In this document: positions 1 through 47,989 of the stretch, in pieces | Position numbering within the stretch: the first letter of the stretch is position 1 | How the letters are laid out: each line of letters starts with the position of its first letter | IMG/VR virus record: IMGVR_UViG_3300027135_000004 | Span: 1-47,989 of that record | Length of the DNA stretch: 47,989 bases | Source of the DNA: a virus | Reading direction: 5' to 3' (one strand) | Translations under genes and position numbers: made by a program | The notes under the pieces: model-generated | Databases searched by the model: none | Seen by the model: the letters and a program-made list of their open reading frames with translations, nothing else | What the model was told of the DNA's origin: nothing

Positions 1-2416
1 CGCCAATGTCTTCTGGATTAAAGATTTGAACTGGTGCATCACCCCATATAGCTTTTCCAACATATGGTAGATCTTTTTCAAGCACACTCATTTCAATCTG
101 AATATCTGCTGTCTTAGGAAATTGTGCCACACGACCAGTAGAGTTTCCTTTTCTTTGATCTATGGAACTGTTCAATAATGCTGATGAATTTTCCCAAGAT
201 ATTGCCTTGTTTGGACCATAATACCAACTTTGTCCGTTTTTACCGGCTTCTTCTGGTATTGTTTCCCAACCAGCATCTTCTGGAATAGTTACGTTACAAC
301 TATTGATAACCACATTGTGATTTTTATAGAAATCACCCAATGTCAATTGAACCATTGGTGACACCATAAAACCACCAAATTGACGAGCAGTATAGTTTGC
401 TGGACGAGTCAATCCTACCAGATAGTTGATTCTGTTCCACATAGGCATCAATTCTTTCACACTGTGTGCATTAACAGTGAAGTTGAAACTGACACTACGA
501 GTAAATCCTTTGTAGTAGTATAGCTTGTCCGCACGACCTAGATATTCAACAGTCTCCCAAGTTGCGTTGTTGTTGTCACTGATTGACTTGACCGTCGCAT
601 TGAATGGTATGTATTTCTTGTTTACAATGTCATAGAAATAGAACTTGATGATGTCTGGTCCATACACACCAAACTTGTCGGTATTGGCATATAAAGCATC
701 AAACTGATCTTGTTTCAATACCTCTAACGCATTGACATAATCAACATTGTTTGTTGGACGAATATAACGATCATTTGGTCCTTCTCCAAGACGAGTAGGA
801 ACCTTGTTTCCAGTTGTTTCATCCACTCTCCAACGACCTTGATAAGTGTTGTTCTGTGAAGGACTTGGAGAGTTTAAGTTGCTAGGATTGAGATCTTTTA
901 GATAATCCATACCAACTTTACTTGAACCAAACTTAGCAAATTGAAGAGGTTGTAAATTACTTCTGTTTACCGAATATTTCTCTTCGTTAGAACCCTTGAT
1001 GGTATTGACCGAAGTATCAAGATTGTTGATCAACCTTTGAACTGTAAGTGTCTGGGTGTCAACAAACGTGTCATTGAAGTTCTTGGTGCCATCCATCAAC
1101 GACTTGTAATTAAGAAGTTGATCACTTCTTTCTTGTTCACCATAATAACCTCTGGTGACCAACTTACCATACTTCAACGAATTGTCTGATACTGAATTGT
1201 CGTTCTTCTCAGTGGTAATTTGATTACCCAAGAAAGGTTCAGATCCATTGTATAGACCAACTTCACCTGTAAGTGATGTAATGGTTGATGGTTGACTAGA
1301 TTTGTATAAGTTACCAGTGATCGTCAACCTAGAAAGATTTGGCTTGTTCTTGGACTTATTGTAGAATCTTTGTGTTACTGCTTGTGAGTAATTAGCTCTT
1401 TTGCCAAATCCAATAGAATTCAACAACCCACTCAAAATACCACCGTTCTTGATTCCAGTTGAATTTGCATCAAACAACTTACCAGCATTCAAATACAAAT
1501 CATAGGTTTCTTCATCAGCACGAAACTTAGCTGCCCATGGTTGCTTTGGAGGAAGAATACCACCGACTACAGTATTGTTCTGTATGAACTTACCTACACC
1601 CGACAACAATCTACTAAAAAATGATCCCGCACCTTGACTCACCAAACGACTATATCTTGGTGAATTGTATGCGTTTGTAGCAGTGTTACCTCTTAGAAGG
1701 TCTTTAACGTCTCCTCTTGCTATTGGAGCTACAACTTCGTTGGATCTATCACCACCACCAACAAGACTGGTAAGTGTGCTTAATCCAATACCGTTGCTAG
1801 CCGCACTGGCGACCGATGAACGTGGTGGAGGTGGTTGTGCTGGTGCTCCTCCGACCAAAGCACCTACGGTCGATACTACACTTCCAAGACCAATACCGTT
1901 GACAATACCACCAATAAGGTTACTGGTGTCTATGTGTCTGGTTGGCCAGTCCAATAGACCGAATGAAGCTGGTTTTAAAGCGGCAATCAATGGAGAGCCT
2001 GGATTGTAGACCTTGGTTTCATCAAACGGTTGATATCCTTGTAGAATCAATTGTTTGACAATGAAACGAGTTCCTTTACCAGATCCCATGAACTTTCTGA
2101 CCAAGTTGGCATCTTGGGTAGCAGCACGAACAAAACCCGTTACTTTTGATCGTTGACCTTGATTTGGATTCTTATAGTCAAACCTAGACTTTAGTGCATC
2201 TGCCAAACCAACATCTTCTGGTTTATTGATAGAATATAGTCTTTCAGCATTACCATTGCTTTCAAACAATGCACGAAGTTTACCAGGCGATCTTATGTTG
2301 ATAAAGTCGGCGGTGGGTGATGGTAGTCTTAGACCAGCACCTTGAATGTTTGCGAGTGTAGTGATTTGATCACCACCACCGGTTAATCCTTCTACGAATG
2401 TTTGACTATTTGCCAT
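1..2416 (-). CDS. Large tail/baseplate structural protein (C-terminus outside window)
   Basis: The minus frame is open from an ATG at 2416 to the left edge, giving 805 residues without a stop. It begins MANSQTFVEGLTGGG. The N-terminal two thirds are rich in Asn, Ser and Gly, like a virion structural protein. At about residues 600-690 there is a compact region (YLGRADKLYYYKGFTRSVSF, then MPMWNRINYLVGLTRPANY) of a type I associate with baseplate or tail-tube-proximal proteins of marine T4-like phages. That match is from memory and not decisive. It lies directly downstream of the tape measure gene, where baseplate hub or tube-initiator genes usually sit, so it is probably co-transcribed with it. 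A TATTTATA element lies 4 nt before the ATG. It could instead be another tail-tip protein. Confidence 0.7.
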   Translation of the reverse strand, partial: MANSQTFVEGLTGGGDQITTLANIQGAGLRLPSPTADFINIRSPGKLRALFESNGNAERLYSINKPEDVGLADALKSRFDYKNPNQGQRSKVTGFVRAATQDANLVRKFMGSGKGTRFIVKQLILQGYQPFDETKVYNPGSPLIAALKPASFGLLDWPTRHIDTSNLIGGIVNGIGLGSVVSTVGALVGGAPAQPPPPRSSVASAASNGIGLSTLTSLVGGGDRSNEVVAPIARGDVKDLLRGNTATNAYNSPRYSRLVSQGAGSFFSRLLSGVGKFIQNNTVVGGILPPKQPWAAKFRADEETYDLYLNAGKLFDANSTGIKNGGILSGLLNSIGFGKRANYSQAVTQRFYNKSKNKPNLSRLTITGNLYKSSQPSTITSLTGEVGLYNGSEPFLGNQITTEKNDNSVSDNSLKYGKLVTRGYYGEQERSDQLLNYKSLMDGTKNFNDTFVDTQTLTVQRLINNLDTSVNTIKGSNEEKYSVNRSNLQPLQFAKFGSSKVGMDYLKDLNPSNLNSPSPSQNNTYQGRWRVDETTGNKVPTRLGEGPNDRYIRPTNNVDYVNALEVLKQDQFDALYANTDKFGVYGPDIIKFYFYDIVNKKYIPFNATVKSISDNNNATWETVEYLGRADKLYYYKGFTRSVSFNFTVNAHSVKELMPMWNRINYLVGLTRPANYTARQFGGFMVSPMVQLTLGDFYKNHNVVINSCNVTIPEDAGWETIPEEAGKNGQSWYYGPNKAISWENSSALLNSSIDQRKGNSTGRVAQFPKTADIQIEMSVLEKDLPYVGKAIWGDAPVQIFNPEDIG

Positions 2417-2420
2417 TGTA

Positions 2421-2428
2421 TATAAATA
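2421..2428 (-). promoter_or_regulatory. TATTTATA leader element
   Basis: Coding strand TATTTATA, 4 nt before the ATG of the large tail protein at 2416. Confidence 0.4.
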
Positions 2429-2433
2429 TCAGA

Positions 2434-5094
2434 TTAGAAGGTTGCCTGACCAAGAGATCCTCTAGTATTAGCAGATTTTGCCAAAGCATAGTTGACCTGA
2501 CGACCATCAAGATTGACTGCGATACCACCATTTGCCATCATTGTGGTCAATGTATCGATCTTTTGAGCAACAAGTTCAAGACCTTGTTTGATTTCTTTTG
2601 TTTCATTACTTTTGTTAGCAGACGTTACTGCCGATACTGCGGCTAGAGCAGCTACATTACCAAGTTCTATTTTTGGTAGTTCTATACCACTTAGTTCTTT
2701 TAATGATGAAACTGCGGCTCTAATACCAGATGCTGATATTGCTAACAAACTCAATTGTGTTGTTACTCTGGTCAATTCTCTGGTTGGGAACAATATCAAA
2801 GCAGCACCTAGTATTCCTAGTGATGCTGATAGTGCTCCAACACCAGCAGCTGCCACGATTAACAATGGAGACACCAATGCCAACTTAACAAGTGGGCCGG
2901 CAACTCCACCAACTACAGCTGGAAGTTGTTTGAATATGTCCAACATGGTTTTGAATGCCGTTGTAATAACACCTGCAACAATATTTCCCAATCCTAGAAT
3001 TACCCCACCAATTATACCAAGCGATGGTGTTACCATTTGTATAGCTTTAGCAAATCCAATTGCTGCAAGTGATGTTACAGCCAAGGCTCCAGCAAAAATC
3101 AACAAACCAGCACCAAGTGGTGAAGGTGGTGTCATCAATCCTGCAATTATAGCTAGTCCAGCACCAAGTATTACTAAAGCGGCAGTAAATGCTAGTATTT
3201 GTGTTGCACTGGTTTGTCCAAGCATACTCATAGCATATCCTAATCCCATGGCTGCTCCAGTGATCAACACCAACAATACTGCCAACTTTGCCATGTCACT
3301 CCACTTGAGTCCACCAACAGCAGTTCCTAAAGAAGTAATACCTCTTGATATACCTTCAAGACCCTTACCGAGACCTTCACCAGCGACTTGAGCAGCTTTG
3401 CCAAACATATTACCCAAGAACTCCAACACCTTGGTCAATCCGAACTTAAGTGTGTAGAACGCTACTAATACAGTTCCAACACCCACTGTGATTGCAATCA
3501 ATACTTGTGACCAAGAAGCTTTGAATGAAAGTATAGCAGCTATAGCATTAAAGAATGCCGTTTGAACCGACATTATTATTGCGTATACTGGTTGAAGTAA
3601 CTTACCAAGATTCAACAATGCTTGTTCTTTTGCTTGTGCCAATTTTTGAGATTCAGCTTCAGCAGTCTTTTGTCTCAACATCAACTCAAGTTCTGCTTTA
3701 CGTGCATCAGCTCCTTTTTTCTCAAGAGATCTCAATTCCTCTTGAGCTTTCTTCATTTTCTTTGCTTCTTCTGGAAACAATCGTTCTGCTTCCAATAAGT
3801 TTTTCTTTTGAGTCTGAATCTTTTGTAGTTCAGAAAAATCTTTACCAGTAGCTTCAGCAAGTGCTTTACGTTGGTTGTAATTCAACTTGTCGAGATCACC
3901 GACACGTTCAATTTCTTTTTGTAACGCTTTTTCAGCACCAATCAAATCACCAGCAAATGCCAATCTACGTGATTCATTGAAACTCAAATTTTGACCCAAC
4001 AAAGCAGCTGCTTTTAGTTCGGCTCCAATTGATGACTCAAAATTCAATAATGCTTCGGCTGATTTTGCAGCTGCATCCAAACTAGTTCCAAGTTTTCTTG
4101 CTTCTGCGGCTTGTTTGATCAACTCAGTAGTGTTACCCTTGAAAATAGTTCTAACAGCACTGCTTGCGTTAGCCACATCTTTCATCACTTGACCCATTGG
4201 AACACCAGCAGCTTCGGCAGCCTTAGCAGCAATTACAGTCATTGCTTCTTGAGCCATTACTGATGTTCCTCCTACTTCGGCAAGTGTAGTTTGGAACTTG
4301 GTTGCTTCATCTACTGACAAACCAGTCAAACGACTTATATTGGCTGACTCTTTACCGATTGTTGCCAATTGAGTGTCAGTCAATGCGTATTCTTTTCTAA
4401 TAGCAGTTACAGCTTTTAAAATCTCTTGGTTGGTTGCAAAATTTGAACTTAATTCACCAGTGATCTTTTGGATAGTATCATACTGTCTGTTTATTTCATC
4501 CTTGGTAGTTCCTTGTGCTTTAGCTTGTTCACTCAATAAAGCATCATACTTTTCACCAAGAGAAATTATGGTTGAATATACAGCACTAATTACTTCAAGT
4601 GTGTTTTTTTGTTTTTCTAAGTTCTTGAGTTGTTGATCTGTTGTATACTTCAGATTGAGTGCTTCAAAGTATATTCTTTGATACTCTTCATATGATCCCT
4701 CTAAAGAAGTTCTCTGTTTTTCTAAGTATGAAAGACGTTCTTGTTCGGATCTTGTCAAATTGTTTCTATCACCATTTTCTTTCTGTTGAAGTTGTTGCAT
4801 TTCTTCAAGTTGAGCGGTGATATTAAATAATTGATTGCGAGCCTTGTCCATTGTAGCCGCATATCCAGCAGATTGGTTTTTTAGTGCTTCATATCGAGCT
4901 GCCATTTGTGACAGAGTTTTGTCCATCAAAATAGCTGGATCTACAACACTTTGCATCTTTTTTCCAAGTTCATCGGCGTTTTTTGCCAACGACCCTAGTT
5001 TTTTCATACCCTCATTAAGTTCTTTATTGAACTTGGTAGCTGCATTATCAAGTTCACTTCTGAGGTTGCGGAGGTCTGCTGTATAATCTGCCAT
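2434..5094 (-). CDS. Tail tape measure protein
   Basis: An 886-aa protein that would set tail length and leave the tail with the DNA. Residues 1-200 and 400-510 are heptad-rich, charged coiled coil (many Lys, Glu, Gln). About residues 530-780 are strongly hydrophobic with several Ala/Gly/Leu membrane-like stretches, the usual layout of tape measures. Motifs near residues 375-430 (LAFAGDLIGAEKAL, NYNQRKALAEATG) recall other phage tape-measure-like proteins. At the usual rule of about 0.15 nm per residue the tail would be near 130 nm. The gene follows a gp26-type gene and a start-less short frame, the normal place for tail assembly chaperones. Its antisense frames on the plus strand are shadows. 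Confidence 0.85.
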   Translation of the reverse strand: MADYTADLRNLRSELDNAATKFNKELNEGMKKLGSLAKNADELGKKMQSVVDPAILMDKTLSQMAARYEALKNQSAGYAATMDKARNQLFNITAQLEEMQQLQQKENGDRNNLTRSEQERLSYLEKQRTSLEGSYEEYQRIYFEALNLKYTTDQQLKNLEKQKNTLEVISAVYSTIISLGEKYDALLSEQAKAQGTTKDEINRQYDTIQKITGELSSNFATNQEILKAVTAIRKEYALTDTQLATIGKESANISRLTGLSVDEATKFQTTLAEVGGTSVMAQEAMTVIAAKAAEAAGVPMGQVMKDVANASSAVRTIFKGNTTELIKQAAEARKLGTSLDAAAKSAEALLNFESSIGAELKAAALLGQNLSFNESRRLAFAGDLIGAEKALQKEIERVGDLDKLNYNQRKALAEATGKDFSELQKIQTQKKNLLEAERLFPEEAKKMKKAQEELRSLEKKGADARKAELELMLRQKTAEAESQKLAQAKEQALLNLGKLLQPVYAIIMSVQTAFFNAIAAILSFKASWSQVLIAITVGVGTVLVAFYTLKFGLTKVLEFLGNMFGKAAQVAGEGLGKGLEGISRGITSLGTAVGGLKWSDMAKLAVLLVLITGAAMGLGYAMSMLGQTSATQILAFTAALVILGAGLAIIAGLMTPPSPLGAGLLIFAGALAVTSLAAIGFAKAIQMVTPSLGIIGGVILGLGNIVAGVITTAFKTMLDIFKQLPAVVGGVAGPLVKLALVSPLLIVAAAGVGALSASLGILGAALILFPTRELTRVTTQLSLLAISASGIRAAVSSLKELSGIELPKIELGNVAALAAVSAVTSANKSNETKEIKQGLELVAQKIDTLTTMMANGGIAVNLDGRQVNYALAKSANTRGSLGQATF

Positions 5095-5108
5095 ATGTCA
5101 ATTATACT

Positions 5109-5116
5109 AATAAATA
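5109..5116 (-). promoter_or_regulatory. TATTTATT leader element
   Basis: One-base variant, 14 nt before the tape measure ATG. Confidence 0.4.
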
Positions 5117-5121
5117 TCTAG

Positions 5122-5361
5122 TTATCTGAAACTAGGTCTATCTATTTTGCCTGACTTTGGCTGACTTGAAGACTGCTTTTGTGATTCTGCTTCTTTTTCC
5201 TTGGCTTCTATGAGTTTTTTATAATAGAAGTTACGAAGATATACAGGCAGATTGTATATCTCTGTTGGGAAGAATCCTCCGTTACCATAATAACAGAGGT
5301 CGAATATAACTTGTTGTATGTAAACCTTATACTCTTGAGTCAGGCCAAAAAAACTGGACAG
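5122..5361 (-). CDS. Start-less 79-codon frame, probable frameshift extension of the upstream gp26-like gene
   Basis: This minus frame runs from just after a TGA (5362-5364) to a TAA at 5122-5124 and has no ATG, GTG or TTG codon that could start it. The translation is protein-like: FFGLTQEYKVYIQQVIFDL, then CYYGNGGFFPTEIYNLPVYL and RNFYYKKLIEAKEKEAE, with a polar tail ending DRPSFR. It overlaps the 3' end of the 267-aa gene in another frame, and a run of seven T (5347-5353) lies in the overlap. A +1 or -2 slip on that run joins the 267-aa protein to this frame. In many tailed phages the two products just before the tape measure are tail assembly chaperones joined by a programmed frameshift; Mu uses -2. 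An assembly error of one base in the T run would also fuse the frames. Confidence 0.7.
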   Translation of the reverse strand: MSSFFGLTQEYKVYIQQVIFDLCYYGNGGFFPTEIYNLPVYLRNFYYKKLIEAKEKEAESQKQSSSQPKSGKIDRPSFR

Positions 5362-6130
5362 TCATTGGCACTGCTGCCCTTTCTTCGGCACCGCATTCTT
5401 TACAACTGAACTCAAACGTTGCATCGATATCAGGTGTAATTTCTTTGATGTATTGACGTAGTGCAAGACTGTCACGACTTTGCATATTATCAATTAGAGA
5501 CTTTAGTTTTGCTGGTTCGGTTTCACCATCAAATTCAATAACAGACTTCTTTAAACGTGAAGTAACCTCAGCTGATGACTTGTTGTTTAACTTGGCAAGT
5601 GCCGCAGTTTCACGTTCGATATCCTTTTCATCACTGTCAGTCATCAGCTTGAACTTGACTACTGATTTTGAGTATGGAAGTGTGAACTCAAACACATTTG
5701 TGCCTGGTTCATACTTTGTTTCATCAAGTTCCTTTTCCTTGATTTCACTCAAATTGATATTGAGACGATTGCTTGCTTGACACTTAGGACACGTAATATC
5801 TACTGGACCATAATTGTCACCGTAAGCAATACGACGAACCGCAAAGATAACCGCATTCTTATCACCAATCAAAAGGTCACTTGACTTGATGTTCTTGTCT
5901 ACGATCAGTGACTCCAACAACTTGTCGATTGCCAATCCTTTCTTGAGAAGATTTGGACTGGTGAGAATATCTTCTTCCTTGGCAGTCATCATCTTTATTT
6001 CAATAGTTCCCTTTGCGAGAGGACTATTGGGTGGATAGAAATGACCTTTACTAGGAAGATCAATAGTTTCTGTTGGAAACGTAGTTTGTTGCTTGTTTGC
6101 CACTCTTTGTAAAACGATTTCGTCACTCAT
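5327..6130 (-). CDS. T4 gp26/gp51-type baseplate assembly or tail chaperone protein
   Basis: A 267-aa protein with the features of the T4 baseplate-protein family: an N-terminal segment ETIDLPSKGHFYPP, then MTAKEEDILTSPNLLKKG at residues 48-65 and LAIDKLLESLIV. Two Cys pairs, C114-P-K-C117 and C243-K-E-C246, could form a zinc ribbon. In T4, gp26 belongs to the baseplate hub genes. Its position just before the tape measure, and the frameshift-like overlap at its 3' end, also suit a tail assembly chaperone that binds the tape measure. The zero-frame protein ends VQFFWPDSRV. The start is the ATG at 6130; there is no clear Shine-Dalgarno sequence. Confidence 0.75.
   Translation of the reverse strand: MSDEIVLQRVANKQQTTFPTETIDLPSKGHFYPPNSPLAKGTIEIKMMTAKEEDILTSPNLLKKGLAIDKLLESLIVDKNIKSSDLLIGDKNAVIFAVRRIAYGDNYGPVDITCPKCQASNRLNINLSEIKEKELDETKYEPGTNVFEFTLPYSKSVVKFKLMTDSDEKDIERETAALAKLNNKSSAEVTSRLKKSVIEFDGETEPAKLKSLIDNMQSRDSLALRQYIKEITPDIDATFEFSCKECGAEERAAVPMTVQFFWPDSRV
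5347..5353 (-). other. T7 homopolymer, candidate slippery site
   Basis: On the coding strand the zero frame reads CAG TTT TTT TGG CCT and reaches a stop 7 codons after the TTT pair. Skipping one T, or slipping back two, gives TTT TTT GGC CTG and opens the 79-codon frame. A -1 slip hits TGA two codons later, so only +1 or -2 is productive. Confidence 0.6.
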
Positions 6131-6175
6131 AAATTATAACAATACATAGAACCAATTGTATATTTTTGGATATTT

Positions 6176-6967
6176 TTATTTTGGCTTGATCTTCTTTTGA
6201 GCGTCTTGTGCAGCTTTTGTTAAAATACCGGCTCTCACATTAATTTTAGCAATTGCGTCCTTAAACTTGGATTCTGGTCCAACCAAAGCATCCATAAACC
6301 CATTGTCTTCGGTCATTATTTTTTTGATCAATGCTTTGATTTTTCTTCTTTTGATTTCGTCCATAGATTTCTTCTTGGTTAATATGTTATAAATACTTTT
6401 GACTACTCCAGTTTTTACGCCTGGATAATTTGTCTGGAAATTCTGAACGTCTCCGTTTGCCAAATCTTGTCTCAATGTGCTGGCACTAATACTTTGTCCG
6501 TTTTTTTCATCGGTTCTACCTTGATAGTTTGTTGGAGCATCGTCAGTCATTTCGATCACCGACACATTCTGTGGTGCTGTTGAACCGTCTTTTGTTGGTT
6601 TGGTTTTATAACGATCAACTGCTGCTTTGAATATCTTGCTACGTTTAGCATCTTCTGGACTCTTGGAACTGGCTGCCAATGCGATGGTTTCATTACTATC
6701 TTTTGGTAGATTGAAAACATATCCAAATGCTGCGTTCATAGGACTGTCATCGTTGACCGGCACAACCTCTACCTTGGGGTTTGTAGGCAATAGGTTCCAT
6801 ATTGCTACACTCTGTTGACGGTTAACTCCATCACGTTCACTTGGTCCTACCATCACAATTACTTTACCAACATCACTTCGACTTGCAAATTTGTTGGCTA
6901 ATCCAAGATGCCCAGCATGAGGTGGTTTGAATCCACCGGGTAGTAGCACAGTTACTTTATTGTCCAT
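6176..6967 (-). CDS. Nucleotidylyltransferase of the HxGH superfamily (NMNAT/PPAT-like)
   Basis: A 263-aa protein with a Rossmann-type nucleotidyltransferase core. The ATP-binding motif is GGFKPPHAGH, with H17-x-G19-H20, and a later SISASTLR (about residues 160-167) matches the family's ISSTxxR motif. These enzymes transfer NMP from an NTP to substrates such as NMN, pantetheine phosphate or phosphocholine; the substrate here cannot be read from sequence. The last 70 residues form a basic helical tail (KRRKIKALIKKIM). It sits among tail genes, between the tail tube and the gp26-like gene, and lacks the N-terminal leader of the proposed capsid cargo. A terminator separates it from the upstream tube gene, and a TATTTATT element lies 3 nt before its ATG. 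Confidence 0.75.
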   Translation of the reverse strand: MDNKVTVLLPGGFKPPHAGHLGLANKFASRSDVGKVIVMVGPSERDGVNRQQSVAIWNLLPTNPKVEVVPVNDDSPMNAAFGYVFNLPKDSNETIALAASSKSPEDAKRSKIFKAAVDRYKTKPTKDGSTAPQNVSVIEMTDDAPTNYQGRTDEKNGQSISASTLRQDLANGDVQNFQTNYPGVKTGVVKSIYNILTKKKSMDEIKRRKIKALIKKIMTEDNGFMDALVGPESKFKDAIAKINVRAGILTKAAQDAQKKIKPK

Positions 6968-6970
6968 ATC

Positions 6971-6978
6971 AATAAATA
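6971..6978 (-). promoter_or_regulatory. TATTTATT leader element
   Basis: 3 nt before the ATG of the HxGH nucleotidylyltransferase gene. Confidence 0.4.
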
Positions 6979-6982
6979 TACA

Positions 6983-7019
6983 TAAAAGAAAAAACCCTCC
7001 GCTTTTTTGACGGAGGGTT
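6983..7019 (-). terminator. Rho-independent terminator after the tail tube gene
   Basis: A 9-bp inverted repeat (AACCCTCCG at 6993-7001, CGGAGGGTT at 7011-7019) with a 9-nt loop. On the minus strand it is followed by TTTTTTCTTTT. It lies 24 nt past the stop of the tail tube gene. Confidence 0.9.
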
Positions 7020-7042
7020 CAAAGGACATAAATGAACAGTAA

Positions 7043-7534
7043 TTAGTATTGGAGGATGCAGTAGTCTGGTTGAACAGTCAAGTTGATCTTCATTGCTTCA
7101 CCATCGTTTGACCAGTCTAGTGAGTTGAACGTTGCTTCGGTGATGAACGAACCCTTGAGTGTCCATTCTTCTACTTTGTCACCAACTGGACCTAGAACGT
7201 TGATGGTCAAATCCTTCTTATAGAAGTCTTGGTAACCGTCACGACCAGTTACAGATTCATGGTGCAAACGAACCCATTCCATTACAGCTTGGGCACCAGA
7301 AGGAACGATTGGGTCATACAATTCTAGTGTTACTTGACCCCAGATGCTCTTACCCTTGTAAAAGGTTCTGATGTTGATATGATCAAGCTCCTTAGCTGCT
7401 TGTGTTAGTTTTGGACGGTCTGTCTTCTTGATAATGAATGAAGGAACGCCGTCGCAATACATGATAAAGCGGTTTTGAACCTTTGGCTCAAATGCTGTGT
7501 AAAAAATTTCTGATGGATTTAGTAATTCTGCCAT
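7043..7534 (-). CDS. Tail tube protein (gp19-like)
   Basis: A 163-aa protein, the same size as T4 gp19, which stacks as hexamers to form the inner tube of the contractile tail. The pattern is typical of the T4 gp19 family: NRFIMYCDGVPSFIIKKTDR near the N-terminus, a central VTLELYDPIVPSGAQAVMEW, and the C-terminal beta-strand segment FNSLDWSNDGEAMKINLTVQ. It has a clear AAAGGAA Shine-Dalgarno site 7 nt before the ATG and its own terminator, consistent with very high expression. In T4 the tube gene follows the sheath gene; here they are 31 kb apart. Confidence 0.92.
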   Translation of the reverse strand: MAELLNPSEIFYTAFEPKVQNRFIMYCDGVPSFIIKKTDRPKLTQAAKELDHINIRTFYKGKSIWGQVTLELYDPIVPSGAQAVMEWVRLHHESVTGRDGYQDFYKKDLTINVLGPVGDKVEEWTLKGSFITEATFNSLDWSNDGEAMKINLTVQPDYCILQY

Positions 7535-7541
7535 AGTGTTA

Positions 7542-7548
7542 TTCCTTT
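7542..7548 (-). promoter_or_regulatory. Shine-Dalgarno site of the tail tube gene
   Basis: Reads AAAGGAA on the coding strand, 7 nt before the ATG. Most genes in the window lack such a site; the sheath gene has the same one. Confidence 0.8.
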
Positions 7549-7558
7549 ATGTCCTAGA

Positions 7559-7566
7559 TATAAATA
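7559..7566 (-). promoter_or_regulatory. TATTTATA element upstream of the tail tube gene
   Basis: Coding strand reads TATTTATA, 24 nt before the ATG and 10 nt before the Shine-Dalgarno site. The role (promoter -10 or leader element) is not settled. Confidence 0.45.
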
Positions 7567-7595
7567 TGATTAAGATTCAATTCTTGTGATTTTTT

Positions 7596-8756
7596 TTATA
7601 ATTTGTTGAGATCTTTATCAACAAGATTTGTGATGTTTATTCTCAACTTACTTATGAATCCACTGGCTCTCAAAAGTTTGAATACAAGGTTTTCGGTGCT
7701 GTATTCTCCTCCCGAGCTTAAACCAGCTTCACGCATTTTATAGATACGTTGAACCAAGTCTTTCAATGTATCTAAATCTTGTTGTTCGACCGCTTTGTTT
7801 ATCTTGGTCACCAAGTCTTTGTATTTGGTCTTTATAGCGTCTTTGTCGATCTTAACGTCTTCATACGAGGGTTTTTTTATCCACTTGTTATGAAGGATAC
7901 TATAAACAGCTTGGCTACGGTTTACATCGTTAATGTCTTGTATATAAACTTCTACTGGATGATTGTCAACACTGATATCATGTTGTTCGTTCCATTTATT
8001 TTTGTAACCGTCAACTAGTTTTTTGACCAGTTCTTTGTTTTCATCAACCTTTGAGAAGTCAATCAAAACGTGTAGATCAATATCACTGGTTGGAGTCCAA
8101 TTATAACCAGCCGTGCTTCCTAAAAAGTATATGTCCTCAATTGGGGCAGTCAACTCAGTGTCTTTGTAAAAAGTGGTAGCTATTTTTAACAACTGACTGA
8201 GAACTTCTGGTTTTAAAGTTTCACCGTCCCAAATTTCTGGGTTCAAAATGCTGTTGTATATTCTGTATGACTCTTTGACACCCAACGTTTCTTTGAGTTT
8301 GTTGATAGTGTCTGTTGCGTTTTTGTGAAGTATACCAATGCCACCAGCCTGAATAAACTCATTGACGTTATCTTCACGGTCATCGATCAATATTGAATCT
8401 GGTGTAGCAAATTTAGCTTTGTCTTCTCTTTCGGGAACCAAGTTTTGTTTGAGTGTCACATTGTGATCCGACAACCACTTTTCTTTACCTTGTTTACACT
8501 CGGCATCAGTTGCATGACTTAGTATTTCCGTTGGAAATTCTTTGATAAAATTGTAGAGAATCTTACCATCATTCATCCAAGGCATGGTTGCATAAAAATT
8601 TGGACTGTTTTTATGAACCAACTCGTATCTTTTTTCTTTACCGTGTTCTGACTCGTATGTTTCTACTGGAACTCCAAACAATCTTTCAAACTGTTTTTCC
8701 CAGTCTGTCAGAACTCCATCCATATCAACGTAAATTTTGTATTTGCTTTGAACCAT
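7596..8756 (-). CDS. Fusion of a HAD 5'(3')-nucleotidase-like domain and a Pol-beta-type nucleotidyltransferase
   Basis: A 386-aa two-domain protein. Residues 1-155 look like a HAD hydrolase of the 5'(3')-deoxyribonucleotidase type: D11-x-D13-G-V-L-T-D at the start, a Ser/Thr region near ILSHATD, and LIDDREDN at about residues 123-130. Residues 180-386 carry G213-S214 and S-D225-I-D227-L-H, the metal-binding signature of Pol-beta superfamily nucleotidyltransferases, and a later HPVEVYIQD that may supply the third carboxylate. Likely roles are dephosphorylation of nucleotides or phosphorylated ends, and NMP transfer; the substrates are unknown. It has no capsid-type leader. It is placed between the tail tube and small unknown genes, with TATTTATT 6 nt before its ATG. 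I do not know a named family with this fusion. Confidence 0.75.
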   Translation of the reverse strand: MVQSKYKIYVDMDGVLTDWEKQFERLFGVPVETYESEHGKEKRYELVHKNSPNFYATMPWMNDGKILYNFIKEFPTEILSHATDAECKQGKEKWLSDHNVTLKQNLVPEREDKAKFATPDSILIDDREDNVNEFIQAGGIGILHKNATDTINKLKETLGVKESYRIYNSILNPEIWDGETLKPEVLSQLLKIATTFYKDTELTAPIEDIYFLGSTAGYNWTPTSDIDLHVLIDFSKVDENKELVKKLVDGYKNKWNEQHDISVDNHPVEVYIQDINDVNRSQAVYSILHNKWIKKPSYEDVKIDKDAIKTKYKDLVTKINKAVEQQDLDTLKDLVQRIYKMREAGLSSGGEYSTENLVFKLLRASGFISKLRINITNLVDKDLNKL

Positions 8757-8762
8757 TATATT

Positions 8763-8770
8763 AATAAATA
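8763..8770 (-). promoter_or_regulatory. TATTTATT leader element
   Basis: 6 nt before the ATG of the HAD-nucleotidyltransferase fusion gene. Confidence 0.4.
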
Positions 8771-8772
8771 TG

Positions 8773-9105
8773 TCATTTCTTAAGAAACAAAGAGTATATT
8801 ACACGACCAAGTTGTGCGCTAAACTTTCTTACTTTATACTCTGGTAGATCCCAAAAAAATGCGTGAGTAACTTCTTCAATCAACACATTTAGTCTACGTC
8901 TAGTTAAAAGACTCTTATCAATTAATATTCTGGAGTTTTTAAGGCTTGGATTGTAACACCAACCATCAGCGTCTTTTATATCGGAAAAATGAATTGGAAT
9001 AATCTGCTTTAAGTAGGTTTCTATACTTAATTGCTGCGCTTTGCTGATGCTGCGTTGCTTGTTGCGCTTGTTGCGCTTATTGCGCTTATTAATTTTAGCA
9101 TTCAT
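8773..9105 (-). CDS. Unknown 110-aa protein with basic Asn-Lys-Arg repeat at the N-terminus
   Basis: Not recognised as a named family. The N-terminus is three to four copies of the tripeptide Asn-Lys-Arg, produced by a 9-bp DNA repeat. The rest is compact: SIETYLKQIIPIHFSDIKD, then IEEVTHAFFWDLPEYKVRK at about residues 74-92. The EExxHA...WD..E pattern recalls small phage proteins with an HExxH-like helix, but the first His of a zinc-protease motif is absent (Glu), so activity cannot be assumed. The short basic repeat could bind nucleic acid or be a recent expansion. The upstream 60-aa gene ends 42 nt before its ATG, across an intergenic stretch that carries the same repeat core. Confidence 0.6.
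   Translation of the reverse strand: MNAKINKRNKRNKRNKQRSISKAQQLSIETYLKQIIPIHFSDIKDADGWCYNPSLKNSRILIDKSLLTRRRLNVLIEEVTHAFFWDLPEYKVRKFSAQLGRVIYSLFLKK
9062..9088. repeat. Tandem 9-bp repeat TTGCGCTT(G/A), three copies
   Basis: Units at 9062-9070, 9071-9079 and 9080-9088, coding for the Asn-Lys-Arg repeat on the minus strand. Related cores lie nearby: TTGCTGCGCTT occurs at 9031-9041 inside the gene and again at 9131-9141 outside it. Confidence 0.85.
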
Positions 9106-9146
9106 ATATTAAGCACATAAACAGCAATGCTTGCTGCGCTTATACT

Positions 9147-9329
9147 TTATATATCCAGAATGTCAACTAATTTTACTCCAAGACCTACAGAAATATCCAA
9201 CTTTATTTTGTGCGATTGGAATAAATCTTCGAATACCGTTAAAAAATCTTCGTCTGCGGACCCATTACTTTGCGAGTTGATGGGTTCGTAGTAGATTTCA
9301 TCATCATACTGCTCAAACCGTAGTTTCAC
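9147..9329 (-). CDS. Unknown 60-aa acidic protein
   Basis: Not recognised. It is a small acidic protein (YDDEIYYEPINSQS, then ADEDFLTVFEDLF) ending in a Val/Leu/Ile-rich segment. Support for it being a real gene comes from its tight fit between neighbours and from the TATTTATA element 4 nt before its ATG, the same arrangement as at many larger genes here. No function can be proposed. Confidence 0.5.
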   Translation of the reverse strand: MKLRFEQYDDEIYYEPINSQSNGSADEDFLTVFEDLFQSHKIKLDISVGLGVKLVDILDI

Positions 9330-9333
9330 ATAA

Positions 9334-9341
9334 TATAAATA
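9334..9341 (-). promoter_or_regulatory. TATTTATA leader element
   Basis: 4 nt before the ATG of the 60-aa gene. Confidence 0.4.
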
Positions 9342-9347
9342 TGTGAA

Positions 9348-9629
9348 TTATTTAGCAGCAGGTTTAAAAGTTCCGTCCTTGATATTCAAAACACCGTCAC
9401 CATACTTCTGGCTCAACTGTTGAAGAATGTCATTTTCTTCCTTTTGAATAGTAGTCCAGTCTTCAAGCAACTTCTTTCTTGCATTACCAAGATCATTCAG
9501 TTGTTGATCCAAATCGATCTTGGCAAGTTCAAGCTGGCCAAGTTCAAATATCTTTTGTTGATACTTGCCTTGGAGTTGCGCAATTTGTTGCATTTCTGCG
9601 TCGGTAAACTTTGTAACATTTTCACTCAT
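9348..9629 (-). CDS. Small coiled-coil protein, unknown role
   Basis: A 93-aa protein starting at MSENVTKF; an in-frame TTG two codons upstream is less likely, because the ATG at 9629 has the usual TATTTATT element 4 nt before it. About residues 8-75 form one long amphipathic helix, probably a coiled coil (many Gln, Leu, Lys, Glu). It ends YGDGVLNIKDGTFKPA, a tail I associate with a small conserved protein of T4-like environmental phages. It lies just downstream of the fibre gene and could be a chaperone or small structural protein, but this is only a guess from context. Confidence 0.6.
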   Translation of the reverse strand: MSENVTKFTDAEMQQIAQLQGKYQQKIFELGQLELAKIDLDQQLNDLGNARKKLLEDWTTIQKEENDILQQLSQKYGDGVLNIKDGTFKPAAK

Positions 9630-9633
9630 ATAC

Positions 9634-9641
9634 AATAAATA
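9634..9641 (-). promoter_or_regulatory. TATTTATT leader element
   Basis: 4 nt before the chosen ATG (9629) of the coiled-coil gene; supports that start over the upstream TTG. Confidence 0.4.
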
Positions 9642-9670
9642 CAGGCGGGTTGGTCCCCGCCATTATTTTA

Positions 9671-11062
9671 TTAGAGTTTATCAATCACGACTTTCAACTT
9701 ATCAACGTCCTTACGTTCAGCGTTAATCATGTAATAGAAATTTACGGTTCCCTTATTAAACAACTTGTTGAAGAAGTTTGTCTTTCTATCGACACCAATA
9801 TAAATCTTGTTGCCTTCTACCTTTTCAACATAATAAGTGTCAGGAGACCCAATTGCGGTCAAATGAACAGTAATGGTAGATTCATCAATCAACCAAGTCC
9901 AGTAGTCAGGCAAATCAATCGATAATGATTCGGATCTACCACGAACGAACACAGCGTGTTCTGGACCTTCCAGCGTAGCATGAACGAGTCGTTTCGTTTC
10001 ATCTTCTTGATGGTCAATAACGAATGACTTTGTAGATGCGGCAAATGAACCTTGGACCTCAAGATTAAACTGAGGGTCCATTACATCATTGATACCAACT
10101 CTACTACCAGTTACGTAAAATACGTTTGTTCCATTTACACTACTTACAACTCTAAAAGGCGCCGAAGAACCACTTGCGATCAACTGACGTTCAACTACAA
10201 CGTCTCTGCCAACTGTAACGTCATTTTCGACAGTCAAGTTGTTTAGAACATTGAGATCGTTAACAGTAAGAACATCTTGAACCAACGCCGTTCCAGCCAT
10301 CAAACTACCAACATCTGCGTTACTAGCACTCAAACTACCACTCAATACCAAACCAGTAGATTTATCTTCCCAAATTCCGTCAGCGGCGTTATAGACTAAG
10401 AATGCGCCGTCTGCAGGAGAAGCACTACTACTAATATTGCTTATTTCGTCAATAGTAGTAGGTTGTTTTACGTCAACAAAGATTGATCCAGTAGTGTTGT
10501 TTACACCAGTGATATAACCAACTTTGACCACATCTCTAGGAGCATTTGGACGAATACTAGTATATGAACCAGAAACCGAAGGACTCACATACAACTCGTC
10601 ACCAAGAGAAAATCCAGTAGCAGTGTTTAAACCAGTCAAATATCCACTGGTCAAAACATATCCAGTAAATCCAGCTGGTATTGAATCGTTGACAACACCC
10701 AAAATGTCACTGGTAATTGTAGATCCAGGGGTGTGTATTTTGGAAACTGCTAAATCTACAACTATTTGAGAACTTAAATTACTTCCAATTACACTAACAA
10801 CTTGGCCTTTAGAGAGTGTGAGTCCAGAACCATTTTGAACCAAAACTAAACTTGGACTAGGAGCTCCTCCGCCATTTAAAGCGTAAGAAGCACTCAAAGC
10901 ATATGAAGCAGATTCAACTCTTACAGAAGACGAAGGAATGACTACAGGAAATTTATTTTCATCAAAAGCTAACAAAGACGCAGTTTGTGGTCGGATAACT
11001 TGCTCAGTAAACGAACTACCACTTCTGCGGCTTAATAATAAATCCTTTTCTAAAAAAATCAT
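9671..11062 (-). CDS. Tail/neck fibre-like structural protein with ASYAL linker
   Basis: A 463-aa protein. Residues 50-66 contain ASYALSASYALNGGG, the short linker also found in the 726-aa fibre. A middle region of about 250 residues is rich in Ser, Val, Thr and Gly, suggesting beta-structure, and includes DVLTVNDLNVLNNLTVENDV, a beta-helix-like repetition. The C-terminal 130 residues (KSFVIDHQEDETKRLVHATL, LPDYWTWLID, YYVEKVEGNKIYIG) match a domain I recognise from many marine phage fibre and structural proteins. The role is therefore likely host contact or a whisker-like fibre. It follows the tail terminator gene, with TATTTATA 12 nt before its ATG. Confidence 0.75.
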   Translation of the reverse strand: MIFLEKDLLLSRRSGSSFTEQVIRPQTASLLAFDENKFPVVIPSSSVRVESASYALSASYALNGGGAPSPSLVLVQNGSGLTLSKGQVVSVIGSNLSSQIVVDLAVSKIHTPGSTITSDILGVVNDSIPAGFTGYVLTSGYLTGLNTATGFSLGDELYVSPSVSGSYTSIRPNAPRDVVKVGYITGVNNTTGSIFVDVKQPTTIDEISNISSSASPADGAFLVYNAADGIWEDKSTGLVLSGSLSASNADVGSLMAGTALVQDVLTVNDLNVLNNLTVENDVTVGRDVVVERQLIASGSSAPFRVVSSVNGTNVFYVTGSRVGINDVMDPQFNLEVQGSFAASTKSFVIDHQEDETKRLVHATLEGPEHAVFVRGRSESLSIDLPDYWTWLIDESTITVHLTAIGSPDTYYVEKVEGNKIYIGVDRKTNFFNKLFNKGTVNFYYMINAERKDVDKLKVVIDKL

Positions 11063-11074
11063 ATCTTAGTCTAA

Positions 11075-11082
11075 TATAAATA
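11075..11082 (-). promoter_or_regulatory. TATTTATA leader element
   Basis: 12 nt before the ATG of the 463-aa fibre gene. Confidence 0.4.
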
Positions 11083-11105
11083 TGAACAGTTCCAGATATA
11101 TTCAA

Positions 11106-12539
11106 TTAAAATGTTTCATCGACCATAGCAATCGGAACACGACGCCATTCACCGTATGAATATATGTAAAAATAGTTGCCATCATAGCTTATCCAACCAT
11201 CTTCACCATAGTCGGAAGATTTGTATGGAACTTGATGATAATACTTATCTGGAAATCGTTGAAATACTCTAAAAGCAGTGTTTATTGGTCGAACTCCGTT
11301 AGAATAAACGGGGTTACCATTACAATCGGTTCCACTGATATAAGCCCCACTATTTGGGTCAAAATCAAACACTGCGATAGCTCTACGCACCCATCCTAGT
11401 GGTTTGCGATATACATAAATAAAATATTCATCGTATGCCAACCAGCCATTTTCTCCATAATCCGAGGTCTTTTTTGGAGGTGGTCTGAACAATACTTTCT
11501 CTGTAATTGCTGGTTTGTCGTCTTTTTCAAGGTCTGGTGCTCGTGTTGCAGAGTTGTATTTTACACCCACATTCTTCAAATAAGAGTATGGATTCTTGAT
11601 ATTTGAATCTTCAACTTGCGACATTTGTTCACCGTTTACAACATAATCAGACACCACAATCTTTCTGGTAGTGAACGTTTTTTGAGTTGTTGACTTGACA
11701 CCATCAATAGTTTTTGGCAACAAGTAAGCATTGACAACCAAGTTAAAAGTCGTTTTTACATTTCTGTCTTCACCGGCACCCAACTCAACCGTGTTGGTAT
11801 AGTCATCAACTCTGGTTCTAAATCTGAAATCTCCCACACCCCAATAATCATGTGTAGCAAAATTGATCTTTTCCAATAACTTGTTGTTTTGATCAACATA
11901 ATCTGTCCACAAAATACACTCGTAAGTTATAGTAACATGATCTGGCAACGTAACATTGTAGATCTGATTGGTAGGTTTGTTTCTAAATGGATTGCCCAAA
12001 TTCAAAATATTGAACTTGTCGTATTTGTTCTTTTGATCAAATTTAGCAACAACTTGATATGACAAATAACGATTCAAAGTCATCAAATCTTTATTGTTGC
12101 TTACTGTGGCCCTCTTGATCAAAATAGCAGGCAACAAGATTTTACCTTGGTTATCACGCAAAAACCCGTCTCTTCTAACAGCATTCCATCTTTCTGGACT
12201 TGCATATAAAACTGGAACCTTTACCAATGTTCCGTTGTCCATCACAGTCAAATCAACTCGTTGACTCATGTGGTTGATTATAGTAGTATCAATGTCAAGA
12301 AGAGTTACACTAAAATTCTCGGTCTTGTCTTGATCACGACGAACTGCATTTTCTTTTCTATATGGACCTACCAACGGAATTGCCGTATTATCGTTAGGCA
12401 TTGGGACACCAGTATCCTCATTTTGAATGACAGGTCTTCTAATATCAGACAAGTTTGAATTATCTTGTTTGACGTTAGGAGCAGGGTTGATTCCTTTTCC
12501 GTTTTGGCTTTTACCAGTTGGATTACCTTTCCACGACAT
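11106..12539 (-). CDS. Tail terminator (gp15-like) with a C-terminal repeat extension
   Basis: A 477-aa protein; T4 gp15 has 272. Residues 75-295 follow the T4 gp15 pattern: a KVPVLYASPERW strand near 107-118, LLPAILIKRATV, the HVTITYECILWTDYVDQNN segment near 205, and NVKTTFNLVVNAYLLP. T4 gp15 caps the tail and stabilises the sheath before head joining. Beyond it, residues 350-477 carry two copies of a 35-aa unit (KTSDYGENGWLAYDEYF and KSSDYGEDGWISYDGNYF, each followed by a W-x-R-x-x-I-A ending). This resembles a small domain common in environmental phage structural proteins. Gene order gp13-gp14-gp15 is as in T4. Confidence 0.8.
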   Translation of the reverse strand: MSWKGNPTGKSQNGKGINPAPNVKQDNSNLSDIRRPVIQNEDTGVPMPNDNTAIPLVGPYRKENAVRRDQDKTENFSVTLLDIDTTIINHMSQRVDLTVMDNGTLVKVPVLYASPERWNAVRRDGFLRDNQGKILLPAILIKRATVSNNKDLMTLNRYLSYQVVAKFDQKNKYDKFNILNLGNPFRNKPTNQIYNVTLPDHVTITYECILWTDYVDQNNKLLEKINFATHDYWGVGDFRFRTRVDDYTNTVELGAGEDRNVKTTFNLVVNAYLLPKTIDGVKSTTQKTFTTRKIVVSDYVVNGEQMSQVEDSNIKNPYSYLKNVGVKYNSATRAPDLEKDDKPAITEKVLFRPPPKKTSDYGENGWLAYDEYFIYVYRKPLGWVRRAIAVFDFDPNSGAYISGTDCNGNPVYSNGVRPINTAFRVFQRFPDKYYHQVPYKSSDYGEDGWISYDGNYFYIYSYGEWRRVPIAMVDETF

Positions 12540-12542
12540 AAA

Positions 12543-13109
12543 TTATGTTTGTCTTTCTACCACATTCAACTTACTGAGTCTGCTGTAGTGTGTATTGCAG
12601 ATAAAACTCCAAGACTTATCTGGATGACCACCTAAAAATTGTTCTTGAATTACGTTGTCAATTTCATAGAAACGTTCGTTGTATAATAACACATCACCAA
12701 TTTCTGGGAAGAAACCAGTAACGATACAATCACGTTCACGAAACTTGTATACTACACTTTGATTGCGATCTGGTCCGAACCCTTGGTTATCGTCACCAGT
12801 AATATCTTCACGTTGAATCAAAGCGGTCATATTAATTGCTGGATAAAACGCCTTACCAGTGTCAGATGTTGCTTCACCATAGATGTTTACTCTAGTTTCA
12901 GTCACAGCAACCTTGAACAATTGAACAACACATTCAATTATATCGCCGACCAATTCTGCGTTGATAGAACTAAGAAAGTTCATATCACGACTACTAAAAT
13001 ACCTACCAGGTAAATAATTGGTTCCATAGATACCAATGTCTTTACGACCATTGGTCCAGTATTGAGGAAAATTATTCTGGGGATACTGTGGTGTTACTGG
13101 GGCTGCCAT
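12543..13109 (-). CDS. Neck protein (gp14-like)
   Basis: A 188-aa protein. The core has the pattern of T4-type gp14 neck proteins: SRDMNFLSSINAELVGDIIE, VTETRVNIYGEAT, a central NMTALIQREDI, and EIGDVLLYNERFYEIDNVIQ near residues 135-154. In T4, gp13 and gp14 close the filled head and form the collar that receives the tail. It sits 3 nt after the gp13-like gene and 3 nt before the gp15-like gene, as expected for a joined operon. A TATATAAATG variant of the leader element lies inside the end of the gp13 gene, 11 nt before this ATG. Confidence 0.8.
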   Translation of the reverse strand: MAAPVTPQYPQNNFPQYWTNGRKDIGIYGTNYLPGRYFSSRDMNFLSSINAELVGDIIECVVQLFKVAVTETRVNIYGEATSDTGKAFYPAINMTALIQREDITGDDNQGFGPDRNQSVVYKFRERDCIVTGFFPEIGDVLLYNERFYEIDNVIQEQFLGGHPDKSWSFICNTHYSRLSKLNVVERQT

Positions 13110-13112
13110 AGA

Positions 13113-14348
13113 TTATCCTATATAAATGTGAACTGGAACCTTAGACAACATTTTGTTCATTGCCTCAGATTCTTTTTCGGTATTCTCCATCTGATTTACT
13201 CTCAAAGACTTGTCCAACATGTCTCTAAGTTTTTCAAGAAGATTAGACATTTCATCCTTAGCCTCAGCACGAAGTTCAGCACCGTCCAAGGTTACTTCAC
13301 CACCTGGAATTGGAACCGTGCTATACTTCTGCAAAATACGACCAAGTGTTTCTTTACATAGTGCCAAGAAATACTTTTTGATCCACTGTTTACCAGCTTG
13401 ATTGATCTTACAATATTGACAATACTCATACGGCACATCACTTGGATCACTAATGTATTCATATCGTGAACCACTAAAGAAGTTGGTAATGTTCTTGTCA
13501 CTTTCAACGTAGTAGTCGATGTAGATTCTAAGATCAGTAGTTGGTATTGGGAAAATTCTCAACATGTTGTCACCAGTGATTTGGAAACCGTAGTGACTCT
13601 TACGAACCATGTCGTTGAATTCAATTGCTTGAACACGTTCCAAATCTTCGAAGATAGGAGTCATCAAGAATTGTGTTGCTGGACTGTAAGCACTGAATCC
13701 CATTTCGCTTAAAACGTTACTATAACTCATACCAGTCATACTGAATGGGTCATAAATACGTGCGATTGCTGGTGGTCTAAAATGGAACACTCTACGAACT
13801 TCAATACGTGATCCAGTAAGATGTTCAATTTGGTTACCAATAATTTGATTCAAGTCAAACACTTGATGACTATCTTGGGGACCACCAAAACTTGCAGATC
13901 CAGTTGCCAAGAATGATGCTCTCTTTAACTCTACTTCACCACCAACCAACGCTTCACTACCATATTGTTTGCTTAGTTGGACGATAAATGGTATACCGCT
14001 ACCTTTGACACTGAGACCAGTTAAGTTTTGATACTGGTCTTGTGGTAAACCTTGAACGTTAACCAAATTGTTGACGATGTTGAATTCGTTGATTACACGG
14101 TTATACTCCAACACAGCTTCTTCAAAACATGCATAAAAGTTGACATCGATCATTTCAATGTCAACGATTGGATAACCTAAACGTTTTGCTGCCCACATCG
14201 CACTACCACTACAATCGTTCTCAAACGTTGTTTCTGTGACAGAACAGTTGGTTTCATCAAGATAATAACCAAAGGGAACACTCGCAGTAGTAACCGCACT
14301 ACCTGATCCTGGCCACCTTACTCTATCTTGGTCTAAATTAGCACTCAT
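13113..14348 (-). CDS. Neck protein (gp13-like)
   Basis: A 411-aa protein with the structure of T4-type gp13-like head-completion proteins. Residues 55-85 contain KRLGYPIVDIEMID and YACFEEAVLEYN, and the C-terminal part has AGKQWIKKYFLALCKETLG, VPIPGGEVTLDGAELRAEAK and a long Glu/Lys helix. It is longer than T4 gp13 (about 309 aa), mainly through inserts around residues 110-190. The adjacent gp14 and gp15 homologues support the call. TATTTATA lies 4 nt before the ATG. A different portal-adaptor-type connector is the main alternative. Confidence 0.75.
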   Translation of the reverse strand: MSANLDQDRVRWPGSGSAVTTASVPFGYYLDETNCSVTETTFENDCSGSAMWAAKRLGYPIVDIEMIDVNFYACFEEAVLEYNRVINEFNIVNNLVNVQGLPQDQYQNLTGLSVKGSGIPFIVQLSKQYGSEALVGGEVELKRASFLATGSASFGGPQDSHQVFDLNQIIGNQIEHLTGSRIEVRRVFHFRPPAIARIYDPFSMTGMSYSNVLSEMGFSAYSPATQFLMTPIFEDLERVQAIEFNDMVRKSHYGFQITGDNMLRIFPIPTTDLRIYIDYYVESDKNITNFFSGSRYEYISDPSDVPYEYCQYCKINQAGKQWIKKYFLALCKETLGRILQKYSTVPIPGGEVTLDGAELRAEAKDEMSNLLEKLRDMLDKSLRVNQMENTEKESEAMNKMLSKVPVHIYIG

Positions 14349-14352
14349 TAAA

Positions 14353-14360
14353 TATAAATA
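14353..14360 (-). promoter_or_regulatory. TATTTATA leader element
   Basis: 4 nt before the ATG of the gp13-like gene. Confidence 0.4.
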
Positions 14361-14393
14361 TCGGAATCTTCGATATTAGTGCTAAAATCTACT

Positions 14394-14933
14394 CTATACC
14401 AAATTATTACCTTCAAACTTTCGTGGACCACTCAAATCCACAATTTTATACTTAATTGGCATATCTTTTATAGTAGCATAAACAGCCTTTATGTTCTTGG
14501 GACTGTCGTCAATAAAAAATATGTCGTTGTAACCCTCATTTTCAATTTTATCCTTGATCCAGTTAGCCTTAGCCATAGGATCACTAGTTCCAACGGTCAC
14601 AATAGGTATATTGACTTTAAAATACCTCTGGAGAACGTTTTGTATGTGAGGCTGACTCTCTGGACCTCTCGCAGTCAAAACAACGGCAAGACGACCATCT
14701 GACCCCGCACTGACTATCTTATAAAACCTCTTGGCTACATTACGAATAACTACGGGATCTATAACCGAGCTAAACTCTGAAAAATCAAATTTGTCACCGG
14801 GTTGTTGAGTATACACCGCATATTGTGCAGGTGTTAATTTGACAACCGAACCATCTGATTTGGTCAATATTACTTTACCACCAGTTTCAAAAAGTGTGTC
14901 ATCAAAATCAAATACTCTTAGTTTCTTGGTCAT
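14394..14933 (-). CDS. HAD-superfamily phosphatase
   Basis: A 179-aa HAD hydrolase. Motif I is RVFDFDDTLF with D9 and D11; motif II is VVLTARG near residue 86; a Lys lies in the MAKANWIKDK region, and motif IV is IFFIDDSPKNI near residue 140. It lacks a kinase domain. It resembles the phosphatase half of T4-type polynucleotide kinase/phosphatase, so removal of a 3' or 5' phosphate is plausible, but the substrate is not shown by sequence. Its ATG overlaps the stop of the 43-aa gene, which follows the cupin and P-loop kinase genes in one tightly coupled run. It does not carry the N-terminal leader seen on the kinase. Confidence 0.8.
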   Translation of the reverse strand: MTKKLRVFDFDDTLFETGGKVILTKSDGSVVKLTPAQYAVYTQQPGDKFDFSEFSSVIDPVVIRNVAKRFYKIVSAGSDGRLAVVLTARGPESQPHIQNVLQRYFKVNIPIVTVGTSDPMAKANWIKDKIENEGYNDIFFIDDSPKNIKAVYATIKDMPIKYKIVDLSGPRKFEGNNLV

Positions 14934-15061
14934 AGGAATGATTGCGCAATCAACTTATAGTCAGAAACATATGGTTTTGGTTGTGACTTTTTAACAGCAT
15001 CCTCCTTCAGTTTCTTTGCCTTGAGAACCTTCTGAAGAGTGTTTTTTACTTTCTCATTCAT
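14930..15061 (-). CDS. Unknown 43-aa Lys-rich helical protein
   Basis: A short gene starting MNEKVKNTLQKVLKAKKLKE and ending YKLIAQSFL. It overlaps its upstream neighbour (the cupin) by 8 nt and its stop overlaps the start of the HAD gene, so all are probably translated as a coupled set. The protein is a basic amphipathic helix with a short tail and no known family. The tight overlaps at both ends are the main evidence that it is real. Confidence 0.6.
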   Translation of the reverse strand: MNEKVKNTLQKVLKAKKLKEDAVKKSQPKPYVSDYKLIAQSFL

Positions 15062-15323
15062 ACATTTTTGTAATTTTGACTACAAGTTTTCCAGAGCCTT
15101 TTATGACTCTGTGATACGTTTCTTTAGGTATAAATATTGAACCCTCCATCAAACACGGAAGATTATTATCCAATTGAACCTCCCAACCACCATTATTCTC
15201 CACAACCTCAACCAAACGGTTTTCTTTATCCAAATGCCACTCTAATTCATGACTATCTATACCAGAATCGAACTCACGAATATATTGATTGTTTCCCAAG
15301 CTTGTCTCTGTATAAGGCATCAT
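15054..15323 (-). CDS. Cupin-like small protein
   Basis: An 89-aa protein with a cupin-type layout: HELEWHLDKENRLVEVVENN (His, Glu, His, Asp in spacing suited to metal binding, residues 25-44), GGWEVQLDNNLPCLMEG and FIPKETYHRVIKGSGKLVVK. Such single-domain cupins are common in tailed phages without an assigned role. Its start overlaps the stop of the kinase gene by 4 nt, so it is translated with it. Binding a metal or a small ligand is plausible; no reaction can be named. Confidence 0.65.
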   Translation of the reverse strand: MMPYTETSLGNNQYIREFDSGIDSHELEWHLDKENRLVEVVENNGGWEVQLDNNLPCLMEGSIFIPKETYHRVIKGSGKLVVKITKMYE

Positions 15324-16117
15324 ACATTTCTAGGACGCATTGGTTCTATTGTCCTCAGATGCGAATCATCGTCATCAGATTGTTCTACACTGTCTACCTT
15401 CTTTACATTTTTATAGTAATTTTCAATCCATTTTCTACCAATTGGATTTTTTATAGGACTCTTCAAAAAGTCAATCACACTTCTCAAAACACCTCTATCA
15501 ATTGGTTCATTGTTCTTTGTTCGATCAACTATTCTAAAGTTGTTACGAAATATGTTTTGAAAATGACCCAAATTATTTTGACAGCTAAACCACATCTGTG
15601 ATAACAAATCTTCTGGTATCTTACGAGATCTCTTCGCATTACGTTCCATTGCAACTTGTAAACTAGTGTTGACAAATATCATGTAACAATCATATCCATG
15701 TTGTTCCATAACACGTTTCTTGATTTGTATTGATTCTATACTATCACCAGTTCCATCTATGATAAGTCCTAATTTAGCCTTTCTATACATGTCTAGTTTT
15801 TTTCTTGTGATTCGTTTTGCTTTTTCTCTAGTAGATTGAGGACCAACAGTCAATCGTTCAAACTCTTCTGGACTCAATTTACTAAAGTCTGTAGATATGT
15901 TCATATTATGAAGCATCTTCTCAAACTCGTTATCACTATTGATTACCTTCAAACCATATCGATTTACAGATGAATTGGAAGGTAAATCAAATAACTCAGT
16001 AGCTACAGTGCTTTTTCCACTACCAGGCCCACCAGCCATAAATATACACTTGAGAGTTGATGGATCATCGACACCCTCGGTCAATCTATGCTTTTTTAGT
16101 AGTTCAAGTAAATTCAT
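15320..16117 (-). CDS. P-loop polynucleotide kinase / zeta-toxin-like kinase with capsid-targeting-type leader
   Basis: A 265-aa P-loop kinase. Walker A is G30-P-G-S-G-K35-S-T37; IDGTG near residue 120 and FVNTSLQVAMERNAKRSRK near residues 148-166 fit the zeta-toxin/polynucleotide-kinase group of small phosphotransferases. The substrate is unknown; 5'-OH RNA or DNA ends are a candidate. The first residues (MNLLELLKKHRLTE then G) contain an L-T-E/G site like those on other proposed cargo proteins, so it may be packed in the prohead and trimmed. It overlaps by 4 nt with the nucleotidyltransferase gene upstream and the cupin downstream. TATTTATA lies 10 nt before its ATG, inside the upstream gene. 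Confidence 0.75.
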   Translation of the reverse strand: MNLLELLKKHRLTEGVDDPSTLKCIFMAGGPGSGKSTVATELFDLPSNSSVNRYGLKVINSDNEFEKMLHNMNISTDFSKLSPEEFERLTVGPQSTREKAKRITRKKLDMYRKAKLGLIIDGTGDSIESIQIKKRVMEQHGYDCYMIFVNTSLQVAMERNAKRSRKIPEDLLSQMWFSCQNNLGHFQNIFRNNFRIVDRTKNNEPIDRGVLRSVIDFLKSPIKNPIGRKWIENYYKNVKKVDSVEQSDDDDSHLRTIEPMRPRNV

Positions 16118-17115
16118 AATGATTTGATATAAATATCAGTGTCTCTCTTCAATTCATCCTCTGGCACATTATCCAAGTTATCACCATACTTCTGTGTCCA
16201 ATATTGTTTGATCTTACCCAACATTGGTCCTGGCTTTAATTGTGGAAAATTAGCCATCAACCACTCACCACCATATTTGGATTTAACTGGGGTAAATGAT
16301 TCAATCTCTTTTTGTTTATCCAACAACATCTGATACTTTTCTGGAAACAACCGCTTCAAGAAATAGTCTGGGTCACTAATCTGTTTGTGTTTATTCAAAC
16401 CAATCAATGACTTTCTAATATAATCAGCACTAGGTCTACCAGCTCTAACTCTCTTACGATCACTGTGATTCATAGTTTGACCCTTATAGTCATCGCTATC
16501 AAACATAGGACTACCACTAATAAACTTAACAACATCATCATTGTTTTGTATACTATCGTAATCACCCAATACATCACCATAACCAAGTATTTTCAAACCG
16601 TCTTTTAGATTCTTAGTAATTAGTATATCGTGATGTCTACCACTTTTATCTACATAAATCTTTTGAAAACCTGTAGTAGCATACTTGTAACCATTTTGTC
16701 TAGCCATTACACCCAATATACCACTAAAGTCTCCTAGTGCTAAATAAGTCTTTTGTGCGTCAAAGTCATCGTCTGTATCCGCATACAGAAAGTCTACATG
16801 AACATCCTTACCCAAATCAGACTTGTAAAGAACACTATAGATATTTCCGTTACGACTATAATCCTTTACCTTATTACCCAAATTAGATAACAACGTGTTC
16901 TTGATATCACCAGACGATCCTGTCAACACAATATCAATATCACCATGATCTTGTTTGGATGGTAGTGATTTACTCAATTCAAACTTGCTAAAACTATTAC
17001 CCAGTTGATTCTTGAGTTCGTCAAAAACACTGTTCATTTCAGATGTAGTAATTCTACTGGCTCTACTACCAAATAGTTTGCCGCCCTCTTTCAATAAATC
17101 CATTAACTTGATCAT
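16114..17115 (-). CDS. Pol-beta-superfamily nucleotidyltransferase with capsid-targeting-type leader
   Basis: A 333-aa protein with nucleotidyltransferase signature SLPSKQDHGDIDIVLTG (Asp pair at about residues 59 and 61) and a likely third carboxylate in VHVDFLY near residue 105. The C-terminal third is helical and ends with a PGPMLGKIKQYW segment, similar in style to the C-terminal domain of tRNA nucleotidyltransferases and poly(A) polymerases. NMP transfer to an RNA 3' end is the leading guess. The N-terminus MIKLMDLLKE-G fits the shared leader and the L-x-E/G protease site. It is directly coupled to the kinase gene, suggesting a joint function. Confidence 0.7.
   Translation of the reverse strand: MIKLMDLLKEGGKLFGSRASRITTSEMNSVFDELKNQLGNSFSKFELSKSLPSKQDHGDIDIVLTGSSGDIKNTLLSNLGNKVKDYSRNGNIYSVLYKSDLGKDVHVDFLYADTDDDFDAQKTYLALGDFSGILGVMARQNGYKYATTGFQKIYVDKSGRHHDILITKNLKDGLKILGYGDVLGDYDSIQNNDDVVKFISGSPMFDSDDYKGQTMNHSDRKRVRAGRPSADYIRKSLIGLNKHKQISDPDYFLKRLFPEKYQMLLDKQKEIESFTPVKSKYGGEWLMANFPQLKPGPMLGKIKQYWTQKYGDNLDNVPEDELKRDTDIYIKSL
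16128..16135 (-). promoter_or_regulatory. TATTTATA leader element
   Basis: 10 nt before the kinase ATG, inside the end of the upstream nucleotidyltransferase gene. Confidence 0.4.
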
Positions 17116-17162
17116 AGACTATAATTAGATCCACACACTCGACTCACTGATGATTTAATCAA

Positions 17163-19343
17163 TCATGATGTTATATAGGCCATTGTAAACGGTGTTGTGG
17201 TAGAACTTTGCGCATTTGTAACTGAATTACCAGTAATACTATAAACTTGAACATAATCAGTGCTACCATTAAAATAAATTAATAACGACAAATTCGTATT
17301 AACAACACCGGTCCCACCGTCAGACGTTAAATCAGCTCCATTTTTGCGTAAAGTTAAATAACCTTCTCCTCCACCGCTATAAACTCTTGCTCCAGCAGAT
17401 ACTTGATACCATCCGGCTACAGTTGGAGTAAATCTACCCGTTGTATTATTATACCAACTGGTAGAATCCGTTACTGCGATATTATATTTAATTATTGTAG
17501 CTGCATAACCACCAGGATTTACAACACTTGTTGTTCCATATCTATAAATTGCAGTCGTTGATCCGCCGCCGCCACCACCATTTAAAGCATATGAAGCGGT
17601 TAAAGCATATGAAGCGGTTAAAGCAGATGAAGCGGCCAAAGCATAAGAACTGCTAACGGAAGCTGACGCAAAACTTGAACTAATAGAACTTGTTGCGAAA
17701 GTAGCAACATCAGCGTGACTCGAGCTTTGTATGTATTGAATAATTTCTGAATAACTAGATGATACCATTACATTTGTATAATCCAACACATTAACATATA
17801 CTCTATCAACAATCTGTCCCAGAAATTGAGAGCCTGACACAGGTTGTCCTGTGGCAGCCATCTTTCTTATTTTTAATGATGTATTATCCAACTTTTGAAC
17901 ACCATAATCTGACCCAGTATCATTCAATCCTCCAACCAGAGCTACATAAGTTGTATCATATTGTGTATATATACTATTTGGAAATTCGATTGATTGTGGG
18001 GTAAAACTACTTGTGTATCTAGCAACACCTTTAGTAATTCTAAACTCATCCAAATATCCGAACATTGCTGTGGTTGGACTACACGTTGGACGGGAACCTA
18101 TGTAAGTCGTGCCTCCTTGGTTATTTATAATTCCAGTTATGCCGGCACTCGACTCCAGAACACCGTTTATGAACAAATAAACTGTATTATTGTCTCTGGT
18201 TACCACAACATTATACCATGTGTTTTGAGAGATTGTAGTTGTGGATGTAACACTTGTTAGTGTTGATCCCACAACAAAAGTGGCATTTATTTTATTATCT
18301 GCTTGTCTACCTATATCAAGTGTTAAAGTTGTATAAGCATTACAATCCGCTCTTCTGGATAAAATGGGTCTATATACACCTACGTCTGAAAAATTTGCCC
18401 AAAATTCAATTGTAAAATTTGATCCCGCAAAAACAGTAGGCACGCTTGAAAATGATAGATAATCACCGGTGCCATCGAAATATCCGCTTCCACTACCAAA
18501 TTTATAAATTGATGATGTAATTTTTGTATTACCACTCCTAGTCACACTCACATTATTCGGCCCACTATCTGCAAAAGTGGTGGAATTATTAGCCCCATTA
18601 AAATGTAGTAATAAACTACAACTTGTATAATATGGATCGCCAGTTGCGTAAATCCATCTTTCTAAAACAGAAACACCCCACGCATCACCTTCCAGATTAA
18701 GACCCGTTATGATATTTTCTTGGTCCGGTCCAACCGAATATAATATTGTCTGATTCACAATACTGCCTGTTTGTAACGACGCAGTAATAATATTATTGTA
18801 AACTGGAGCAGTTGCATACGAGGCTGTTATCGCATTGTTACTCCAACTTGCAGTTATTGGATACGTGCTACCAGTTATTAATGTTGTTCCTCCTTCACTT
18901 GCATTTAATGCATATGAAGCCGTCAACGAATATGAACTACTAATACTATTCGCAACATAACTTGCAGTAGATGCAAAACTGGAACTTGTAGAATTATCCG
19001 CATTAACAACATAACTGCTGCTGATACTCCTACTTGCAGTTATTGGATATGTTGAACCAGTTGTCAAAAAAGAACCAGCATTAGATGCGTATGAAGCAGT
19101 CAAAGCATAACTTGCACTGACAGCACTACCACTATAATAACTAACAGCATAACTTGCTGTCGCAGCATATGAAGCGCTTCCATAGAATGTTCCACTATTA
19201 TTATGCGTATAAAAATTACTCGCGCTTATTGTTGATTCATATGAAAGATTACTTCCAGAAATTATTAATTTTCTTACAGGATTAGATCCATCTTGAAAAC
19301 TAATTTCTCCATCTCCAGGCGTTATGATGATATTAGTTGGCAT
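17163..19343 (-). CDS. Tail fibre with ASYAL linkers, LamG-type and C1q/TNF-like domains
   Basis: A 726-aa virion fibre. Residues 45-185 contain many short ASYAL/SSYSL repeats. About residues 245-455 form a concanavalin/LamG-type sandwich (CSLLLHFNGANNSTTF, then FTIEFWANF, NTWYNVVVTRDNNTVYLFIN, GYLDEFRITKGVARYT), a fold that often binds carbohydrate. A second ASYALT block at 565-590 leads into a Gly run and a C-terminal beta domain (FTPTVAGWYQVSAGARV) resembling C1q/TNF trimer heads. It likely contacts the host surface. It lies inside a run of leader-tagged genes, an unusual place for a fibre. TATTTATA is 7 nt before its ATG. Confidence 0.8.
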   Translation of the reverse strand: MPTNIIITPGDGEISFQDGSNPVRKLIISGSNLSYESTISASNFYTHNNSGTFYGSASYAATASYAVSYYSGSAVSASYALTASYASNAGSFLTTGSTYPITASRSISSSYVVNADNSTSSSFASTASYVANSISSSYSLTASYALNASEGGTTLITGSTYPITASWSNNAITASYATAPVYNNIITASLQTGSIVNQTILYSVGPDQENIITGLNLEGDAWGVSVLERWIYATGDPYYTSCSLLLHFNGANNSTTFADSGPNNVSVTRSGNTKITSSIYKFGSGSGYFDGTGDYLSFSSVPTVFAGSNFTIEFWANFSDVGVYRPILSRRADCNAYTTLTLDIGRQADNKINATFVVGSTLTSVTSTTTISQNTWYNVVVTRDNNTVYLFINGVLESSAGITGIINNQGGTTYIGSRPTCSPTTAMFGYLDEFRITKGVARYTSSFTPQSIEFPNSIYTQYDTTYVALVGGLNDTGSDYGVQKLDNTSLKIRKMAATGQPVSGSQFLGQIVDRVYVNVLDYTNVMVSSSYSEIIQYIQSSSHADVATFATSSISSSFASASVSSSYALAASSALTASYALTASYALNGGGGGGSTTAIYRYGTTSVVNPGGYAATIIKYNIAVTDSTSWYNNTTGRFTPTVAGWYQVSAGARVYSGGGEGYLTLRKNGADLTSDGGTGVVNTNLSLLIYFNGSTDYVQVYSITGNSVTNAQSSTTTPFTMAYITS
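17584..17637. repeat. Tandem 18-bp repeat encoding the ASYALT linker
   Basis: Three adjacent 18-bp units (17584-17601, 17602-17619, 17620-17637), the first two identical and the third with three changes. Further diverged copies occur at about 18900-18950 and 19085-19180 in the same gene and at about 10870-10910 in the 463-aa fibre gene. Confidence 0.85.
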
Positions 19344-19350
19344 AGTTTAT

Positions 19351-19358
19351 TATAAATA
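19351..19358 (-). promoter_or_regulatory. TATTTATA leader element
   Basis: 7 nt before the ATG of the 726-aa fibre gene. Confidence 0.4.
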
Positions 19359-19399
19359 TTAGAAAATTGCTATGCCCACAGTTAATACTGCGGTTTAAT

Positions 19400-19903
19400 T
19401 TACAATTTGTTATATGTCTTTTCAAACTCAACTTTAGCAATACGATAATAACCAGTATTAGCTGGGTCTTTTACCAAATAATCGCCTGGCTTAATAATCA
19501 TGTCTTCTCCCCATGGAGCTTTAAATGTTACTGGTTCACCTGTATACAAAGCAACTTGTCTTGGAGATTGTTCTGGGTAAATATCACCACCAACATTACC
19601 AGTATATAACTTAGGCAATTTAGCTGCCTTGATAACATAATTCTCACCAGTAGCACCACTGAAAATAATATCACCAACATCAGCAGTGTTTTGTGTTTCT
19701 TTACCATCACTGGTTGTAGTAACTACTGGTTGTTGAATTGTTGACTTGGTATATGTCATTGGAGGCATAGAACCAGGCTTACCTCCGTCAATGTATTTAT
19801 AAACCAACTTTTGTTTGGTCACTGGCTTGAATGCCAATGTGGATGCAATTTGATTGATATCTGCATTAGCAACTTCACTGAGAATGTCTTTTAGTTTAAT
19901 CAT
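19400..19903 (-). CDS. Unknown 167-aa protein with capsid-targeting-type leader
   Basis: The function is not recognised. The N-terminus MIKLKDILSE-V matches the shared leader, with an L-S-E cleavage site. The rest is beta-rich and ends PWGEDMIIKPGDYLVKDPA and YYRIAKVEFEKTYNKL, a pattern I have seen in small phage and bacterial domains without known activity. Its ATG overlaps the stop of the 2H phosphoesterase gene by 4 nt, so the two are probably made together. It may be an internal head protein. Confidence 0.6.
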   Translation of the reverse strand: MIKLKDILSEVANADINQIASTLAFKPVTKQKLVYKYIDGGKPGSMPPMTYTKSTIQQPVVTTTSDGKETQNTADVGDIIFSGATGENYVIKAAKLPKLYTGNVGGDIYPEQSPRQVALYTGEPVTFKAPWGEDMIIKPGDYLVKDPANTGYYRIAKVEFEKTYNKL

Positions 19904-20433
19904 AGGTTTATAAAGTATTTGCCTTTTGGCCCACTATACTTGAATCTGGTAATTGGTAAAGATATATTTAGATTGTCTTTGATGTGTGGAAAGCTACCCT
20001 TCTTCACATAAGCTAATGTCATGTGGGGTTTGTAGTCTGGGTAACCGTCAGTATTTGGATAACCATCACATCTACGTCTCAATTCGGTCAATATAGGACT
20101 TTTTTCAACTTCAAACTTGACCACATCAAATTTATCATTCTCAAACAAATTGAGTGCTTTCAATACCACATTAAATGGCTTTACACCTTGAAGGATTCTA
20201 GCCACATCTGTTCTACCAATATCTGGTTCAAATCCATACTTGAGAGTCACATGAGGTTCTTCATCATAACCATATGTAGGATCATTAGGATCAGTATATA
20301 GTATTTGCGGTGGTATTGCGGTTCTACCAAGTCTAATTACATGTGGTCCATAAGTAGGACTTACATGTGCCATTAAACAACCTTTTTCAACGTGTCTATT
20401 TTCTACGAGTAACATATTTTCTAATAATTTCAC
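19900..20433 (-). CDS. 2H phosphoesterase with capsid-targeting-type leader
   Basis: A 177-aa protein with both hallmarks of the 2H phosphoesterase superfamily: H61-V-T63 in EEPHVTLKYG and H137-M-T139 in YKPHMTLAYV. These enzymes cleave cyclic phosphates or 2'-5' bonds in RNA; the anti-CBASS protein Acb1 of T4 has the same fold and degrades cyclic nucleotide signals. Which substrate applies here cannot be decided from sequence. The N-terminus MKLLENMLLVE-N contains an L-V-E site that fits the cargo leader. It overlaps the 423-aa gene upstream by 38 nt and the 167-aa gene downstream by 4 nt. Confidence 0.75.
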   Translation of the reverse strand: MKLLENMLLVENRHVEKGCLMAHVSPTYGPHVIRLGRTAIPPQILYTDPNDPTYGYDEEPHVTLKYGFEPDIGRTDVARILQGVKPFNVVLKALNLFENDKFDVVKFEVEKSPILTELRRRCDGYPNTDGYPDYKPHMTLAYVKKGSFPHIKDNLNISLPITRFKYSGPKGKYFINL

Positions 20434-21667
20434 GAATCAAATGTTCCTTCTTTACCAATTGGTCCAAAGGCACACCTCTATACTTTTGTCTTAGTTGCGC
20501 AATTGGCATACCATATTGTTTTTCAGCTTGAGCAATCAGATTGTATCTATCTTGTTTCTCTTTTTCTAAAGATGCCAATTTACGAGCAACTACAGTAGCA
20601 ACAGTATTCTTAATGTTATCATTATAATACTTCTCACCCGATACCAAAAGATCATTCAATATTTTAATTTCTACTTCTAACCCATTTACTTCTTTTTCTA
20701 AATTATCCTTTTCAGCAGGCGTAAGTTTCGCTCCTGTTGTATGAAGTTTTCCTCTCTTTTCAATAAACTCTTGTGTCTTATCATCAATTACTTTTTCCAA
20801 ACTAGGTTGTTGTTGTATTTTCGTAAGACCCCAAGAAGGATAATCAAATTCACTACCAACCGGTGTATTGGACAAATCACTATCAGTTACCTTTATTGTT
20901 ACATTATTACCTTTAATAGCCGTAACATCAGCTCTTATACCAAGTCCTAGGATTTTTATTTTGTCACCTACTTTGAATTCAACATCTGCTTTATCCGTAA
21001 CAGATGGTTTAGGTGGAGGAGTTTCTTTCCTAGGTTCTTCTTTGTCATACAGTTCATTGTATGACCTTATTTTGCTACCAATTTCATACAAACACTCAGT
21101 TGGATTATATCCATTAAACTCTATGACTTTTTCATATTGATCTTTGTATGGAATTACCTTATCTTTATTATAATCCCAGAATGTTACAATGATAGCTTTA
21201 CCACTCGGGATTGTGCTTTCAATTTGAAGATCCAAATTTTCTGGCGGTTTACCATCTGTATTGTCTACCTCAAAGATTCTACCTTTCATGATAGGATCTG
21301 AATATGCGCCCATTCTACCCAACCCCTTTAGAATATTTTCCAAATCCAAATGACCACCACCATTATTACTAGCCTTTAATCGTTTGATACCTTTTTGGGC
21401 CCAATAATCCAATTGTTCTCTCTTATTAGAATCATACTTTATTTCCGGAGCGTCTTCTAATTCTTTGATTTCTTTTAATACATCACTATCATCTGAGTAA
21501 AATTCTTTCTTGTTGTCGCTATATCCAAATATTGACTTTTTACCACTCTTGTCGTCTTTATAAACAAAAAAAGCACATCTGTTGGCCGGAGAAGTGTAGT
21601 TATACAACTTTCTCTTGTAACTAACAGTGTCAGGATTTTCCACCAAAATATCAATTAGTTTAACCAT
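20396..21667 (-). CDS. Unknown 423-aa protein with capsid-targeting-type leader
   Basis: Not recognised. The leader MVKLIDILVE-N matches the shared cargo pattern. Residues 15-210 are mixed alpha/beta with many charged residues (GGGHLDLENILKGLGRMGAY near residue 103); a Pro-rich hinge follows at about 213-222 (EEPRKETPPPKPS). Residues 228-285 look like a small SH3/KOW-type beta barrel (FKVGDKIKILGLGIRADVT), and the last 130 residues are a long coiled coil ending in a basic KYVTRRK. The barrel plus basic tail would suit binding to DNA or RNA inside the head. It is coupled with the 2H phosphoesterase gene. Confidence 0.6.
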   Translation of the reverse strand: MVKLIDILVENPDTVSYKRKLYNYTSPANRCAFFVYKDDKSGKKSIFGYSDNKKEFYSDDSDVLKEIKELEDAPEIKYDSNKREQLDYWAQKGIKRLKASNNGGGHLDLENILKGLGRMGAYSDPIMKGRIFEVDNTDGKPPENLDLQIESTIPSGKAIIVTFWDYNKDKVIPYKDQYEKVIEFNGYNPTECLYEIGSKIRSYNELYDKEEPRKETPPPKPSVTDKADVEFKVGDKIKILGLGIRADVTAIKGNNVTIKVTDSDLSNTPVGSEFDYPSWGLTKIQQQPSLEKVIDDKTQEFIEKRGKLHTTGAKLTPAEKDNLEKEVNGLEVEIKILNDLLVSGEKYYNDNIKNTVATVVARKLASLEKEKQDRYNLIAQAEKQYGMPIAQLRQKYRGVPLDQLVKKEHLIREIIRKYVTRRK

Positions 21668-21672
21668 AAATT

Positions 21673-22275
21673 TTACCAGTATTTTCCTTTACCCTTGTTT
21701 CCTAAACTACGAATACGATGACTACGGCAACTCCAGTAACCAGCTGTAGTTCTATCTTTCTTTTGACTACATCTGTGACGTGCGGCAAAACTTTTACGAC
21801 GAGCCTTGTTACCAGCTCTACTTCTCATATTTGGATCACCAAAAGTTACCTTCTTCACATTGCCGTTTTTTGATTTGACATACACGGCGTATTTCTTAGG
21901 GCCGCCTGGAGTTCTGAATGGTCTATTGAGATGAACAGTGCGACCTCTGTGTTTCAACTCCATGATCAAATCTTCTTCGACTTCAATAGGAGCATCCAAA
22001 TAAACCTCTCGACCCTCAAATACTTCCTTCTTACCAAGATCACTTTCGACCAATTCAGCATCTGCATCACACAACTCTATTAGGTTGTCATAATACAATT
22101 TACGAACTTCATCAATTAATTCAAAGTAAGATTCACTGTAGGTTCGAAAAATGTTCTCACACAAAGGTATGTTCTTTGACAAATGATATCGTAAATTGGA
22201 AGTTGTCTCTACTTCTTCCAACAAGTTCATTGAGCAAAGCGAGTCGCTCTCTATCAGGTCGTTAAGCTTGATCAT
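21673..22275 (-). CDS. Basic internal head protein-like, conserved phage C-terminal domain
   Basis: A 200-aa protein whose two halves differ strongly. Residues 10-105 are acidic and helical. The C-terminal 90 residues are very basic and aromatic (GGPKKYAVYVKSKNGNVKKV, FGDPNMRSRAGNKARRKSFA, ARHRCSQKKDRTTAGYWSCR), a domain I recognise from structural or internal proteins of T4-like cyanophages and pelagiphages. The leader MIKLNDLIE-S has an L-I-E/S site. A head-interior protein that binds packaged DNA is a fair reading. TATTTATA lies 4 nt before... the downstream side; its own ATG at 22275 has the element at 22280-22287. Confidence 0.65.
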   Translation of the reverse strand: MIKLNDLIESDSLCSMNLLEEVETTSNLRYHLSKNIPLCENIFRTYSESYFELIDEVRKLYYDNLIELCDADAELVESDLGKKEVFEGREVYLDAPIEVEEDLIMELKHRGRTVHLNRPFRTPGGPKKYAVYVKSKNGNVKKVTFGDPNMRSRAGNKARRKSFAARHRCSQKKDRTTAGYWSCRSHRIRSLGNKGKGKYW

Positions 22276-22279
22276 ATGA

Positions 22280-22287
22280 TATAAATA
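22280..22287 (-). promoter_or_regulatory. TATTTATA leader element
   Basis: 4 nt before the ATG of the basic internal protein gene. Confidence 0.4.
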
Positions 22288-23214
22288 TTATCCGTATTTG
22301 TTTATCGTTTTTAATTCGTTAATCAATATCTTTTCCTCGGCATCCAAGTTCTTATCTAGTTCAACAAATACGTCATCCAATGACATCTTGGTGCTTGAAC
22401 GTTTCTGAATGGTTTTTAGACTTTCAAGAGTATCAACCACAGTATCCAATGTGTTTTTATGTTTGTTAAACGTAGGTAACTCAATATGATTACTGAATTG
22501 TAAAGCTTTTGGAGCAACACCTTTGAGAAGATTGATGATCGAAGCAACAATGTGTTCAAATATACCAAATATAGCTCCGGCAATTGGGTTTGTTGCTGCC
22601 AAGAACCTCAATACCATAAAACATATCAAGAATATCAATATGCCAGTTACACCTATAGTAACAAATCGTTTCAAACCATACATTACACCACCAAGTCCCA
22701 TCCAACTATTTACTTCGTCAACGGTCACTTGTAATGCATCCGCTTTCTTTGCAACTTGTGATGCTTGTGTTTCGAGACCTTTTATTTGTTCTTCATAAAC
22801 GTCTTCGATCTCTTTCTGTTTTACTTGAAGTGCTAGAATCTCATCGTCTCTTTGTTTTAGAAGTTTAGCACCCTTGTCTTTTTCTTTCTGAACTTCACTA
22901 TTTAAAAGATCTGTAAGTTCCTTGATTTTGTTCAATTCATCAATATTAGGATTACCAGTAATGTTCAATACCCTATTGTTAAAGTCTATAGCAGTCTTGA
23001 CTTGAACTGGAGGGTTGGTGACCGCCTTTAACGAGTAATCAGTTCCAGATGCCAAAGTAGCTACTTGTTGTAGTTTCTCACCCTCATTCTTTGCCAATTC
23101 AACTCGGGTCTCAGCAAGACCATCTTTTGTTTTTTGAACCTTTTCTACATTGGATGTTTTGCATCCTCCGACCAATAAAAAAGAAGCCAAAAATAGTGTA
23201 AATAGTTTTCTCAT
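22288..23214 (-). CDS. Lipoprotein with coiled coil and internal membrane segment
   Basis: A 308-aa predicted membrane protein. The N-terminus MRKLFTLFLASFLLVGGCKT is a lipoprotein signal with the lipobox Cys at residue 18. Residues 95-165 form a coiled coil. A strong transmembrane segment covers about 183-207 (VTIGVTGILIFLICFMVLRF) and a second hydrophobic stretch about 210-235, followed by a charged 70-residue tail. A lipid anchor plus coiled coil plus membrane segment is the plan of single-protein spanins, which fuse inner and outer membranes at lysis, but the C-terminal tail is longer than usual. Superinfection exclusion is another option. TATTTATA lies 3 nt before its ATG. Confidence 0.65.
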   Translation of the reverse strand: MRKLFTLFLASFLLVGGCKTSNVEKVQKTKDGLAETRVELAKNEGEKLQQVATLASGTDYSLKAVTNPPVQVKTAIDFNNRVLNITGNPNIDELNKIKELTDLLNSEVQKEKDKGAKLLKQRDDEILALQVKQKEIEDVYEEQIKGLETQASQVAKKADALQVTVDEVNSWMGLGGVMYGLKRFVTIGVTGILIFLICFMVLRFLAATNPIAGAIFGIFEHIVASIINLLKGVAPKALQFSNHIELPTFNKHKNTLDTVVDTLESLKTIQKRSSTKMSLDDVFVELDKNLDAEEKILINELKTINKYG

Positions 23215-23217
23215 ACC

Positions 23218-23225
23218 TATAAATA
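23218..23225 (-). promoter_or_regulatory. TATTTATA leader element
   Basis: 3 nt before the ATG of the lipoprotein gene. Confidence 0.4.
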
Positions 23226-23280
23226 TTGAATCGGTGTATAAAAACTTGTGTATTTCACCACACTCATTTATGATATTAAC

Positions 23281-24054
23281 ATGTCAAAATATTGTGACAC
23301 ATCGCTGATATATCTGAAATCGATCAACAAATCGGTCGCACGTAATTTGATCGAAAAGAACCACTATACACACAAGTGGACCAGTTGTTCTGTAGCATAT
23401 GGTGTGTATACCAAAGATTATGTTGAAAGCACATTCTTTGGAGGATTCGATAGTAGATTGATTGGTGTTCTTGTATATGGTAATGCTGTAGGACGCAATT
23501 CGAGCACTAGTATAACTCCGTTACTAACCAACGATAACGTGTTTGAATTGACCAGATTGTGGATTGAAGACGGTCACGGTAGTAACATAGAAAGTTACTG
23601 TATAGCAGAAAGTTTCAGACTGTTGAATGTGGAGTTTCCTCAAATCAAGTGTATCTTGAGTTATGCTGACAGCGAAGTTGGACATGCCGGAACCATTTAT
23701 CAAGCAACCGGCTTCTTATATCAAGGCGACAATTATGTTGATATCGCATTGATGCCAAATTACAGTGTTAGTTTGGTTGGACCACCCAACTATGATTGGA
23801 TACACAGTAGAAACGTCTATGGTAGATGGAAAACACACAATGTGGACAAACTTAAGGAACGTATAGGAAAAACGTTCTGGCGCAAACGTGAGAGTGGCAA
23901 ACACCGTTATATTAAGTTCATCAGCAACAAGATTGAAAACAAACGGTTGTCAAAGTCACTGATACATAAACTGTTACCCTATCCAAAATCAACATCGTTC
24001 ACAGAACAAATACAAGAAGTTGTAGTGGGTAATAACAACGAGTTTTTCCAATAA
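23281..24054 (+). CDS. Mom-like DNA-modification (GNAT-fold) protein
   Basis: A 257-aa protein on the plus strand, starting at MSKYCDTSL; an ATG 33 nt upstream is less likely. The pattern matches Mom-type proteins: ARNLIEKNHYTHKW near residue 20, LIGVLVYGNAVGRN, FELTRLWIEDGHGSNIESYC and SYADSEVGHAGTIYQATGF near residues 130-150. Mom of phage Mu converts adenines in DNA to a carbamoylmethyl form and so protects the genome from host restriction enzymes. Other GNAT acetyltransferases are the alternative. It is single, opposite to both neighbours, and ends at a hairpin shared with the capsid gene. This arrangement suggests an acquired accessory gene. Confidence 0.75.
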   Translation: MSKYCDTSLIYLKSINKSVARNLIEKNHYTHKWTSCSVAYGVYTKDYVESTFFGGFDSRLIGVLVYGNAVGRNSSTSITPLLTNDNVFELTRLWIEDGHGSNIESYCIAESFRLLNVEFPQIKCILSYADSEVGHAGTIYQATGFLYQGDNYVDIALMPNYSVSLVGPPNYDWIHSRNVYGRWKTHNVDKLKERIGKTFWRKRESGKHRYIKFISNKIENKRLSKSLIHKLLPYPKSTSFTEQIQEVVVGNNNEFFQ

Positions 24055-24084
24055 AAAACCCACCAGCCTTTCGACTGGTGGGTT
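24051..24084 (-). terminator. Rho-independent terminator after the major capsid gene
   Basis: A perfect 10-bp inverted repeat (24057-24066 with 24075-24084) and 8-nt loop. On the minus strand it is followed by TTTTTTATT, so it is strong for the capsid transcript. In the plus direction it follows the Mom-like gene but the T run is poor, so termination there would be weaker. Confidence 0.9.
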
Positions 24085-24110
24085 CGTTATCTAATTTAGA
24101 CTAATCCAAA

Positions 24111-25841
24111 TTATACGGTGTCGAGATCGGCGATCAAGACCTTACCGTAGAACTCAGGACGCACTACCTTCTTAGCGTAGCGAGTCATCACACCACGGCG
24201 TGGAGTGAAGTTCACTGGATCATAGACCAATGGAGTTTGGATGAGTGGGATGTATGGAGCATACACAGCACCAGTCTCCAAGAAGTTGCTACCACGGAAA
24301 CCAACGAGGATAGCATTATCGGTCATGTATGGGTTCTTGTAAACTTGGAAGCGACTTGCGAAGCTACCAACACGGCTTACACCCATTGCGAACTTAGCTT
24401 GGTCACCGTCAGTGTTCACAACATATCCTGGGATTGACTCCAAGATGGTTGCTACGTCTGGCGAACATACCAAGAAGTTTGCGCCACCACGGAGAGTCAA
24501 TTGGTGAATCTTGTTAGAGACCTTTTGGATCTTGTTACCAAGAGTTTGGAACCAAGTGCTCTTTACGTAAGCGGTGCGGTTTGGTGAAGCGTTAACAACA
24601 CGGGTGAACGAAGCCACATCGGTGGTGTTGTTTACAGTCTTGGTGAACTCAGTTCCGATTTGGGCAGACCAAGCTTCGGTAGTTACACCAGTGACAGACT
24701 CGTTCAACATGTCGAGGATTTCGAGGTCGATTTCCATCGAAACATACTCACTCAAGAGAGCAGTAAGTTCTGCTTCTGCATCAATAGAGTGATATGCGTT
24801 CAAGTCTTGAGCCAATTCTGGGGTCCAGACAGCCTTCAACTTACGGGTCTTAGCAACGATTGGTTCGCTCTTAAGTTCCAAGTTGACTTCTGGGATCTTG
24901 ATGTCAGTGCCGATAGATTGGGTATAGACGTTGTTAGCAACACCAGAACCTTCACCAGCGGTCTTACCGTCTTCGAAGTCACCACGGAGGTTGTCCGAAG
25001 GTTGAACTGTGTAGTTCAAACGTGCGGTAGTAGTAGGAGCAGCTGCACCAGCAGATTGACTTACGAACAAGTTAATTTGATAGTATGGGTTTGCCAAGCT
25101 ACCAGTGTTAACTGCGGTTGCGTAAGTGTTCAATACAGTGTAAGCTACACCAGAACTCTTTTGAACACCGAAAGAACGAACTGCGTTCAAGTCAACGTTC
25201 CAGAGGTTACCGGAACCTGGCTTTGCTTCGGTGTTGTCGTCGAGGTTAAAGGTAATCTTGTAGACACCTGGAACTTCGTTAGAACCGTTAACGGAAGCAC
25301 TGAAAGCAGAATCGAATTGTAGATCGTTCCAGCTTGCGGTAGCTACGAGAACAGTTGCGTTTGAGCTAGAGACGGTGCGCTCAGAATAAGCATAGCGTCC
25401 TTGGCCATAGAGACCATTTACAGCAGCATCAGTAGAACCGAGCTTCTTTTGGTTACCACCGAACAAGCTTTCGCCTGCAGTGTGTCCCAATTGAGTGCCG
25501 GAACCATACTTGAAGTCGAGATAGAAGATAAGACCGCTTGGGAGGTTCATTGGTTGAACCGAAACGAACTCCTTAGCAGCGATCTCAGCAAATACACGAC
25601 GGACCAATGGAAGAGCAACGCCTGCCCATTGTTCACTGTTTGCACTTGTTCCAGTTGTTGAAGCTTCGTCCAACAATTGCTTTGCTTGGTTTTCCAAGAG
25701 GATCGACATGTGTGCCTTTTCAACACCGGTGGTGTTTTCGAGAAGGCCTGTCTTTTCCCACTTGTTTTGAAGACCACGGGTTTCAGCCATTAGCTTAGCC
25801 TGTGGATTCATATTATTTGTTAGTAGACTCTTTACGTCCAT
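24111..25841 (-). CDS. Major capsid protein (gp23-like)
   Basis: A 576-aa protein with the order of T4-type gp23. The N-terminal 59 residues are a helical pro-region (MDVKSLLTNNMNPQAKLMAE), and LLDE59-A60 is a clear prohead-protease site. The mature part begins near STTGTSANSEQWAGVALPLV and continues with VRRVFAEIAAKEFVSVQPMN and the gp23-like end PRRGVMTRYAKKVVRPEFYG. Length is close to T4 gp23 (521). It has an AGGAA Shine-Dalgarno site 9 nt before the ATG and its own terminator, and follows the scaffold gene, as in T4. Codon choice is visibly more G/C-ending than in its neighbours, as expected for the most abundant protein. Confidence 0.95.
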   Translation of the reverse strand: MDVKSLLTNNMNPQAKLMAETRGLQNKWEKTGLLENTTGVEKAHMSILLENQAKQLLDEASTTGTSANSEQWAGVALPLVRRVFAEIAAKEFVSVQPMNLPSGLIFYLDFKYGSGTQLGHTAGESLFGGNQKKLGSTDAAVNGLYGQGRYAYSERTVSSSNATVLVATASWNDLQFDSAFSASVNGSNEVPGVYKITFNLDDNTEAKPGSGNLWNVDLNAVRSFGVQKSSGVAYTVLNTYATAVNTGSLANPYYQINLFVSQSAGAAAPTTTARLNYTVQPSDNLRGDFEDGKTAGEGSGVANNVYTQSIGTDIKIPEVNLELKSEPIVAKTRKLKAVWTPELAQDLNAYHSIDAEAELTALLSEYVSMEIDLEILDMLNESVTGVTTEAWSAQIGTEFTKTVNNTTDVASFTRVVNASPNRTAYVKSTWFQTLGNKIQKVSNKIHQLTLRGGANFLVCSPDVATILESIPGYVVNTDGDQAKFAMGVSRVGSFASRFQVYKNPYMTDNAILVGFRGSNFLETGAVYAPYIPLIQTPLVYDPVNFTPRRGVMTRYAKKVVRPEFYGKVLIADLDTV

Positions 25842-25850
25842 AATATTATT

Positions 25851-25855
25851 TTCCT
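25851..25855 (-). promoter_or_regulatory. Shine-Dalgarno site of the major capsid gene
   Basis: Reads AGGAA on the coding strand, 9 nt before the ATG at 25841. Confidence 0.7.
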
Positions 25856-25887
25856 ATCTTTTGGTTTGTTAATTACTCGCAAACAAA

Positions 25888-26985
25888 TTACTTCTTGATT
25901 CCTGCGAGCTTTTGGAATCTTGAAGCCATCACATCAGCTTGAGGTTCTACAATCGTAGAGTCAGGCTTTGTGCTGGATACTGGTTTGCTTGCCAAACCTT
26001 CGGTGATAGTTGAGACAGTCGCATTTGACTTTTTCTTGGCGACTGATCCACCGGCATTAAATGATTCGGCCAAAACTGTGTATGCCAATTTGATTTCACG
26101 CAATGTCTTGGTGAGATCAAATGTGTTGATGACCTTCAACTTTTGGTCTTCGGTCAAATTCTTACCCTTGAAGATCTTGTTGGTATAAAGCAACTTAGCA
26201 TTCAAGAGATTGGTTTCTTCAAGAACACCCTTCAAATACTTCACAGTATCTTGATGTTCCTTCAATTGATTCTTCAATGCTTCGTTTTCTTCATTGATAG
26301 CAACAAGTGCTTCTGCCATTTCTTCAGCAGTCACTTCTTCTTCATAAGTGTCTCCTTCCATTGGGGAAGGAACTTGTCCAGCAACTGGTGCTACTGGAGC
26401 TTGAGGAGCCATAGCGGCAGCTGGTGCTGCTACTGCAGCTGCTGGATCAGCAACTGGGGCAACTGGAGCAGCTGGTGCTTGACCATCTTCTTCCAATTCA
26501 GCGAGAAGTTCGTCAAGATCAACAACTTCTTCTTCAGAAGCTTGTTCTTCTTCAGCTACAACTTCATGCTTCTCTTCCTCTTCTTCCTCACCGTCTTCCT
26601 TCTTACCTTCTTGTTCCAACTCAGCAAGAATCTCATCCAACTCTTCGCTGGTGATTTCTTCGCCTTCTTCAAGAGTTGCGTCGAACTCTTGCTTTCCAGC
26701 TGGAGTGGTGTTTTTCTTTGCTGCAGTAGAAGGTTGGGTTGGGTGTTGCTTAGAAGCAATATTGCTGTCATCCTTACCGATGCCAGAAGATGCAAGCTTC
26801 TCTTCGATCTTGCCTTCTTCTTCCTTACCTTCGTTTTCTTGTTCTGACTCTTCCTTGAGCTTCTCTGCGAACATTTCTTTCATGCTCTTTGCGAAGTTTT
26901 CCTCAAGAAAGGTTTTTGCATTAGCAATTGCAGTTTCACGAACTGCCTTTGCGTCTGCGATGCTTTCCTTTAATAGATCGCTCAT
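25888..26985 (-). CDS. Prohead scaffold/core protein (gp22-like)
   Basis: A 365-aa protein if started at MSDLLKES, which I prefer to an ATG 51 nt upstream because AGGAAAGG lies 10 nt before it. The sequence is highly acidic in the middle (long Glu runs near residues 50-170), contains an Ala/Pro/Val hinge (about 170-205) and ends in a helical domain, the expected composition of a core scaffold that is digested by the prohead protease. Several L-x-E and A-x-E sites are present, the first being LLKE-S at residue 7. It stands directly upstream of the capsid gene, as in T4. Confidence 0.85.
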   Translation of the reverse strand: MSDLLKESIADAKAVRETAIANAKTFLEENFAKSMKEMFAEKLKEESEQENEGKEEEGKIEEKLASSGIGKDDSNIASKQHPTQPSTAAKKNTTPAGKQEFDATLEEGEEITSEELDEILAELEQEGKKEDGEEEEEEKHEVVAEEEQASEEEVVDLDELLAELEEDGQAPAAPVAPVADPAAAVAAPAAAMAPQAPVAPVAGQVPSPMEGDTYEEEVTAEEMAEALVAINEENEALKNQLKEHQDTVKYLKGVLEETNLLNAKLLYTNKIFKGKNLTEDQKLKVINTFDLTKTLREIKLAYTVLAESFNAGGSVAKKKSNATVSTITEGLASKPVSSTKPDSTIVEPQADVMASRFQKLAGIKK

Positions 26986-26995
26986 ATTAATTTTA

Positions 26996-27003
26996 CCTTT
27001 CCT
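26996..27003 (-). promoter_or_regulatory. Shine-Dalgarno site that sets the scaffold start
   Basis: Reads AGGAAAGG on the coding strand, 10 nt before the ATG at 26985; the longer in-frame start at 27036 has no such site. Confidence 0.75.
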
Positions 27004-27081
27004 ATGTTGTTTTGTGAAGTTATTGGAGAACTCCAAAGAAGATTTAAACTCAGTGGCATCAAAGACATTGACGCATTTGTT

Positions 27082-27089
27082 AATAAATA
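27082..27089 (+). promoter_or_regulatory. T4-late-type AATAAATA box upstream of the plus-strand DUF3008-like gene
   Basis: In the plus direction this fits the T4 late promoter form NATAAATA and lies 46 nt before the ATG at 27136. Read on the minus strand it is TATTTATT, the leader-type element, 96 nt before the scaffold ATG. Confidence 0.4.
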
Positions 27090-27122
27090 TAATTTAAATT
27101 TGGAAAATGACAATTTTTTTGA

Positions 27123-27130
27123 TATTTATA
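27123..27130. promoter_or_regulatory. TATTTATA / TATAAATA element between divergent genes
   Basis: On the plus strand it reads TATTTATA and sits 5 nt before the ATG at 27136, the same arrangement as on minus-strand genes. On the minus strand it reads TATAAATA, the T4 late promoter consensus, 137 nt before the scaffold ATG. Confidence 0.5.
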
Positions 27131-27135
27131 GATGT

Positions 27136-27744
27136 ATGCCAGCAAAATCTGAAAAACAAGCACGATACTTTAGACTCGTAAGAGCAGTTCAAAAAGGTGA
27201 TGTTCCTGCAAAGGACGTATCTAAGGACTTGAGAAAGACTGCGAAAAGTATGTCACCAAAGGCTGTAAAAGATTTCACCAAGTTGAAAGAGTTACTAAAG
27301 AATTTAAGTGAATCTGAATTCAGTTCTGCAAAGATGCAAGAAGTTCCAAATAAAACATTGGATGATGTATTGAGAGAAAACTCTGGTGTGAAGTTTAACA
27401 AAGAAGAACTTCTAACATTCCAAAACAAACAAAATGGTTTTGGTGGATTTGGTAAAGCAAATTTTGTTCACAAAAAGAGCACCAACGAAATCAAAGCAAA
27501 TATCACTAGTAACGAATCAAACAAAGATTATGTGTTCAAGAAGCTAGTGAATAATCAAAACCCAGGCTTATACAATTACGGTTGCTTTATTGGTATCACA
27601 CCATCCAAACAAAGTGATAACCCAGAAGATAACAAAGAAAAAGTAGTATACATGTTGAGCAGTATCTTTGATGATGATGGTGGTGAAGAAAAAAACAAAA
27701 TATTAGCAGACTTCATTGATAGAATTAATTCATATGGACTATAA
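27136..27744 (+). CDS. DUF3008-like protein with unknown C-terminal domain
   Basis: A 202-aa protein starting MPAKSEKQARYFRLVRAVQK. The first 60 residues (with AKSMSPKAVKDF) match the small DUF3008-type family found in T4-like environmental phages, which normally consists of this domain alone. The remaining 140 residues (FQNKQNGFGGFGKANFVHKK, then a mixed region ending ADFIDRINSYGL) are unknown to me. It is on the plus strand, divergent from the scaffold gene, and has the TATTTATA element 5 nt before the start. An upstream extension of the frame to 27004 is possible but has no support. Confidence 0.65.
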   Translation: MPAKSEKQARYFRLVRAVQKGDVPAKDVSKDLRKTAKSMSPKAVKDFTKLKELLKNLSESEFSSAKMQEVPNKTLDDVLRENSGVKFNKEELLTFQNKQNGFGGFGKANFVHKKSTNEIKANITSNESNKDYVFKKLVNNQNPGLYNYGCFIGITPSKQSDNPEDNKEKVVYMLSSIFDDDGGEEKNKILADFIDRINSYGL

Positions 27745-28093
27745 AAACTTATATGCTCAAGTTAAATTGGGCAATTTCCTAAACAAGGGTGGAGACGAAA
27801 CAGATTCTCCAAAATACAAGTTGATTGACATTGATCACCCAAATGGTTGGAGCTTCAATGAAATTGAGACCCTTGGTGATATGGGATTCAAAATCGACAA
27901 TGACACTGATATGGTGTGTGAAGTAGAAGTGCCTACTTTAGAAATGATGGAAGAAAAAGTTCCAGTCAAGGTTTATAAAAACGAAGACGGATATGTCCTT
28001 GAGACTACCCGTCGCCATGTTTTTGAAACTTTTAAGAAGATGATCGAATTCGTTGATTCGATCCCAACAGATCCCAAACTAAAAGCTAAGTGA
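27734..28093 (+). CDS. Unknown 119-aa protein, coupled to the DUF3008-like gene
   Basis: Not recognised. Starting at MDYKNLYAQVKLGNFLNKGG, its ATG lies 11 nt inside the end of the upstream gene, so translation is probably coupled. The protein is acidic with alternating strands and one C-terminal helix (HVFETFKKMIEFVD). With the DUF3008-like gene it makes a two-gene plus-strand island inside the minus-strand head cluster. Confidence 0.6.
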   Translation: MDYKNLYAQVKLGNFLNKGGDETDSPKYKLIDIDHPNGWSFNEIETLGDMGFKIDNDTDMVCEVEVPTLEMMEEKVPVKVYKNEDGYVLETTRRHVFETFKKMIEFVDSIPTDPKLKAK

Positions 28094-28095
28094 TC

Positions 28096-28260
28096 TCACC
28101 TTTGTGTTGATCGAAGCATGGTCTGTGTCTTAAACGCAGACCAATATACTTTACCAATAACAGCTAATGTAGTTATAACCGCCAAGATGTTTCTGTGGTC
28201 TACAATCCAATTTCCTACACCATAAGTCCAACACCAGGCTTCAAGCAAAAACATTTTCAT
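28096..28260 (-). CDS. Unknown 54-aa membrane mini-protein
   Basis: A short minus-strand gene, MKMFLLEAWCWTYGVGNWIV followed by one membrane helix (ILAVITTLAVIGKVYW, about residues 25-40) and a basic tail ending LRSTQR. The basic tail after the helix predicts an N-out, C-in topology. It fills the otherwise empty gap between the plus-strand island and the 171-aa gene, and its stop lies 3 nt past the converging stop of the plus-strand gene. A small membrane effector is possible; it is too short to assign. Confidence 0.5.
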   Translation of the reverse strand: MKMFLLEAWCWTYGVGNWIVDHRNILAVITTLAVIGKVYWSAFKTQTMLRSTQR

Positions 28261-28267
28261 ATCAATC

Positions 28268-28783
28268 TTACTTCTGTGATTGATAAGGTGGTTGTTGATG
28301 TGGTTGTGTAACTGGTTGTGCGCCAGGCATCTCAGAGTTTTCTAAAGCATTGATACTTACTGAGTCTGGTCTACCTTGAACTTGATAAGCTTGTGGAGTT
28401 TCGTTGACTGGATCAGCAATCTCAAAATAACGTTCCAACTTCAAACCAATTTCTTCATAAAGCATTTCAAGAGTATGTTCTACACCCTTAATCTTGTTTG
28501 CTTCTTCATACAATTTAGCAGCAAGTTTCTTGACTTCCTTCATGTCACGTTCGACCATCTTTGCTTCCATCCACTCACCACACTCCTTGATAGCATAACG
28601 TTCAGCCAAATTGACTGCTTCCATAATCTTAGAAGCGGTAGAATATACACAATCAGCTTTGAGACTCTTACGATATTCGTTATAAGCCTTTACTGTTTCA
28701 CGAAGTTTGACCTTCTCTTCTTTTGTAAGAGGAGAATAAGCGGTTTCTGTGGAATTCTCTACTAGATGTCTTAGCTTTATCAT
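28268..28783 (-). CDS. Unknown helical protein with capsid-targeting-type leader
   Basis: A 171-aa protein starting at the ATG of MIKLRHLVE-N; a TTG two codons upstream is less likely, since AATAAATA (plus strand) lies 4 nt before this ATG. The leader ends in L-V-E and matches the shared pattern. The body is one helical bundle (about residues 15-125, rich in Lys, Glu, Ala), then a Gln/Pro-rich tail (QPVTQPHQQPPYQSQK). It lies between the methyltransferase gene and the scaffold region, where T4 has prohead core genes, so an internal head or core protein is likely. Confidence 0.6.
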   Translation of the reverse strand: MIKLRHLVENSTETAYSPLTKEEKVKLRETVKAYNEYRKSLKADCVYSTASKIMEAVNLAERYAIKECGEWMEAKMVERDMKEVKKLAAKLYEEANKIKGVEHTLEMLYEEIGLKLERYFEIADPVNETPQAYQVQGRPDSVSINALENSEMPGAQPVTQPHQQPPYQSQK

Positions 28784-28787
28784 ATAC

Positions 28788-28795
28788 AATAAATA
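28788..28795 (-). promoter_or_regulatory. TATTTATT leader element
   Basis: 4 nt before the chosen ATG (28783) of the 171-aa leader-tagged gene. Confidence 0.4.
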
Positions 28796-28821
28796 TAGTT
28801 AAAATTGTGATTCTGTCTCAA

Positions 28822-29520
28822 TTATTTTCTTATTAATACGCCAAAACCCAAGAAGTCTTCTTTCCAAGGTTTTTGATCTGGCAAATATTGTTGTGTAAAT
28901 TCAATGTAGTCAAATCGAGCATCATTCTTTACCTCATTCCACACATTGACTACACCCAAACCTTTGTGGGAAATATCATGGAATACGATATACTTGGTAT
29001 TTGGATTGTTTTCAAATAGTCTATAATCTGAATAACATCCTTCATATGTATGATCTCCATCAATAAAGACCATATCAATAACAGTATTGTCTACAAACTC
29101 TTTGAACTGTGGAGAACTACTATTTTGTGCCAAATGTGTATAGTTACAATACTGATCATACTCAGTCAATATATCAGACTTTGATGACAGATCACATGAA
29201 AACAACTTGATAGTAGGATTGTTTTTCTTCAATACTTCTGAAACCACGATAAAGTTACCACCCCATCTAACACCAATTTCCAAATATGATTTAACGTTTA
29301 AACTCTGCAACCATTTGATATAAGGTGCGAGTTGAATCGGATATTGCCACACTTTTATACCCTTACCAAAATACTCACTTAAATGTGTGGGTTGTTCTTC
29401 TGTTACTTCATCATTGAGACCAAATGTAGGAATTACGTCTGTCAATTGACCCACTGACAATGTATCAAACTCAGAGTTATGAATAAAATCAATCGTCTCT
29501 TTTAATGATTTGACAGACAT
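28822..29520 (-). CDS. Class I SAM-dependent methyltransferase-like protein
   Basis: A 232-aa protein with the motifs of the Methyltransf_24 / cephalosporin-hydroxylase-like group: YLEIGVRWGGNFIVV (glycine-rich SAM-binding loop, about residue 79), LFSCDLSSKSD for the second strand, and DMVFIDGDHTYEGCYSDY with the metal-binding-like Asp/His cluster. These enzymes methylate small molecules, sugars or capsular components; no substrate is evident here. It has no capsid leader. It lies between the prohead protease and scaffold genes, where T4 has no enzyme gene, so it may be an insertion. Confidence 0.75.
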   Translation of the reverse strand: MSVKSLKETIDFIHNSEFDTLSVGQLTDVIPTFGLNDEVTEEQPTHLSEYFGKGIKVWQYPIQLAPYIKWLQSLNVKSYLEIGVRWGGNFIVVSEVLKKNNPTIKLFSCDLSSKSDILTEYDQYCNYTHLAQNSSSPQFKEFVDNTVIDMVFIDGDHTYEGCYSDYRLFENNPNTKYIVFHDISHKGLGVVNVWNEVKNDARFDYIEFTQQYLPDQKPWKEDFLGFGVLIRK

Positions 29521-29525
29521 ACTAC

Positions 29526-30134
29526 TTACAACTCCGAGATGATATCATGAATGATCTTCTCAATATTAGAATAAGGATTGATGATTCTATTTCCAGAAGG
29601 ATTTACACTTTCAGTGATCTTTCCTTGTGGATACATGAATGCACCTTGAGTAGAAGGATTACTCACAAAATCAAATGCGATCAAGTCAAAATCGTCTTGA
29701 ACCACATCGGCACCCTCTCTCATATCTTTCTTAACACTACCCAAACCACGGCTACTGATACCCAATAGAATACCAGCCTTGAGAAGATCCTTAAGAATGT
29801 TACCACTTGGAGTTGGAAGAATTTCTACAGTTCCAACCAAATCATCACCATCCCAACCCATGTCTACGATGTTATGACTGACATTCTTCAAGTTAACAAC
29901 AGAAGACTCTGGATGGTCAAGTTCACCCATGGCACGACGTTGCTTAACAAAGTTGTCCATGTATTTAGTGGCTTCACGCTCTAAAATTTCTTTTGGATAA
30001 ATTCTACCATTTTGGTTCTTTGCTTCAGCACGTTGTAGTGTGCCGGTCACAAGAAGTTTACCACTACTCAACGATTCGTTAAGTGCGGTCTTTTTGAATT
30101 CAAATGGTAATACGTCAATTAATACTGTTTTCAT
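29526..30134 (-). CDS. Prohead protease (gp21-like)
   Basis: A 202-aa serine protease of the T4 gp21 type (family S78-like fold). The catalytic His is H74 in MGELDHPESS and the Ser is in LGISSRGLG (127-128); a downstream Asp-rich strand (DDFDLIAFDFVSNPS) completes the usual pattern. It digests the scaffold and trims capsid and internal proteins after L/I-x-E. That cleavage preference is known from T4; here it is consistent with LLDE-A in the capsid protein and with the L-x-E ends of the shared leaders. It follows the core-protein gene after 1 nt. Confidence 0.9.
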   Translation of the reverse strand: MKTVLIDVLPFEFKKTALNESLSSGKLLVTGTLQRAEAKNQNGRIYPKEILEREATKYMDNFVKQRRAMGELDHPESSVVNLKNVSHNIVDMGWDGDDLVGTVEILPTPSGNILKDLLKAGILLGISSRGLGSVKKDMREGADVVQDDFDLIAFDFVSNPSTQGAFMYPQGKITESVNPSGNRIINPYSNIEKIIHDIISEL

Positions 30135-30135
30135 A

Positions 30136-31239
30136 TTAAGCTGGTGGGGCTGGTTGTGCCTCAGGTTTTTCTTCTGGTTTAGCTGGTTGTTGTTTTGAAG
30201 TTACAACATTAGATGCTCCAGCAGAAGTTTGTTGTGATGGATCAACCAATGCTTTTGATTTAGCAATTTGATACTTGTCTCTTTGCTTTACATCGGCTGG
30301 TCCCAAAATCTTAATCTTGAATCCAGGCTTTACAAAGAACTTGGCTGCCTTTTGTTTACTTTCTTCACGGCCAAGAATAATGATTACATATCGATCATAA
30401 TAGTAATCAATTTGAACTCCAGTAACATTGATTGTATAATCGGTTTCTGGTTGTTTGTATCCCTTACTAGCACGAACCACAATCTTTTTATTTAAAATTT
30501 GATCTTGAATCTTCTTTTGAAGTTCCAATTTGGTCTGTTCAGTTGCATCCTTCAACTTGGTGTCAAATTGAGTAAAATCTGGTTGAATGTCATATGACTG
30601 AACATTAACAGCTGGTTCCGCTTGTTGAGGAACAGCTTGTTGTTGAGCGGGAGCAGGTTGTTGACCGGCTTCGGCCTCTCTTGTTAGAAACCTAGAAGCA
30701 CGATATCCTTCAATAATCTTCTTTACAGAATTACGTTGTTCTGTAGTTGGAAGAGTTGTTTGTGTCTTGCCTGCCAAACCTGGATCTAATTCTGGATCAC
30801 CATGTTGAACCAACCCATTTTTATCTTTATATGTTGATACTGGTTCAATGTTTTGTGCTGGTGTCACATATGCTGGTTCACTATACATTTGGTTTTCCAA
30901 AGCATATCCAGGACTTTTCTTGACTGGCTTAGCCAACTTAAAACCAAGTTGTGTTGCAGCTCTAACATTTCCAGGCCCTTTACGAGAAAAGGCAAATGGA
31001 GTCATGTAAGCACCCGCAGCACTACTGGTGGATGCTTCATTCTTATTCTTTAATTGGTCCTTGACTTTTTTTTCGACACTTGCTTTCACGGCTGGTGTAA
31101 GCTTATTAGCATGTGCTTGTAGCCACGCATGATATTGCGCCTTATCAATACGTGCCAATTCACTATCACGATACAATTGAGCGTATTTTTTTACAATATC
31201 TCTAAATGGATCGCCTGATTCTTTAAGAAGCTTTTTCAT
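30136..31239 (-). CDS. Prohead core-like protein with capsid-targeting-type leader
   Basis: A 367-aa protein starting at the ATG of MKKLLKE-S; a TTG two codons upstream is less likely. The L-K-E/S site at residue 7 fits the prohead protease. The N-terminal 75 residues are basic and helical, then come AGAYMTPFAFSRKGPGNVRA and long Pro/Gln/Ala-rich linkers (about 180-215 and 335-367) around a small beta-rich domain (residues 215-325, with YYYDRYVIIILGRE). It sits between portal and protease genes, where T4 has the core genes 67 and 68. The role is inferred from position and leader, not from similarity. Confidence 0.65.
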   Translation of the reverse strand: MKKLLKESGDPFRDIVKKYAQLYRDSELARIDKAQYHAWLQAHANKLTPAVKASVEKKVKDQLKNKNEASTSSAAGAYMTPFAFSRKGPGNVRAATQLGFKLAKPVKKSPGYALENQMYSEPAYVTPAQNIEPVSTYKDKNGLVQHGDPELDPGLAGKTQTTLPTTEQRNSVKKIIEGYRASRFLTREAEAGQQPAPAQQQAVPQQAEPAVNVQSYDIQPDFTQFDTKLKDATEQTKLELQKKIQDQILNKKIVVRASKGYKQPETDYTINVTGVQIDYYYDRYVIIILGREESKQKAAKFFVKPGFKIKILGPADVKQRDKYQIAKSKALVDPSQQTSAGASNVVTSKQQPAKPEEKPEAQPAPPA

Positions 31240-32095
31240 CAGCAAGTTTGTTCAATTCTTCTATCAACTCATAAGCACTCAAAAGAGGAGTCAATTGATT
31301 CTCCTTTACAATGCCTGTCAGTGTTTTGTTTGAAAGCTGAGCAATCGTTTCGTTAAGTTTGATCTTGATAATATCACTCTTAACCAAAATCGATCTTTCC
31401 TTGAGAAGGTCAGCAACCTTCTTGTATTCATTATTAACAAATTCAGTAAACTTGTTAGTGTTGGAAACGTTTGTAATAAATTCCTTCAACAATACCTTTT
31501 GAGCAGGCAACAAAGAAGAATACTTTTTGTTGAAGTTTTCGATCAAGAACTTATATGCGAGTAACTTCACTTCGGCTGGTTGAGAACTATATACATCCAA
31601 AGCTTGTTCTTCGTTCTTCTTTTCTCTTGTCAAACTTTCTACTACACACTCTCTTGCTTCCAAAATTTCTTCTACATCAAACTTAACTTCATCAGATCCT
31701 TGGTTTTCAAACAACTTGTATACCGAGGCATAAAGTTTATAGTTTGGAATTTTATTCTTTAGAAATTCATCGATGTTGAACTGCTCCTTGATTTCTTTGA
31801 TGAGGTTGTATTTTTCGGAGTTCAACTCACGTTCATTTAGTTTTGAACGAGTTTGTAATACTACGTTCAAAATACGATCAGCAGACTCGGCATTTTTAGA
31901 AGATTGACTTACTATAAAATTGTATAGTTGAAATTCTTTTCCGAGCGCAGTGCTTTCGTTAAAATATTTGAACATCAAATTCTTGGTGAACGATTCGTCA
32001 CGACCTGCCAATATATCTGCGGTAATCTGTCGCGTGAGCAACTCAAACAATACTCCGCTATTCTTAAACTTAGAATGTTTAGCTTTTTTGCGCAT
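31223..32095 (-). CDS. Conserved head-region protein, role unknown
   Basis: A 290-aa, almost fully helical, Lys/Glu-rich protein starting MRKKAKHSKFKNSGVLFELL and TRQITADILAGRD. I recognise it only as a type found between portal and protease genes in related environmental phages. The position suggests a role in prohead core or assembly. It overlaps the core-like gene by 17 nt. A palindromic TATTTATAAATAT lies 12-16 nt before its ATG. It lacks the leader motif. Confidence 0.65.
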   Translation of the reverse strand: MRKKAKHSKFKNSGVLFELLTRQITADILAGRDESFTKNLMFKYFNESTALGKEFQLYNFIVSQSSKNAESADRILNVVLQTRSKLNERELNSEKYNLIKEIKEQFNIDEFLKNKIPNYKLYASVYKLFENQGSDEVKFDVEEILEARECVVESLTREKKNEEQALDVYSSQPAEVKLLAYKFLIENFNKKYSSLLPAQKVLLKEFITNVSNTNKFTEFVNNEYKKVADLLKERSILVKSDIIKIKLNETIAQLSNKTLTGIVKENQLTPLLSAYELIEELNKLADEKAS

Positions 32096-32107
32096 ATAGT
32101 TCTCTAT

Positions 32108-32120
32108 TATTTATAAATAT
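32108..32120. promoter_or_regulatory. Palindromic TATTTATAAATAT element
   Basis: Contains both TATTTATA and TATAAATA, so either strand presents a T4-late-like box; lies 12 nt upstream of the ATG at 32095. Confidence 0.4.
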
Positions 32121-32150
32121 ATTGAAATTTGGAAAATCATCGGATTTATA

Positions 32151-34139
32151 TCATTCTTTGATGTTTGTTTCGTCCATATAAGATCCTGATACTCCTTCTC
32201 TCAAAATTTCTTTGGACTTATCCAATCCTTGTAGAATTGTCGATAGTGATTCCATTGATTCTAAAGACAATGGAGAACGTTTCTTATATTTGTGAGTAGG
32301 AGACAAATCACTGTCACTATTGTTCTCTAGTGTTCCAAGTGGATCTTCACCAAATGGGTATTTTCTAGCATCTTTTCTACCAGTTTGGTCCCTATCACGG
32401 TTTTCTTCTTTTTTACGGTTTGCTTCCGCACGTTCATGAGCAGACATCTTAACTTTTTCAGTCAATTTTGGCGTTTCTCCACCACCAGCTGGAGCAGTTT
32501 CTCCACCTGCGGGAGCTGTAGCGCTGGCTTCAGCACCTCCTCCTACTTCTCCTCCGCCTGCCGATTCTTCGCCTCCACCAGCGCTACCCCCTTCCGCGCC
32601 TCCGGCTCCGCCTTCTCCACCACCTTCTCCTTCTGAGCCCTTGGCCTTGAGGAAGTTCAATGCAGGATCGTTACCGTCTTCTTCGATCTGCTTAAATCTG
32701 TAAGTTCCCTTAGCATCATCAACAAGTTGTTTTTGCAACATAATCATGTCTTGATCACTCATACCAAAGACATTTTCATAAATCCACTTCTTGCTAAACA
32801 ACTTTTGTTCTTGCATGTCCTTACTGACTTCAACCTTACTCTTCCATACATCAATCTTTTCCTTTTCAAAGATTGTAGAAGGATTGGTCAATTCAAGACT
32901 AAAATCAACAAGTGCCTCATCTCTGTATCCTTGACTATACAAATGAACCACAGCAATCTTGTTCAACTCACTGACAATAATACGTTGAATACGTTGGATC
33001 GTTCTGGCAAAACGAATATCTTCAGCAGCAAGTGTAGCCTTACCACTCAAACTCTCGTCGTAACCCAAGAATGCCTTAGGAATCTTAAGAGCTGCCATCA
33101 TCTTGTTACGTAGATATTCGATATCGTCTGTTCCAGTCCATTCAAGACCTGGCAAGTTATCAATAGCAGTTCCACTATCACCACCACGAACTGGCAAGAA
33201 AAAGTCTTCAACCATGTTCTGTAGATTGAAACGAAGATTGTAATCACCAGTTGCTTGATCCAAATATGGAGTCTTCTTCATTTGTTGAATGATTCTCTCC
33301 ATGTGATTATCAACTTCGTTTGGCGGAATGTTACCAATATCAATCTTGAAAATACGTTTTTCTGGAGCACGCATGATACGATGAATCAACATTGCGTCTT
33401 CCATCAAACTCAATTGCTTCCAAACACGACGAGCACCTTCCAACATACTCTTACCATAAGGCAAGAAGTTACTATCACTCAACAAACGGAAATGAGCCAT
33501 CTGATAGTTTTCCAAATCTTCAATCTTGTTACCATATGGAAGATTGACTTGGAACTTTACGAAATTCTTATTTTGTAGATGCGCATTTTCTACACGGGTC
33601 ACATAGTAACTACTGAGTGGTTCAACCATGTAAACACCATACTCTGGACTGATGTGCATTCTCAAATAAAAATCGCCATACTTGACCAAACTACGAGTCC
33701 ACGACCAAAGGTTGAATTCGATGTTCAAGATGTCATAGAACAAATTATTTAAGATGCTCTTGATATCATCGTTGGTGCTACGAACGGTAATGATGTCACC
33801 CATTTCGTTACGAGTGGTGCATTCATCAGCATAAATGTCCAATGCGGATGCCAAAATTGGGTCCATGTCCATTGTGTCATAATCACGAAACAGTTCTACA
33901 CGACTGCTTTGATATGACAAATTGAAGTCACGGGTATACGAATTATACGCAGTAGTTCTGAGACGATTGAAACGATCTCTTAAACTATTACGGTCGGTAG
34001 CATACTGAATTTCATCGGTGTCGATGACCTTGAGCTTTTTGCCACCTACGTTACGAACAATTACGTCGTTGCTGAAAAGTCTCTTCAGCCTAGCGTAAAG
34101 TGACCTATTTTTTAACTCTTGAAATGATTTGTCATCCAT
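32151..34139 (-). CDS. Portal protein (gp20-like)
   Basis: A 662-aa protein, somewhat longer than T4 gp20 (524). The N-terminal and central portal core is clear: RLRTTAYNSYTRDFNLSYQS, FRDYDTMDMDPILASALDIY, WSWTRSLVKYGDFYLRMHIS and NKMMAALKIPKAFLGYDESL. Twelve copies form the ring through which DNA is packaged and to which neck proteins bind. The extra length is a C-terminal tail after residue about 505: a Gly/Glu/Ala-rich disordered run and a charged end. Its place right after the terminase gene is as in other phages. No strong Shine-Dalgarno site is seen. Confidence 0.92.
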   Translation of the reverse strand: MDDKSFQELKNRSLYARLKRLFSNDVIVRNVGGKKLKVIDTDEIQYATDRNSLRDRFNRLRTTAYNSYTRDFNLSYQSSRVELFRDYDTMDMDPILASALDIYADECTTRNEMGDIITVRSTNDDIKSILNNLFYDILNIEFNLWSWTRSLVKYGDFYLRMHISPEYGVYMVEPLSSYYVTRVENAHLQNKNFVKFQVNLPYGNKIEDLENYQMAHFRLLSDSNFLPYGKSMLEGARRVWKQLSLMEDAMLIHRIMRAPEKRIFKIDIGNIPPNEVDNHMERIIQQMKKTPYLDQATGDYNLRFNLQNMVEDFFLPVRGGDSGTAIDNLPGLEWTGTDDIEYLRNKMMAALKIPKAFLGYDESLSGKATLAAEDIRFARTIQRIQRIIVSELNKIAVVHLYSQGYRDEALVDFSLELTNPSTIFEKEKIDVWKSKVEVSKDMQEQKLFSKKWIYENVFGMSDQDMIMLQKQLVDDAKGTYRFKQIEEDGNDPALNFLKAKGSEGEGGGEGGAGGAEGGSAGGGEESAGGGEVGGGAEASATAPAGGETAPAGGGETPKLTEKVKMSAHERAEANRKKEENRDRDQTGRKDARKYPFGEDPLGTLENNSDSDLSPTHKYKKRSPLSLESMESLSTILQGLDKSKEILREGVSGSYMDETNIKE

Positions 34140-34163
34140 ATAATGCTATCTTATATATAAGTA

Positions 34164-35777
34164 TTACAACAACCAAGTTAGTGATTCTTTTTTACCTGTG
34201 CCTGGAACTCCGCCTCCTCCAGTTTCAAATTGCCACGTTTCTTGAGGTGATTGAATGATTTTATATTGTGATGATGGACCAGGCGTTGTATTTGTTACTT
34301 TTGTTATTCCGCCCAACATTGTTCGTGTATATGCCATTTGTTCAGTTCTTAACTTTAATGCGGTTCCACGGACCCATAGACCAATACTAAGAGCCATAAC
34401 CAAATCGTCATTATAACCCCTCATTGCTTCTGCCTTAGGTCCATTCCAGATAAACACATTAAGTTCCTCATATGACCTAATAGACCGTATAGTGACTGAT
34501 TTGTCTCTGAAACATGATTCCATATTACTTACCATCAACGGTCTATTCTTGTTAGTAGTTGTAAATCCAGGCACCAATTTCTTATCTTGAGCATTAAGTT
34601 TGTTTGTATAATTATGTTCTACATCAACCACATTCAGATCTGGTGTGCTATAGAAAGTGTTTTGATAATCTCTATCAATAATTTGTTGTAGTGTTCCCCA
34701 ACCAATGTTGTTATTTTCTACGACAAGCAACGCACTGTTATATTCAGTTGCAATTGCCACCAACAAGTTACCATAATCTTTGGTAGTTAACTGACCCTTA
34801 TACTCCGCTACTTGTGTCAATGTGTCAACATCAAATACATGAAATGCACTATAGTCAGCACCATCACCACGAGCACAGTCAGCAGATACGATATAGTTTT
34901 TGCTATTGTCTGGACGATCCCAAATCCACAAATCTTGACTTGCTCCACGTTTTTCAACTGGATCTTTGATGTAAGTTTGTTTGTAAAACTCAAGAGTATC
35001 AACCGACACAACTTGATTACCAGATGTTGAAAAGTCACAATCACACTCTTGAGCAGCACCTTTTACACCAGACAATTCAGTTTGTTTGTCACGCCAAGCT
35101 TGATCACGTTCTGGATGTAAATGCCATGGTAATCTAATTGTATTGAAACCATTTTCTCCAGCTTCGGCAGCAACCCATGTCTTGTGGAAAAAGTTACCAA
35201 CACCATTAGGGGTCGATAACAAAATAGCTCTACCACCAGTTGACAACGTATACTGAGCAGACAACCAAATTTCTTCAATACCATCAATGAATGCAGCTTC
35301 GTCAATGATTAGAAGTGACAATGCGGCAGAACGACCTGCGGTTCCAGCACTTGACACAGCTTTAATTTGAGAACCATTTTTAAGACGTAGTGACAAACGA
35401 TTATCTTCTACACATGGAACTTTTAACCATGTAGGAAGATTGTCATTGGCAAATCTAACCTTTGTAACAATTTCTTTTGCAGTCTCTTGCGTGATACTGA
35501 TGATCAAAATGTTCTTGTCTGTATGGAACGTCATCAACCACAAACTATATGCTGCCGTCAAAGTAGAAATACCCATCTGACGACTCTTTAGAATGATGTT
35601 GAGACTATGATCCACCATGTCTTGTAGAGCACCTTCTTGGAAGGGATACAAGTCAAAGTTGCAGGTTCCCTTGACGGGATGTTGAATTTTGACATACTTC
35701 TTCATGAAGTATATCGGATTTTCAACACACTTCTTATACTCCTGCTTTATTATTTCTCTTAGATTTTGCTGACTCAT
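34164..35777 (-). CDS. Terminase large subunit (gp17-like)
   Basis: A 537-aa packaging ATPase and nuclease. The Walker A variant is S65-R-Q-M-G-I-S-T72, Walker B is LLIID159-E160, and the coupling motif is LLSTPNG near 187-193. The nuclease domain has D300 in YIVSADCARGDGADYSAF, E354 in LLVVENNNIGW, and a later GYNDDLVMALSIG. Length is slightly shorter than T4 gp17 (610). It pumps DNA into the prohead via the portal, whose gene lies downstream. Its start overlaps the upstream 215-aa gene by 44 nt. Confidence 0.93.
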   Translation of the reverse strand: MSQQNLREIIKQEYKKCVENPIYFMKKYVKIQHPVKGTCNFDLYPFQEGALQDMVDHSLNIILKSRQMGISTLTAAYSLWLMTFHTDKNILIISITQETAKEIVTKVRFANDNLPTWLKVPCVEDNRLSLRLKNGSQIKAVSSAGTAGRSAALSLLIIDEAAFIDGIEEIWLSAQYTLSTGGRAILLSTPNGVGNFFHKTWVAAEAGENGFNTIRLPWHLHPERDQAWRDKQTELSGVKGAAQECDCDFSTSGNQVVSVDTLEFYKQTYIKDPVEKRGASQDLWIWDRPDNSKNYIVSADCARGDGADYSAFHVFDVDTLTQVAEYKGQLTTKDYGNLLVAIATEYNSALLVVENNNIGWGTLQQIIDRDYQNTFYSTPDLNVVDVEHNYTNKLNAQDKKLVPGFTTTNKNRPLMVSNMESCFRDKSVTIRSIRSYEELNVFIWNGPKAEAMRGYNDDLVMALSIGLWVRGTALKLRTEQMAYTRTMLGGITKVTNTTPGPSSQYKIIQSPQETWQFETGGGGVPGTGKKESLTWLL

Positions 35778-36381
35778 ATTCTTTTTCTAAATTGTCAATA
35801 AACGTGTCGATTTCTGACAATCTAGCATTTACATACTCAAGATCCTTCAAAACATCTTGTTTGATCTTATCAAGACCGGTCTCACCCTCCCACTTTTCTA
35901 TAGAACCATCTTCGTTGATAAACTCAAGAGGTTTACCCTCTTTTTCTTCACACCACTTGAGAGTTTCATCAAACTTCTTTTTGTATTCAGACAAAATTGC
36001 TTTCTCATTCTTAAAGTCACGGATCTTGTCAAAGTATTCCCAAGTTCCATCCATCTTCATCTTAGTTTCATTGTTAGTGAAACAGTCATAACACAAATGT
36101 GTCTTGGGCCAAACTTGTGAATCCAAATAGTTACCCCAACGAACGTCGGCACTACATTGCTTACAAATTTGTTTGTTGTCGATTATAACCTTCTTTGGAA
36201 CTCGACGTTTACTACCATTCTTCCAAACCCATTTACGACCTTGACCATCCTCCCACTCTTCACCTTCTTTACGTGTGGCGTTATTTATGTCTTCGGTGTA
36301 ACCAACTTGTATAAATGGTCGATTTCCGTCCAGATAATCTTTTACAATCTCCAGATTGCTTTTGCCTTGTGCTCTTTTCAT
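35734..36381 (-). CDS. Zinc-finger/coiled-coil protein next to terminase, possible small terminase partner
   Basis: A 215-aa protein starting MKRAQGKSNLEIVKDYLDGN. It has two Cys pairs (CKQC and CYDC, about residues 72-98) likely to bind zinc, and a C-terminal coiled coil (about 160-205). I recognise the N-terminal RPFIQVGYTEDIN type from genes just upstream of terminase in T4-like environmental phages. T4 has its small terminase gp16, also coiled coil, at this spot, so a packaging partner is plausible but unproven. The ATG at 36381 is chosen over a TTG two codons upstream. AATAAATA boxes are present on its coding strand before the ATG. Confidence 0.6.
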   Translation of the reverse strand: MKRAQGKSNLEIVKDYLDGNRPFIQVGYTEDINNATRKEGEEWEDGQGRKWVWKNGSKRRVPKKVIIDNKQICKQCSADVRWGNYLDSQVWPKTHLCYDCFTNNETKMKMDGTWEYFDKIRDFKNEKAILSEYKKKFDETLKWCEEKEGKPLEFINEDGSIEKWEGETGLDKIKQDVLKDLEYVNARLSEIDTFIDNLEKEYESAKSKRNNKAGV

Positions 36382-36399
36382 AACCAATATTTATTTATT

Positions 36400-37452
36400 T
36401 TATTTCCCAAAACCACTTTGTAGTCCCTTAATAATGAAACTACCAGTTATTTTAAATGGACTACTGTGAATACTAGGATCTCTGACCACGATTCCTTCGT
36501 GTTTTTCAAGATCACCAATTTCACTAGTAGCATTCTTTAATATTTCATCACCAAGTTTGATTGTTGCCAAATATACAACTGTATCATTGACAACTTTATC
36601 TATATCTTGTCCCTCAAAATCCATAGCAATATTCTTACTAGCAACAGCCTTTTGGAACTGTTCACGGGTAATCAATGGTGTTTGAATATTTACATCTTTT
36701 AACCAATCCTTCAAACTCTTTGTGACTGGATTGCCTTGTGGATACAAAGTAACCTTTTCACCGAGTGGTTTGGAGAGGTTTGGCTTGGTCTTAAACTTGG
36801 TGTCAACACTACCCAATACCTTAAATCCACGTTTCTTAGCAAACACATTCAACTTATTGATATATGATTGCATGACTGTCTTATCATAAGGAATTTCAGT
36901 AGCTACTCTGGATTTGACACTACCATCCTTACCAAACGTCTTGGGTTTGATTTCTTTCAAACCGTGAATTGCCAAGAAGTTACCAATGTCTTCGTAACCC
37001 AAAACATTTGTTTGTCCCTCAACATATTCAACGTTCAACAAAATGTTTGGATTGTTCAACAAACCAAGAGCCTTCAATTCGTTTGTTGTTGATGGAATTG
37101 CATCATCAAAAATTTGAATTACAGTAGAACCAATCTTGATGAATCCATGTTCAGCACCTGTTTCTGGATTTGGTAAAAATCTAGCAGATAGATCTTGTGG
37201 ACGCATTCCCTTGATGTCTAATGGTTTTGCACTACCACGGTCCATCACAAATTCTCCATTAACTAAACGAATACTTGCATTAACACCGTCAATCTTTACA
37301 CTGCCAGTTCCCTTTTCCAAAGAATTAATGGACTTTTGAAAGATATCAACTAGTTGTTTTCCGTTGGATGCAAAGTCAAATGGATGTTCCATGTGGCCAC
37401 CAGCACCACCTTCTCTAAGAACTTCCGACAAAATATTACTCAGCTTTATCAT
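36400..37452 (-). CDS. KxDG-type polynucleotide ligase with capsid-targeting-type leader
   Basis: A 350-aa protein of the covalent nucleotidyltransferase superfamily (DNA/RNA ligases and capping enzymes). Motif I is V-K53-I-D55-G56-VNASIRL, K53 being the expected adenylated Lys; motif III is in the NILLNVEYVEGQ region; motif IV is H-E319-G-I-V-V-R; motif V is the Lys pair in FKITGSFIIKG (334 and 342). No separate OB-fold domain is obvious, which is more like RNA ligases. The leader MIKLSNILSE, followed by VLRE-G, offers two L-x-E sites. It overlaps the flavodoxin-like gene by 17 nt. An RNA- or DNA-end sealing role is likely; the substrate is not shown. Confidence 0.75.
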   Translation of the reverse strand: MIKLSNILSEVLREGGAGGHMEHPFDFASNGKQLVDIFQKSINSLEKGTGSVKIDGVNASIRLVNGEFVMDRGSAKPLDIKGMRPQDLSARFLPNPETGAEHGFIKIGSTVIQIFDDAIPSTTNELKALGLLNNPNILLNVEYVEGQTNVLGYEDIGNFLAIHGLKEIKPKTFGKDGSVKSRVATEIPYDKTVMQSYINKLNVFAKKRGFKVLGSVDTKFKTKPNLSKPLGEKVTLYPQGNPVTKSLKDWLKDVNIQTPLITREQFQKAVASKNIAMDFEGQDIDKVVNDTVVYLATIKLGDEILKNATSEIGDLEKHEGIVVRDPSIHSSPFKITGSFIIKGLQSGFGK

Positions 37453-38218
37453 ATGGTTTAATAAATGTTTTTTCGAATGTAGATACGCCTTTTAAGTATG
37501 AACGTTTGGTTTCATCAAGGGCATCATCTGTAAATTGCCAATTCCAAAACAATTGGTCTGGTGTCTTGAATCCAAAAAATTCAAGAACACTCTTTTGTGT
37601 TTGAACAACGTGTTTACCATTCCAGTTCTGACCAACAGCAATAAATCCAGCATCAATATCTTTAACTAGATTGGACTCACCCAAAGTCGAGTGTCTATTT
37701 TCAATCCAAGTCAAACGTTCAATCAACTTTTGATAATAACCGTTGGCTTGACCCCATCTGACACTTGCAAAAAATAATACACAATCACTCTCAAACAACT
37801 CCTTACTGATCTTCCAAAGTTCGTCACCCTTCTCATTTACACTAGCCCAACAACGATGATGACCACTTGGATTTTGTTCTTTGTTTTTCAATAAAGCACC
37901 AATCGTTCCACAATGGTTGCCACCAAACTCTTTGTTGCTACTCACATTACCTTCACATGGAACGATGTGTAGTTTTGTTGTGTCAATCAATGTTACTTTT
38001 TCTTTGCCAAGCAACTCTTGAATTTTAATGGCTAACTGACTGCTTTTTGGAACATCGTCTTTATGTTGAGACCAACGATTACTTGTAGTCAATAGTAACA
38101 CTTTGTTTTTACTACGCAAATAATCCATGGTCTTCTTGTATTTTTTAGCATACAAGTCCATGTCTTGTTCACTTGCTGGCAATTTAGCCTCTGTTAGAAG
38201 GTCTGATAGACTAATCAT
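37436..38218 (-). CDS. Flavodoxin-fold NAD(P)H-dependent FMN reductase-like protein with capsid-targeting-type leader
   Basis: A 260-aa protein. After the leader MISLSDLLTE-A (a perfect L-T-E/A site) comes a flavodoxin-like core: VLLLTTSNRWSQHKDDVPKS (FMN phosphate loop, about residue 40), IQELLGKEKVTLIDTTKLHI, and CVLFFASVRWGQANGYYQKL with IERLTWIENRH, the flavin-contact region of NADPH-dependent FMN reductases. Such proteins reduce flavins or quinones. Finding one with an internal-protein-type leader is unusual. It is the first gene of the head cluster after the sheath terminator, with TATTTATA 4 nt before its ATG. Confidence 0.7.
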   Translation of the reverse strand: MISLSDLLTEAKLPASEQDMDLYAKKYKKTMDYLRSKNKVLLLTTSNRWSQHKDDVPKSSQLAIKIQELLGKEKVTLIDTTKLHIVPCEGNVSSNKEFGGNHCGTIGALLKNKEQNPSGHHRCWASVNEKGDELWKISKELFESDCVLFFASVRWGQANGYYQKLIERLTWIENRHSTLGESNLVKDIDAGFIAVGQNWNGKHVVQTQKSVLEFFGFKTPDQLFWNWQFTDDALDETKRSYLKGVSTFEKTFIKPYDKAE

Positions 38219-38222
38219 CGCA

Positions 38223-38230
38223 TATAAATA
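38223..38230 (-). promoter_or_regulatory. TATTTATA leader element
   Basis: 4 nt before the ATG of the flavodoxin-like gene. Confidence 0.4.
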
Positions 38231-38287
38231 TGTGGTGTTCTCAAAAAATATCTATATTAATTTATCAATCTAGTCTGTTCAAATAAA

Positions 38288-38317
38288 CAAAAAACCCCGG
38301 CTTTTTAGGGCCGGGGT
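38288..38317 (-). terminator. Rho-independent terminator after the tail sheath gene
   Basis: An 8-bp G+C-rich inverted repeat (38294-38301 with 38310-38317) and 8-nt loop, followed on the minus strand by a run of six T (after the final GGGG). It lies 22 nt past the sheath stop. Confidence 0.9.
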
Positions 38318-38338
38318 CTTGATTTAGTTTACTCTAGG

Positions 38339-41300
38339 TTATTCACCGAAAGTAGCACCAGTTGGCAGAATGTTGAAGTCAAGCAATATGAATTCAGCAG
38401 TTCTGGTTGGTTGAATGAAGATTTGACCGTAAAGAATATTGCGATCAATCAAGTCAGGAGTGTTGTTTTCAGCATCCATCTTAACTTGGTAAGCATAGAT
38501 ACCGTTACGTTGTTGAACACTCTCCAAGTATGGATTGACGATACTCAAGAAACGGTTACGTGTAGCAGCTACGTTTTGTTCGAAGACCAAGTAGTTGCTT
38601 GAACTTGCGATAAACTTCTTCAAGTTGATCAACAAGCGACGAACATTCACACGATCCAAGGCACTTGGTTGGATTTGAAGAGTCTTTTGACCCCAAACCA
38701 CGATACCTTGACCTGGGAATGCGGCAATTGGATTGACACGGTTCTCATAGAGAGTGTCACGTTCAGCATGAGTCAATCTGTCAAGAACTTGAACAGCTTG
38801 TGGGATTCCACCACGGTTTAGACCGGCTGGAGCATACCATTCAGCAGCTGCGTTGTCGTTAGCGGCATAAACCGATGGCAACACCACAGAAGGTGGAACA
38901 CTGATAATCTTGTTCAAGTTAGTGTCGAGGATCTTGACCCATGGGTAGTAAGTTGCGACGTAGTTACTATCAATTGTAGCAACCGTGTTGATTGCAGCAT
39001 TGATCAAACCTACGCTTTGGTTACTTGCTGGGAACACCACGTTATCCATGATATAGAAACAATCTCCACGAGCTTCACACATATCAATGGTGATCTCGGT
39101 GACATAGCTGTGTTGTTCACGGAAGATACCTGGCAACACGATCAAGTTGATATCAAACTCATCGGCGTTACCGAGAGCAGTGATACATTGCTTGTATGCG
39201 ATACTACCTGGGCTTGTAATGTTTGTGCAATCCAAACCTTGGGTATTACCAGCAGTGATGTCAGATCCAACGTTGATTGGAATTGCTGGCCATTGACCAT
39301 CAAATCCACCTTGGAATCCAATCACGAACTTACGAAGTCTTACATAAGTAGATTCGTTGACTGGATCGTATACTGAAGGAATACTACCACTCAAACTTGG
39401 AGCGAGCAACGAGCCTGTGCTTGCTGCTACACCTTGAGCATAGTATGAACAATCAGTTGTTCCCCATACCTTGGCTTCAAGATCGAAGTCGATGTTTTCA
39501 CCGTTTTGATCTGCACCACCGTAGTATGGAAGTGGCTTGAAGTATTGCTTTGTATCGTTCTCAATACCAACTCCGAACGAAGCGGTAGGATATAGAGCAG
39601 CGATTTCAGCTCCACTTTCTGGAACTTCACCGAACACTGTTCCCGATGGATACTTACCAGGTCCAAGACCATAGATAGATGCCTTACTGTAACGAACTGC
39701 TGGCAACAAGTTACCAAGAGTTCCGTCTACTGGAGTTGAATATGATTCGAAACCGTATGGAACAACCGATTGTGGGTATGCCACATCAGTCATTTCGATA
39801 CGAACATACTTACTCAAGTTTACGTAAGTTCCGTATTCTACGATCTTACTGGTGTTCGTAATGTAAGCATAACGATCACCAATACGACGTGCAACAAAGT
39901 TTGCACTGTCTGGATCAAGGTTCAAGTTTTGGAAGATTTCGAGATACTTAGGACGCTTATCGGTGTCACTGTAAGCACGAACAGCAAGAGTGAATGAACC
40001 CCAGTTGCTGCCTGGAACAGTTCCGGCCAACTTAACGTTGCTAATTTCGATCTTATACTTCTTGTTGCTCAAGCTACCATCACTTAGAGTGTGAACCTTG
40101 AACAACTTGAACTTGGTAGGAACAGCAACTTCATCAGCGCTTCCCTTGAATGGAGCAATTTGTTGACTGTAGATCCATGGTGTCTTAGCATTTGTGATAG
40201 CAAATTGTGAATCACCACTGTTAGGATCTAGTGAGTATTGATCCAAGAACTTCATAGACTCACCAACACTGAACGAAGCAGATGGAGCAGTTGCTACTTG
40301 CAATCTCCAACCACCACCCTCCGCATTTGGACGGGTCTTTTCAGCAACGAATCTCTTGATGGTGTCTTCGAAGAGGATGTAGTTATAAGCAGCCTCAATC
40401 TTTTGACCAGCAATTTGCTTAGAAGGATTACCAACAGTTGGATCAATTCCGAAAACGTCCTTGATGTAGTTGTTGTCGTCTTCATTCAAACTGAAGTCAT
40501 AGTAACCATAGGTTCCGTCAGAAACGTTACCATCAGTATCAGTCCAGTTGTATCTCAAGATAAGTTGATAAACGTTGTCGTTTGGATTTACAATACCTTG
40601 ATATGGATATATTGAACTGGTCAATTGACTTACAGCAGAGGTATCGAATCCGTATACTTCATAGTCGCTACTGAATTGTGTCGAAGCATTTTGGGTGTTT
40701 GCCAAAACTGCGAGCACAACTGGTGAACGACCAGTAGTAGATGGATTACATGGATCAGATCCACCCGAACCATCAGCTTGGAAGTTTCCTGTAAATGCTC
40801 CGTAAGAACCACTCACAAGACCCAAGAATCTCAATGCGGCACCGCAAGTTGCGGCACTACGAACAGTGGCAAAACTACCACTCTTGACATACAATGTGCT
40901 TGTAGCATCAAATGTATCTTGATCATATGCCAATGTAATATTGGTTGTAGCACCACCAATATTCAACAAGCTTGAAGTCAACAAGAAGGAAACTTCAGTG
41001 CTTTCTTGAATTGCTCGAGCAATTTGTGTTTGTGGTGTAGCTGTGCTACTTCCTTGAGCACTAGAACTCAAGAAGAAATACAAACCAACAGATCCCGAAG
41101 GTGCCAAGTTGCCACCATCATCGAAGTATCTGCTGAGTTGTGCAGTTTCTACTGTTCCAAGACTTACTTGTTTACCAGCATACAACTTACTACCACTCAA
41201 GTTACCAGTTCCATCATAGTTGGCTGGGAAACCACTGGTCAATGCGGCACTACCAAATCTTGCATTGATACTACCACTAATTGTCAAGTATGAACAATCA

Positions 41301-42310
41301 AATGTTGAATAAAGATGTGGCGAGAATGCGGTGTTCGCACCAGTTTCTCTGTGAGAACACAACTTTGCATTTGCACCAACACTTGTATCCAATACTACGA
41401 ATGGGAACTTGACTTGTTGATTATTGATCTTAGTTACCGAAGCAGTCAAATAAGATCCAGATCCGGCTGGGAATCCGGCCACAATATTGCCCGTAATACC
41501 ACTATCTATCAAAATAGAGGTAAATGCACCAGAACCAGACTTGAAAATATATCCACTTGGTGCCCATTGTGTGACATCAAACCATGCCAAAGCATAGTCA
41601 GAACCACCACCTGAAGGAGTTACCTTTAGTCCGTTATCAACAATCGAAGCACTAAATGCTGAATCAGCATTGTATGTGGTCAAACTTACCAATTGATAAG
41701 CATCTTTCAATGCTACAAGAGAAGCAGACAAACTGTTGATGTCTGGCAAACTTGAATTTGCACCAACGAAATCAGCAATTTCTTGATTTGTAGTGTTAGA
41801 ACCTGTAATCCAGATACCTGCGAGAGGGTTTGTTCTGGTTAGAGCGTTTGGTTGAATTTCCCATGATGATGCACTGTGAACATATTGAATGTTTGCAGTA
41901 TAGTCATCACTGTTCAAATACATGAACGAAGCAGTGGTCAAAGCACCAATGTCTGCGGTTCTCAACCATTGACCTGGCTCAGCATAAACCACTAATGGGT
42001 TCTTTTGCCAGTAACCAGTCAATCCACCAACACGGACGATAGTTACAACGCCTTGTTGAATGAGATATTCTTTTGCAGTGTAGGGACCGTAGTATACACC
42101 GTCAGCAATACCGAAGCGTTGTTCTAGTGTTGCTACGTCAGTTATAATATTTGGGTAAAACGCAGGTCCGTCAGCAAACGGAGCCACGATTGCACCACCG
42201 ATGTTGGCTACGCCTTGGGCTAGCCCCGATAAGTCATTTTCTCTGGTGAATACACCAGGACTTACTATTTGTTGTGTTGGACTCCAGCGTCCACCTTCTT
42301 GAATTGGCAT
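38339..42310 (-). CDS. Tail sheath protein (gp18-like), twice normal length
   Basis: A 1323-aa protein; T4 gp18 has 659. The N-terminus has the sheath signature IVSPGVFTRENDLSGLAQGV and GGAIVAPFADGPAFYPNII. The C-terminal 250 residues are the conserved contractile core (AAEWYAPAGLNRGGIPQAVQ, FPGQGIVVWGQKTLQIQPSA, VNVRRLLINLKKFIASSSNY, ending EFILLDFNILPTGATFGE). Between about residues 100 and 1000 lie large Ser/Thr/Gly-rich beta domains that probably decorate the outside of the tail. It has an AAAGGAA Shine-Dalgarno site and a strong terminator. The long upstream region holds candidate late promoter boxes. Confidence 0.93.
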   Translation of the reverse strand: MPIQEGGRWSPTQQIVSPGVFTRENDLSGLAQGVANIGGAIVAPFADGPAFYPNIITDVATLEQRFGIADGVYYGPYTAKEYLIQQGVVTIVRVGGLTGYWQKNPLVVYAEPGQWLRTADIGALTTASFMYLNSDDYTANIQYVHSASSWEIQPNALTRTNPLAGIWITGSNTTNQEIADFVGANSSLPDINSLSASLVALKDAYQLVSLTTYNADSAFSASIVDNGLKVTPSGGGSDYALAWFDVTQWAPSGYIFKSGSGAFTSILIDSGITGNIVAGFPAGSGSYLTASVTKINNQQVKFPFVVLDTSVGANAKLCSHRETGANTAFSPHLYSTFDCSYLTISGSINARFGSAALTSGFPANYDGTGNLSGSKLYAGKQVSLGTVETAQLSRYFDDGGNLAPSGSVGLYFFLSSSAQGSSTATPQTQIARAIQESTEVSFLLTSSLLNIGGATTNITLAYDQDTFDATSTLYVKSGSFATVRSAATCGAALRFLGLVSGSYGAFTGNFQADGSGGSDPCNPSTTGRSPVVLAVLANTQNASTQFSSDYEVYGFDTSAVSQLTSSIYPYQGIVNPNDNVYQLILRYNWTDTDGNVSDGTYGYYDFSLNEDDNNYIKDVFGIDPTVGNPSKQIAGQKIEAAYNYILFEDTIKRFVAEKTRPNAEGGGWRLQVATAPSASFSVGESMKFLDQYSLDPNSGDSQFAITNAKTPWIYSQQIAPFKGSADEVAVPTKFKLFKVHTLSDGSLSNKKYKIEISNVKLAGTVPGSNWGSFTLAVRAYSDTDKRPKYLEIFQNLNLDPDSANFVARRIGDRYAYITNTSKIVEYGTYVNLSKYVRIEMTDVAYPQSVVPYGFESYSTPVDGTLGNLLPAVRYSKASIYGLGPGKYPSGTVFGEVPESGAEIAALYPTASFGVGIENDTKQYFKPLPYYGGADQNGENIDFDLEAKVWGTTDCSYYAQGVAASTGSLLAPSLSGSIPSVYDPVNESTYVRLRKFVIGFQGGFDGQWPAIPINVGSDITAGNTQGLDCTNITSPGSIAYKQCITALGNADEFDINLIVLPGIFREQHSYVTEITIDMCEARGDCFYIMDNVVFPASNQSVGLINAAINTVATIDSNYVATYYPWVKILDTNLNKIISVPPSVVLPSVYAANDNAAAEWYAPAGLNRGGIPQAVQVLDRLTHAERDTLYENRVNPIAAFPGQGIVVWGQKTLQIQPSALDRVNVRRLLINLKKFIASSSNYLVFEQNVAATRNRFLSIVNPYLESVQQRNGIYAYQVKMDAENNTPDLIDRNILYGQIFIQPTRTAEFILLDFNILPTGATFGE

Positions 42311-42318
42311 AATTTATG

Positions 42319-42325
42319 TTCCTTT
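42319..42325 (-). promoter_or_regulatory. Shine-Dalgarno site of the tail sheath gene
   Basis: Reads AAAGGAA on the coding strand, 8 nt before the ATG at 42310. Confidence 0.8.
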
Positions 42326-42365
42326 CAGAGTGTCAACTTAACTTTTCCAAAAGTTATGTTTACTT

Positions 42366-42373
42366 TATAAATA
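42366..42373 (-). promoter_or_regulatory. TATTTATA element upstream of the sheath gene
   Basis: Coding strand reads TATTTATA, 55 nt before the ATG; the leader here is longer than at most genes. Confidence 0.45.
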
Positions 42374-42398
42374 TTGCCAAAAAAGTGGAACACCTAAC

Positions 42399-42406
42399 TA
42401 TTTATA
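42399..42406 (-). promoter_or_regulatory. Candidate T4-type late promoter of the sheath gene
   Basis: On the minus (coding) strand this reads TATAAATA, the exact T4 late consensus, 88 nt before the ATG in one of the longer gene-free stretches of the window (42311-42423). Confidence 0.55.
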
Positions 42407-42423
42407 TCCTCTTTAACTTTTTT

Positions 42424-45400
42424 TCACCGAAAATCGATCTTGCTATACCCATTTTCTTTTTTGATCTCTAGTTGTTGATCAACCATGTCCCTCATTTGAT
42501 CAAGATGGCTGATAATCCAAATAAACTCAAATTGGTGTTTCAAATATGTAAATAGAGCACCCATCTGTCCCAAATGATCACTATCAGCACATCCAAATCC
42601 TTCGTCAATACAAATAATATTGGGTCTAGGTAGATTACTAATATTAATCAAAGCAACTCTGATTGCCAATCCACTCACAAACTTCTCCATACCACTAGCC
42701 ATTTCAAGAGGCCAACGTTTGTCATCATAAACAATGTTGGTCATGATGTTTTTACCGTCAGTTTGTAGAGTAACACTAAACTCAACAATCTGATGAAGAA
42801 TATTGTTAACTTCTTTCTCAATCTCTGGCAATGTCTTGGAAATAACATCATATGGAATACCGTCACGACTAATAATTGCGGTATACAACTTGTAAGCTTC
42901 ATATGAAGACTCCAACTCCTTTACCTTATTCAATTGATCGGTAGTATTCTTATATTGAAGTTCCAACTTACCCTTTTCGGTAGAAGCAGTGAACAATTTT
43001 GAATTCACAAACTTAATCTGAGTTTCAATATCCTTGATAAAAGACTTGTGTTCATCAATTTGATCCAACAACTTCTGATTGTTTTCAATAGTATCCTTAT
43101 TCTTATAGAAACTATCAATTGCATCAACAATATCCTTCAACTTGTTTTGCAACGTAATCAAATAGTTTTCATCACGTAGTATTGCCGTATTGATAACACC
43201 ACGCTTCTTTTCCAATTTGACTCTATCATTATTTAGACTCTGACAATTTTTATATCTAGTCTCAATATCACCAAACTCTTCAACTTTAGACTTTAAAGTG
43301 TTGTATTCACCAATGATAGTAGTTGCATTGACCTTTTCATTTTCAAGATCTTGTTTGGTTGCAATAGCATCTTTTACGAACACGTTGTTGACGCAGTATT
43401 CACAATTAGGGTCATACTTATGTTCTTCAAGCTTCTTGAGTTTGTCAACCTTGGTCTTGATAACATACTTCAATCGTTCAATTTCAGCCTGCTTTGATTC
43501 TTCAAGTTTCTTTGCATTCTTATACTCTTGATATGTAGTCTCAATGTTATCACAAGCCTTTAGAGAAGAACTCAACTGTGAAATCTCGGAGTCAGTCTCT
43601 TCCAACTTGGTCTTATTCTCAGAAATATCCAAAGTGAACTTGTTGACTTTTTCCTCATAATCAATCTTATCTTTTTCAAGAGAAGTGATATCAACATACT
43701 TGACCGAATCCAGTTTAACAATATTCTTGCTCAACTGTAACAGTTCATTATTATGTTCATCTTTCTTTAACTCCAAGTTCTTCAACTCAACATTGAAAGA
43801 GGCAATGTTTTCTAAGTTGGTATTGATACTACCAGATATGGTAACAAGGTCTGCTTCCAATTGATCTTTACTGATATTCTTCAATAGAGTATTAGTTTCC
43901 TTGAAGTTCTCGTTGGCAATATTATAGAGTTGATCAAAGATATTCAATCCCATGAATTGGCACAACAAGTCCTTACGTTCAGTCTGACCAAGATCAATAA
44001 AAGATCCAGCCTTACTGTTTTGAACACTCAACACAGTCAAAATAAAGTCATCGTATGTTCCAACATAGTCTCTGATAATATCATTGGTGCTTCTACGAGC
44101 TTCACCGTTCAAAGGCACTTCGTTACCATCCTTGTCAATCTTATAGAATTTGACATCCACCTTGACACTACCCTTCTTATCAGCCTTACCTTCACGTTCG
44201 ATGTAATAATCAACACCACTCACTTCAAAATTAAACTTACACTTGAAGCTCATCTTTTGAGTATTAAGAACGTGACCAGCCTTGTATCCCTTACTGAACT
44301 TATCGAAGACACAAAATGCCAAAGCATCCATGATACTAGATTTACCACTAGCATTTGGAGCAAACAAACCAATAGTTCCCTTGAGTTTGGTAAAGTCGAT
44401 ATAATTACCTTCACCATAACTAAACATGTTGTCAAATTCAAAGGTCTTTGGCTTCCATCGAATATTCTTTGGAGTCTTATCTTTAGGAATTTGAAGGTTG
44501 ATATCCTTATTTAGATTCTTGACTTTCTCAATCAAGGCCTTGTCAGTCTTTTTTGAAGTCAGTGTTTCTTCAATTAACTTGTTTTGATAATCAACATTGA
44601 AGATGTTATGAATATCAAGAACGTGATTGATCTTGGTAGAACTGTTATCAAATTCATCAATACGAATAAAAGTTGATTCAAGAATCTCACACTTATCCTT
44701 AATTTCATTGATAACTTCTTTTACTTGTGAAGGAATAGATTCAAAACACTTGGTTCTGATACGAGCCTTCTTGGGAATATCACTAATATCTGTTACCAAC
44801 TTACCCTTGTTGATTTCGACAGTATAAAAACCATAGTCGTTTGCCAATTCATAGTGCTTGAACAACTTACGCTTTAGATCCCACAACAAAAATCCATGAC
44901 CCTTGAGTTCTTCACCGTGATTTTGTTGAATCATTGATCCAGCATACACAATAACTGGCTTATTTTCATCCTCGTTGTATTCTTGAAGTATCTGATGTTT
45001 GTGAATATCACCCAACATTGCGATGTGGTGACCGTCAAACAAATTATTCATGATGGTTCTGTTGCTGACAGTATAACCAACATCTGTCACGGCATCATTC
45101 ACAGGTCCGTGGAATAGTGCGATGTGATGATCAGTTTCCACCTTATACCTTGAAGGAATGGTGTAATAGTTGATATACTTATCTGGTTCATCAAATACAC
45201 TAAAATGATTGAACAAAATATTCTCATATCTAAACACCTCACTAGGCTTTAGATAATACAAATTGGGATGATTCAATGCTTCCACGATGGGAGTCAAACA
45301 ATCCAATCGTGACTTATTAGCTAATGTAGCATCATGGTTACCAGCAATCAAGATGGTAGGAACTCTATCCGCACAATTCTTCAAGAAGTCACTACCAATT

Positions 45401-45615
45401 TTGACACACTCTGGACTGAGGTCAGACTTGTTATGGAAAACGTCACCAGTAATAACACAAACCAAACTTGTGTTCTTTTTGAGTTTGTCCAAGACAGTAT
45501 AAAAACGTTCGAATACAGAGGTATATTCGTCGTGCCTCTTTGTTAGACGAATGTGAATATCAGATACCTGAACCACATTGTCTATACGTTGATCTGTGTT
45601 TTTTAATACTATCAT
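42424..45615 (-). CDS. Fused Mre11-Rad50 (gp47-gp46, SbcD-SbcC) recombination nuclease
   Basis: A 1063-aa single protein joining what T4 makes as gp47 and gp46. Residues 1-380 are a calcineurin-like Mre11 nuclease: D19-I-H21, G-D58-V-F-H, G-N93-H-D95, H169-G and G-D203-I-H-K-H207. Residues 385-1063 are Rad50-like: Walker A in FAPNASGK425SS, long coiled coils with a zinc hook C738-E-Y-C741, signature A-S975-G-M-E, Walker B C-I-D1004-E1005, and the H-loop ISH1037L. The complex resects DNA ends in recombination-dependent replication. Its ATG overlaps the primase stop by 4 nt. Confidence 0.9.
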   Translation of the reverse strand: MIVLKNTDQRIDNVVQVSDIHIRLTKRHDEYTSVFERFYTVLDKLKKNTSLVCVITGDVFHNKSDLSPECVKIGSDFLKNCADRVPTILIAGNHDATLANKSRLDCLTPIVEALNHPNLYYLKPSEVFRYENILFNHFSVFDEPDKYINYYTIPSRYKVETDHHIALFHGPVNDAVTDVGYTVSNRTIMNNLFDGHHIAMLGDIHKHQILQEYNEDENKPVIVYAGSMIQQNHGEELKGHGFLLWDLKRKLFKHYELANDYGFYTVEINKGKLVTDISDIPKKARIRTKCFESIPSQVKEVINEIKDKCEILESTFIRIDEFDNSSTKINHVLDIHNIFNVDYQNKLIEETLTSKKTDKALIEKVKNLNKDINLQIPKDKTPKNIRWKPKTFEFDNMFSYGEGNYIDFTKLKGTIGLFAPNASGKSSIMDALAFCVFDKFSKGYKAGHVLNTQKMSFKCKFNFEVSGVDYYIEREGKADKKGSVKVDVKFYKIDKDGNEVPLNGEARRSTNDIIRDYVGTYDDFILTVLSVQNSKAGSFIDLGQTERKDLLCQFMGLNIFDQLYNIANENFKETNTLLKNISKDQLEADLVTISGSINTNLENIASFNVELKNLELKKDEHNNELLQLSKNIVKLDSVKYVDITSLEKDKIDYEEKVNKFTLDISENKTKLEETDSEISQLSSSLKACDNIETTYQEYKNAKKLEESKQAEIERLKYVIKTKVDKLKKLEEHKYDPNCEYCVNNVFVKDAIATKQDLENEKVNATTIIGEYNTLKSKVEEFGDIETRYKNCQSLNNDRVKLEKKRGVINTAILRDENYLITLQNKLKDIVDAIDSFYKNKDTIENNQKLLDQIDEHKSFIKDIETQIKFVNSKLFTASTEKGKLELQYKNTTDQLNKVKELESSYEAYKLYTAIISRDGIPYDVISKTLPEIEKEVNNILHQIVEFSVTLQTDGKNIMTNIVYDDKRWPLEMASGMEKFVSGLAIRVALINISNLPRPNIICIDEGFGCADSDHLGQMGALFTYLKHQFEFIWIISHLDQMRDMVDQQLEIKKENGYSKIDFR

Positions 45616-46523
45616 ATCTTATGTTTAATTTTCAATTTGAATAAATCGCTTTCAGAGATCTTAACACTGGCATCTATGGCTTTCCAAGTATTTTTATGTC
45701 CGATTTCGTTTGGATCTTTACCGTTTAACAAAACCAAGTGTGCATCAATTCCATTACAAACCAAGAATTGACAAATATCCAAACTGTTTTTAATCGCATC
45801 ATTGTCCAACAACACATTGACCCTCGGAGGTTTTTGTGACGACAACTTGGCCTTTAATTTATTAGACAACGTTTTACCAAACAATGGAATCACATTGTAT
45901 TTTACAGAAAATGCGTCAAACACACCTTCCACTAAAGTTACAGGCTTACTAAAGTCGGTGAACATTTCAAATCCAACAATATCCTTGGTCGAGTCACACA
46001 ATCTATACTTCATCTTACTTTCATAGATGTCTCGACCACAATAAAAGTTTAGTTCACCCGTTGCAGAATATGACGGAACCACAACTCTGTTTTTGAATTG
46101 ACCATCAGAACAATATCCGATGTTGTATCGAATCATATCGTAAACCGACAGACCACGTTTGAAACAATAGTTCAAAGCGTGTTTGTGCGTAACATCCGAA
46201 CTAGCCTTATACAAGGGTTTGAATTCAGACGGAAGTTGTAACTTTTTGATTTCGGATTTGATTGTTTTTGGAGCCTTTATTTTGCACAACGACTCATAGA
46301 ACTCCGCCGGAGCTTTGATCTTGTTTAGAAGACTCTTGAATCCTTTACCACTAAAATTACAAACCCAACAATGATAATAACCAGTTGTGGTGTTTACGTT
46401 TAACTTTCTTTTATAGTGATTACAATTAGGACAAAAAAACATCAACTCCGTTCCGCCCTTTTGGACAGACGGTTTGTGTTTAAACAGTCTTGTAAGTGTA
46501 TCTATAACAGAAGTCTCTACCAT
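45612..46523 (-). CDS. DNA primase (zinc-binding plus Toprim)
   Basis: A 303-aa primase of the DnaG type. A zinc-binding domain at residues 28-60 has C31-x-x-C34 and H51-C52-x-x-C55. A Toprim domain follows: LVE199-G near residue 197 and LLD240-N-D242 for the metal-binding acids. It makes RNA primers for lagging-strand synthesis. It is short compared with bacterial DnaG (about 580 aa) and lacks an obvious helicase-interaction domain, as in T4 gp61 (342 aa). It is translationally coupled to the Mre11-Rad50 gene. Confidence 0.88.
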   Translation of the reverse strand: MVETSVIDTLTRLFKHKPSVQKGGTELMFFCPNCNHYKRKLNVNTTTGYYHCWVCNFSGKGFKSLLNKIKAPAEFYESLCKIKAPKTIKSEIKKLQLPSEFKPLYKASSDVTHKHALNYCFKRGLSVYDMIRYNIGYCSDGQFKNRVVVPSYSATGELNFYCGRDIYESKMKYRLCDSTKDIVGFEMFTDFSKPVTLVEGVFDAFSVKYNVIPLFGKTLSNKLKAKLSSQKPPRVNVLLDNDAIKNSLDICQFLVCNGIDAHLVLLNGKDPNEIGHKNTWKAIDASVKISESDLFKLKIKHKI

Positions 46524-46567
46524 ACGTCACTTCAGATACTACACGACGAATCGGAAGATTCAACTTT

Positions 46568-47080
46568 TTATTTTTCGACATACATTGCGCACACAATTCC
46601 ATCATACATGTCGCTATTTCGTTCGTCCCAATTTCCCTTCTTATTCTTAACAGTAAACTTGGTGACGTTCGGCATCAATTTTTCCAACTCTTCTTTTACA
46701 AACTCTTTTGGTTTGATGCCCTTGACACGACACTTACCAAACAAATGTTTGCGCATTGTAGTGACCGATAGAAGATTTACTTTCGTCTTGAAATGTTCTT
46801 CAATGATGTAAGCAAATACAGCGTTGTGTCTGGCCAGAGTTATAATAACTTGTTGTGAAGTAAACCCGCCTGCAAAACCACTTAGAGCAGCTTCAAGATT
46901 AATATGATCCACCTTTTTTATAAGTGGCACCTTTTCCAATTCTGAAATTACATGAAACGTTTTTTCTTTGGTAGTTTCGAACTTTTTTGTGTCAATAAAT
47001 CCCGCTTGTTCGATCTTACCGTCAACGTTAAATGCCCATCCAGTTACAGATGTTGAAGAATCTAAACCCAGTATAACCAT
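46568..47080 (-). CDS. RuvC-like Holliday-junction resolvase
   Basis: A 170-aa RNase-H-fold nuclease of the RuvC type. Acidic residues are D7 in ILGLDSSTSVTGWAF, E63 in HINLEAALSG, and D157 or D160 in NSDMYDGIVCAMY. RuvC-like proteins cut branched DNA; in T4 the equivalent task is done by the unrelated endonuclease VII (gp49). The ATG at 47080 is chosen over a TTG two codons upstream because it begins directly with the first strand. It leads a run of replication/recombination genes (resolvase, primase, Mre11-Rad50). Confidence 0.85.
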   Translation of the reverse strand: MVILGLDSSTSVTGWAFNVDGKIEQAGFIDTKKFETTKEKTFHVISELEKVPLIKKVDHINLEAALSGFAGGFTSQQVIITLARHNAVFAYIIEEHFKTKVNLLSVTTMRKHLFGKCRVKGIKPKEFVKEELEKLMPNVTKFTVKNKKGNWDERNSDMYDGIVCAMYVEK

Positions 47081-47094
47081 TAACAATAGATATA

Positions 47095-47583
47095 TTAACG
47101 GGTAAACTTGCCATTAATATATTTGTTGGAATTGAATCCCTTCAAATAGATAGAAAGCTGCTTGGATTGATTTCCAGTAGCATCTTTGAACTGAGTAGCT
47201 CCAGTTGGAGTATTTGTAACAAAGCCTGGGTCAACGGTATACAACGAATCCTTGATTGAAGATCCTCCGTTCCAGTTTGTAGCAATCTTGTTTACACCAT
47301 TGGTGATCACTGGACCCAATCTGGTATTATCACTATAATTGAGTGCGCTCTTATTGAAATTCTCAGTGCCAGTTGTTACCTTTGTCAAAAATCCCTTACT
47401 AATAGTCCAATCTCTATCAGCAGTGCTACCACCAAGAGACAATTCATTAGATCCTTGAGTCTTTACGTTCTTTTGAACTGGTTGGTAAGCACCACCAGCA
47501 GCTTGACCAGACAAATATCTGTCTGCCAAACTCTTGTTTGATGATTCACGGTCAATTATTTTGCTGTCAGATAGAGTTGCCAT
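47095..47583 (-). CDS. Unknown 162-aa Asn/Ser/Gly-rich protein
   Basis: Not recognised. It is polar and repeat-poor (DRESSNKSLADRYLSGQA, then NYSDNTRLGPVITNGVNKIA), ending LSIYLKGFNSNKYINGKFTR. The composition fits a virion structural protein, and the upstream partial gene also looks structural, but no domain can be named. TATTTATT lies 22 nt before its ATG. It stands 14 nt upstream of the resolvase gene. Confidence 0.5.
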   Translation of the reverse strand: MATLSDSKIIDRESSNKSLADRYLSGQAAGGAYQPVQKNVKTQGSNELSLGGSTADRDWTISKGFLTKVTTGTENFNKSALNYSDNTRLGPVITNGVNKIATNWNGGSSIKDSLYTVDPGFVTNTPTGATQFKDATGNQSKQLSIYLKGFNSNKYINGKFTR

Positions 47584-47605
47584 ATGATTTTATGTCGCTT
47601 TATAT

Positions 47606-47613
47606 AATAAATA
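47606..47613 (-). promoter_or_regulatory. TATTTATT leader element
   Basis: 22 nt before the ATG of the 162-aa gene. Confidence 0.35.
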
Positions 47614-47616
47614 TGG

Positions 47617-47989
47617 TTAGGTGTCCCATTTAACAACAATATTTATTGGAATTTGACCATTGTTTTTTATAGGAGTTGCAATTTTTCCAACTGCTACTAG
47701 GTCGGCACCAGCATATAATCCAACCTGTGTAATGTATGGTGCCAAATAAGAACCAGTAGGATCTACAGACGAACTAAAGTTGTAATTGAAGAACTCAGCT
47801 TTGATAGTATTTTGACTACCTTTACCAGTTTGTTTATCCAAGAAAGAAATGATGTCGTCATAGTTTTTCCTTCTTGATGTTGGTGTGATATACTGTTGGT
47901 AATTTTCAACCGTCAAATTTTCTATAAAGTAGTTCCAGATCATATACGCATCTGCGTAATTTACCATACCATCTTTATTTACATCAAAG
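47617..47989 (-). CDS. Structural protein with dockerin-like calcium motif (N-terminus outside window)
   Basis: The frame stays open to the right edge, so the true start lies beyond it; the internal ATG at 47967 is probably not the start. The visible 124 residues begin FDVNKDGMVNYADAYMIWNY, a dockerin/EF-hand-like loop (D-x-N-x-D-G-x-V-N-x-x-D) that would bind calcium. The C-terminal half (YLAPYITQVGLYAGADLVAV, GKIATPIKNNGQIPINIVVK) is a domain I associate with virion proteins of T4-like environmental phages. The likely role is structural, perhaps baseplate-related. Confidence 0.65.
   Translation of the reverse strand, partial: FDVNKDGMVNYADAYMIWNYFIENLTVENYQQYITPTSRRKNYDDIISFLDKQTGKGSQNTIKAEFFNYNFSSSVDPTGSYLAPYITQVGLYAGADLVAVGKIATPIKNNGQIPINIVVKWDT

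What the first reader, a model, noticed from the sequence alone, without database searches (positions are those of the whole stretch)
5122..5361. Start-less frame before the tape measure implies a +1 or -2 programmed frameshift
A 79-codon protein-like frame has no ATG, GTG or TTG start, overlaps the end of the gp26-like gene, and shares a seven-T run (5347-5353) with it. Only a +1 or -2 shift there joins the two; -1 meets a stop at once. Frameshifted tail assembly chaperone pairs directly upstream of the tape measure are known in many phages, usually -1, with -2 in Mu. A gp26-type zinc protein in that role in a T4-like phage would be unusual and would suggest that this T4 family is itself a tail chaperone.
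Basis: partly seen in the sequence, partly recalled or inferred. Interest (0 to 1): 0.78.

Follow-up and report, generated by a model that had tools for sequence, protein, structure and literature searches.

The report
A +1 frameshift in tail-chaperone gene
The start-less reading frame before the tape-measure gene is the conserved second half of a tail-assembly chaperone that ribosomes most likely reach by slipping forward one base; the chaperone itself is a known T4 family, but using a +1 slip where its known relatives use -1 or a duplicated gene appears to be a new variation.

Summary
On the minus strand a 79-codon frame (5122-5361) with no ATG, GTG or TTG overlaps the end of a gp26-like gene (PF12322) at seven T (5347-5353), between the tail tube and tape-measure genes. 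Four independent contigs are identical there over 500 bases, so an assembly indel is unlikely. All 80 close relatives keep the overlap, always in the +1 register, with no shared start codon. Sites such as TTCTTTTGG and TTCTTTCGT leave no re-pairing for -2, so the shift is +1: tRNA-Phe (or Leu) slips from TTT/CTT onto TTT/TTC. The extension is under protein-level selection (pN/pS 0.14; 1.4-1.8 in wrong frames) and predicted to fold as helices. Fifty-eight of 58 classifiable relatives in a sister clade are also +1. Cyanophage-type relatives instead have -1 (U UUU UUC, 78 of 78), and their annotated 'gp51' is this extension. T4 gp51 is a gp26 paralogue carrying it in frame. That T4-like phages encode such chaperones, by gene duplication or a -1 slip, is already published (Vladimirov 2022, seen only through citing papers). 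What seems new is the +1 decoding and the change of direction at one homologous Phe-Phe site. No product has been observed.

The parts
5327..6130 (-). gp26-like gene, short chaperone form (TAC-N), 267 aa, two CxxC pairs
   Evidence: PF12322 E 2.5e-20; phrog_150 E 3.7e-22; AlphaFold2 model pLDDT 85, Foldseek hits are baseplate hub / hub assembly chaperone proteins
5345..5353 (-). +1 slip site TTTTTTTGG (frame 0: TTT TTT TGG; after the slip: TTT GGC)
   Evidence: TTTTTTTGGCCT in 42, TTCTTTTGGCCT in 4 and TTTCTTTGGCCT in 1 of 47 distinct sequences (that scan used a pattern for the site, while inspected all 80 relatives without one)
5327..5347 (-). frame-0 tail after the slip site: W P D S R V stop
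   Evidence: frame-0 stop follows within a few codons in all relatives
5125..5346 (-). +1-frame extension, 74 codons from GGC, stop 5122-5124; C-terminal part of the long form (TAC-NC)
   Evidence: no ATG/GTG/TTG in this frame; pN/pS 0.14 against 1.36 and 1.82 in other registers; predicted helical hairpin, pLDDT above 90 in the core
5125..6130 (-). inferred fused product, 335 aa, made if one T of the run is skipped
   Evidence: translation kept as P0001; product not observed
5780..5791 (-). first CxxC pair (CPKC, residues 114-117)
   Evidence: sequence; alignment A1; weak zinc-ribbon matches below Pfam cut-offs
5393..5404 (-). second CxxC pair (CKEC, residues 243-246), about 13 residues before the slip
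   Evidence: sequence; alignment A1
5356..5371 (-). position of an upstream hairpin (GTACCG ATGA CGGTAC in relatives), degenerate in the window (3 of 6 pairs)
   Evidence: mean 4.56 of 6 pairs against 2.73 +- 0.13 with resampled synonymous codons, not corrected for relatedness; role unknown
2434..5094 (-). tape-measure protein, 886 aa, directly downstream of the extension
   Evidence: phrog_167 E 3.2e-5; gene order
7043..7534 (-). tail tube protein upstream
   Evidence: phrog_4542 E 1.3e-23

Best explanation
The locus encodes both forms of a tail assembly chaperone of the T4 gp26/gp51 family. Most ribosomes read the gp26-like frame and stop six codons after the second Phe codon (short form, G or TAC-N). 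A minority stall with tRNA-Phe on UUU in the P site and UGG waiting in the A site; the tRNA slips one base forward onto UUU, GGC is decoded next, and about 74 extra residues are added (long form, GT or TAC-NC). By analogy with lambda, many short copies and few long copies would coat the tape measure, and the extension would recruit tube subunits. Shown here: conserved overlap, slip site, register, absence of a start, coding selection, gene order, family membership. Inferred: that slippage occurs, its efficiency, the ratio, and the binding roles.
For: Conserved +1 overlap in all 80 first relatives; 47 distinct sites; 58 of 58 classifiable sister-clade sequences +1, with sites TTT CTT TGG (27), TTT TTT TGG (27), TTT CTA TGG (3), TTT CTT TAC (1), read without presupposing the site. 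Phages SP-15, LIS04, RM378, BRock, GXN1, immuto, Mel-JY01 and the uncultured huge phage LR756508 all have a TTT followed by T or C where +1 re-pairing is possible. pN/pS 0.14 in the +1 frame, 1.36 and 1.82 in the wrong registers. No conserved start codon. Order tube, gp26, extension, tape measure in the window and annotated isolates. Extension profile matches the -1-type extension (E 3.7e-8; column-shuffled maximum score 15.2 against 42.6), which matches T4-type gp51 C-terminus (E 2.5e-10). T4 gp26 and gp51 both PF12322. Shift types cluster on the gp26 tree, 6 changes against a shuffled mean of 20.2.
Against: No protein, ribosome-profiling or reporter evidence. No Shine-Dalgarno-like or downstream stimulator identified; the upstream hairpin is degenerate in the window itself. 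The direct match of the +1 extension to T4 gp51 C-terminus is weak (E 0.006); the link runs through intermediates. The structural match of the gp26 model to a solved chaperone (HK97 gp13, 2ob9) is the highest-probability PDB hit but not significant (probability 0.33, E 1.5). The sequences counted are related, so the counts are not independent events.
Confidence: 0.88

Rival explanations
1. A -2 shift at the T run, as in phage Mu, gives a fusion with one more Phe.
For: Seven T in the window and most relatives permit -2 re-pairing.
Against: TTCTTTTGG relatives, TTC TTT CGT in GXN1 and CTG TTT CGC in BRock do not let tRNA-Phe re-pair two bases back, yet keep the same register.
Confidence: 0.05
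2. Transcriptional slippage on the seven-T run makes mRNA with a changed number of U.
For: A homopolymer is present in many members.
Against: Ten of 47 distinct sequences have only four T (TTCTTTTGG), and about half of the sister clade has TTTCTTTGG, with the same register.
Confidence: 0.03
3. The second frame is a separate gene that starts at a non-standard codon or by re-initiation after the gp26 stop.
For: L105, L110 and L088 have an ATG-started version; some -1-type phages (nt-1, Mendera) have TAATG or TGATG overlaps.
Against: The window frame holds no ATG/GTG/TTG at all; in relatives the candidate starts are scattered; conservation begins at the slip site, upstream of any start.
Confidence: 0.05
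4. Sequencing or assembly error: six or eight T in reality and one continuous gene.
For: Homopolymers are error-prone.
Against: Four independent contigs identical over 500 bases; over 100 related sequences with the same register, including isolates sequenced separately and sites without a long homopolymer.
Confidence: 0.01

Closest known systems
T4 gp26/gp51 tail assembly chaperones (Vladimirov, Gautam and Davidson 2022, Virology 566:9-15; cited in PMC10885494 and PMC12846349)
   Same: Same family (PF12322, phrog_150); a short form and a long form with a C-terminal extension.
   Different: T4 has two genes: gp51 is a gp26 paralogue with the extension fused in frame. The window has one gene and a +1 frame overlap.
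-1 frameshift TAC genes of T4-like phages such as cyanophages (U UUU UUC)
   Same: Same gp26 family, same place in the gene, homologous extension.
   Different: Opposite direction: heptamer U UUU UUC and frame-0 stop one codon later in 78 of 78 cyanophage-type sequences, against UUU followed by U or C (mostly UUU UGG) and +1 in the window clade.
Lambda gpG/gpGT and relatives (-1); HSTV-2 (very likely +1); Mu (-2)
   Different: No sequence relation was tested; lambda is -1 and Mu -2. HSTV-2 is a haloarchaeal myovirus for which PMC5009743 calls +1 very likely.
+1 sites of bacterial prfB (CUU UGA) and influenza PA-X (UUU CGU)
   Same: P-site CUU/UUU slipping to UUU/UUC; immuto clade has CUU U, GXN1 has UUU CGU.
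   Different: A-site is UGG or another sense codon, not a stop as in prfB; no internal Shine-Dalgarno found.

Membership tests
PF12322 T4_baseplate (T4 gp26/gp51 family) | Match to the curated profile above its cut-off | tested here: met
   73.6 bits against 24.5, E 2.5e-20
T4-type gp51 (long chaperone form) | C-terminal extension homologous to that of T4 gp51 | tested here: inconclusive
   Direct E 0.006; through the -1-type extension E 3.7e-8 and then 2.5e-10
Tail assembly chaperone with programmed frameshift (lambda G/GT kind) | Gene between tail tube and tape-measure genes | tested here: met
   Tube 7043-7534, TMP 2434-5094; same order in immuto, SP-15, BRock
[quoted passage not shown]
Tail assembly chaperone with programmed frameshift (lambda G/GT kind) | Fusion product made, in minority | not testable with these tools
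   Needs mass spectrometry or a reporter assay
Tail assembly chaperone with programmed frameshift (lambda G/GT kind) | TAC fold (e.g. HK97 gp13, 2OB9) | tested here: inconclusive
   2ob9_B is the highest-probability PDB hit (0.33) but E 1.5
Tail assembly chaperone with programmed frameshift (lambda G/GT kind) | Binds tape measure and tube; absent from the virion | not testable with these tools
   Needs experiment
-1 frameshift (X XXY YYZ heptamer) | Second frame lies at -1 | tested here: not met
   -1 stops at once in the window
Mu-type -2 frameshift | P-site tRNA can re-pair two bases back in all members | tested here: not met
   TTCTTTTGG, TTCTTTCGT and CTGTTTCGC members
prfB-type +1 frameshift | Upstream Shine-Dalgarno and stop codon in the A site | tested here: not met
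   A-site UGG, not a stop; no SD-like motif at the needed spacing by inspection only

The most novel reading that the evidence does not exclude
Within one chaperone family the decoding direction has changed between -1 and +1 at the same Phe-Phe site of homologous genes, so that three ways of making the same two-protein pair coexist: -1 slip (cyanophages), +1 slip (window lineage, hundreds of environmental contigs and several isolates), and gene duplication (T4), plus a separate ATG-started second gene in a few.
Probability: 0.78. Interest if true: 0.66.

Novelty: new variant of a known kind. Interest (0 to 1): 0.55.

Why it matters
Known frameshifted tail chaperones are mostly -1. A large, easily sampled lineage of T4-related phages that does it by +1 at UUU UGG / CUU UGG, without an evident stimulator, gives a natural comparison for how +1 slippage works in bacteria and how direction can switch in evolution while the protein product is kept. 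It also corrects annotation: the small 'gp51' of cyanophages and 'hypothetical protein' calls between gp26 and tape measure are C-terminal pieces of a fused protein.

Tried and rejected
Sequence error, -2, transcriptional slippage and independent start (see rivals). Alignment of all gp26 proteins as a database query failed for lack of conserved stretches. PDB sequence search found no solved relative of the gp26 profile or of T4 gp51. Bacterial genome scan with SP-15 gp26 found no relative. Narrow extension profile against cyanophage extension was weak (E 0.007) until diverse members were added. Extension model against viral structures gave no match below E 0.001. The Virology 2022 paper is not held, so whether it mentions +1 members is unknown.

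Full report
On the minus strand the gp26-like ORF (5327-6130) ends CAG TTT TTT TGG CCT GAC TCA AGA GTA TAA, and the frame one base forward (5122-5361) is open for 79 codons with no ATG, GTG or TTG. The seven-T run is at 5347-5353. Only 55 of 20,000 dinucleotide-preserving shuffles stay open in that frame. The window is a 47,989-base virus record with tail tube (7043-7534), a cytidylyltransferase-like gene, gp26, the extension and tape measure in that order.

It is not an error. Four contigs from other samples are identical to the window over 500 bases around the site. Eighty loci fetched with the gp26 protein all keep an open +1 frame across the gp26 end, and none uses -1, which stops at once. 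A pattern scan of everything fetched by then gave 47 distinct sites: TTTTTTTGGCCT in 42, TTCTTTTGGCCT in 4 and TTTCTTTGGCCT in 1; the +1 frames share no start codon. That scan and the codon table used a pattern for the site, so the uniformity of the second Phe codon there is partly by construction; searches are free of that.

The frame is coding. In the extension beyond the overlap, median pN/pS is 0.14 over 137 pairs, against 1.36 and 1.82 when the same DNA is read in the other registers. AlphaFold2 gives the extension as a helical hairpin (mean pLDDT 81, above 90 in the core) and gp26 as a confident domain (pLDDT 85) whose viral structure matches are baseplate hub and hub assembly chaperone proteins. 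The best-probability PDB match is the HK97 tail assembly chaperone 2ob9, but at E 1.5 and probability 0.33 it is only suggestive. In Leptospira phage LE4 the gp26 model hits A0A343LED6 and the extension model hits A0A343LED7; the accessions are consecutive, as expected for neighbouring genes, though both the adjacency and the extension match (E 0.24) are unproven.

The direction is +1. In every +1-type member a TTT (or CTT) in the P site can re-pair one base forward because T or C follows: TTT TGG, CTT TGG, TTT CTA, TTT CGT, TTT CAC, TTT CGC; LIS04 (TTT TTT AGT) fits if the first TTT slips. Two bases back, TTCTTTTGG, TTCTTTCGT and CTGTTTCGC give no Phe pairing, so -2 is unlikely. In the immuto clade, 58 of 58 classifiable distinct sequences were +1 (TTT CTT TGG 27, TTT TTT TGG 27, TTT CTA TGG 3, TTT CTT TAC 1). 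Half of these lack a long homopolymer, which also speaks against transcriptional slippage.

The wider family explains what it is. Phages SP-15, LIS04, RM378, BRock, GXN1, immuto, Mel-JY01 and LR756508 have the same arrangement. From the coordinates and the frames, the small hypothetical CDS annotated just after gp26 in immuto, Mel-JY01, SP-15, RM378 and BRock lies in the +1 frame and is a piece of the extension. Cyanophage S-RIM8, Aeromonas 65.2, SRB7757, Atu_ph07, RAS14, XacN1 and L094 have the extension at -1. Among 78 distinct cyanophage-type sequences all have U UUU UUC with the frame-0 stop one codon later, and what is annotated as gp51 in cyanophages is that extension. T4 gp26 and gp51 are both PF12322 (E 9e-64 and 4e-52); phrog_150 is matched to position 235 by gp26 and to 280 by gp51, so gp51 is gp26 plus the extension. 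The -1 extension profile matches T4-type gp51 C-termini at E 2.5e-10, and the +1 profile matches the -1 profile at E 3.7e-8 (score 42.6; best of 40 column shuffles 15.2); the direct +1 to gp51 match is weak, E 0.006. On the gp26 tree the T4 gp26 and gp51 clades are sisters (95/89) inside a -1 clade, and shift type needs 6 changes against 20.2 for shuffled labels. In L105, L110 and L088 the second part has its own ATG.

Prior knowledge. A 2016 review states that G-GT frameshifting is conserved in long-tailed phages except T4, and that the archaeal myovirus HSTV-2 very likely uses +1 (PMC5009743). Vladimirov, Gautam and Davidson 2022 identified the T4-like chaperones; papers citing it say that some T4-like phages carry a short and a long fused gene (PMC10885494) and that polyT -1 signals occur in TAC-N genes of T4-like phages (PMC12846349). 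The paper itself is not held. So the chaperone identity and probably the -1 form are known; I found no mention of +1 in this family in the held library, but most subscription papers are missing from it.

A possible stimulator: upstream of the site many relatives have GTACCG ATGA CGGTAC, with the rare Thr codon ACG (10% elsewhere) in 39 of 42 Thr positions, and 4.56 of 6 stem pairs against 2.73 +- 0.13 expected from synonymous resampling (not corrected for relatedness). It is degenerate in the window and absent in L111, L112 and Mel-JY01, so it is not required.

Verdict: a programmed +1 frameshift producing the long form of a T4-family tail assembly chaperone, confidence 0.88 for the arrangement and mechanism as inferred from sequence. 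Shown: arrangement, conservation, coding, register, homology. Inferred: slippage in vivo, its rate, and the roles of the two products.

Noticed in passing
L119:4232-4369, L204:2223-2396, L205:2289-2381: Cyanophage 'gp51 baseplate hub assembly catalyst' annotations of 30-57 aa are C-terminal pieces of a -1 frameshift extension of gp26; the heptamer U UUU UUC is exact in 78 of 78 distinct relatives.
   Followed up: yes
L092:3803-4429 and 4480-5229: T4 gp26 and gp51 are paralogues, gp51 carrying the extension in frame; sister clades on the gp26 tree.
   Followed up: yes
window 5356-5371 and same place in relatives: Upstream hairpin GTACCG ATGA CGGTAC and strong preference for the rare codon ACG just 5' of the slip site; degenerate in the window.
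   Followed up: partly
L105, L110, L088: Relatives in which the second chaperone part has its own ATG in another register.
   Followed up: partly
L092:6349-6882 (T4 gene 28): T4 gp26 matches phrog_1140, the family of T4 gp28, at E 9e-4; a distant relation of gp28 to the gp26 family is possible.
   Followed up: no
window 7596-8756: ORF joining a 5'-3' deoxyribonucleotidase-like domain and a nucleotidyltransferase-like domain (phrog_2643 and phrog_36119).
   Followed up: no
window 6176-6967: Cytidylyltransferase-like gene lies between tail tube and chaperone genes.
   Followed up: no
window 5393-5404 and 5780-5791: Two CxxC pairs in the gp26-like protein, as for zinc; the Cys residues are absent in immuto (L081) and L111.
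   Followed up: no

Follow-up and report, generated by a model that had tools for sequence, protein, structure and literature searches.

Short N-terminal leaders on unrelated phage proteins as probable capsid targeting sequences of the T4 internal-protein type

Ten proteins encoded in the window (the whole 47,989-nucleotide stretch of T4-like phage DNA analyzed here) begin with short leaders that are very likely capsid targeting sequences (CTSs) of the T4 internal-protein type, that is, modular tags that would direct proteins to the prohead, be cut by gp21 after L/I-x-E, and equip the phage with enzyme cargo that is probably injected. The binding partner, the cleavage, the packaging in this phage, and the injection are all points that we infer. 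In the proposed mechanism, the short amphipathic leader would bind the prohead core or scaffold during head building, whatever body follows it would be enclosed in the head, and the prohead protease gp21 would cut after L/I-x-E and release the mature protein within the shell. Many unrelated genes would have acquired the tag; in this phage a large share of them encode nucleic-acid enzymes, and these would then probably enter the cell with the injected genome and act ahead of all phage gene expression. The kind of tag is already known, as the T4-type CTS; new are the enzyme cargo (RNA-ligase-like protein, kinase, 2H phosphoesterase, and polymerase-like nucleotidyltransferase), with enzymes carrying the tag in many related aquatic phages too, the wide spread, and a tag that copies the scaffold. 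A tag that can be read from sequence alone would point to candidate capsid cargo in many uncultured phages, and many hypothetical proteins could be assigned to a functional class, that of packed and probably injected proteins.

The ten leaders were found at the genes named in the sequence-only reading, all on the minus strand and each ending in [LI]-x-E, and the N-terminus of the scaffold and the L-x-E site of the capsid protein also read as it had claimed. The gp21-type protease, the scaffold, and the capsid protein with its site are all encoded in the window. The features are as follows (a hyphen after E marks a predicted cut).

37436..38218, minus strand, flavodoxin-like protein (name from the sequence-only reading); leader MISLSDLLTE at 38189-38218
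36400..37452, minus strand, RNA/DNA ligase-fold protein with KxDG motif; leader to E14 at 37411-37452
30136..31239, minus strand, prohead core-like protein; leader MKKLLKE at 31219-31239, strongly variable among homologues
29526..30134, minus strand, gp21-type prohead protease (Peptidase_S77, PF03420; above the Pfam cut-off, E 5.8e-33)
28268..28783, minus strand, conserved head/core protein, 171 aa; leader MIKLRHLVE at 28757-28783
25888..26985, minus strand, scaffold; N-terminus MSDLLKE-S at 26965-26985, C-terminus SRFQKLAGIKK at 25888-25923
24111..25841, minus strand, major capsid protein; predicted cut LLDE59-A60
21673..22275, minus strand, basic protein; leader MIKLNDLIE at 22249-22275, predicted site poorly conserved
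20396..21667, minus strand, 423-aa protein; leader MVKLIDILVE at 21638-21667
19900..20433, minus strand, 2H phosphoesterase; GTG start, leader (M)KLLENMLLVE at 20401-20433
19400..19903, minus strand, 167-aa protein; leader MIKLKDILSE at 19874-19903
16114..17115, minus strand, DNA-polymerase-like nucleotidyltransferase (NTase); leader MIKLMDLLKE at 17086-17115
15320..16117, minus strand, P-loop kinase (AAA_33/zeta-like); leader MNLLELLKKHRLTE at 16076-16117

The claim that the ten N-termini are nearly the same held for seven, which are near-copies, but not for MKKLLKE, (GTG)KLLENMLLVE, and MNLLELLKKHRLTE, which have the L-x-E ending alone in common with them. Under a strict leader rule, 8 of the 43 window genes passed (seven of the ten tagged genes and 28822-29520), compared with a mean of 0.89 and a maximum of 6 in 5000 within-protein shuffles of the window genes and with 9 of 238 genes in control phage stretches (Fisher p 0.0014). 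L-x-E is short, and control genes do pass the rule. At the residues common to the seven leaders, codons agreed in 31 pairs and differed in 62, with 37.7 agreements expected from codon usage, so the leaders are not recent DNA copies. Chance, or a gene start that was recently duplicated, would suit a short motif made of similar words such as MIKL, but it is hardly credible against the 40 families (BLAST E 1e-3) into which the bodies behind IMG/VR leaders fall, and we rejected it because the shuffles, the control stretches, and the codon differences contradict it. The tagged genes had been placed in the head region, and they do lie at 15.3-38.2 kb, but the same block also holds an untagged terminase, portal, and tail-fibre-like gene. 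Three window enzymes (6176-6967, 7596-8756, and 14394-14933) lack the leader, and relatives of these enzymes carry one. A search of the coding strand for the late promoter TATAAATA found a repeated TATTTAT box instead.

The proposed likeness to T4 internal-protein leaders was borne out by register. Residues 4, 7, 8, and 10 are those reported for the T4 IPIII CTS (PMC9026906), and this register (hydrophobic residues at positions 4, 7, and 8, with Glu in position 10) was exact in five of the ten leaders, those of the flavodoxin-like protein, the ligase (to E10), the 423-aa protein, the 167-aa protein, and the NTase; the other five, of 7, 9, 9, 11, and 14 residues, were off it. As described for T4 IPI, IPII, and IPIII (and Alt), a short leader with this register and a gp21 cut, here predicted, precedes unrelated bodies (PMC9026906, PMC12373910). 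The wording differs, being MIKLxDLLxE here and MKTYQEFIAE in T4 (MKTYQEFIAE-A in ipII and ipIII), and, unlike in T4, several bodies are enzymes and many body families occur across IMG/VR. The T-even phages are reported to have at least ten Ips in all (PMC12373910), compared with about eight candidates in the window phage alone. Applied to T4, the strict rule also flagged lysozyme e and e.6 and missed ipI. Head and ejection proteins of phiKZ and SPN3US offer a further likeness, many being cut after Glu by a gp21-like protease, but the phiKZ site is S/A-x-E, and the available part of the source describes no common short tag for either phage (PMC9026906).

Conservation of the predicted site was scored as [LI]xE, with E at residues 7-18, in distinct homologous N-termini. 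The site was present in 14 of 16 for the flavodoxin-like protein, 11 of 12 for the ligase, 33 of 36 for the 28268 protein, 9 of 13 for the 30136 protein (missing in 4), 11 of 19 for the 21673 protein (missing in 8), and both homologues of the NTase; the 423-aa and 167-aa proteins have one non-identical homologue each, and that of the 423-aa protein keeps the site. Residues M1, L4, D6, L8, and E10 of the flavodoxin-like leader were invariant in 12 aligned sequences, including that of the window. The structure model of this protein was poor (pLDDT 54), and its profile gave no match by sequence to solved structures. In the kinase, E-G[VL]xD is shared by the window protein and those of three isolated phages while the leader varies (LTE-GVDD, LKE-GLYD in HTVC008M, LQE-GVYD in Melnitz, and LNE-GVND), and the Atu_ph07 homologue has VTE-GVND internally. 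LKE-GGKLFG of the NTase is matched by LTE-GGKLFG after a 17-residue leader in a homologue. Translation must begin at the GTG at 20433 for the 2H protein to have its leader. Among non-identical homologues that cover this stretch, the two closest (L012 and L013) lack any ATG, GTG, or TTG there, and an inner ATG gives MLINE-N. As judged from these alignments, the Glu persists in leaders of differing length and sequence in most families with enough homologues.

The ligase leader MIKLSNILSE reads as first stated, but its cut is probably at the second of two candidate sites, E14 (LRE-GG), which is invariant in 13 aligned sequences (including that of the window, chosen from 53 homologues), whereas E10 is not. 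Motif I (KxDG; K53-x-D55-G56) is invariant in the aligned homologues, and all 50 matches listed in a fold search are nucleic-acid ligases by title, the best listed being T4 Rnl1 (Z 8.4, rmsd 5.1, 185 aligned). The best Foldseek E was only 0.038, Pfam RNA_ligase scored below cut-off (E 0.057), and the profile returned weak ribonuclease H rows alone by sequence against solved structures. By motif I and fold, the 36400-37452 protein is a nucleic-acid ligase, RNA or DNA. Isolated phages searched by tblastn yielded no relative of the ligase or of the flavodoxin-like protein; a distant ligase-like stretch occurs in Mel-JY01 (25% identity).

Comparison of gene starts indicates that relatives gain or lose the leader at the junction and that the tag is modular. 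A 2H homologue (L087) begins MNRHVEKG where the window reads LLVE-NRHVEKG, and another relative (L347) has MIKLKDLLLE-KKLRVFDFDDTL where the untagged window protein has MTKKLRVFDFDDTL. Single hand-read cases alone were used; an automated start test of leaderless homologues was too noisy, the listed cases mostly containing the motif rather than a true leader, with the partner aligned across it.

Across 681 proteins of relatives (at least 100 aa), [LI]xE at residues 7-14 was found in 152, against a downstream mean of 73, and its Glu position peaked at 9 and 10. Other N-terminal motifs were raised too: [LI]xxE (122 versus 63), [LI]xK (115 versus 68), and ExL/I (97 versus 59). The [LI]xxE excess is nearly as large as that of [LI]xE, and LL-x-E leaders contribute to it. 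The strict rule, applied to 510 proteins of relatives, picked out 78 with Glu; with Lys or Asp in its place the counts were 42 and 34, respectively. Mel-JY01, the top capsid-protein match, had 1 strict leader among 40 proteins in 50 kb, HTVC008M had 2 of 51, and the Flavobacterium phage immuto had a few leaders outside the head block (gp003, gp230, and gp231). In the IMG/VR pattern search, 79 of 86 matches were ORF starts, and at least 119 stretches carried the Glu pattern compared with 49 for a Lys control that includes 9-residue leaders (MIKLxDLLE-K). Whether tagged genes always co-occur with gp21 had been put forward as a check; gp21 was found in 17 of 28 leader contigs of at least 30 kb, compared with 6 of 19 contigs of the Lys control, a figure that becomes 2 of 12 once the 9-residue leaders are removed. 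It was not found in the other 11 of the 28 leader contigs, which are fragments. These counts bear on the alternative that the leader is an N-terminal helix addressed elsewhere (replication site, membrane, or chaperone), L-x-E being a by-product of helix composition. The general richness of these phages' N-termini in L, I, and K and the raised companion motifs would fit it; we nevertheless consider it quite improbable given the Glu retained in changing leaders, the excess over the Lys control, the association with gp21, and the tagged S-SM1 enzyme reported in virions (PMC3037559).

That enzyme, the cyanophage cytidylyltransferase T4-GC190, has the N-terminus MKKFSAFLNE-A. In the jumbo phage Atu_ph07, 29 of the 46 products of CDS 31-76 were reported as detected in virions by mass spectrometry (PMC6102473), and in a block-level comparison [LI]xE leaders occur in 20 of these 46 versus 9 of 86 in CDS 1-30 and 77-132 (p 2.3e-5). 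The available parts of the two papers report no cut N-termini (PMC3037559, PMC6102473). Site conservation, modular gain and loss, the T4 CTS register, and virion mass spectrometry in these more distant phages together make targeting and gp21 trimming well supported by comparison. That much of the original picture of packed and trimmed cargo stands, but the 28268 and 30136 proteins, which recur with gp21 through the clade, are, on sequence evidence, probably part of the prohead core and not cargo for injection. All tagged proteins might likewise be core or assembly factors that enter by the leader, help build the prohead, and are degraded or expelled, none being injected. The position of 28268 and 30136 beside gp21 and their recurrence through the clade speak for this, as does the reported gp21 cleavage of T4 core proteins (PMC9026906), but we judge it unlikely for the whole set, since several bodies are recognizable enzymes (kinase, 2H, and ligase fold), many different bodies carry the leader, and the kinase, NTase, and 2H protein have only 2 to 6 homologues among 160 relatives. 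Under the favored reading, as CTSs on cargo, the enzymes suggest that phages bring in nucleic-acid repair tools with their DNA, beyond restriction inhibitors.

Some relatives, one of them an isolated Flavobacterium phage, have a second leader, MKKQILSEEFxRMQKLAGI, which repeats the scaffold's own C-terminus (RMQKLAGIIK). The scaffold N-terminus suggestively resembles the class-1 leaders: among 833 proteins ranked, 13 of the 21 scaffold rows ranked 77-123 and six ranked 239 or lower. We tentatively raise the possibility of a two-word capsid-import code in sea and freshwater T4-like phages, each word resembling one scaffold end: xDLLxE- (compare MSDLLKE-S) and LSE[EQ]F-x-RMQKLAGI-x-x-E (compare RMQKLAGIIK). 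Cargo would pose as scaffold and be released by gp21, and an injected, ready-made set of proteins for repairing nucleic-acid ends and evading defense (RNA ligase, kinase, 2H phosphoesterase, polymerase-like enzyme, and ADP-ribosyltransferases) would act before the first phage transcript. The scaffold-copying tag also points to a specific way in which leaders of this sort could be recognized. In engineered P22-type encapsulation, cargo gains entry to the prohead by carrying a copied piece of the scaffold; the tag described here differs in being natural and N-terminal, with MKKQILSEEFxRMQKLAGI repeating the C-terminus of a T4-like scaffold.

All ten leaders that the sequence-only reading had ascribed to the window are present, each a short N-terminal segment ending in L/I-x-E, on the following genes.

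37436..38218, minus strand, flavodoxin-like protein
36400..37452, minus strand, ligase-like protein
30136..31239, minus strand, core-like protein
28268..28783, minus strand, tagged protein
21673..22275, minus strand, basic protein
20396..21667, minus strand, 423-aa protein
19900..20433, minus strand, 2H phosphoesterase
19400..19903, minus strand, 167-aa protein
16114..17115, minus strand, nucleotidyltransferase (NTase)
15320..16117, minus strand, kinase

The description of these starts as nearly the same holds for seven near-copies, whereas MKKLLKE, MKLLENMLLVE (GTG start), and MNLLELLKKHRLTE have just the ending in common. The window, a 47,989-base IMG/VR virus record, encodes a T4-type head and tail set, comprising terminase, portal, scaffold, and capsid proteins as well as a gp21-type prohead protease (Peptidase_S77, E 5.8e-33). 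Its capsid protein shares ∼51% identity with its counterparts in Microcystis phage Mel-JY01 and Flavobacterium phage immuto, and 37% with that of Rhodothermus phage RM378. As relatives we used 160 loci collected via the capsid protein and terminase, some of which share a contig.

A strict leader rule (Glu at residue 8-14, preceded by Leu or Ile two positions earlier and by a hydrophobic residue five or six positions earlier, with no Pro or Gly) was matched by 8 of the 43 window genes that we called ourselves; when residues 2-40 were shuffled 5000 times, the mean was 0.89 and the maximum 6. Among the relatives, 78/510 proteins (nonredundant at roughly 80% identity, many of the 78 therefore belonging to shared families) matched, in comparison to 9/238 in stretches of T7, N4, crAss001, and SPO1 together (p 7e-7), phages that are not known to encode gp21. 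Replacement of the Glu in the rule by Asp, Gln, or Lys yielded 34, 11, and 42 matches in the relatives, respectively, and placing another residue two before the Glu yielded 27. The counts were 20/214 for immuto, 5/53 for RM378, 1/40 for Mel-JY01 (0-50 kb), 2/51 for HTVC008M, and 6/65 for the T4 stretch, where ipII, ipIII, gp24, gp2, lysozyme e, and e.6 were recovered and ipI was missed. The T4 gp2 protein, the DNA-end protector (16061-16885 of L175, the T4 locus), begins MAIFQIINE/STPQ, the slash here and below marking the predicted gp21 cut. Across 681 proteins, each ≥100 aa long (relatives, immuto, Mel-JY01, RM378, and the window), 152 had [LI]xE at residues 7-14, compared with a mean of 73 over eight downstream windows; the Glu was most frequent at residues 9 (30) and 10 (36). 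Other N-terminal motifs were raised too ([LI]xxE, 122 versus 63; [LI]xK, 115 versus 68; Ex[LI], 97 versus 59), and x-E preceded by other residues was lowered. At the residues common to the window leaders, 31 codons were the same and 62 different, with 37.7 the same expected; because the residues are alike and the codons are not, the leaders either are kept by selection on the protein or have separate origins, and were not recently copied.

Comparison of the ligase, NTase, and kinase homologues revealed that the Glu stays put while the surrounding leader varies. In the ligase, E14-G-G is invariant across 13 aligned sequences and E10 varies, so the predicted cut, earlier placed after E10, should be moved to E14. 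The window NTase reads MIKLMDLLKE/GGKLFGSRA and its homologue MIKLTDILQQSVIKLTE/GGKLFGSRA. The kinase site is LTE/GVDD in the window, MIPFILKE/GLYD in HTVC008M, MKTFAELQE/GVYD in Melnitz, and MIKLMDLLNE/GVND in an IMG/VR sequence; in gp053 of the Agrobacterium jumbo phage Atu_ph07, an internal VTE/GVND lies, in a polyprotein-like arrangement, between the kinase and a part with the motif YRGM, which we take from that motif to be ART-like. In the flavodoxin-like family, M1, L4, D6, L8, and E10 are invariant in 12 aligned sequences. An [LI]xE site whose Glu falls at residue 7-18 was present in 14/16 distinct homologous N-termini for the flavodoxin-like protein (in the other two, the gene was called too long and the leader lies more internally), 11/12 for the ligase, 33/36 for 28268, 2/2 for the NTase, and 1/1 each for the kinase, 423-aa, and 167-aa proteins. 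The count was less favorable for 30136 (9/13) and 21673 (11/19), where several homologues had Asp or other residues, and in the 2H homologues of two relatives (L012 and L013) the leader would require an unusual start codon or consist of only MLINE. Among the 30136-31239 protein and its relatives, several core-like proteins also contain a recurring stretch that begins at Glu, E-[AM]-[ST]-[ST]-T-G, and has T-P-F-A-F-S at its end.

According to the accessible text of PMC9026906, the first 10 residues of T4 IPIII are enough for head entry, targeting depends on residues 4 and 7 and processing on residues 8 and 10, and gp21 cleaves after L/I-x-E. The same register, hydrophobic residues at 4, 7, and 8 plus Glu at 10, occurs in five window leaders. 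We conclude that the leaders are very probably capsid targeting sequences of the T4 internal-protein kind, cut by gp21 after the Glu; our confidence in this reading is slightly lowered by the poorer result for 21673 in the stricter homologue site count.

The leader behaves as a module, present in some homologues and absent from others. The 2H protein of one relative (L087) begins MNRHVEKG, with stop codons just upstream, a start that falls precisely at the leader junction of its window counterpart, LLVE/NRHVEKG. The untagged window HAD-like protein (14394-14933) begins MTKKLRVFDFDDTL, and a relative in L347 begins MIKLKDLLLE/KKLRVFDFDDTL; two further window genes without a leader, 7596-8756 and 6176-6967, have tagged relatives beginning MIKLKELLE/EVESDKYTIYCDLDGV (L397) and MRLLTNFIVKTILNE/DKNKKTTAVYGGGFKP (L349), respectively. 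The untagged cytidylyltransferase-like protein at 6176-6967 (minus strand) has a leader-like KIKALIKKIMTE/DN close to its C-terminus. A scan of IMG/VR for MIK[LF]xD[LF][LF]xE matched at least 119 stretches; in 80 loci, 79/86 matches were ORF starts (≥40 aa), and the bodies fell into at least 40 families at BLAST E 1e-3, the largest having 16 members and P-loop kinases leading. Leader likeness is built into such a scan, position and body variety are not, and some of the bodies may be remotely related. A Lys-ending control pattern matched 49 stretches in all, 30 being ORF starts, 10 of which were 9-residue leaders with a Glu end. The gp21 protease was found in 17 of 28 leader contigs ≥30 kb and not in the other 11, versus 6/19 Lys-control contigs ≥30 kb (p 0.047) and 2/12 of those without 9-residue leaders (p 0.012), no record in either set being listed as at least 90% complete.

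Published virion proteomes are consistent with packaging of leader-bearing proteins. The accessible text of PMC3037559 includes the putative cytidylyltransferase T4-GC190 in the S-SM1 virion proteome, and this protein (SSM1_190) begins MKKFSAFLNE/AERS, in exact T4 register. For Atu_ph07, the accessible text of PMC6102473 reports 29/46 proteins of CDS 31-76 detected in virions; [LI]xE with Glu at 7-14 was present in 20/46 of this block versus 9/86 of CDS 1-30 and 77-132 (p 2.3e-5), a comparison of 132 genes by gene block that leaves out the paper's two other clusters, equates CDS with gp numbers, and does not use the identity of the 29 proteins. Eleven consecutive Atu_ph07 leader genes, gp053-gp063 (loci L172/L173), begin M[RK]W-x-x-L-x-E (gp053-gp062) or MRLFQLLE (gp063). 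In neither paper does the accessible text connect these proteins with a leader.

A second tag resembles the scaffold C-terminus, which is alike in the window (SRFQKLAGIKK), immuto (SRWQKLAGIIK), Mel-JY01 (ERMKKLAGIVK), and RM378 (ERIKRLAGL, in a scaffold named from gene position). Two immuto proteins start MKKQILSEQF[RK]RMQ[KF]LAGIITES. Scanning IMG/VR for MQKLAGI matched at least 120 stretches; among the 82 matches listed from 80 loci, 64 were at the very C-terminus, 13 were N-terminal, and 5 were elsewhere (two look like chance). Short capsid-protein motifs followed within 1.5 kb in 41 of 54 C-terminal cases with ≥700 bases beyond, a count without chance control, which is the position expected of a scaffold. 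In L196, L199, and L219, MQKLAGI-x-x-E lies inside or near the C-terminus of non-scaffold proteins. The pattern MKKQ-x-[LF]-x-E-[EQ]-F matched 54 stretches in all, with 60 matches (45 distinct over the first 30 residues), and all 60 continue into [RK]M-x-x-[LIM]-A-[GD], 50 with MQKLAG, a continuation outside the search pattern. This tag stands at ORF starts in 55/60 cases; 56 proteins sort into 33 body families, and gp21 was found in 11/20 contigs carrying it. A single 160,908-base record holds both a scaffold ending ERMQKLAGIKK and cargo beginning MKKQILSEEFKRMQKLAGI. On a plain reading of these sequences, MKKQ-tagged cargo would pose as scaffold; the window cargo lacks this second tag.

The ligase-like protein has a KxDG motif, and the 50 second-look fold matches listed are all nucleic-acid ligases by title. 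The best, T4 Rnl1, had Z 8.4 (a value that can be unspecific) over 185 aligned residues with rmsd 5.1; Foldseek E values were weak (best, 0.038), and residues 1-19 had pLDDT below 50, so that the leader is not confidently positioned. From the fold matches and KxDG, the 36400-37452 protein is likely of the nucleic-acid ligase class. The tagged kinase matched the AAA_33 and zeta-toxin families, the 2H protein matched the 2'-5' RNA ligase superfamily (and Acb1 below its cut-off), the NTase matched a phage family named DNA polymerase, and tagged bodies in other genomes include ART-PolyVal. The set of ligase, kinase, and 2H phosphoesterase is reminiscent of fungal tRNA ligase Trl1 and T4 Pnkp/Rnl1 repair. 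The accessible text of PMC12373910 describes T4 Ip1-3 as injected restriction-enzyme inhibitors with the leader alone in common and reports at least ten Ips in T-even phages. By analogy with these Ips, and from the enzyme classes, the tagged cargo may be an injected toolkit that repairs ends and counters defence, a fair guess and no more.

Leaders common to unrelated injected proteins are already known from T-even phages, and the accessible text of PMC9026906 suggests the capsid targeting sequence as one route by which T4-like phages might take up various proteins. In the portion of the open-access literature covered, we found no description of enzyme families with such a leader in aquatic T4-like phages or of the scaffold-C-terminus tag; these two features would be what is new relative to the T-even leaders.

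A Mom-type DNA modification protein (PF25680, E 2.9e-42) at 23281-24054 (plus strand) adjoins the capsid gene on the strand opposite the head genes. A TATTTAT box lies on the coding strand 11-32 bases before many start codons of tagged and structural genes alike, and may be the late promoter of this phage group; examples stand upstream of 38218, 28783, 22275, and 16117 and of several structural genes.
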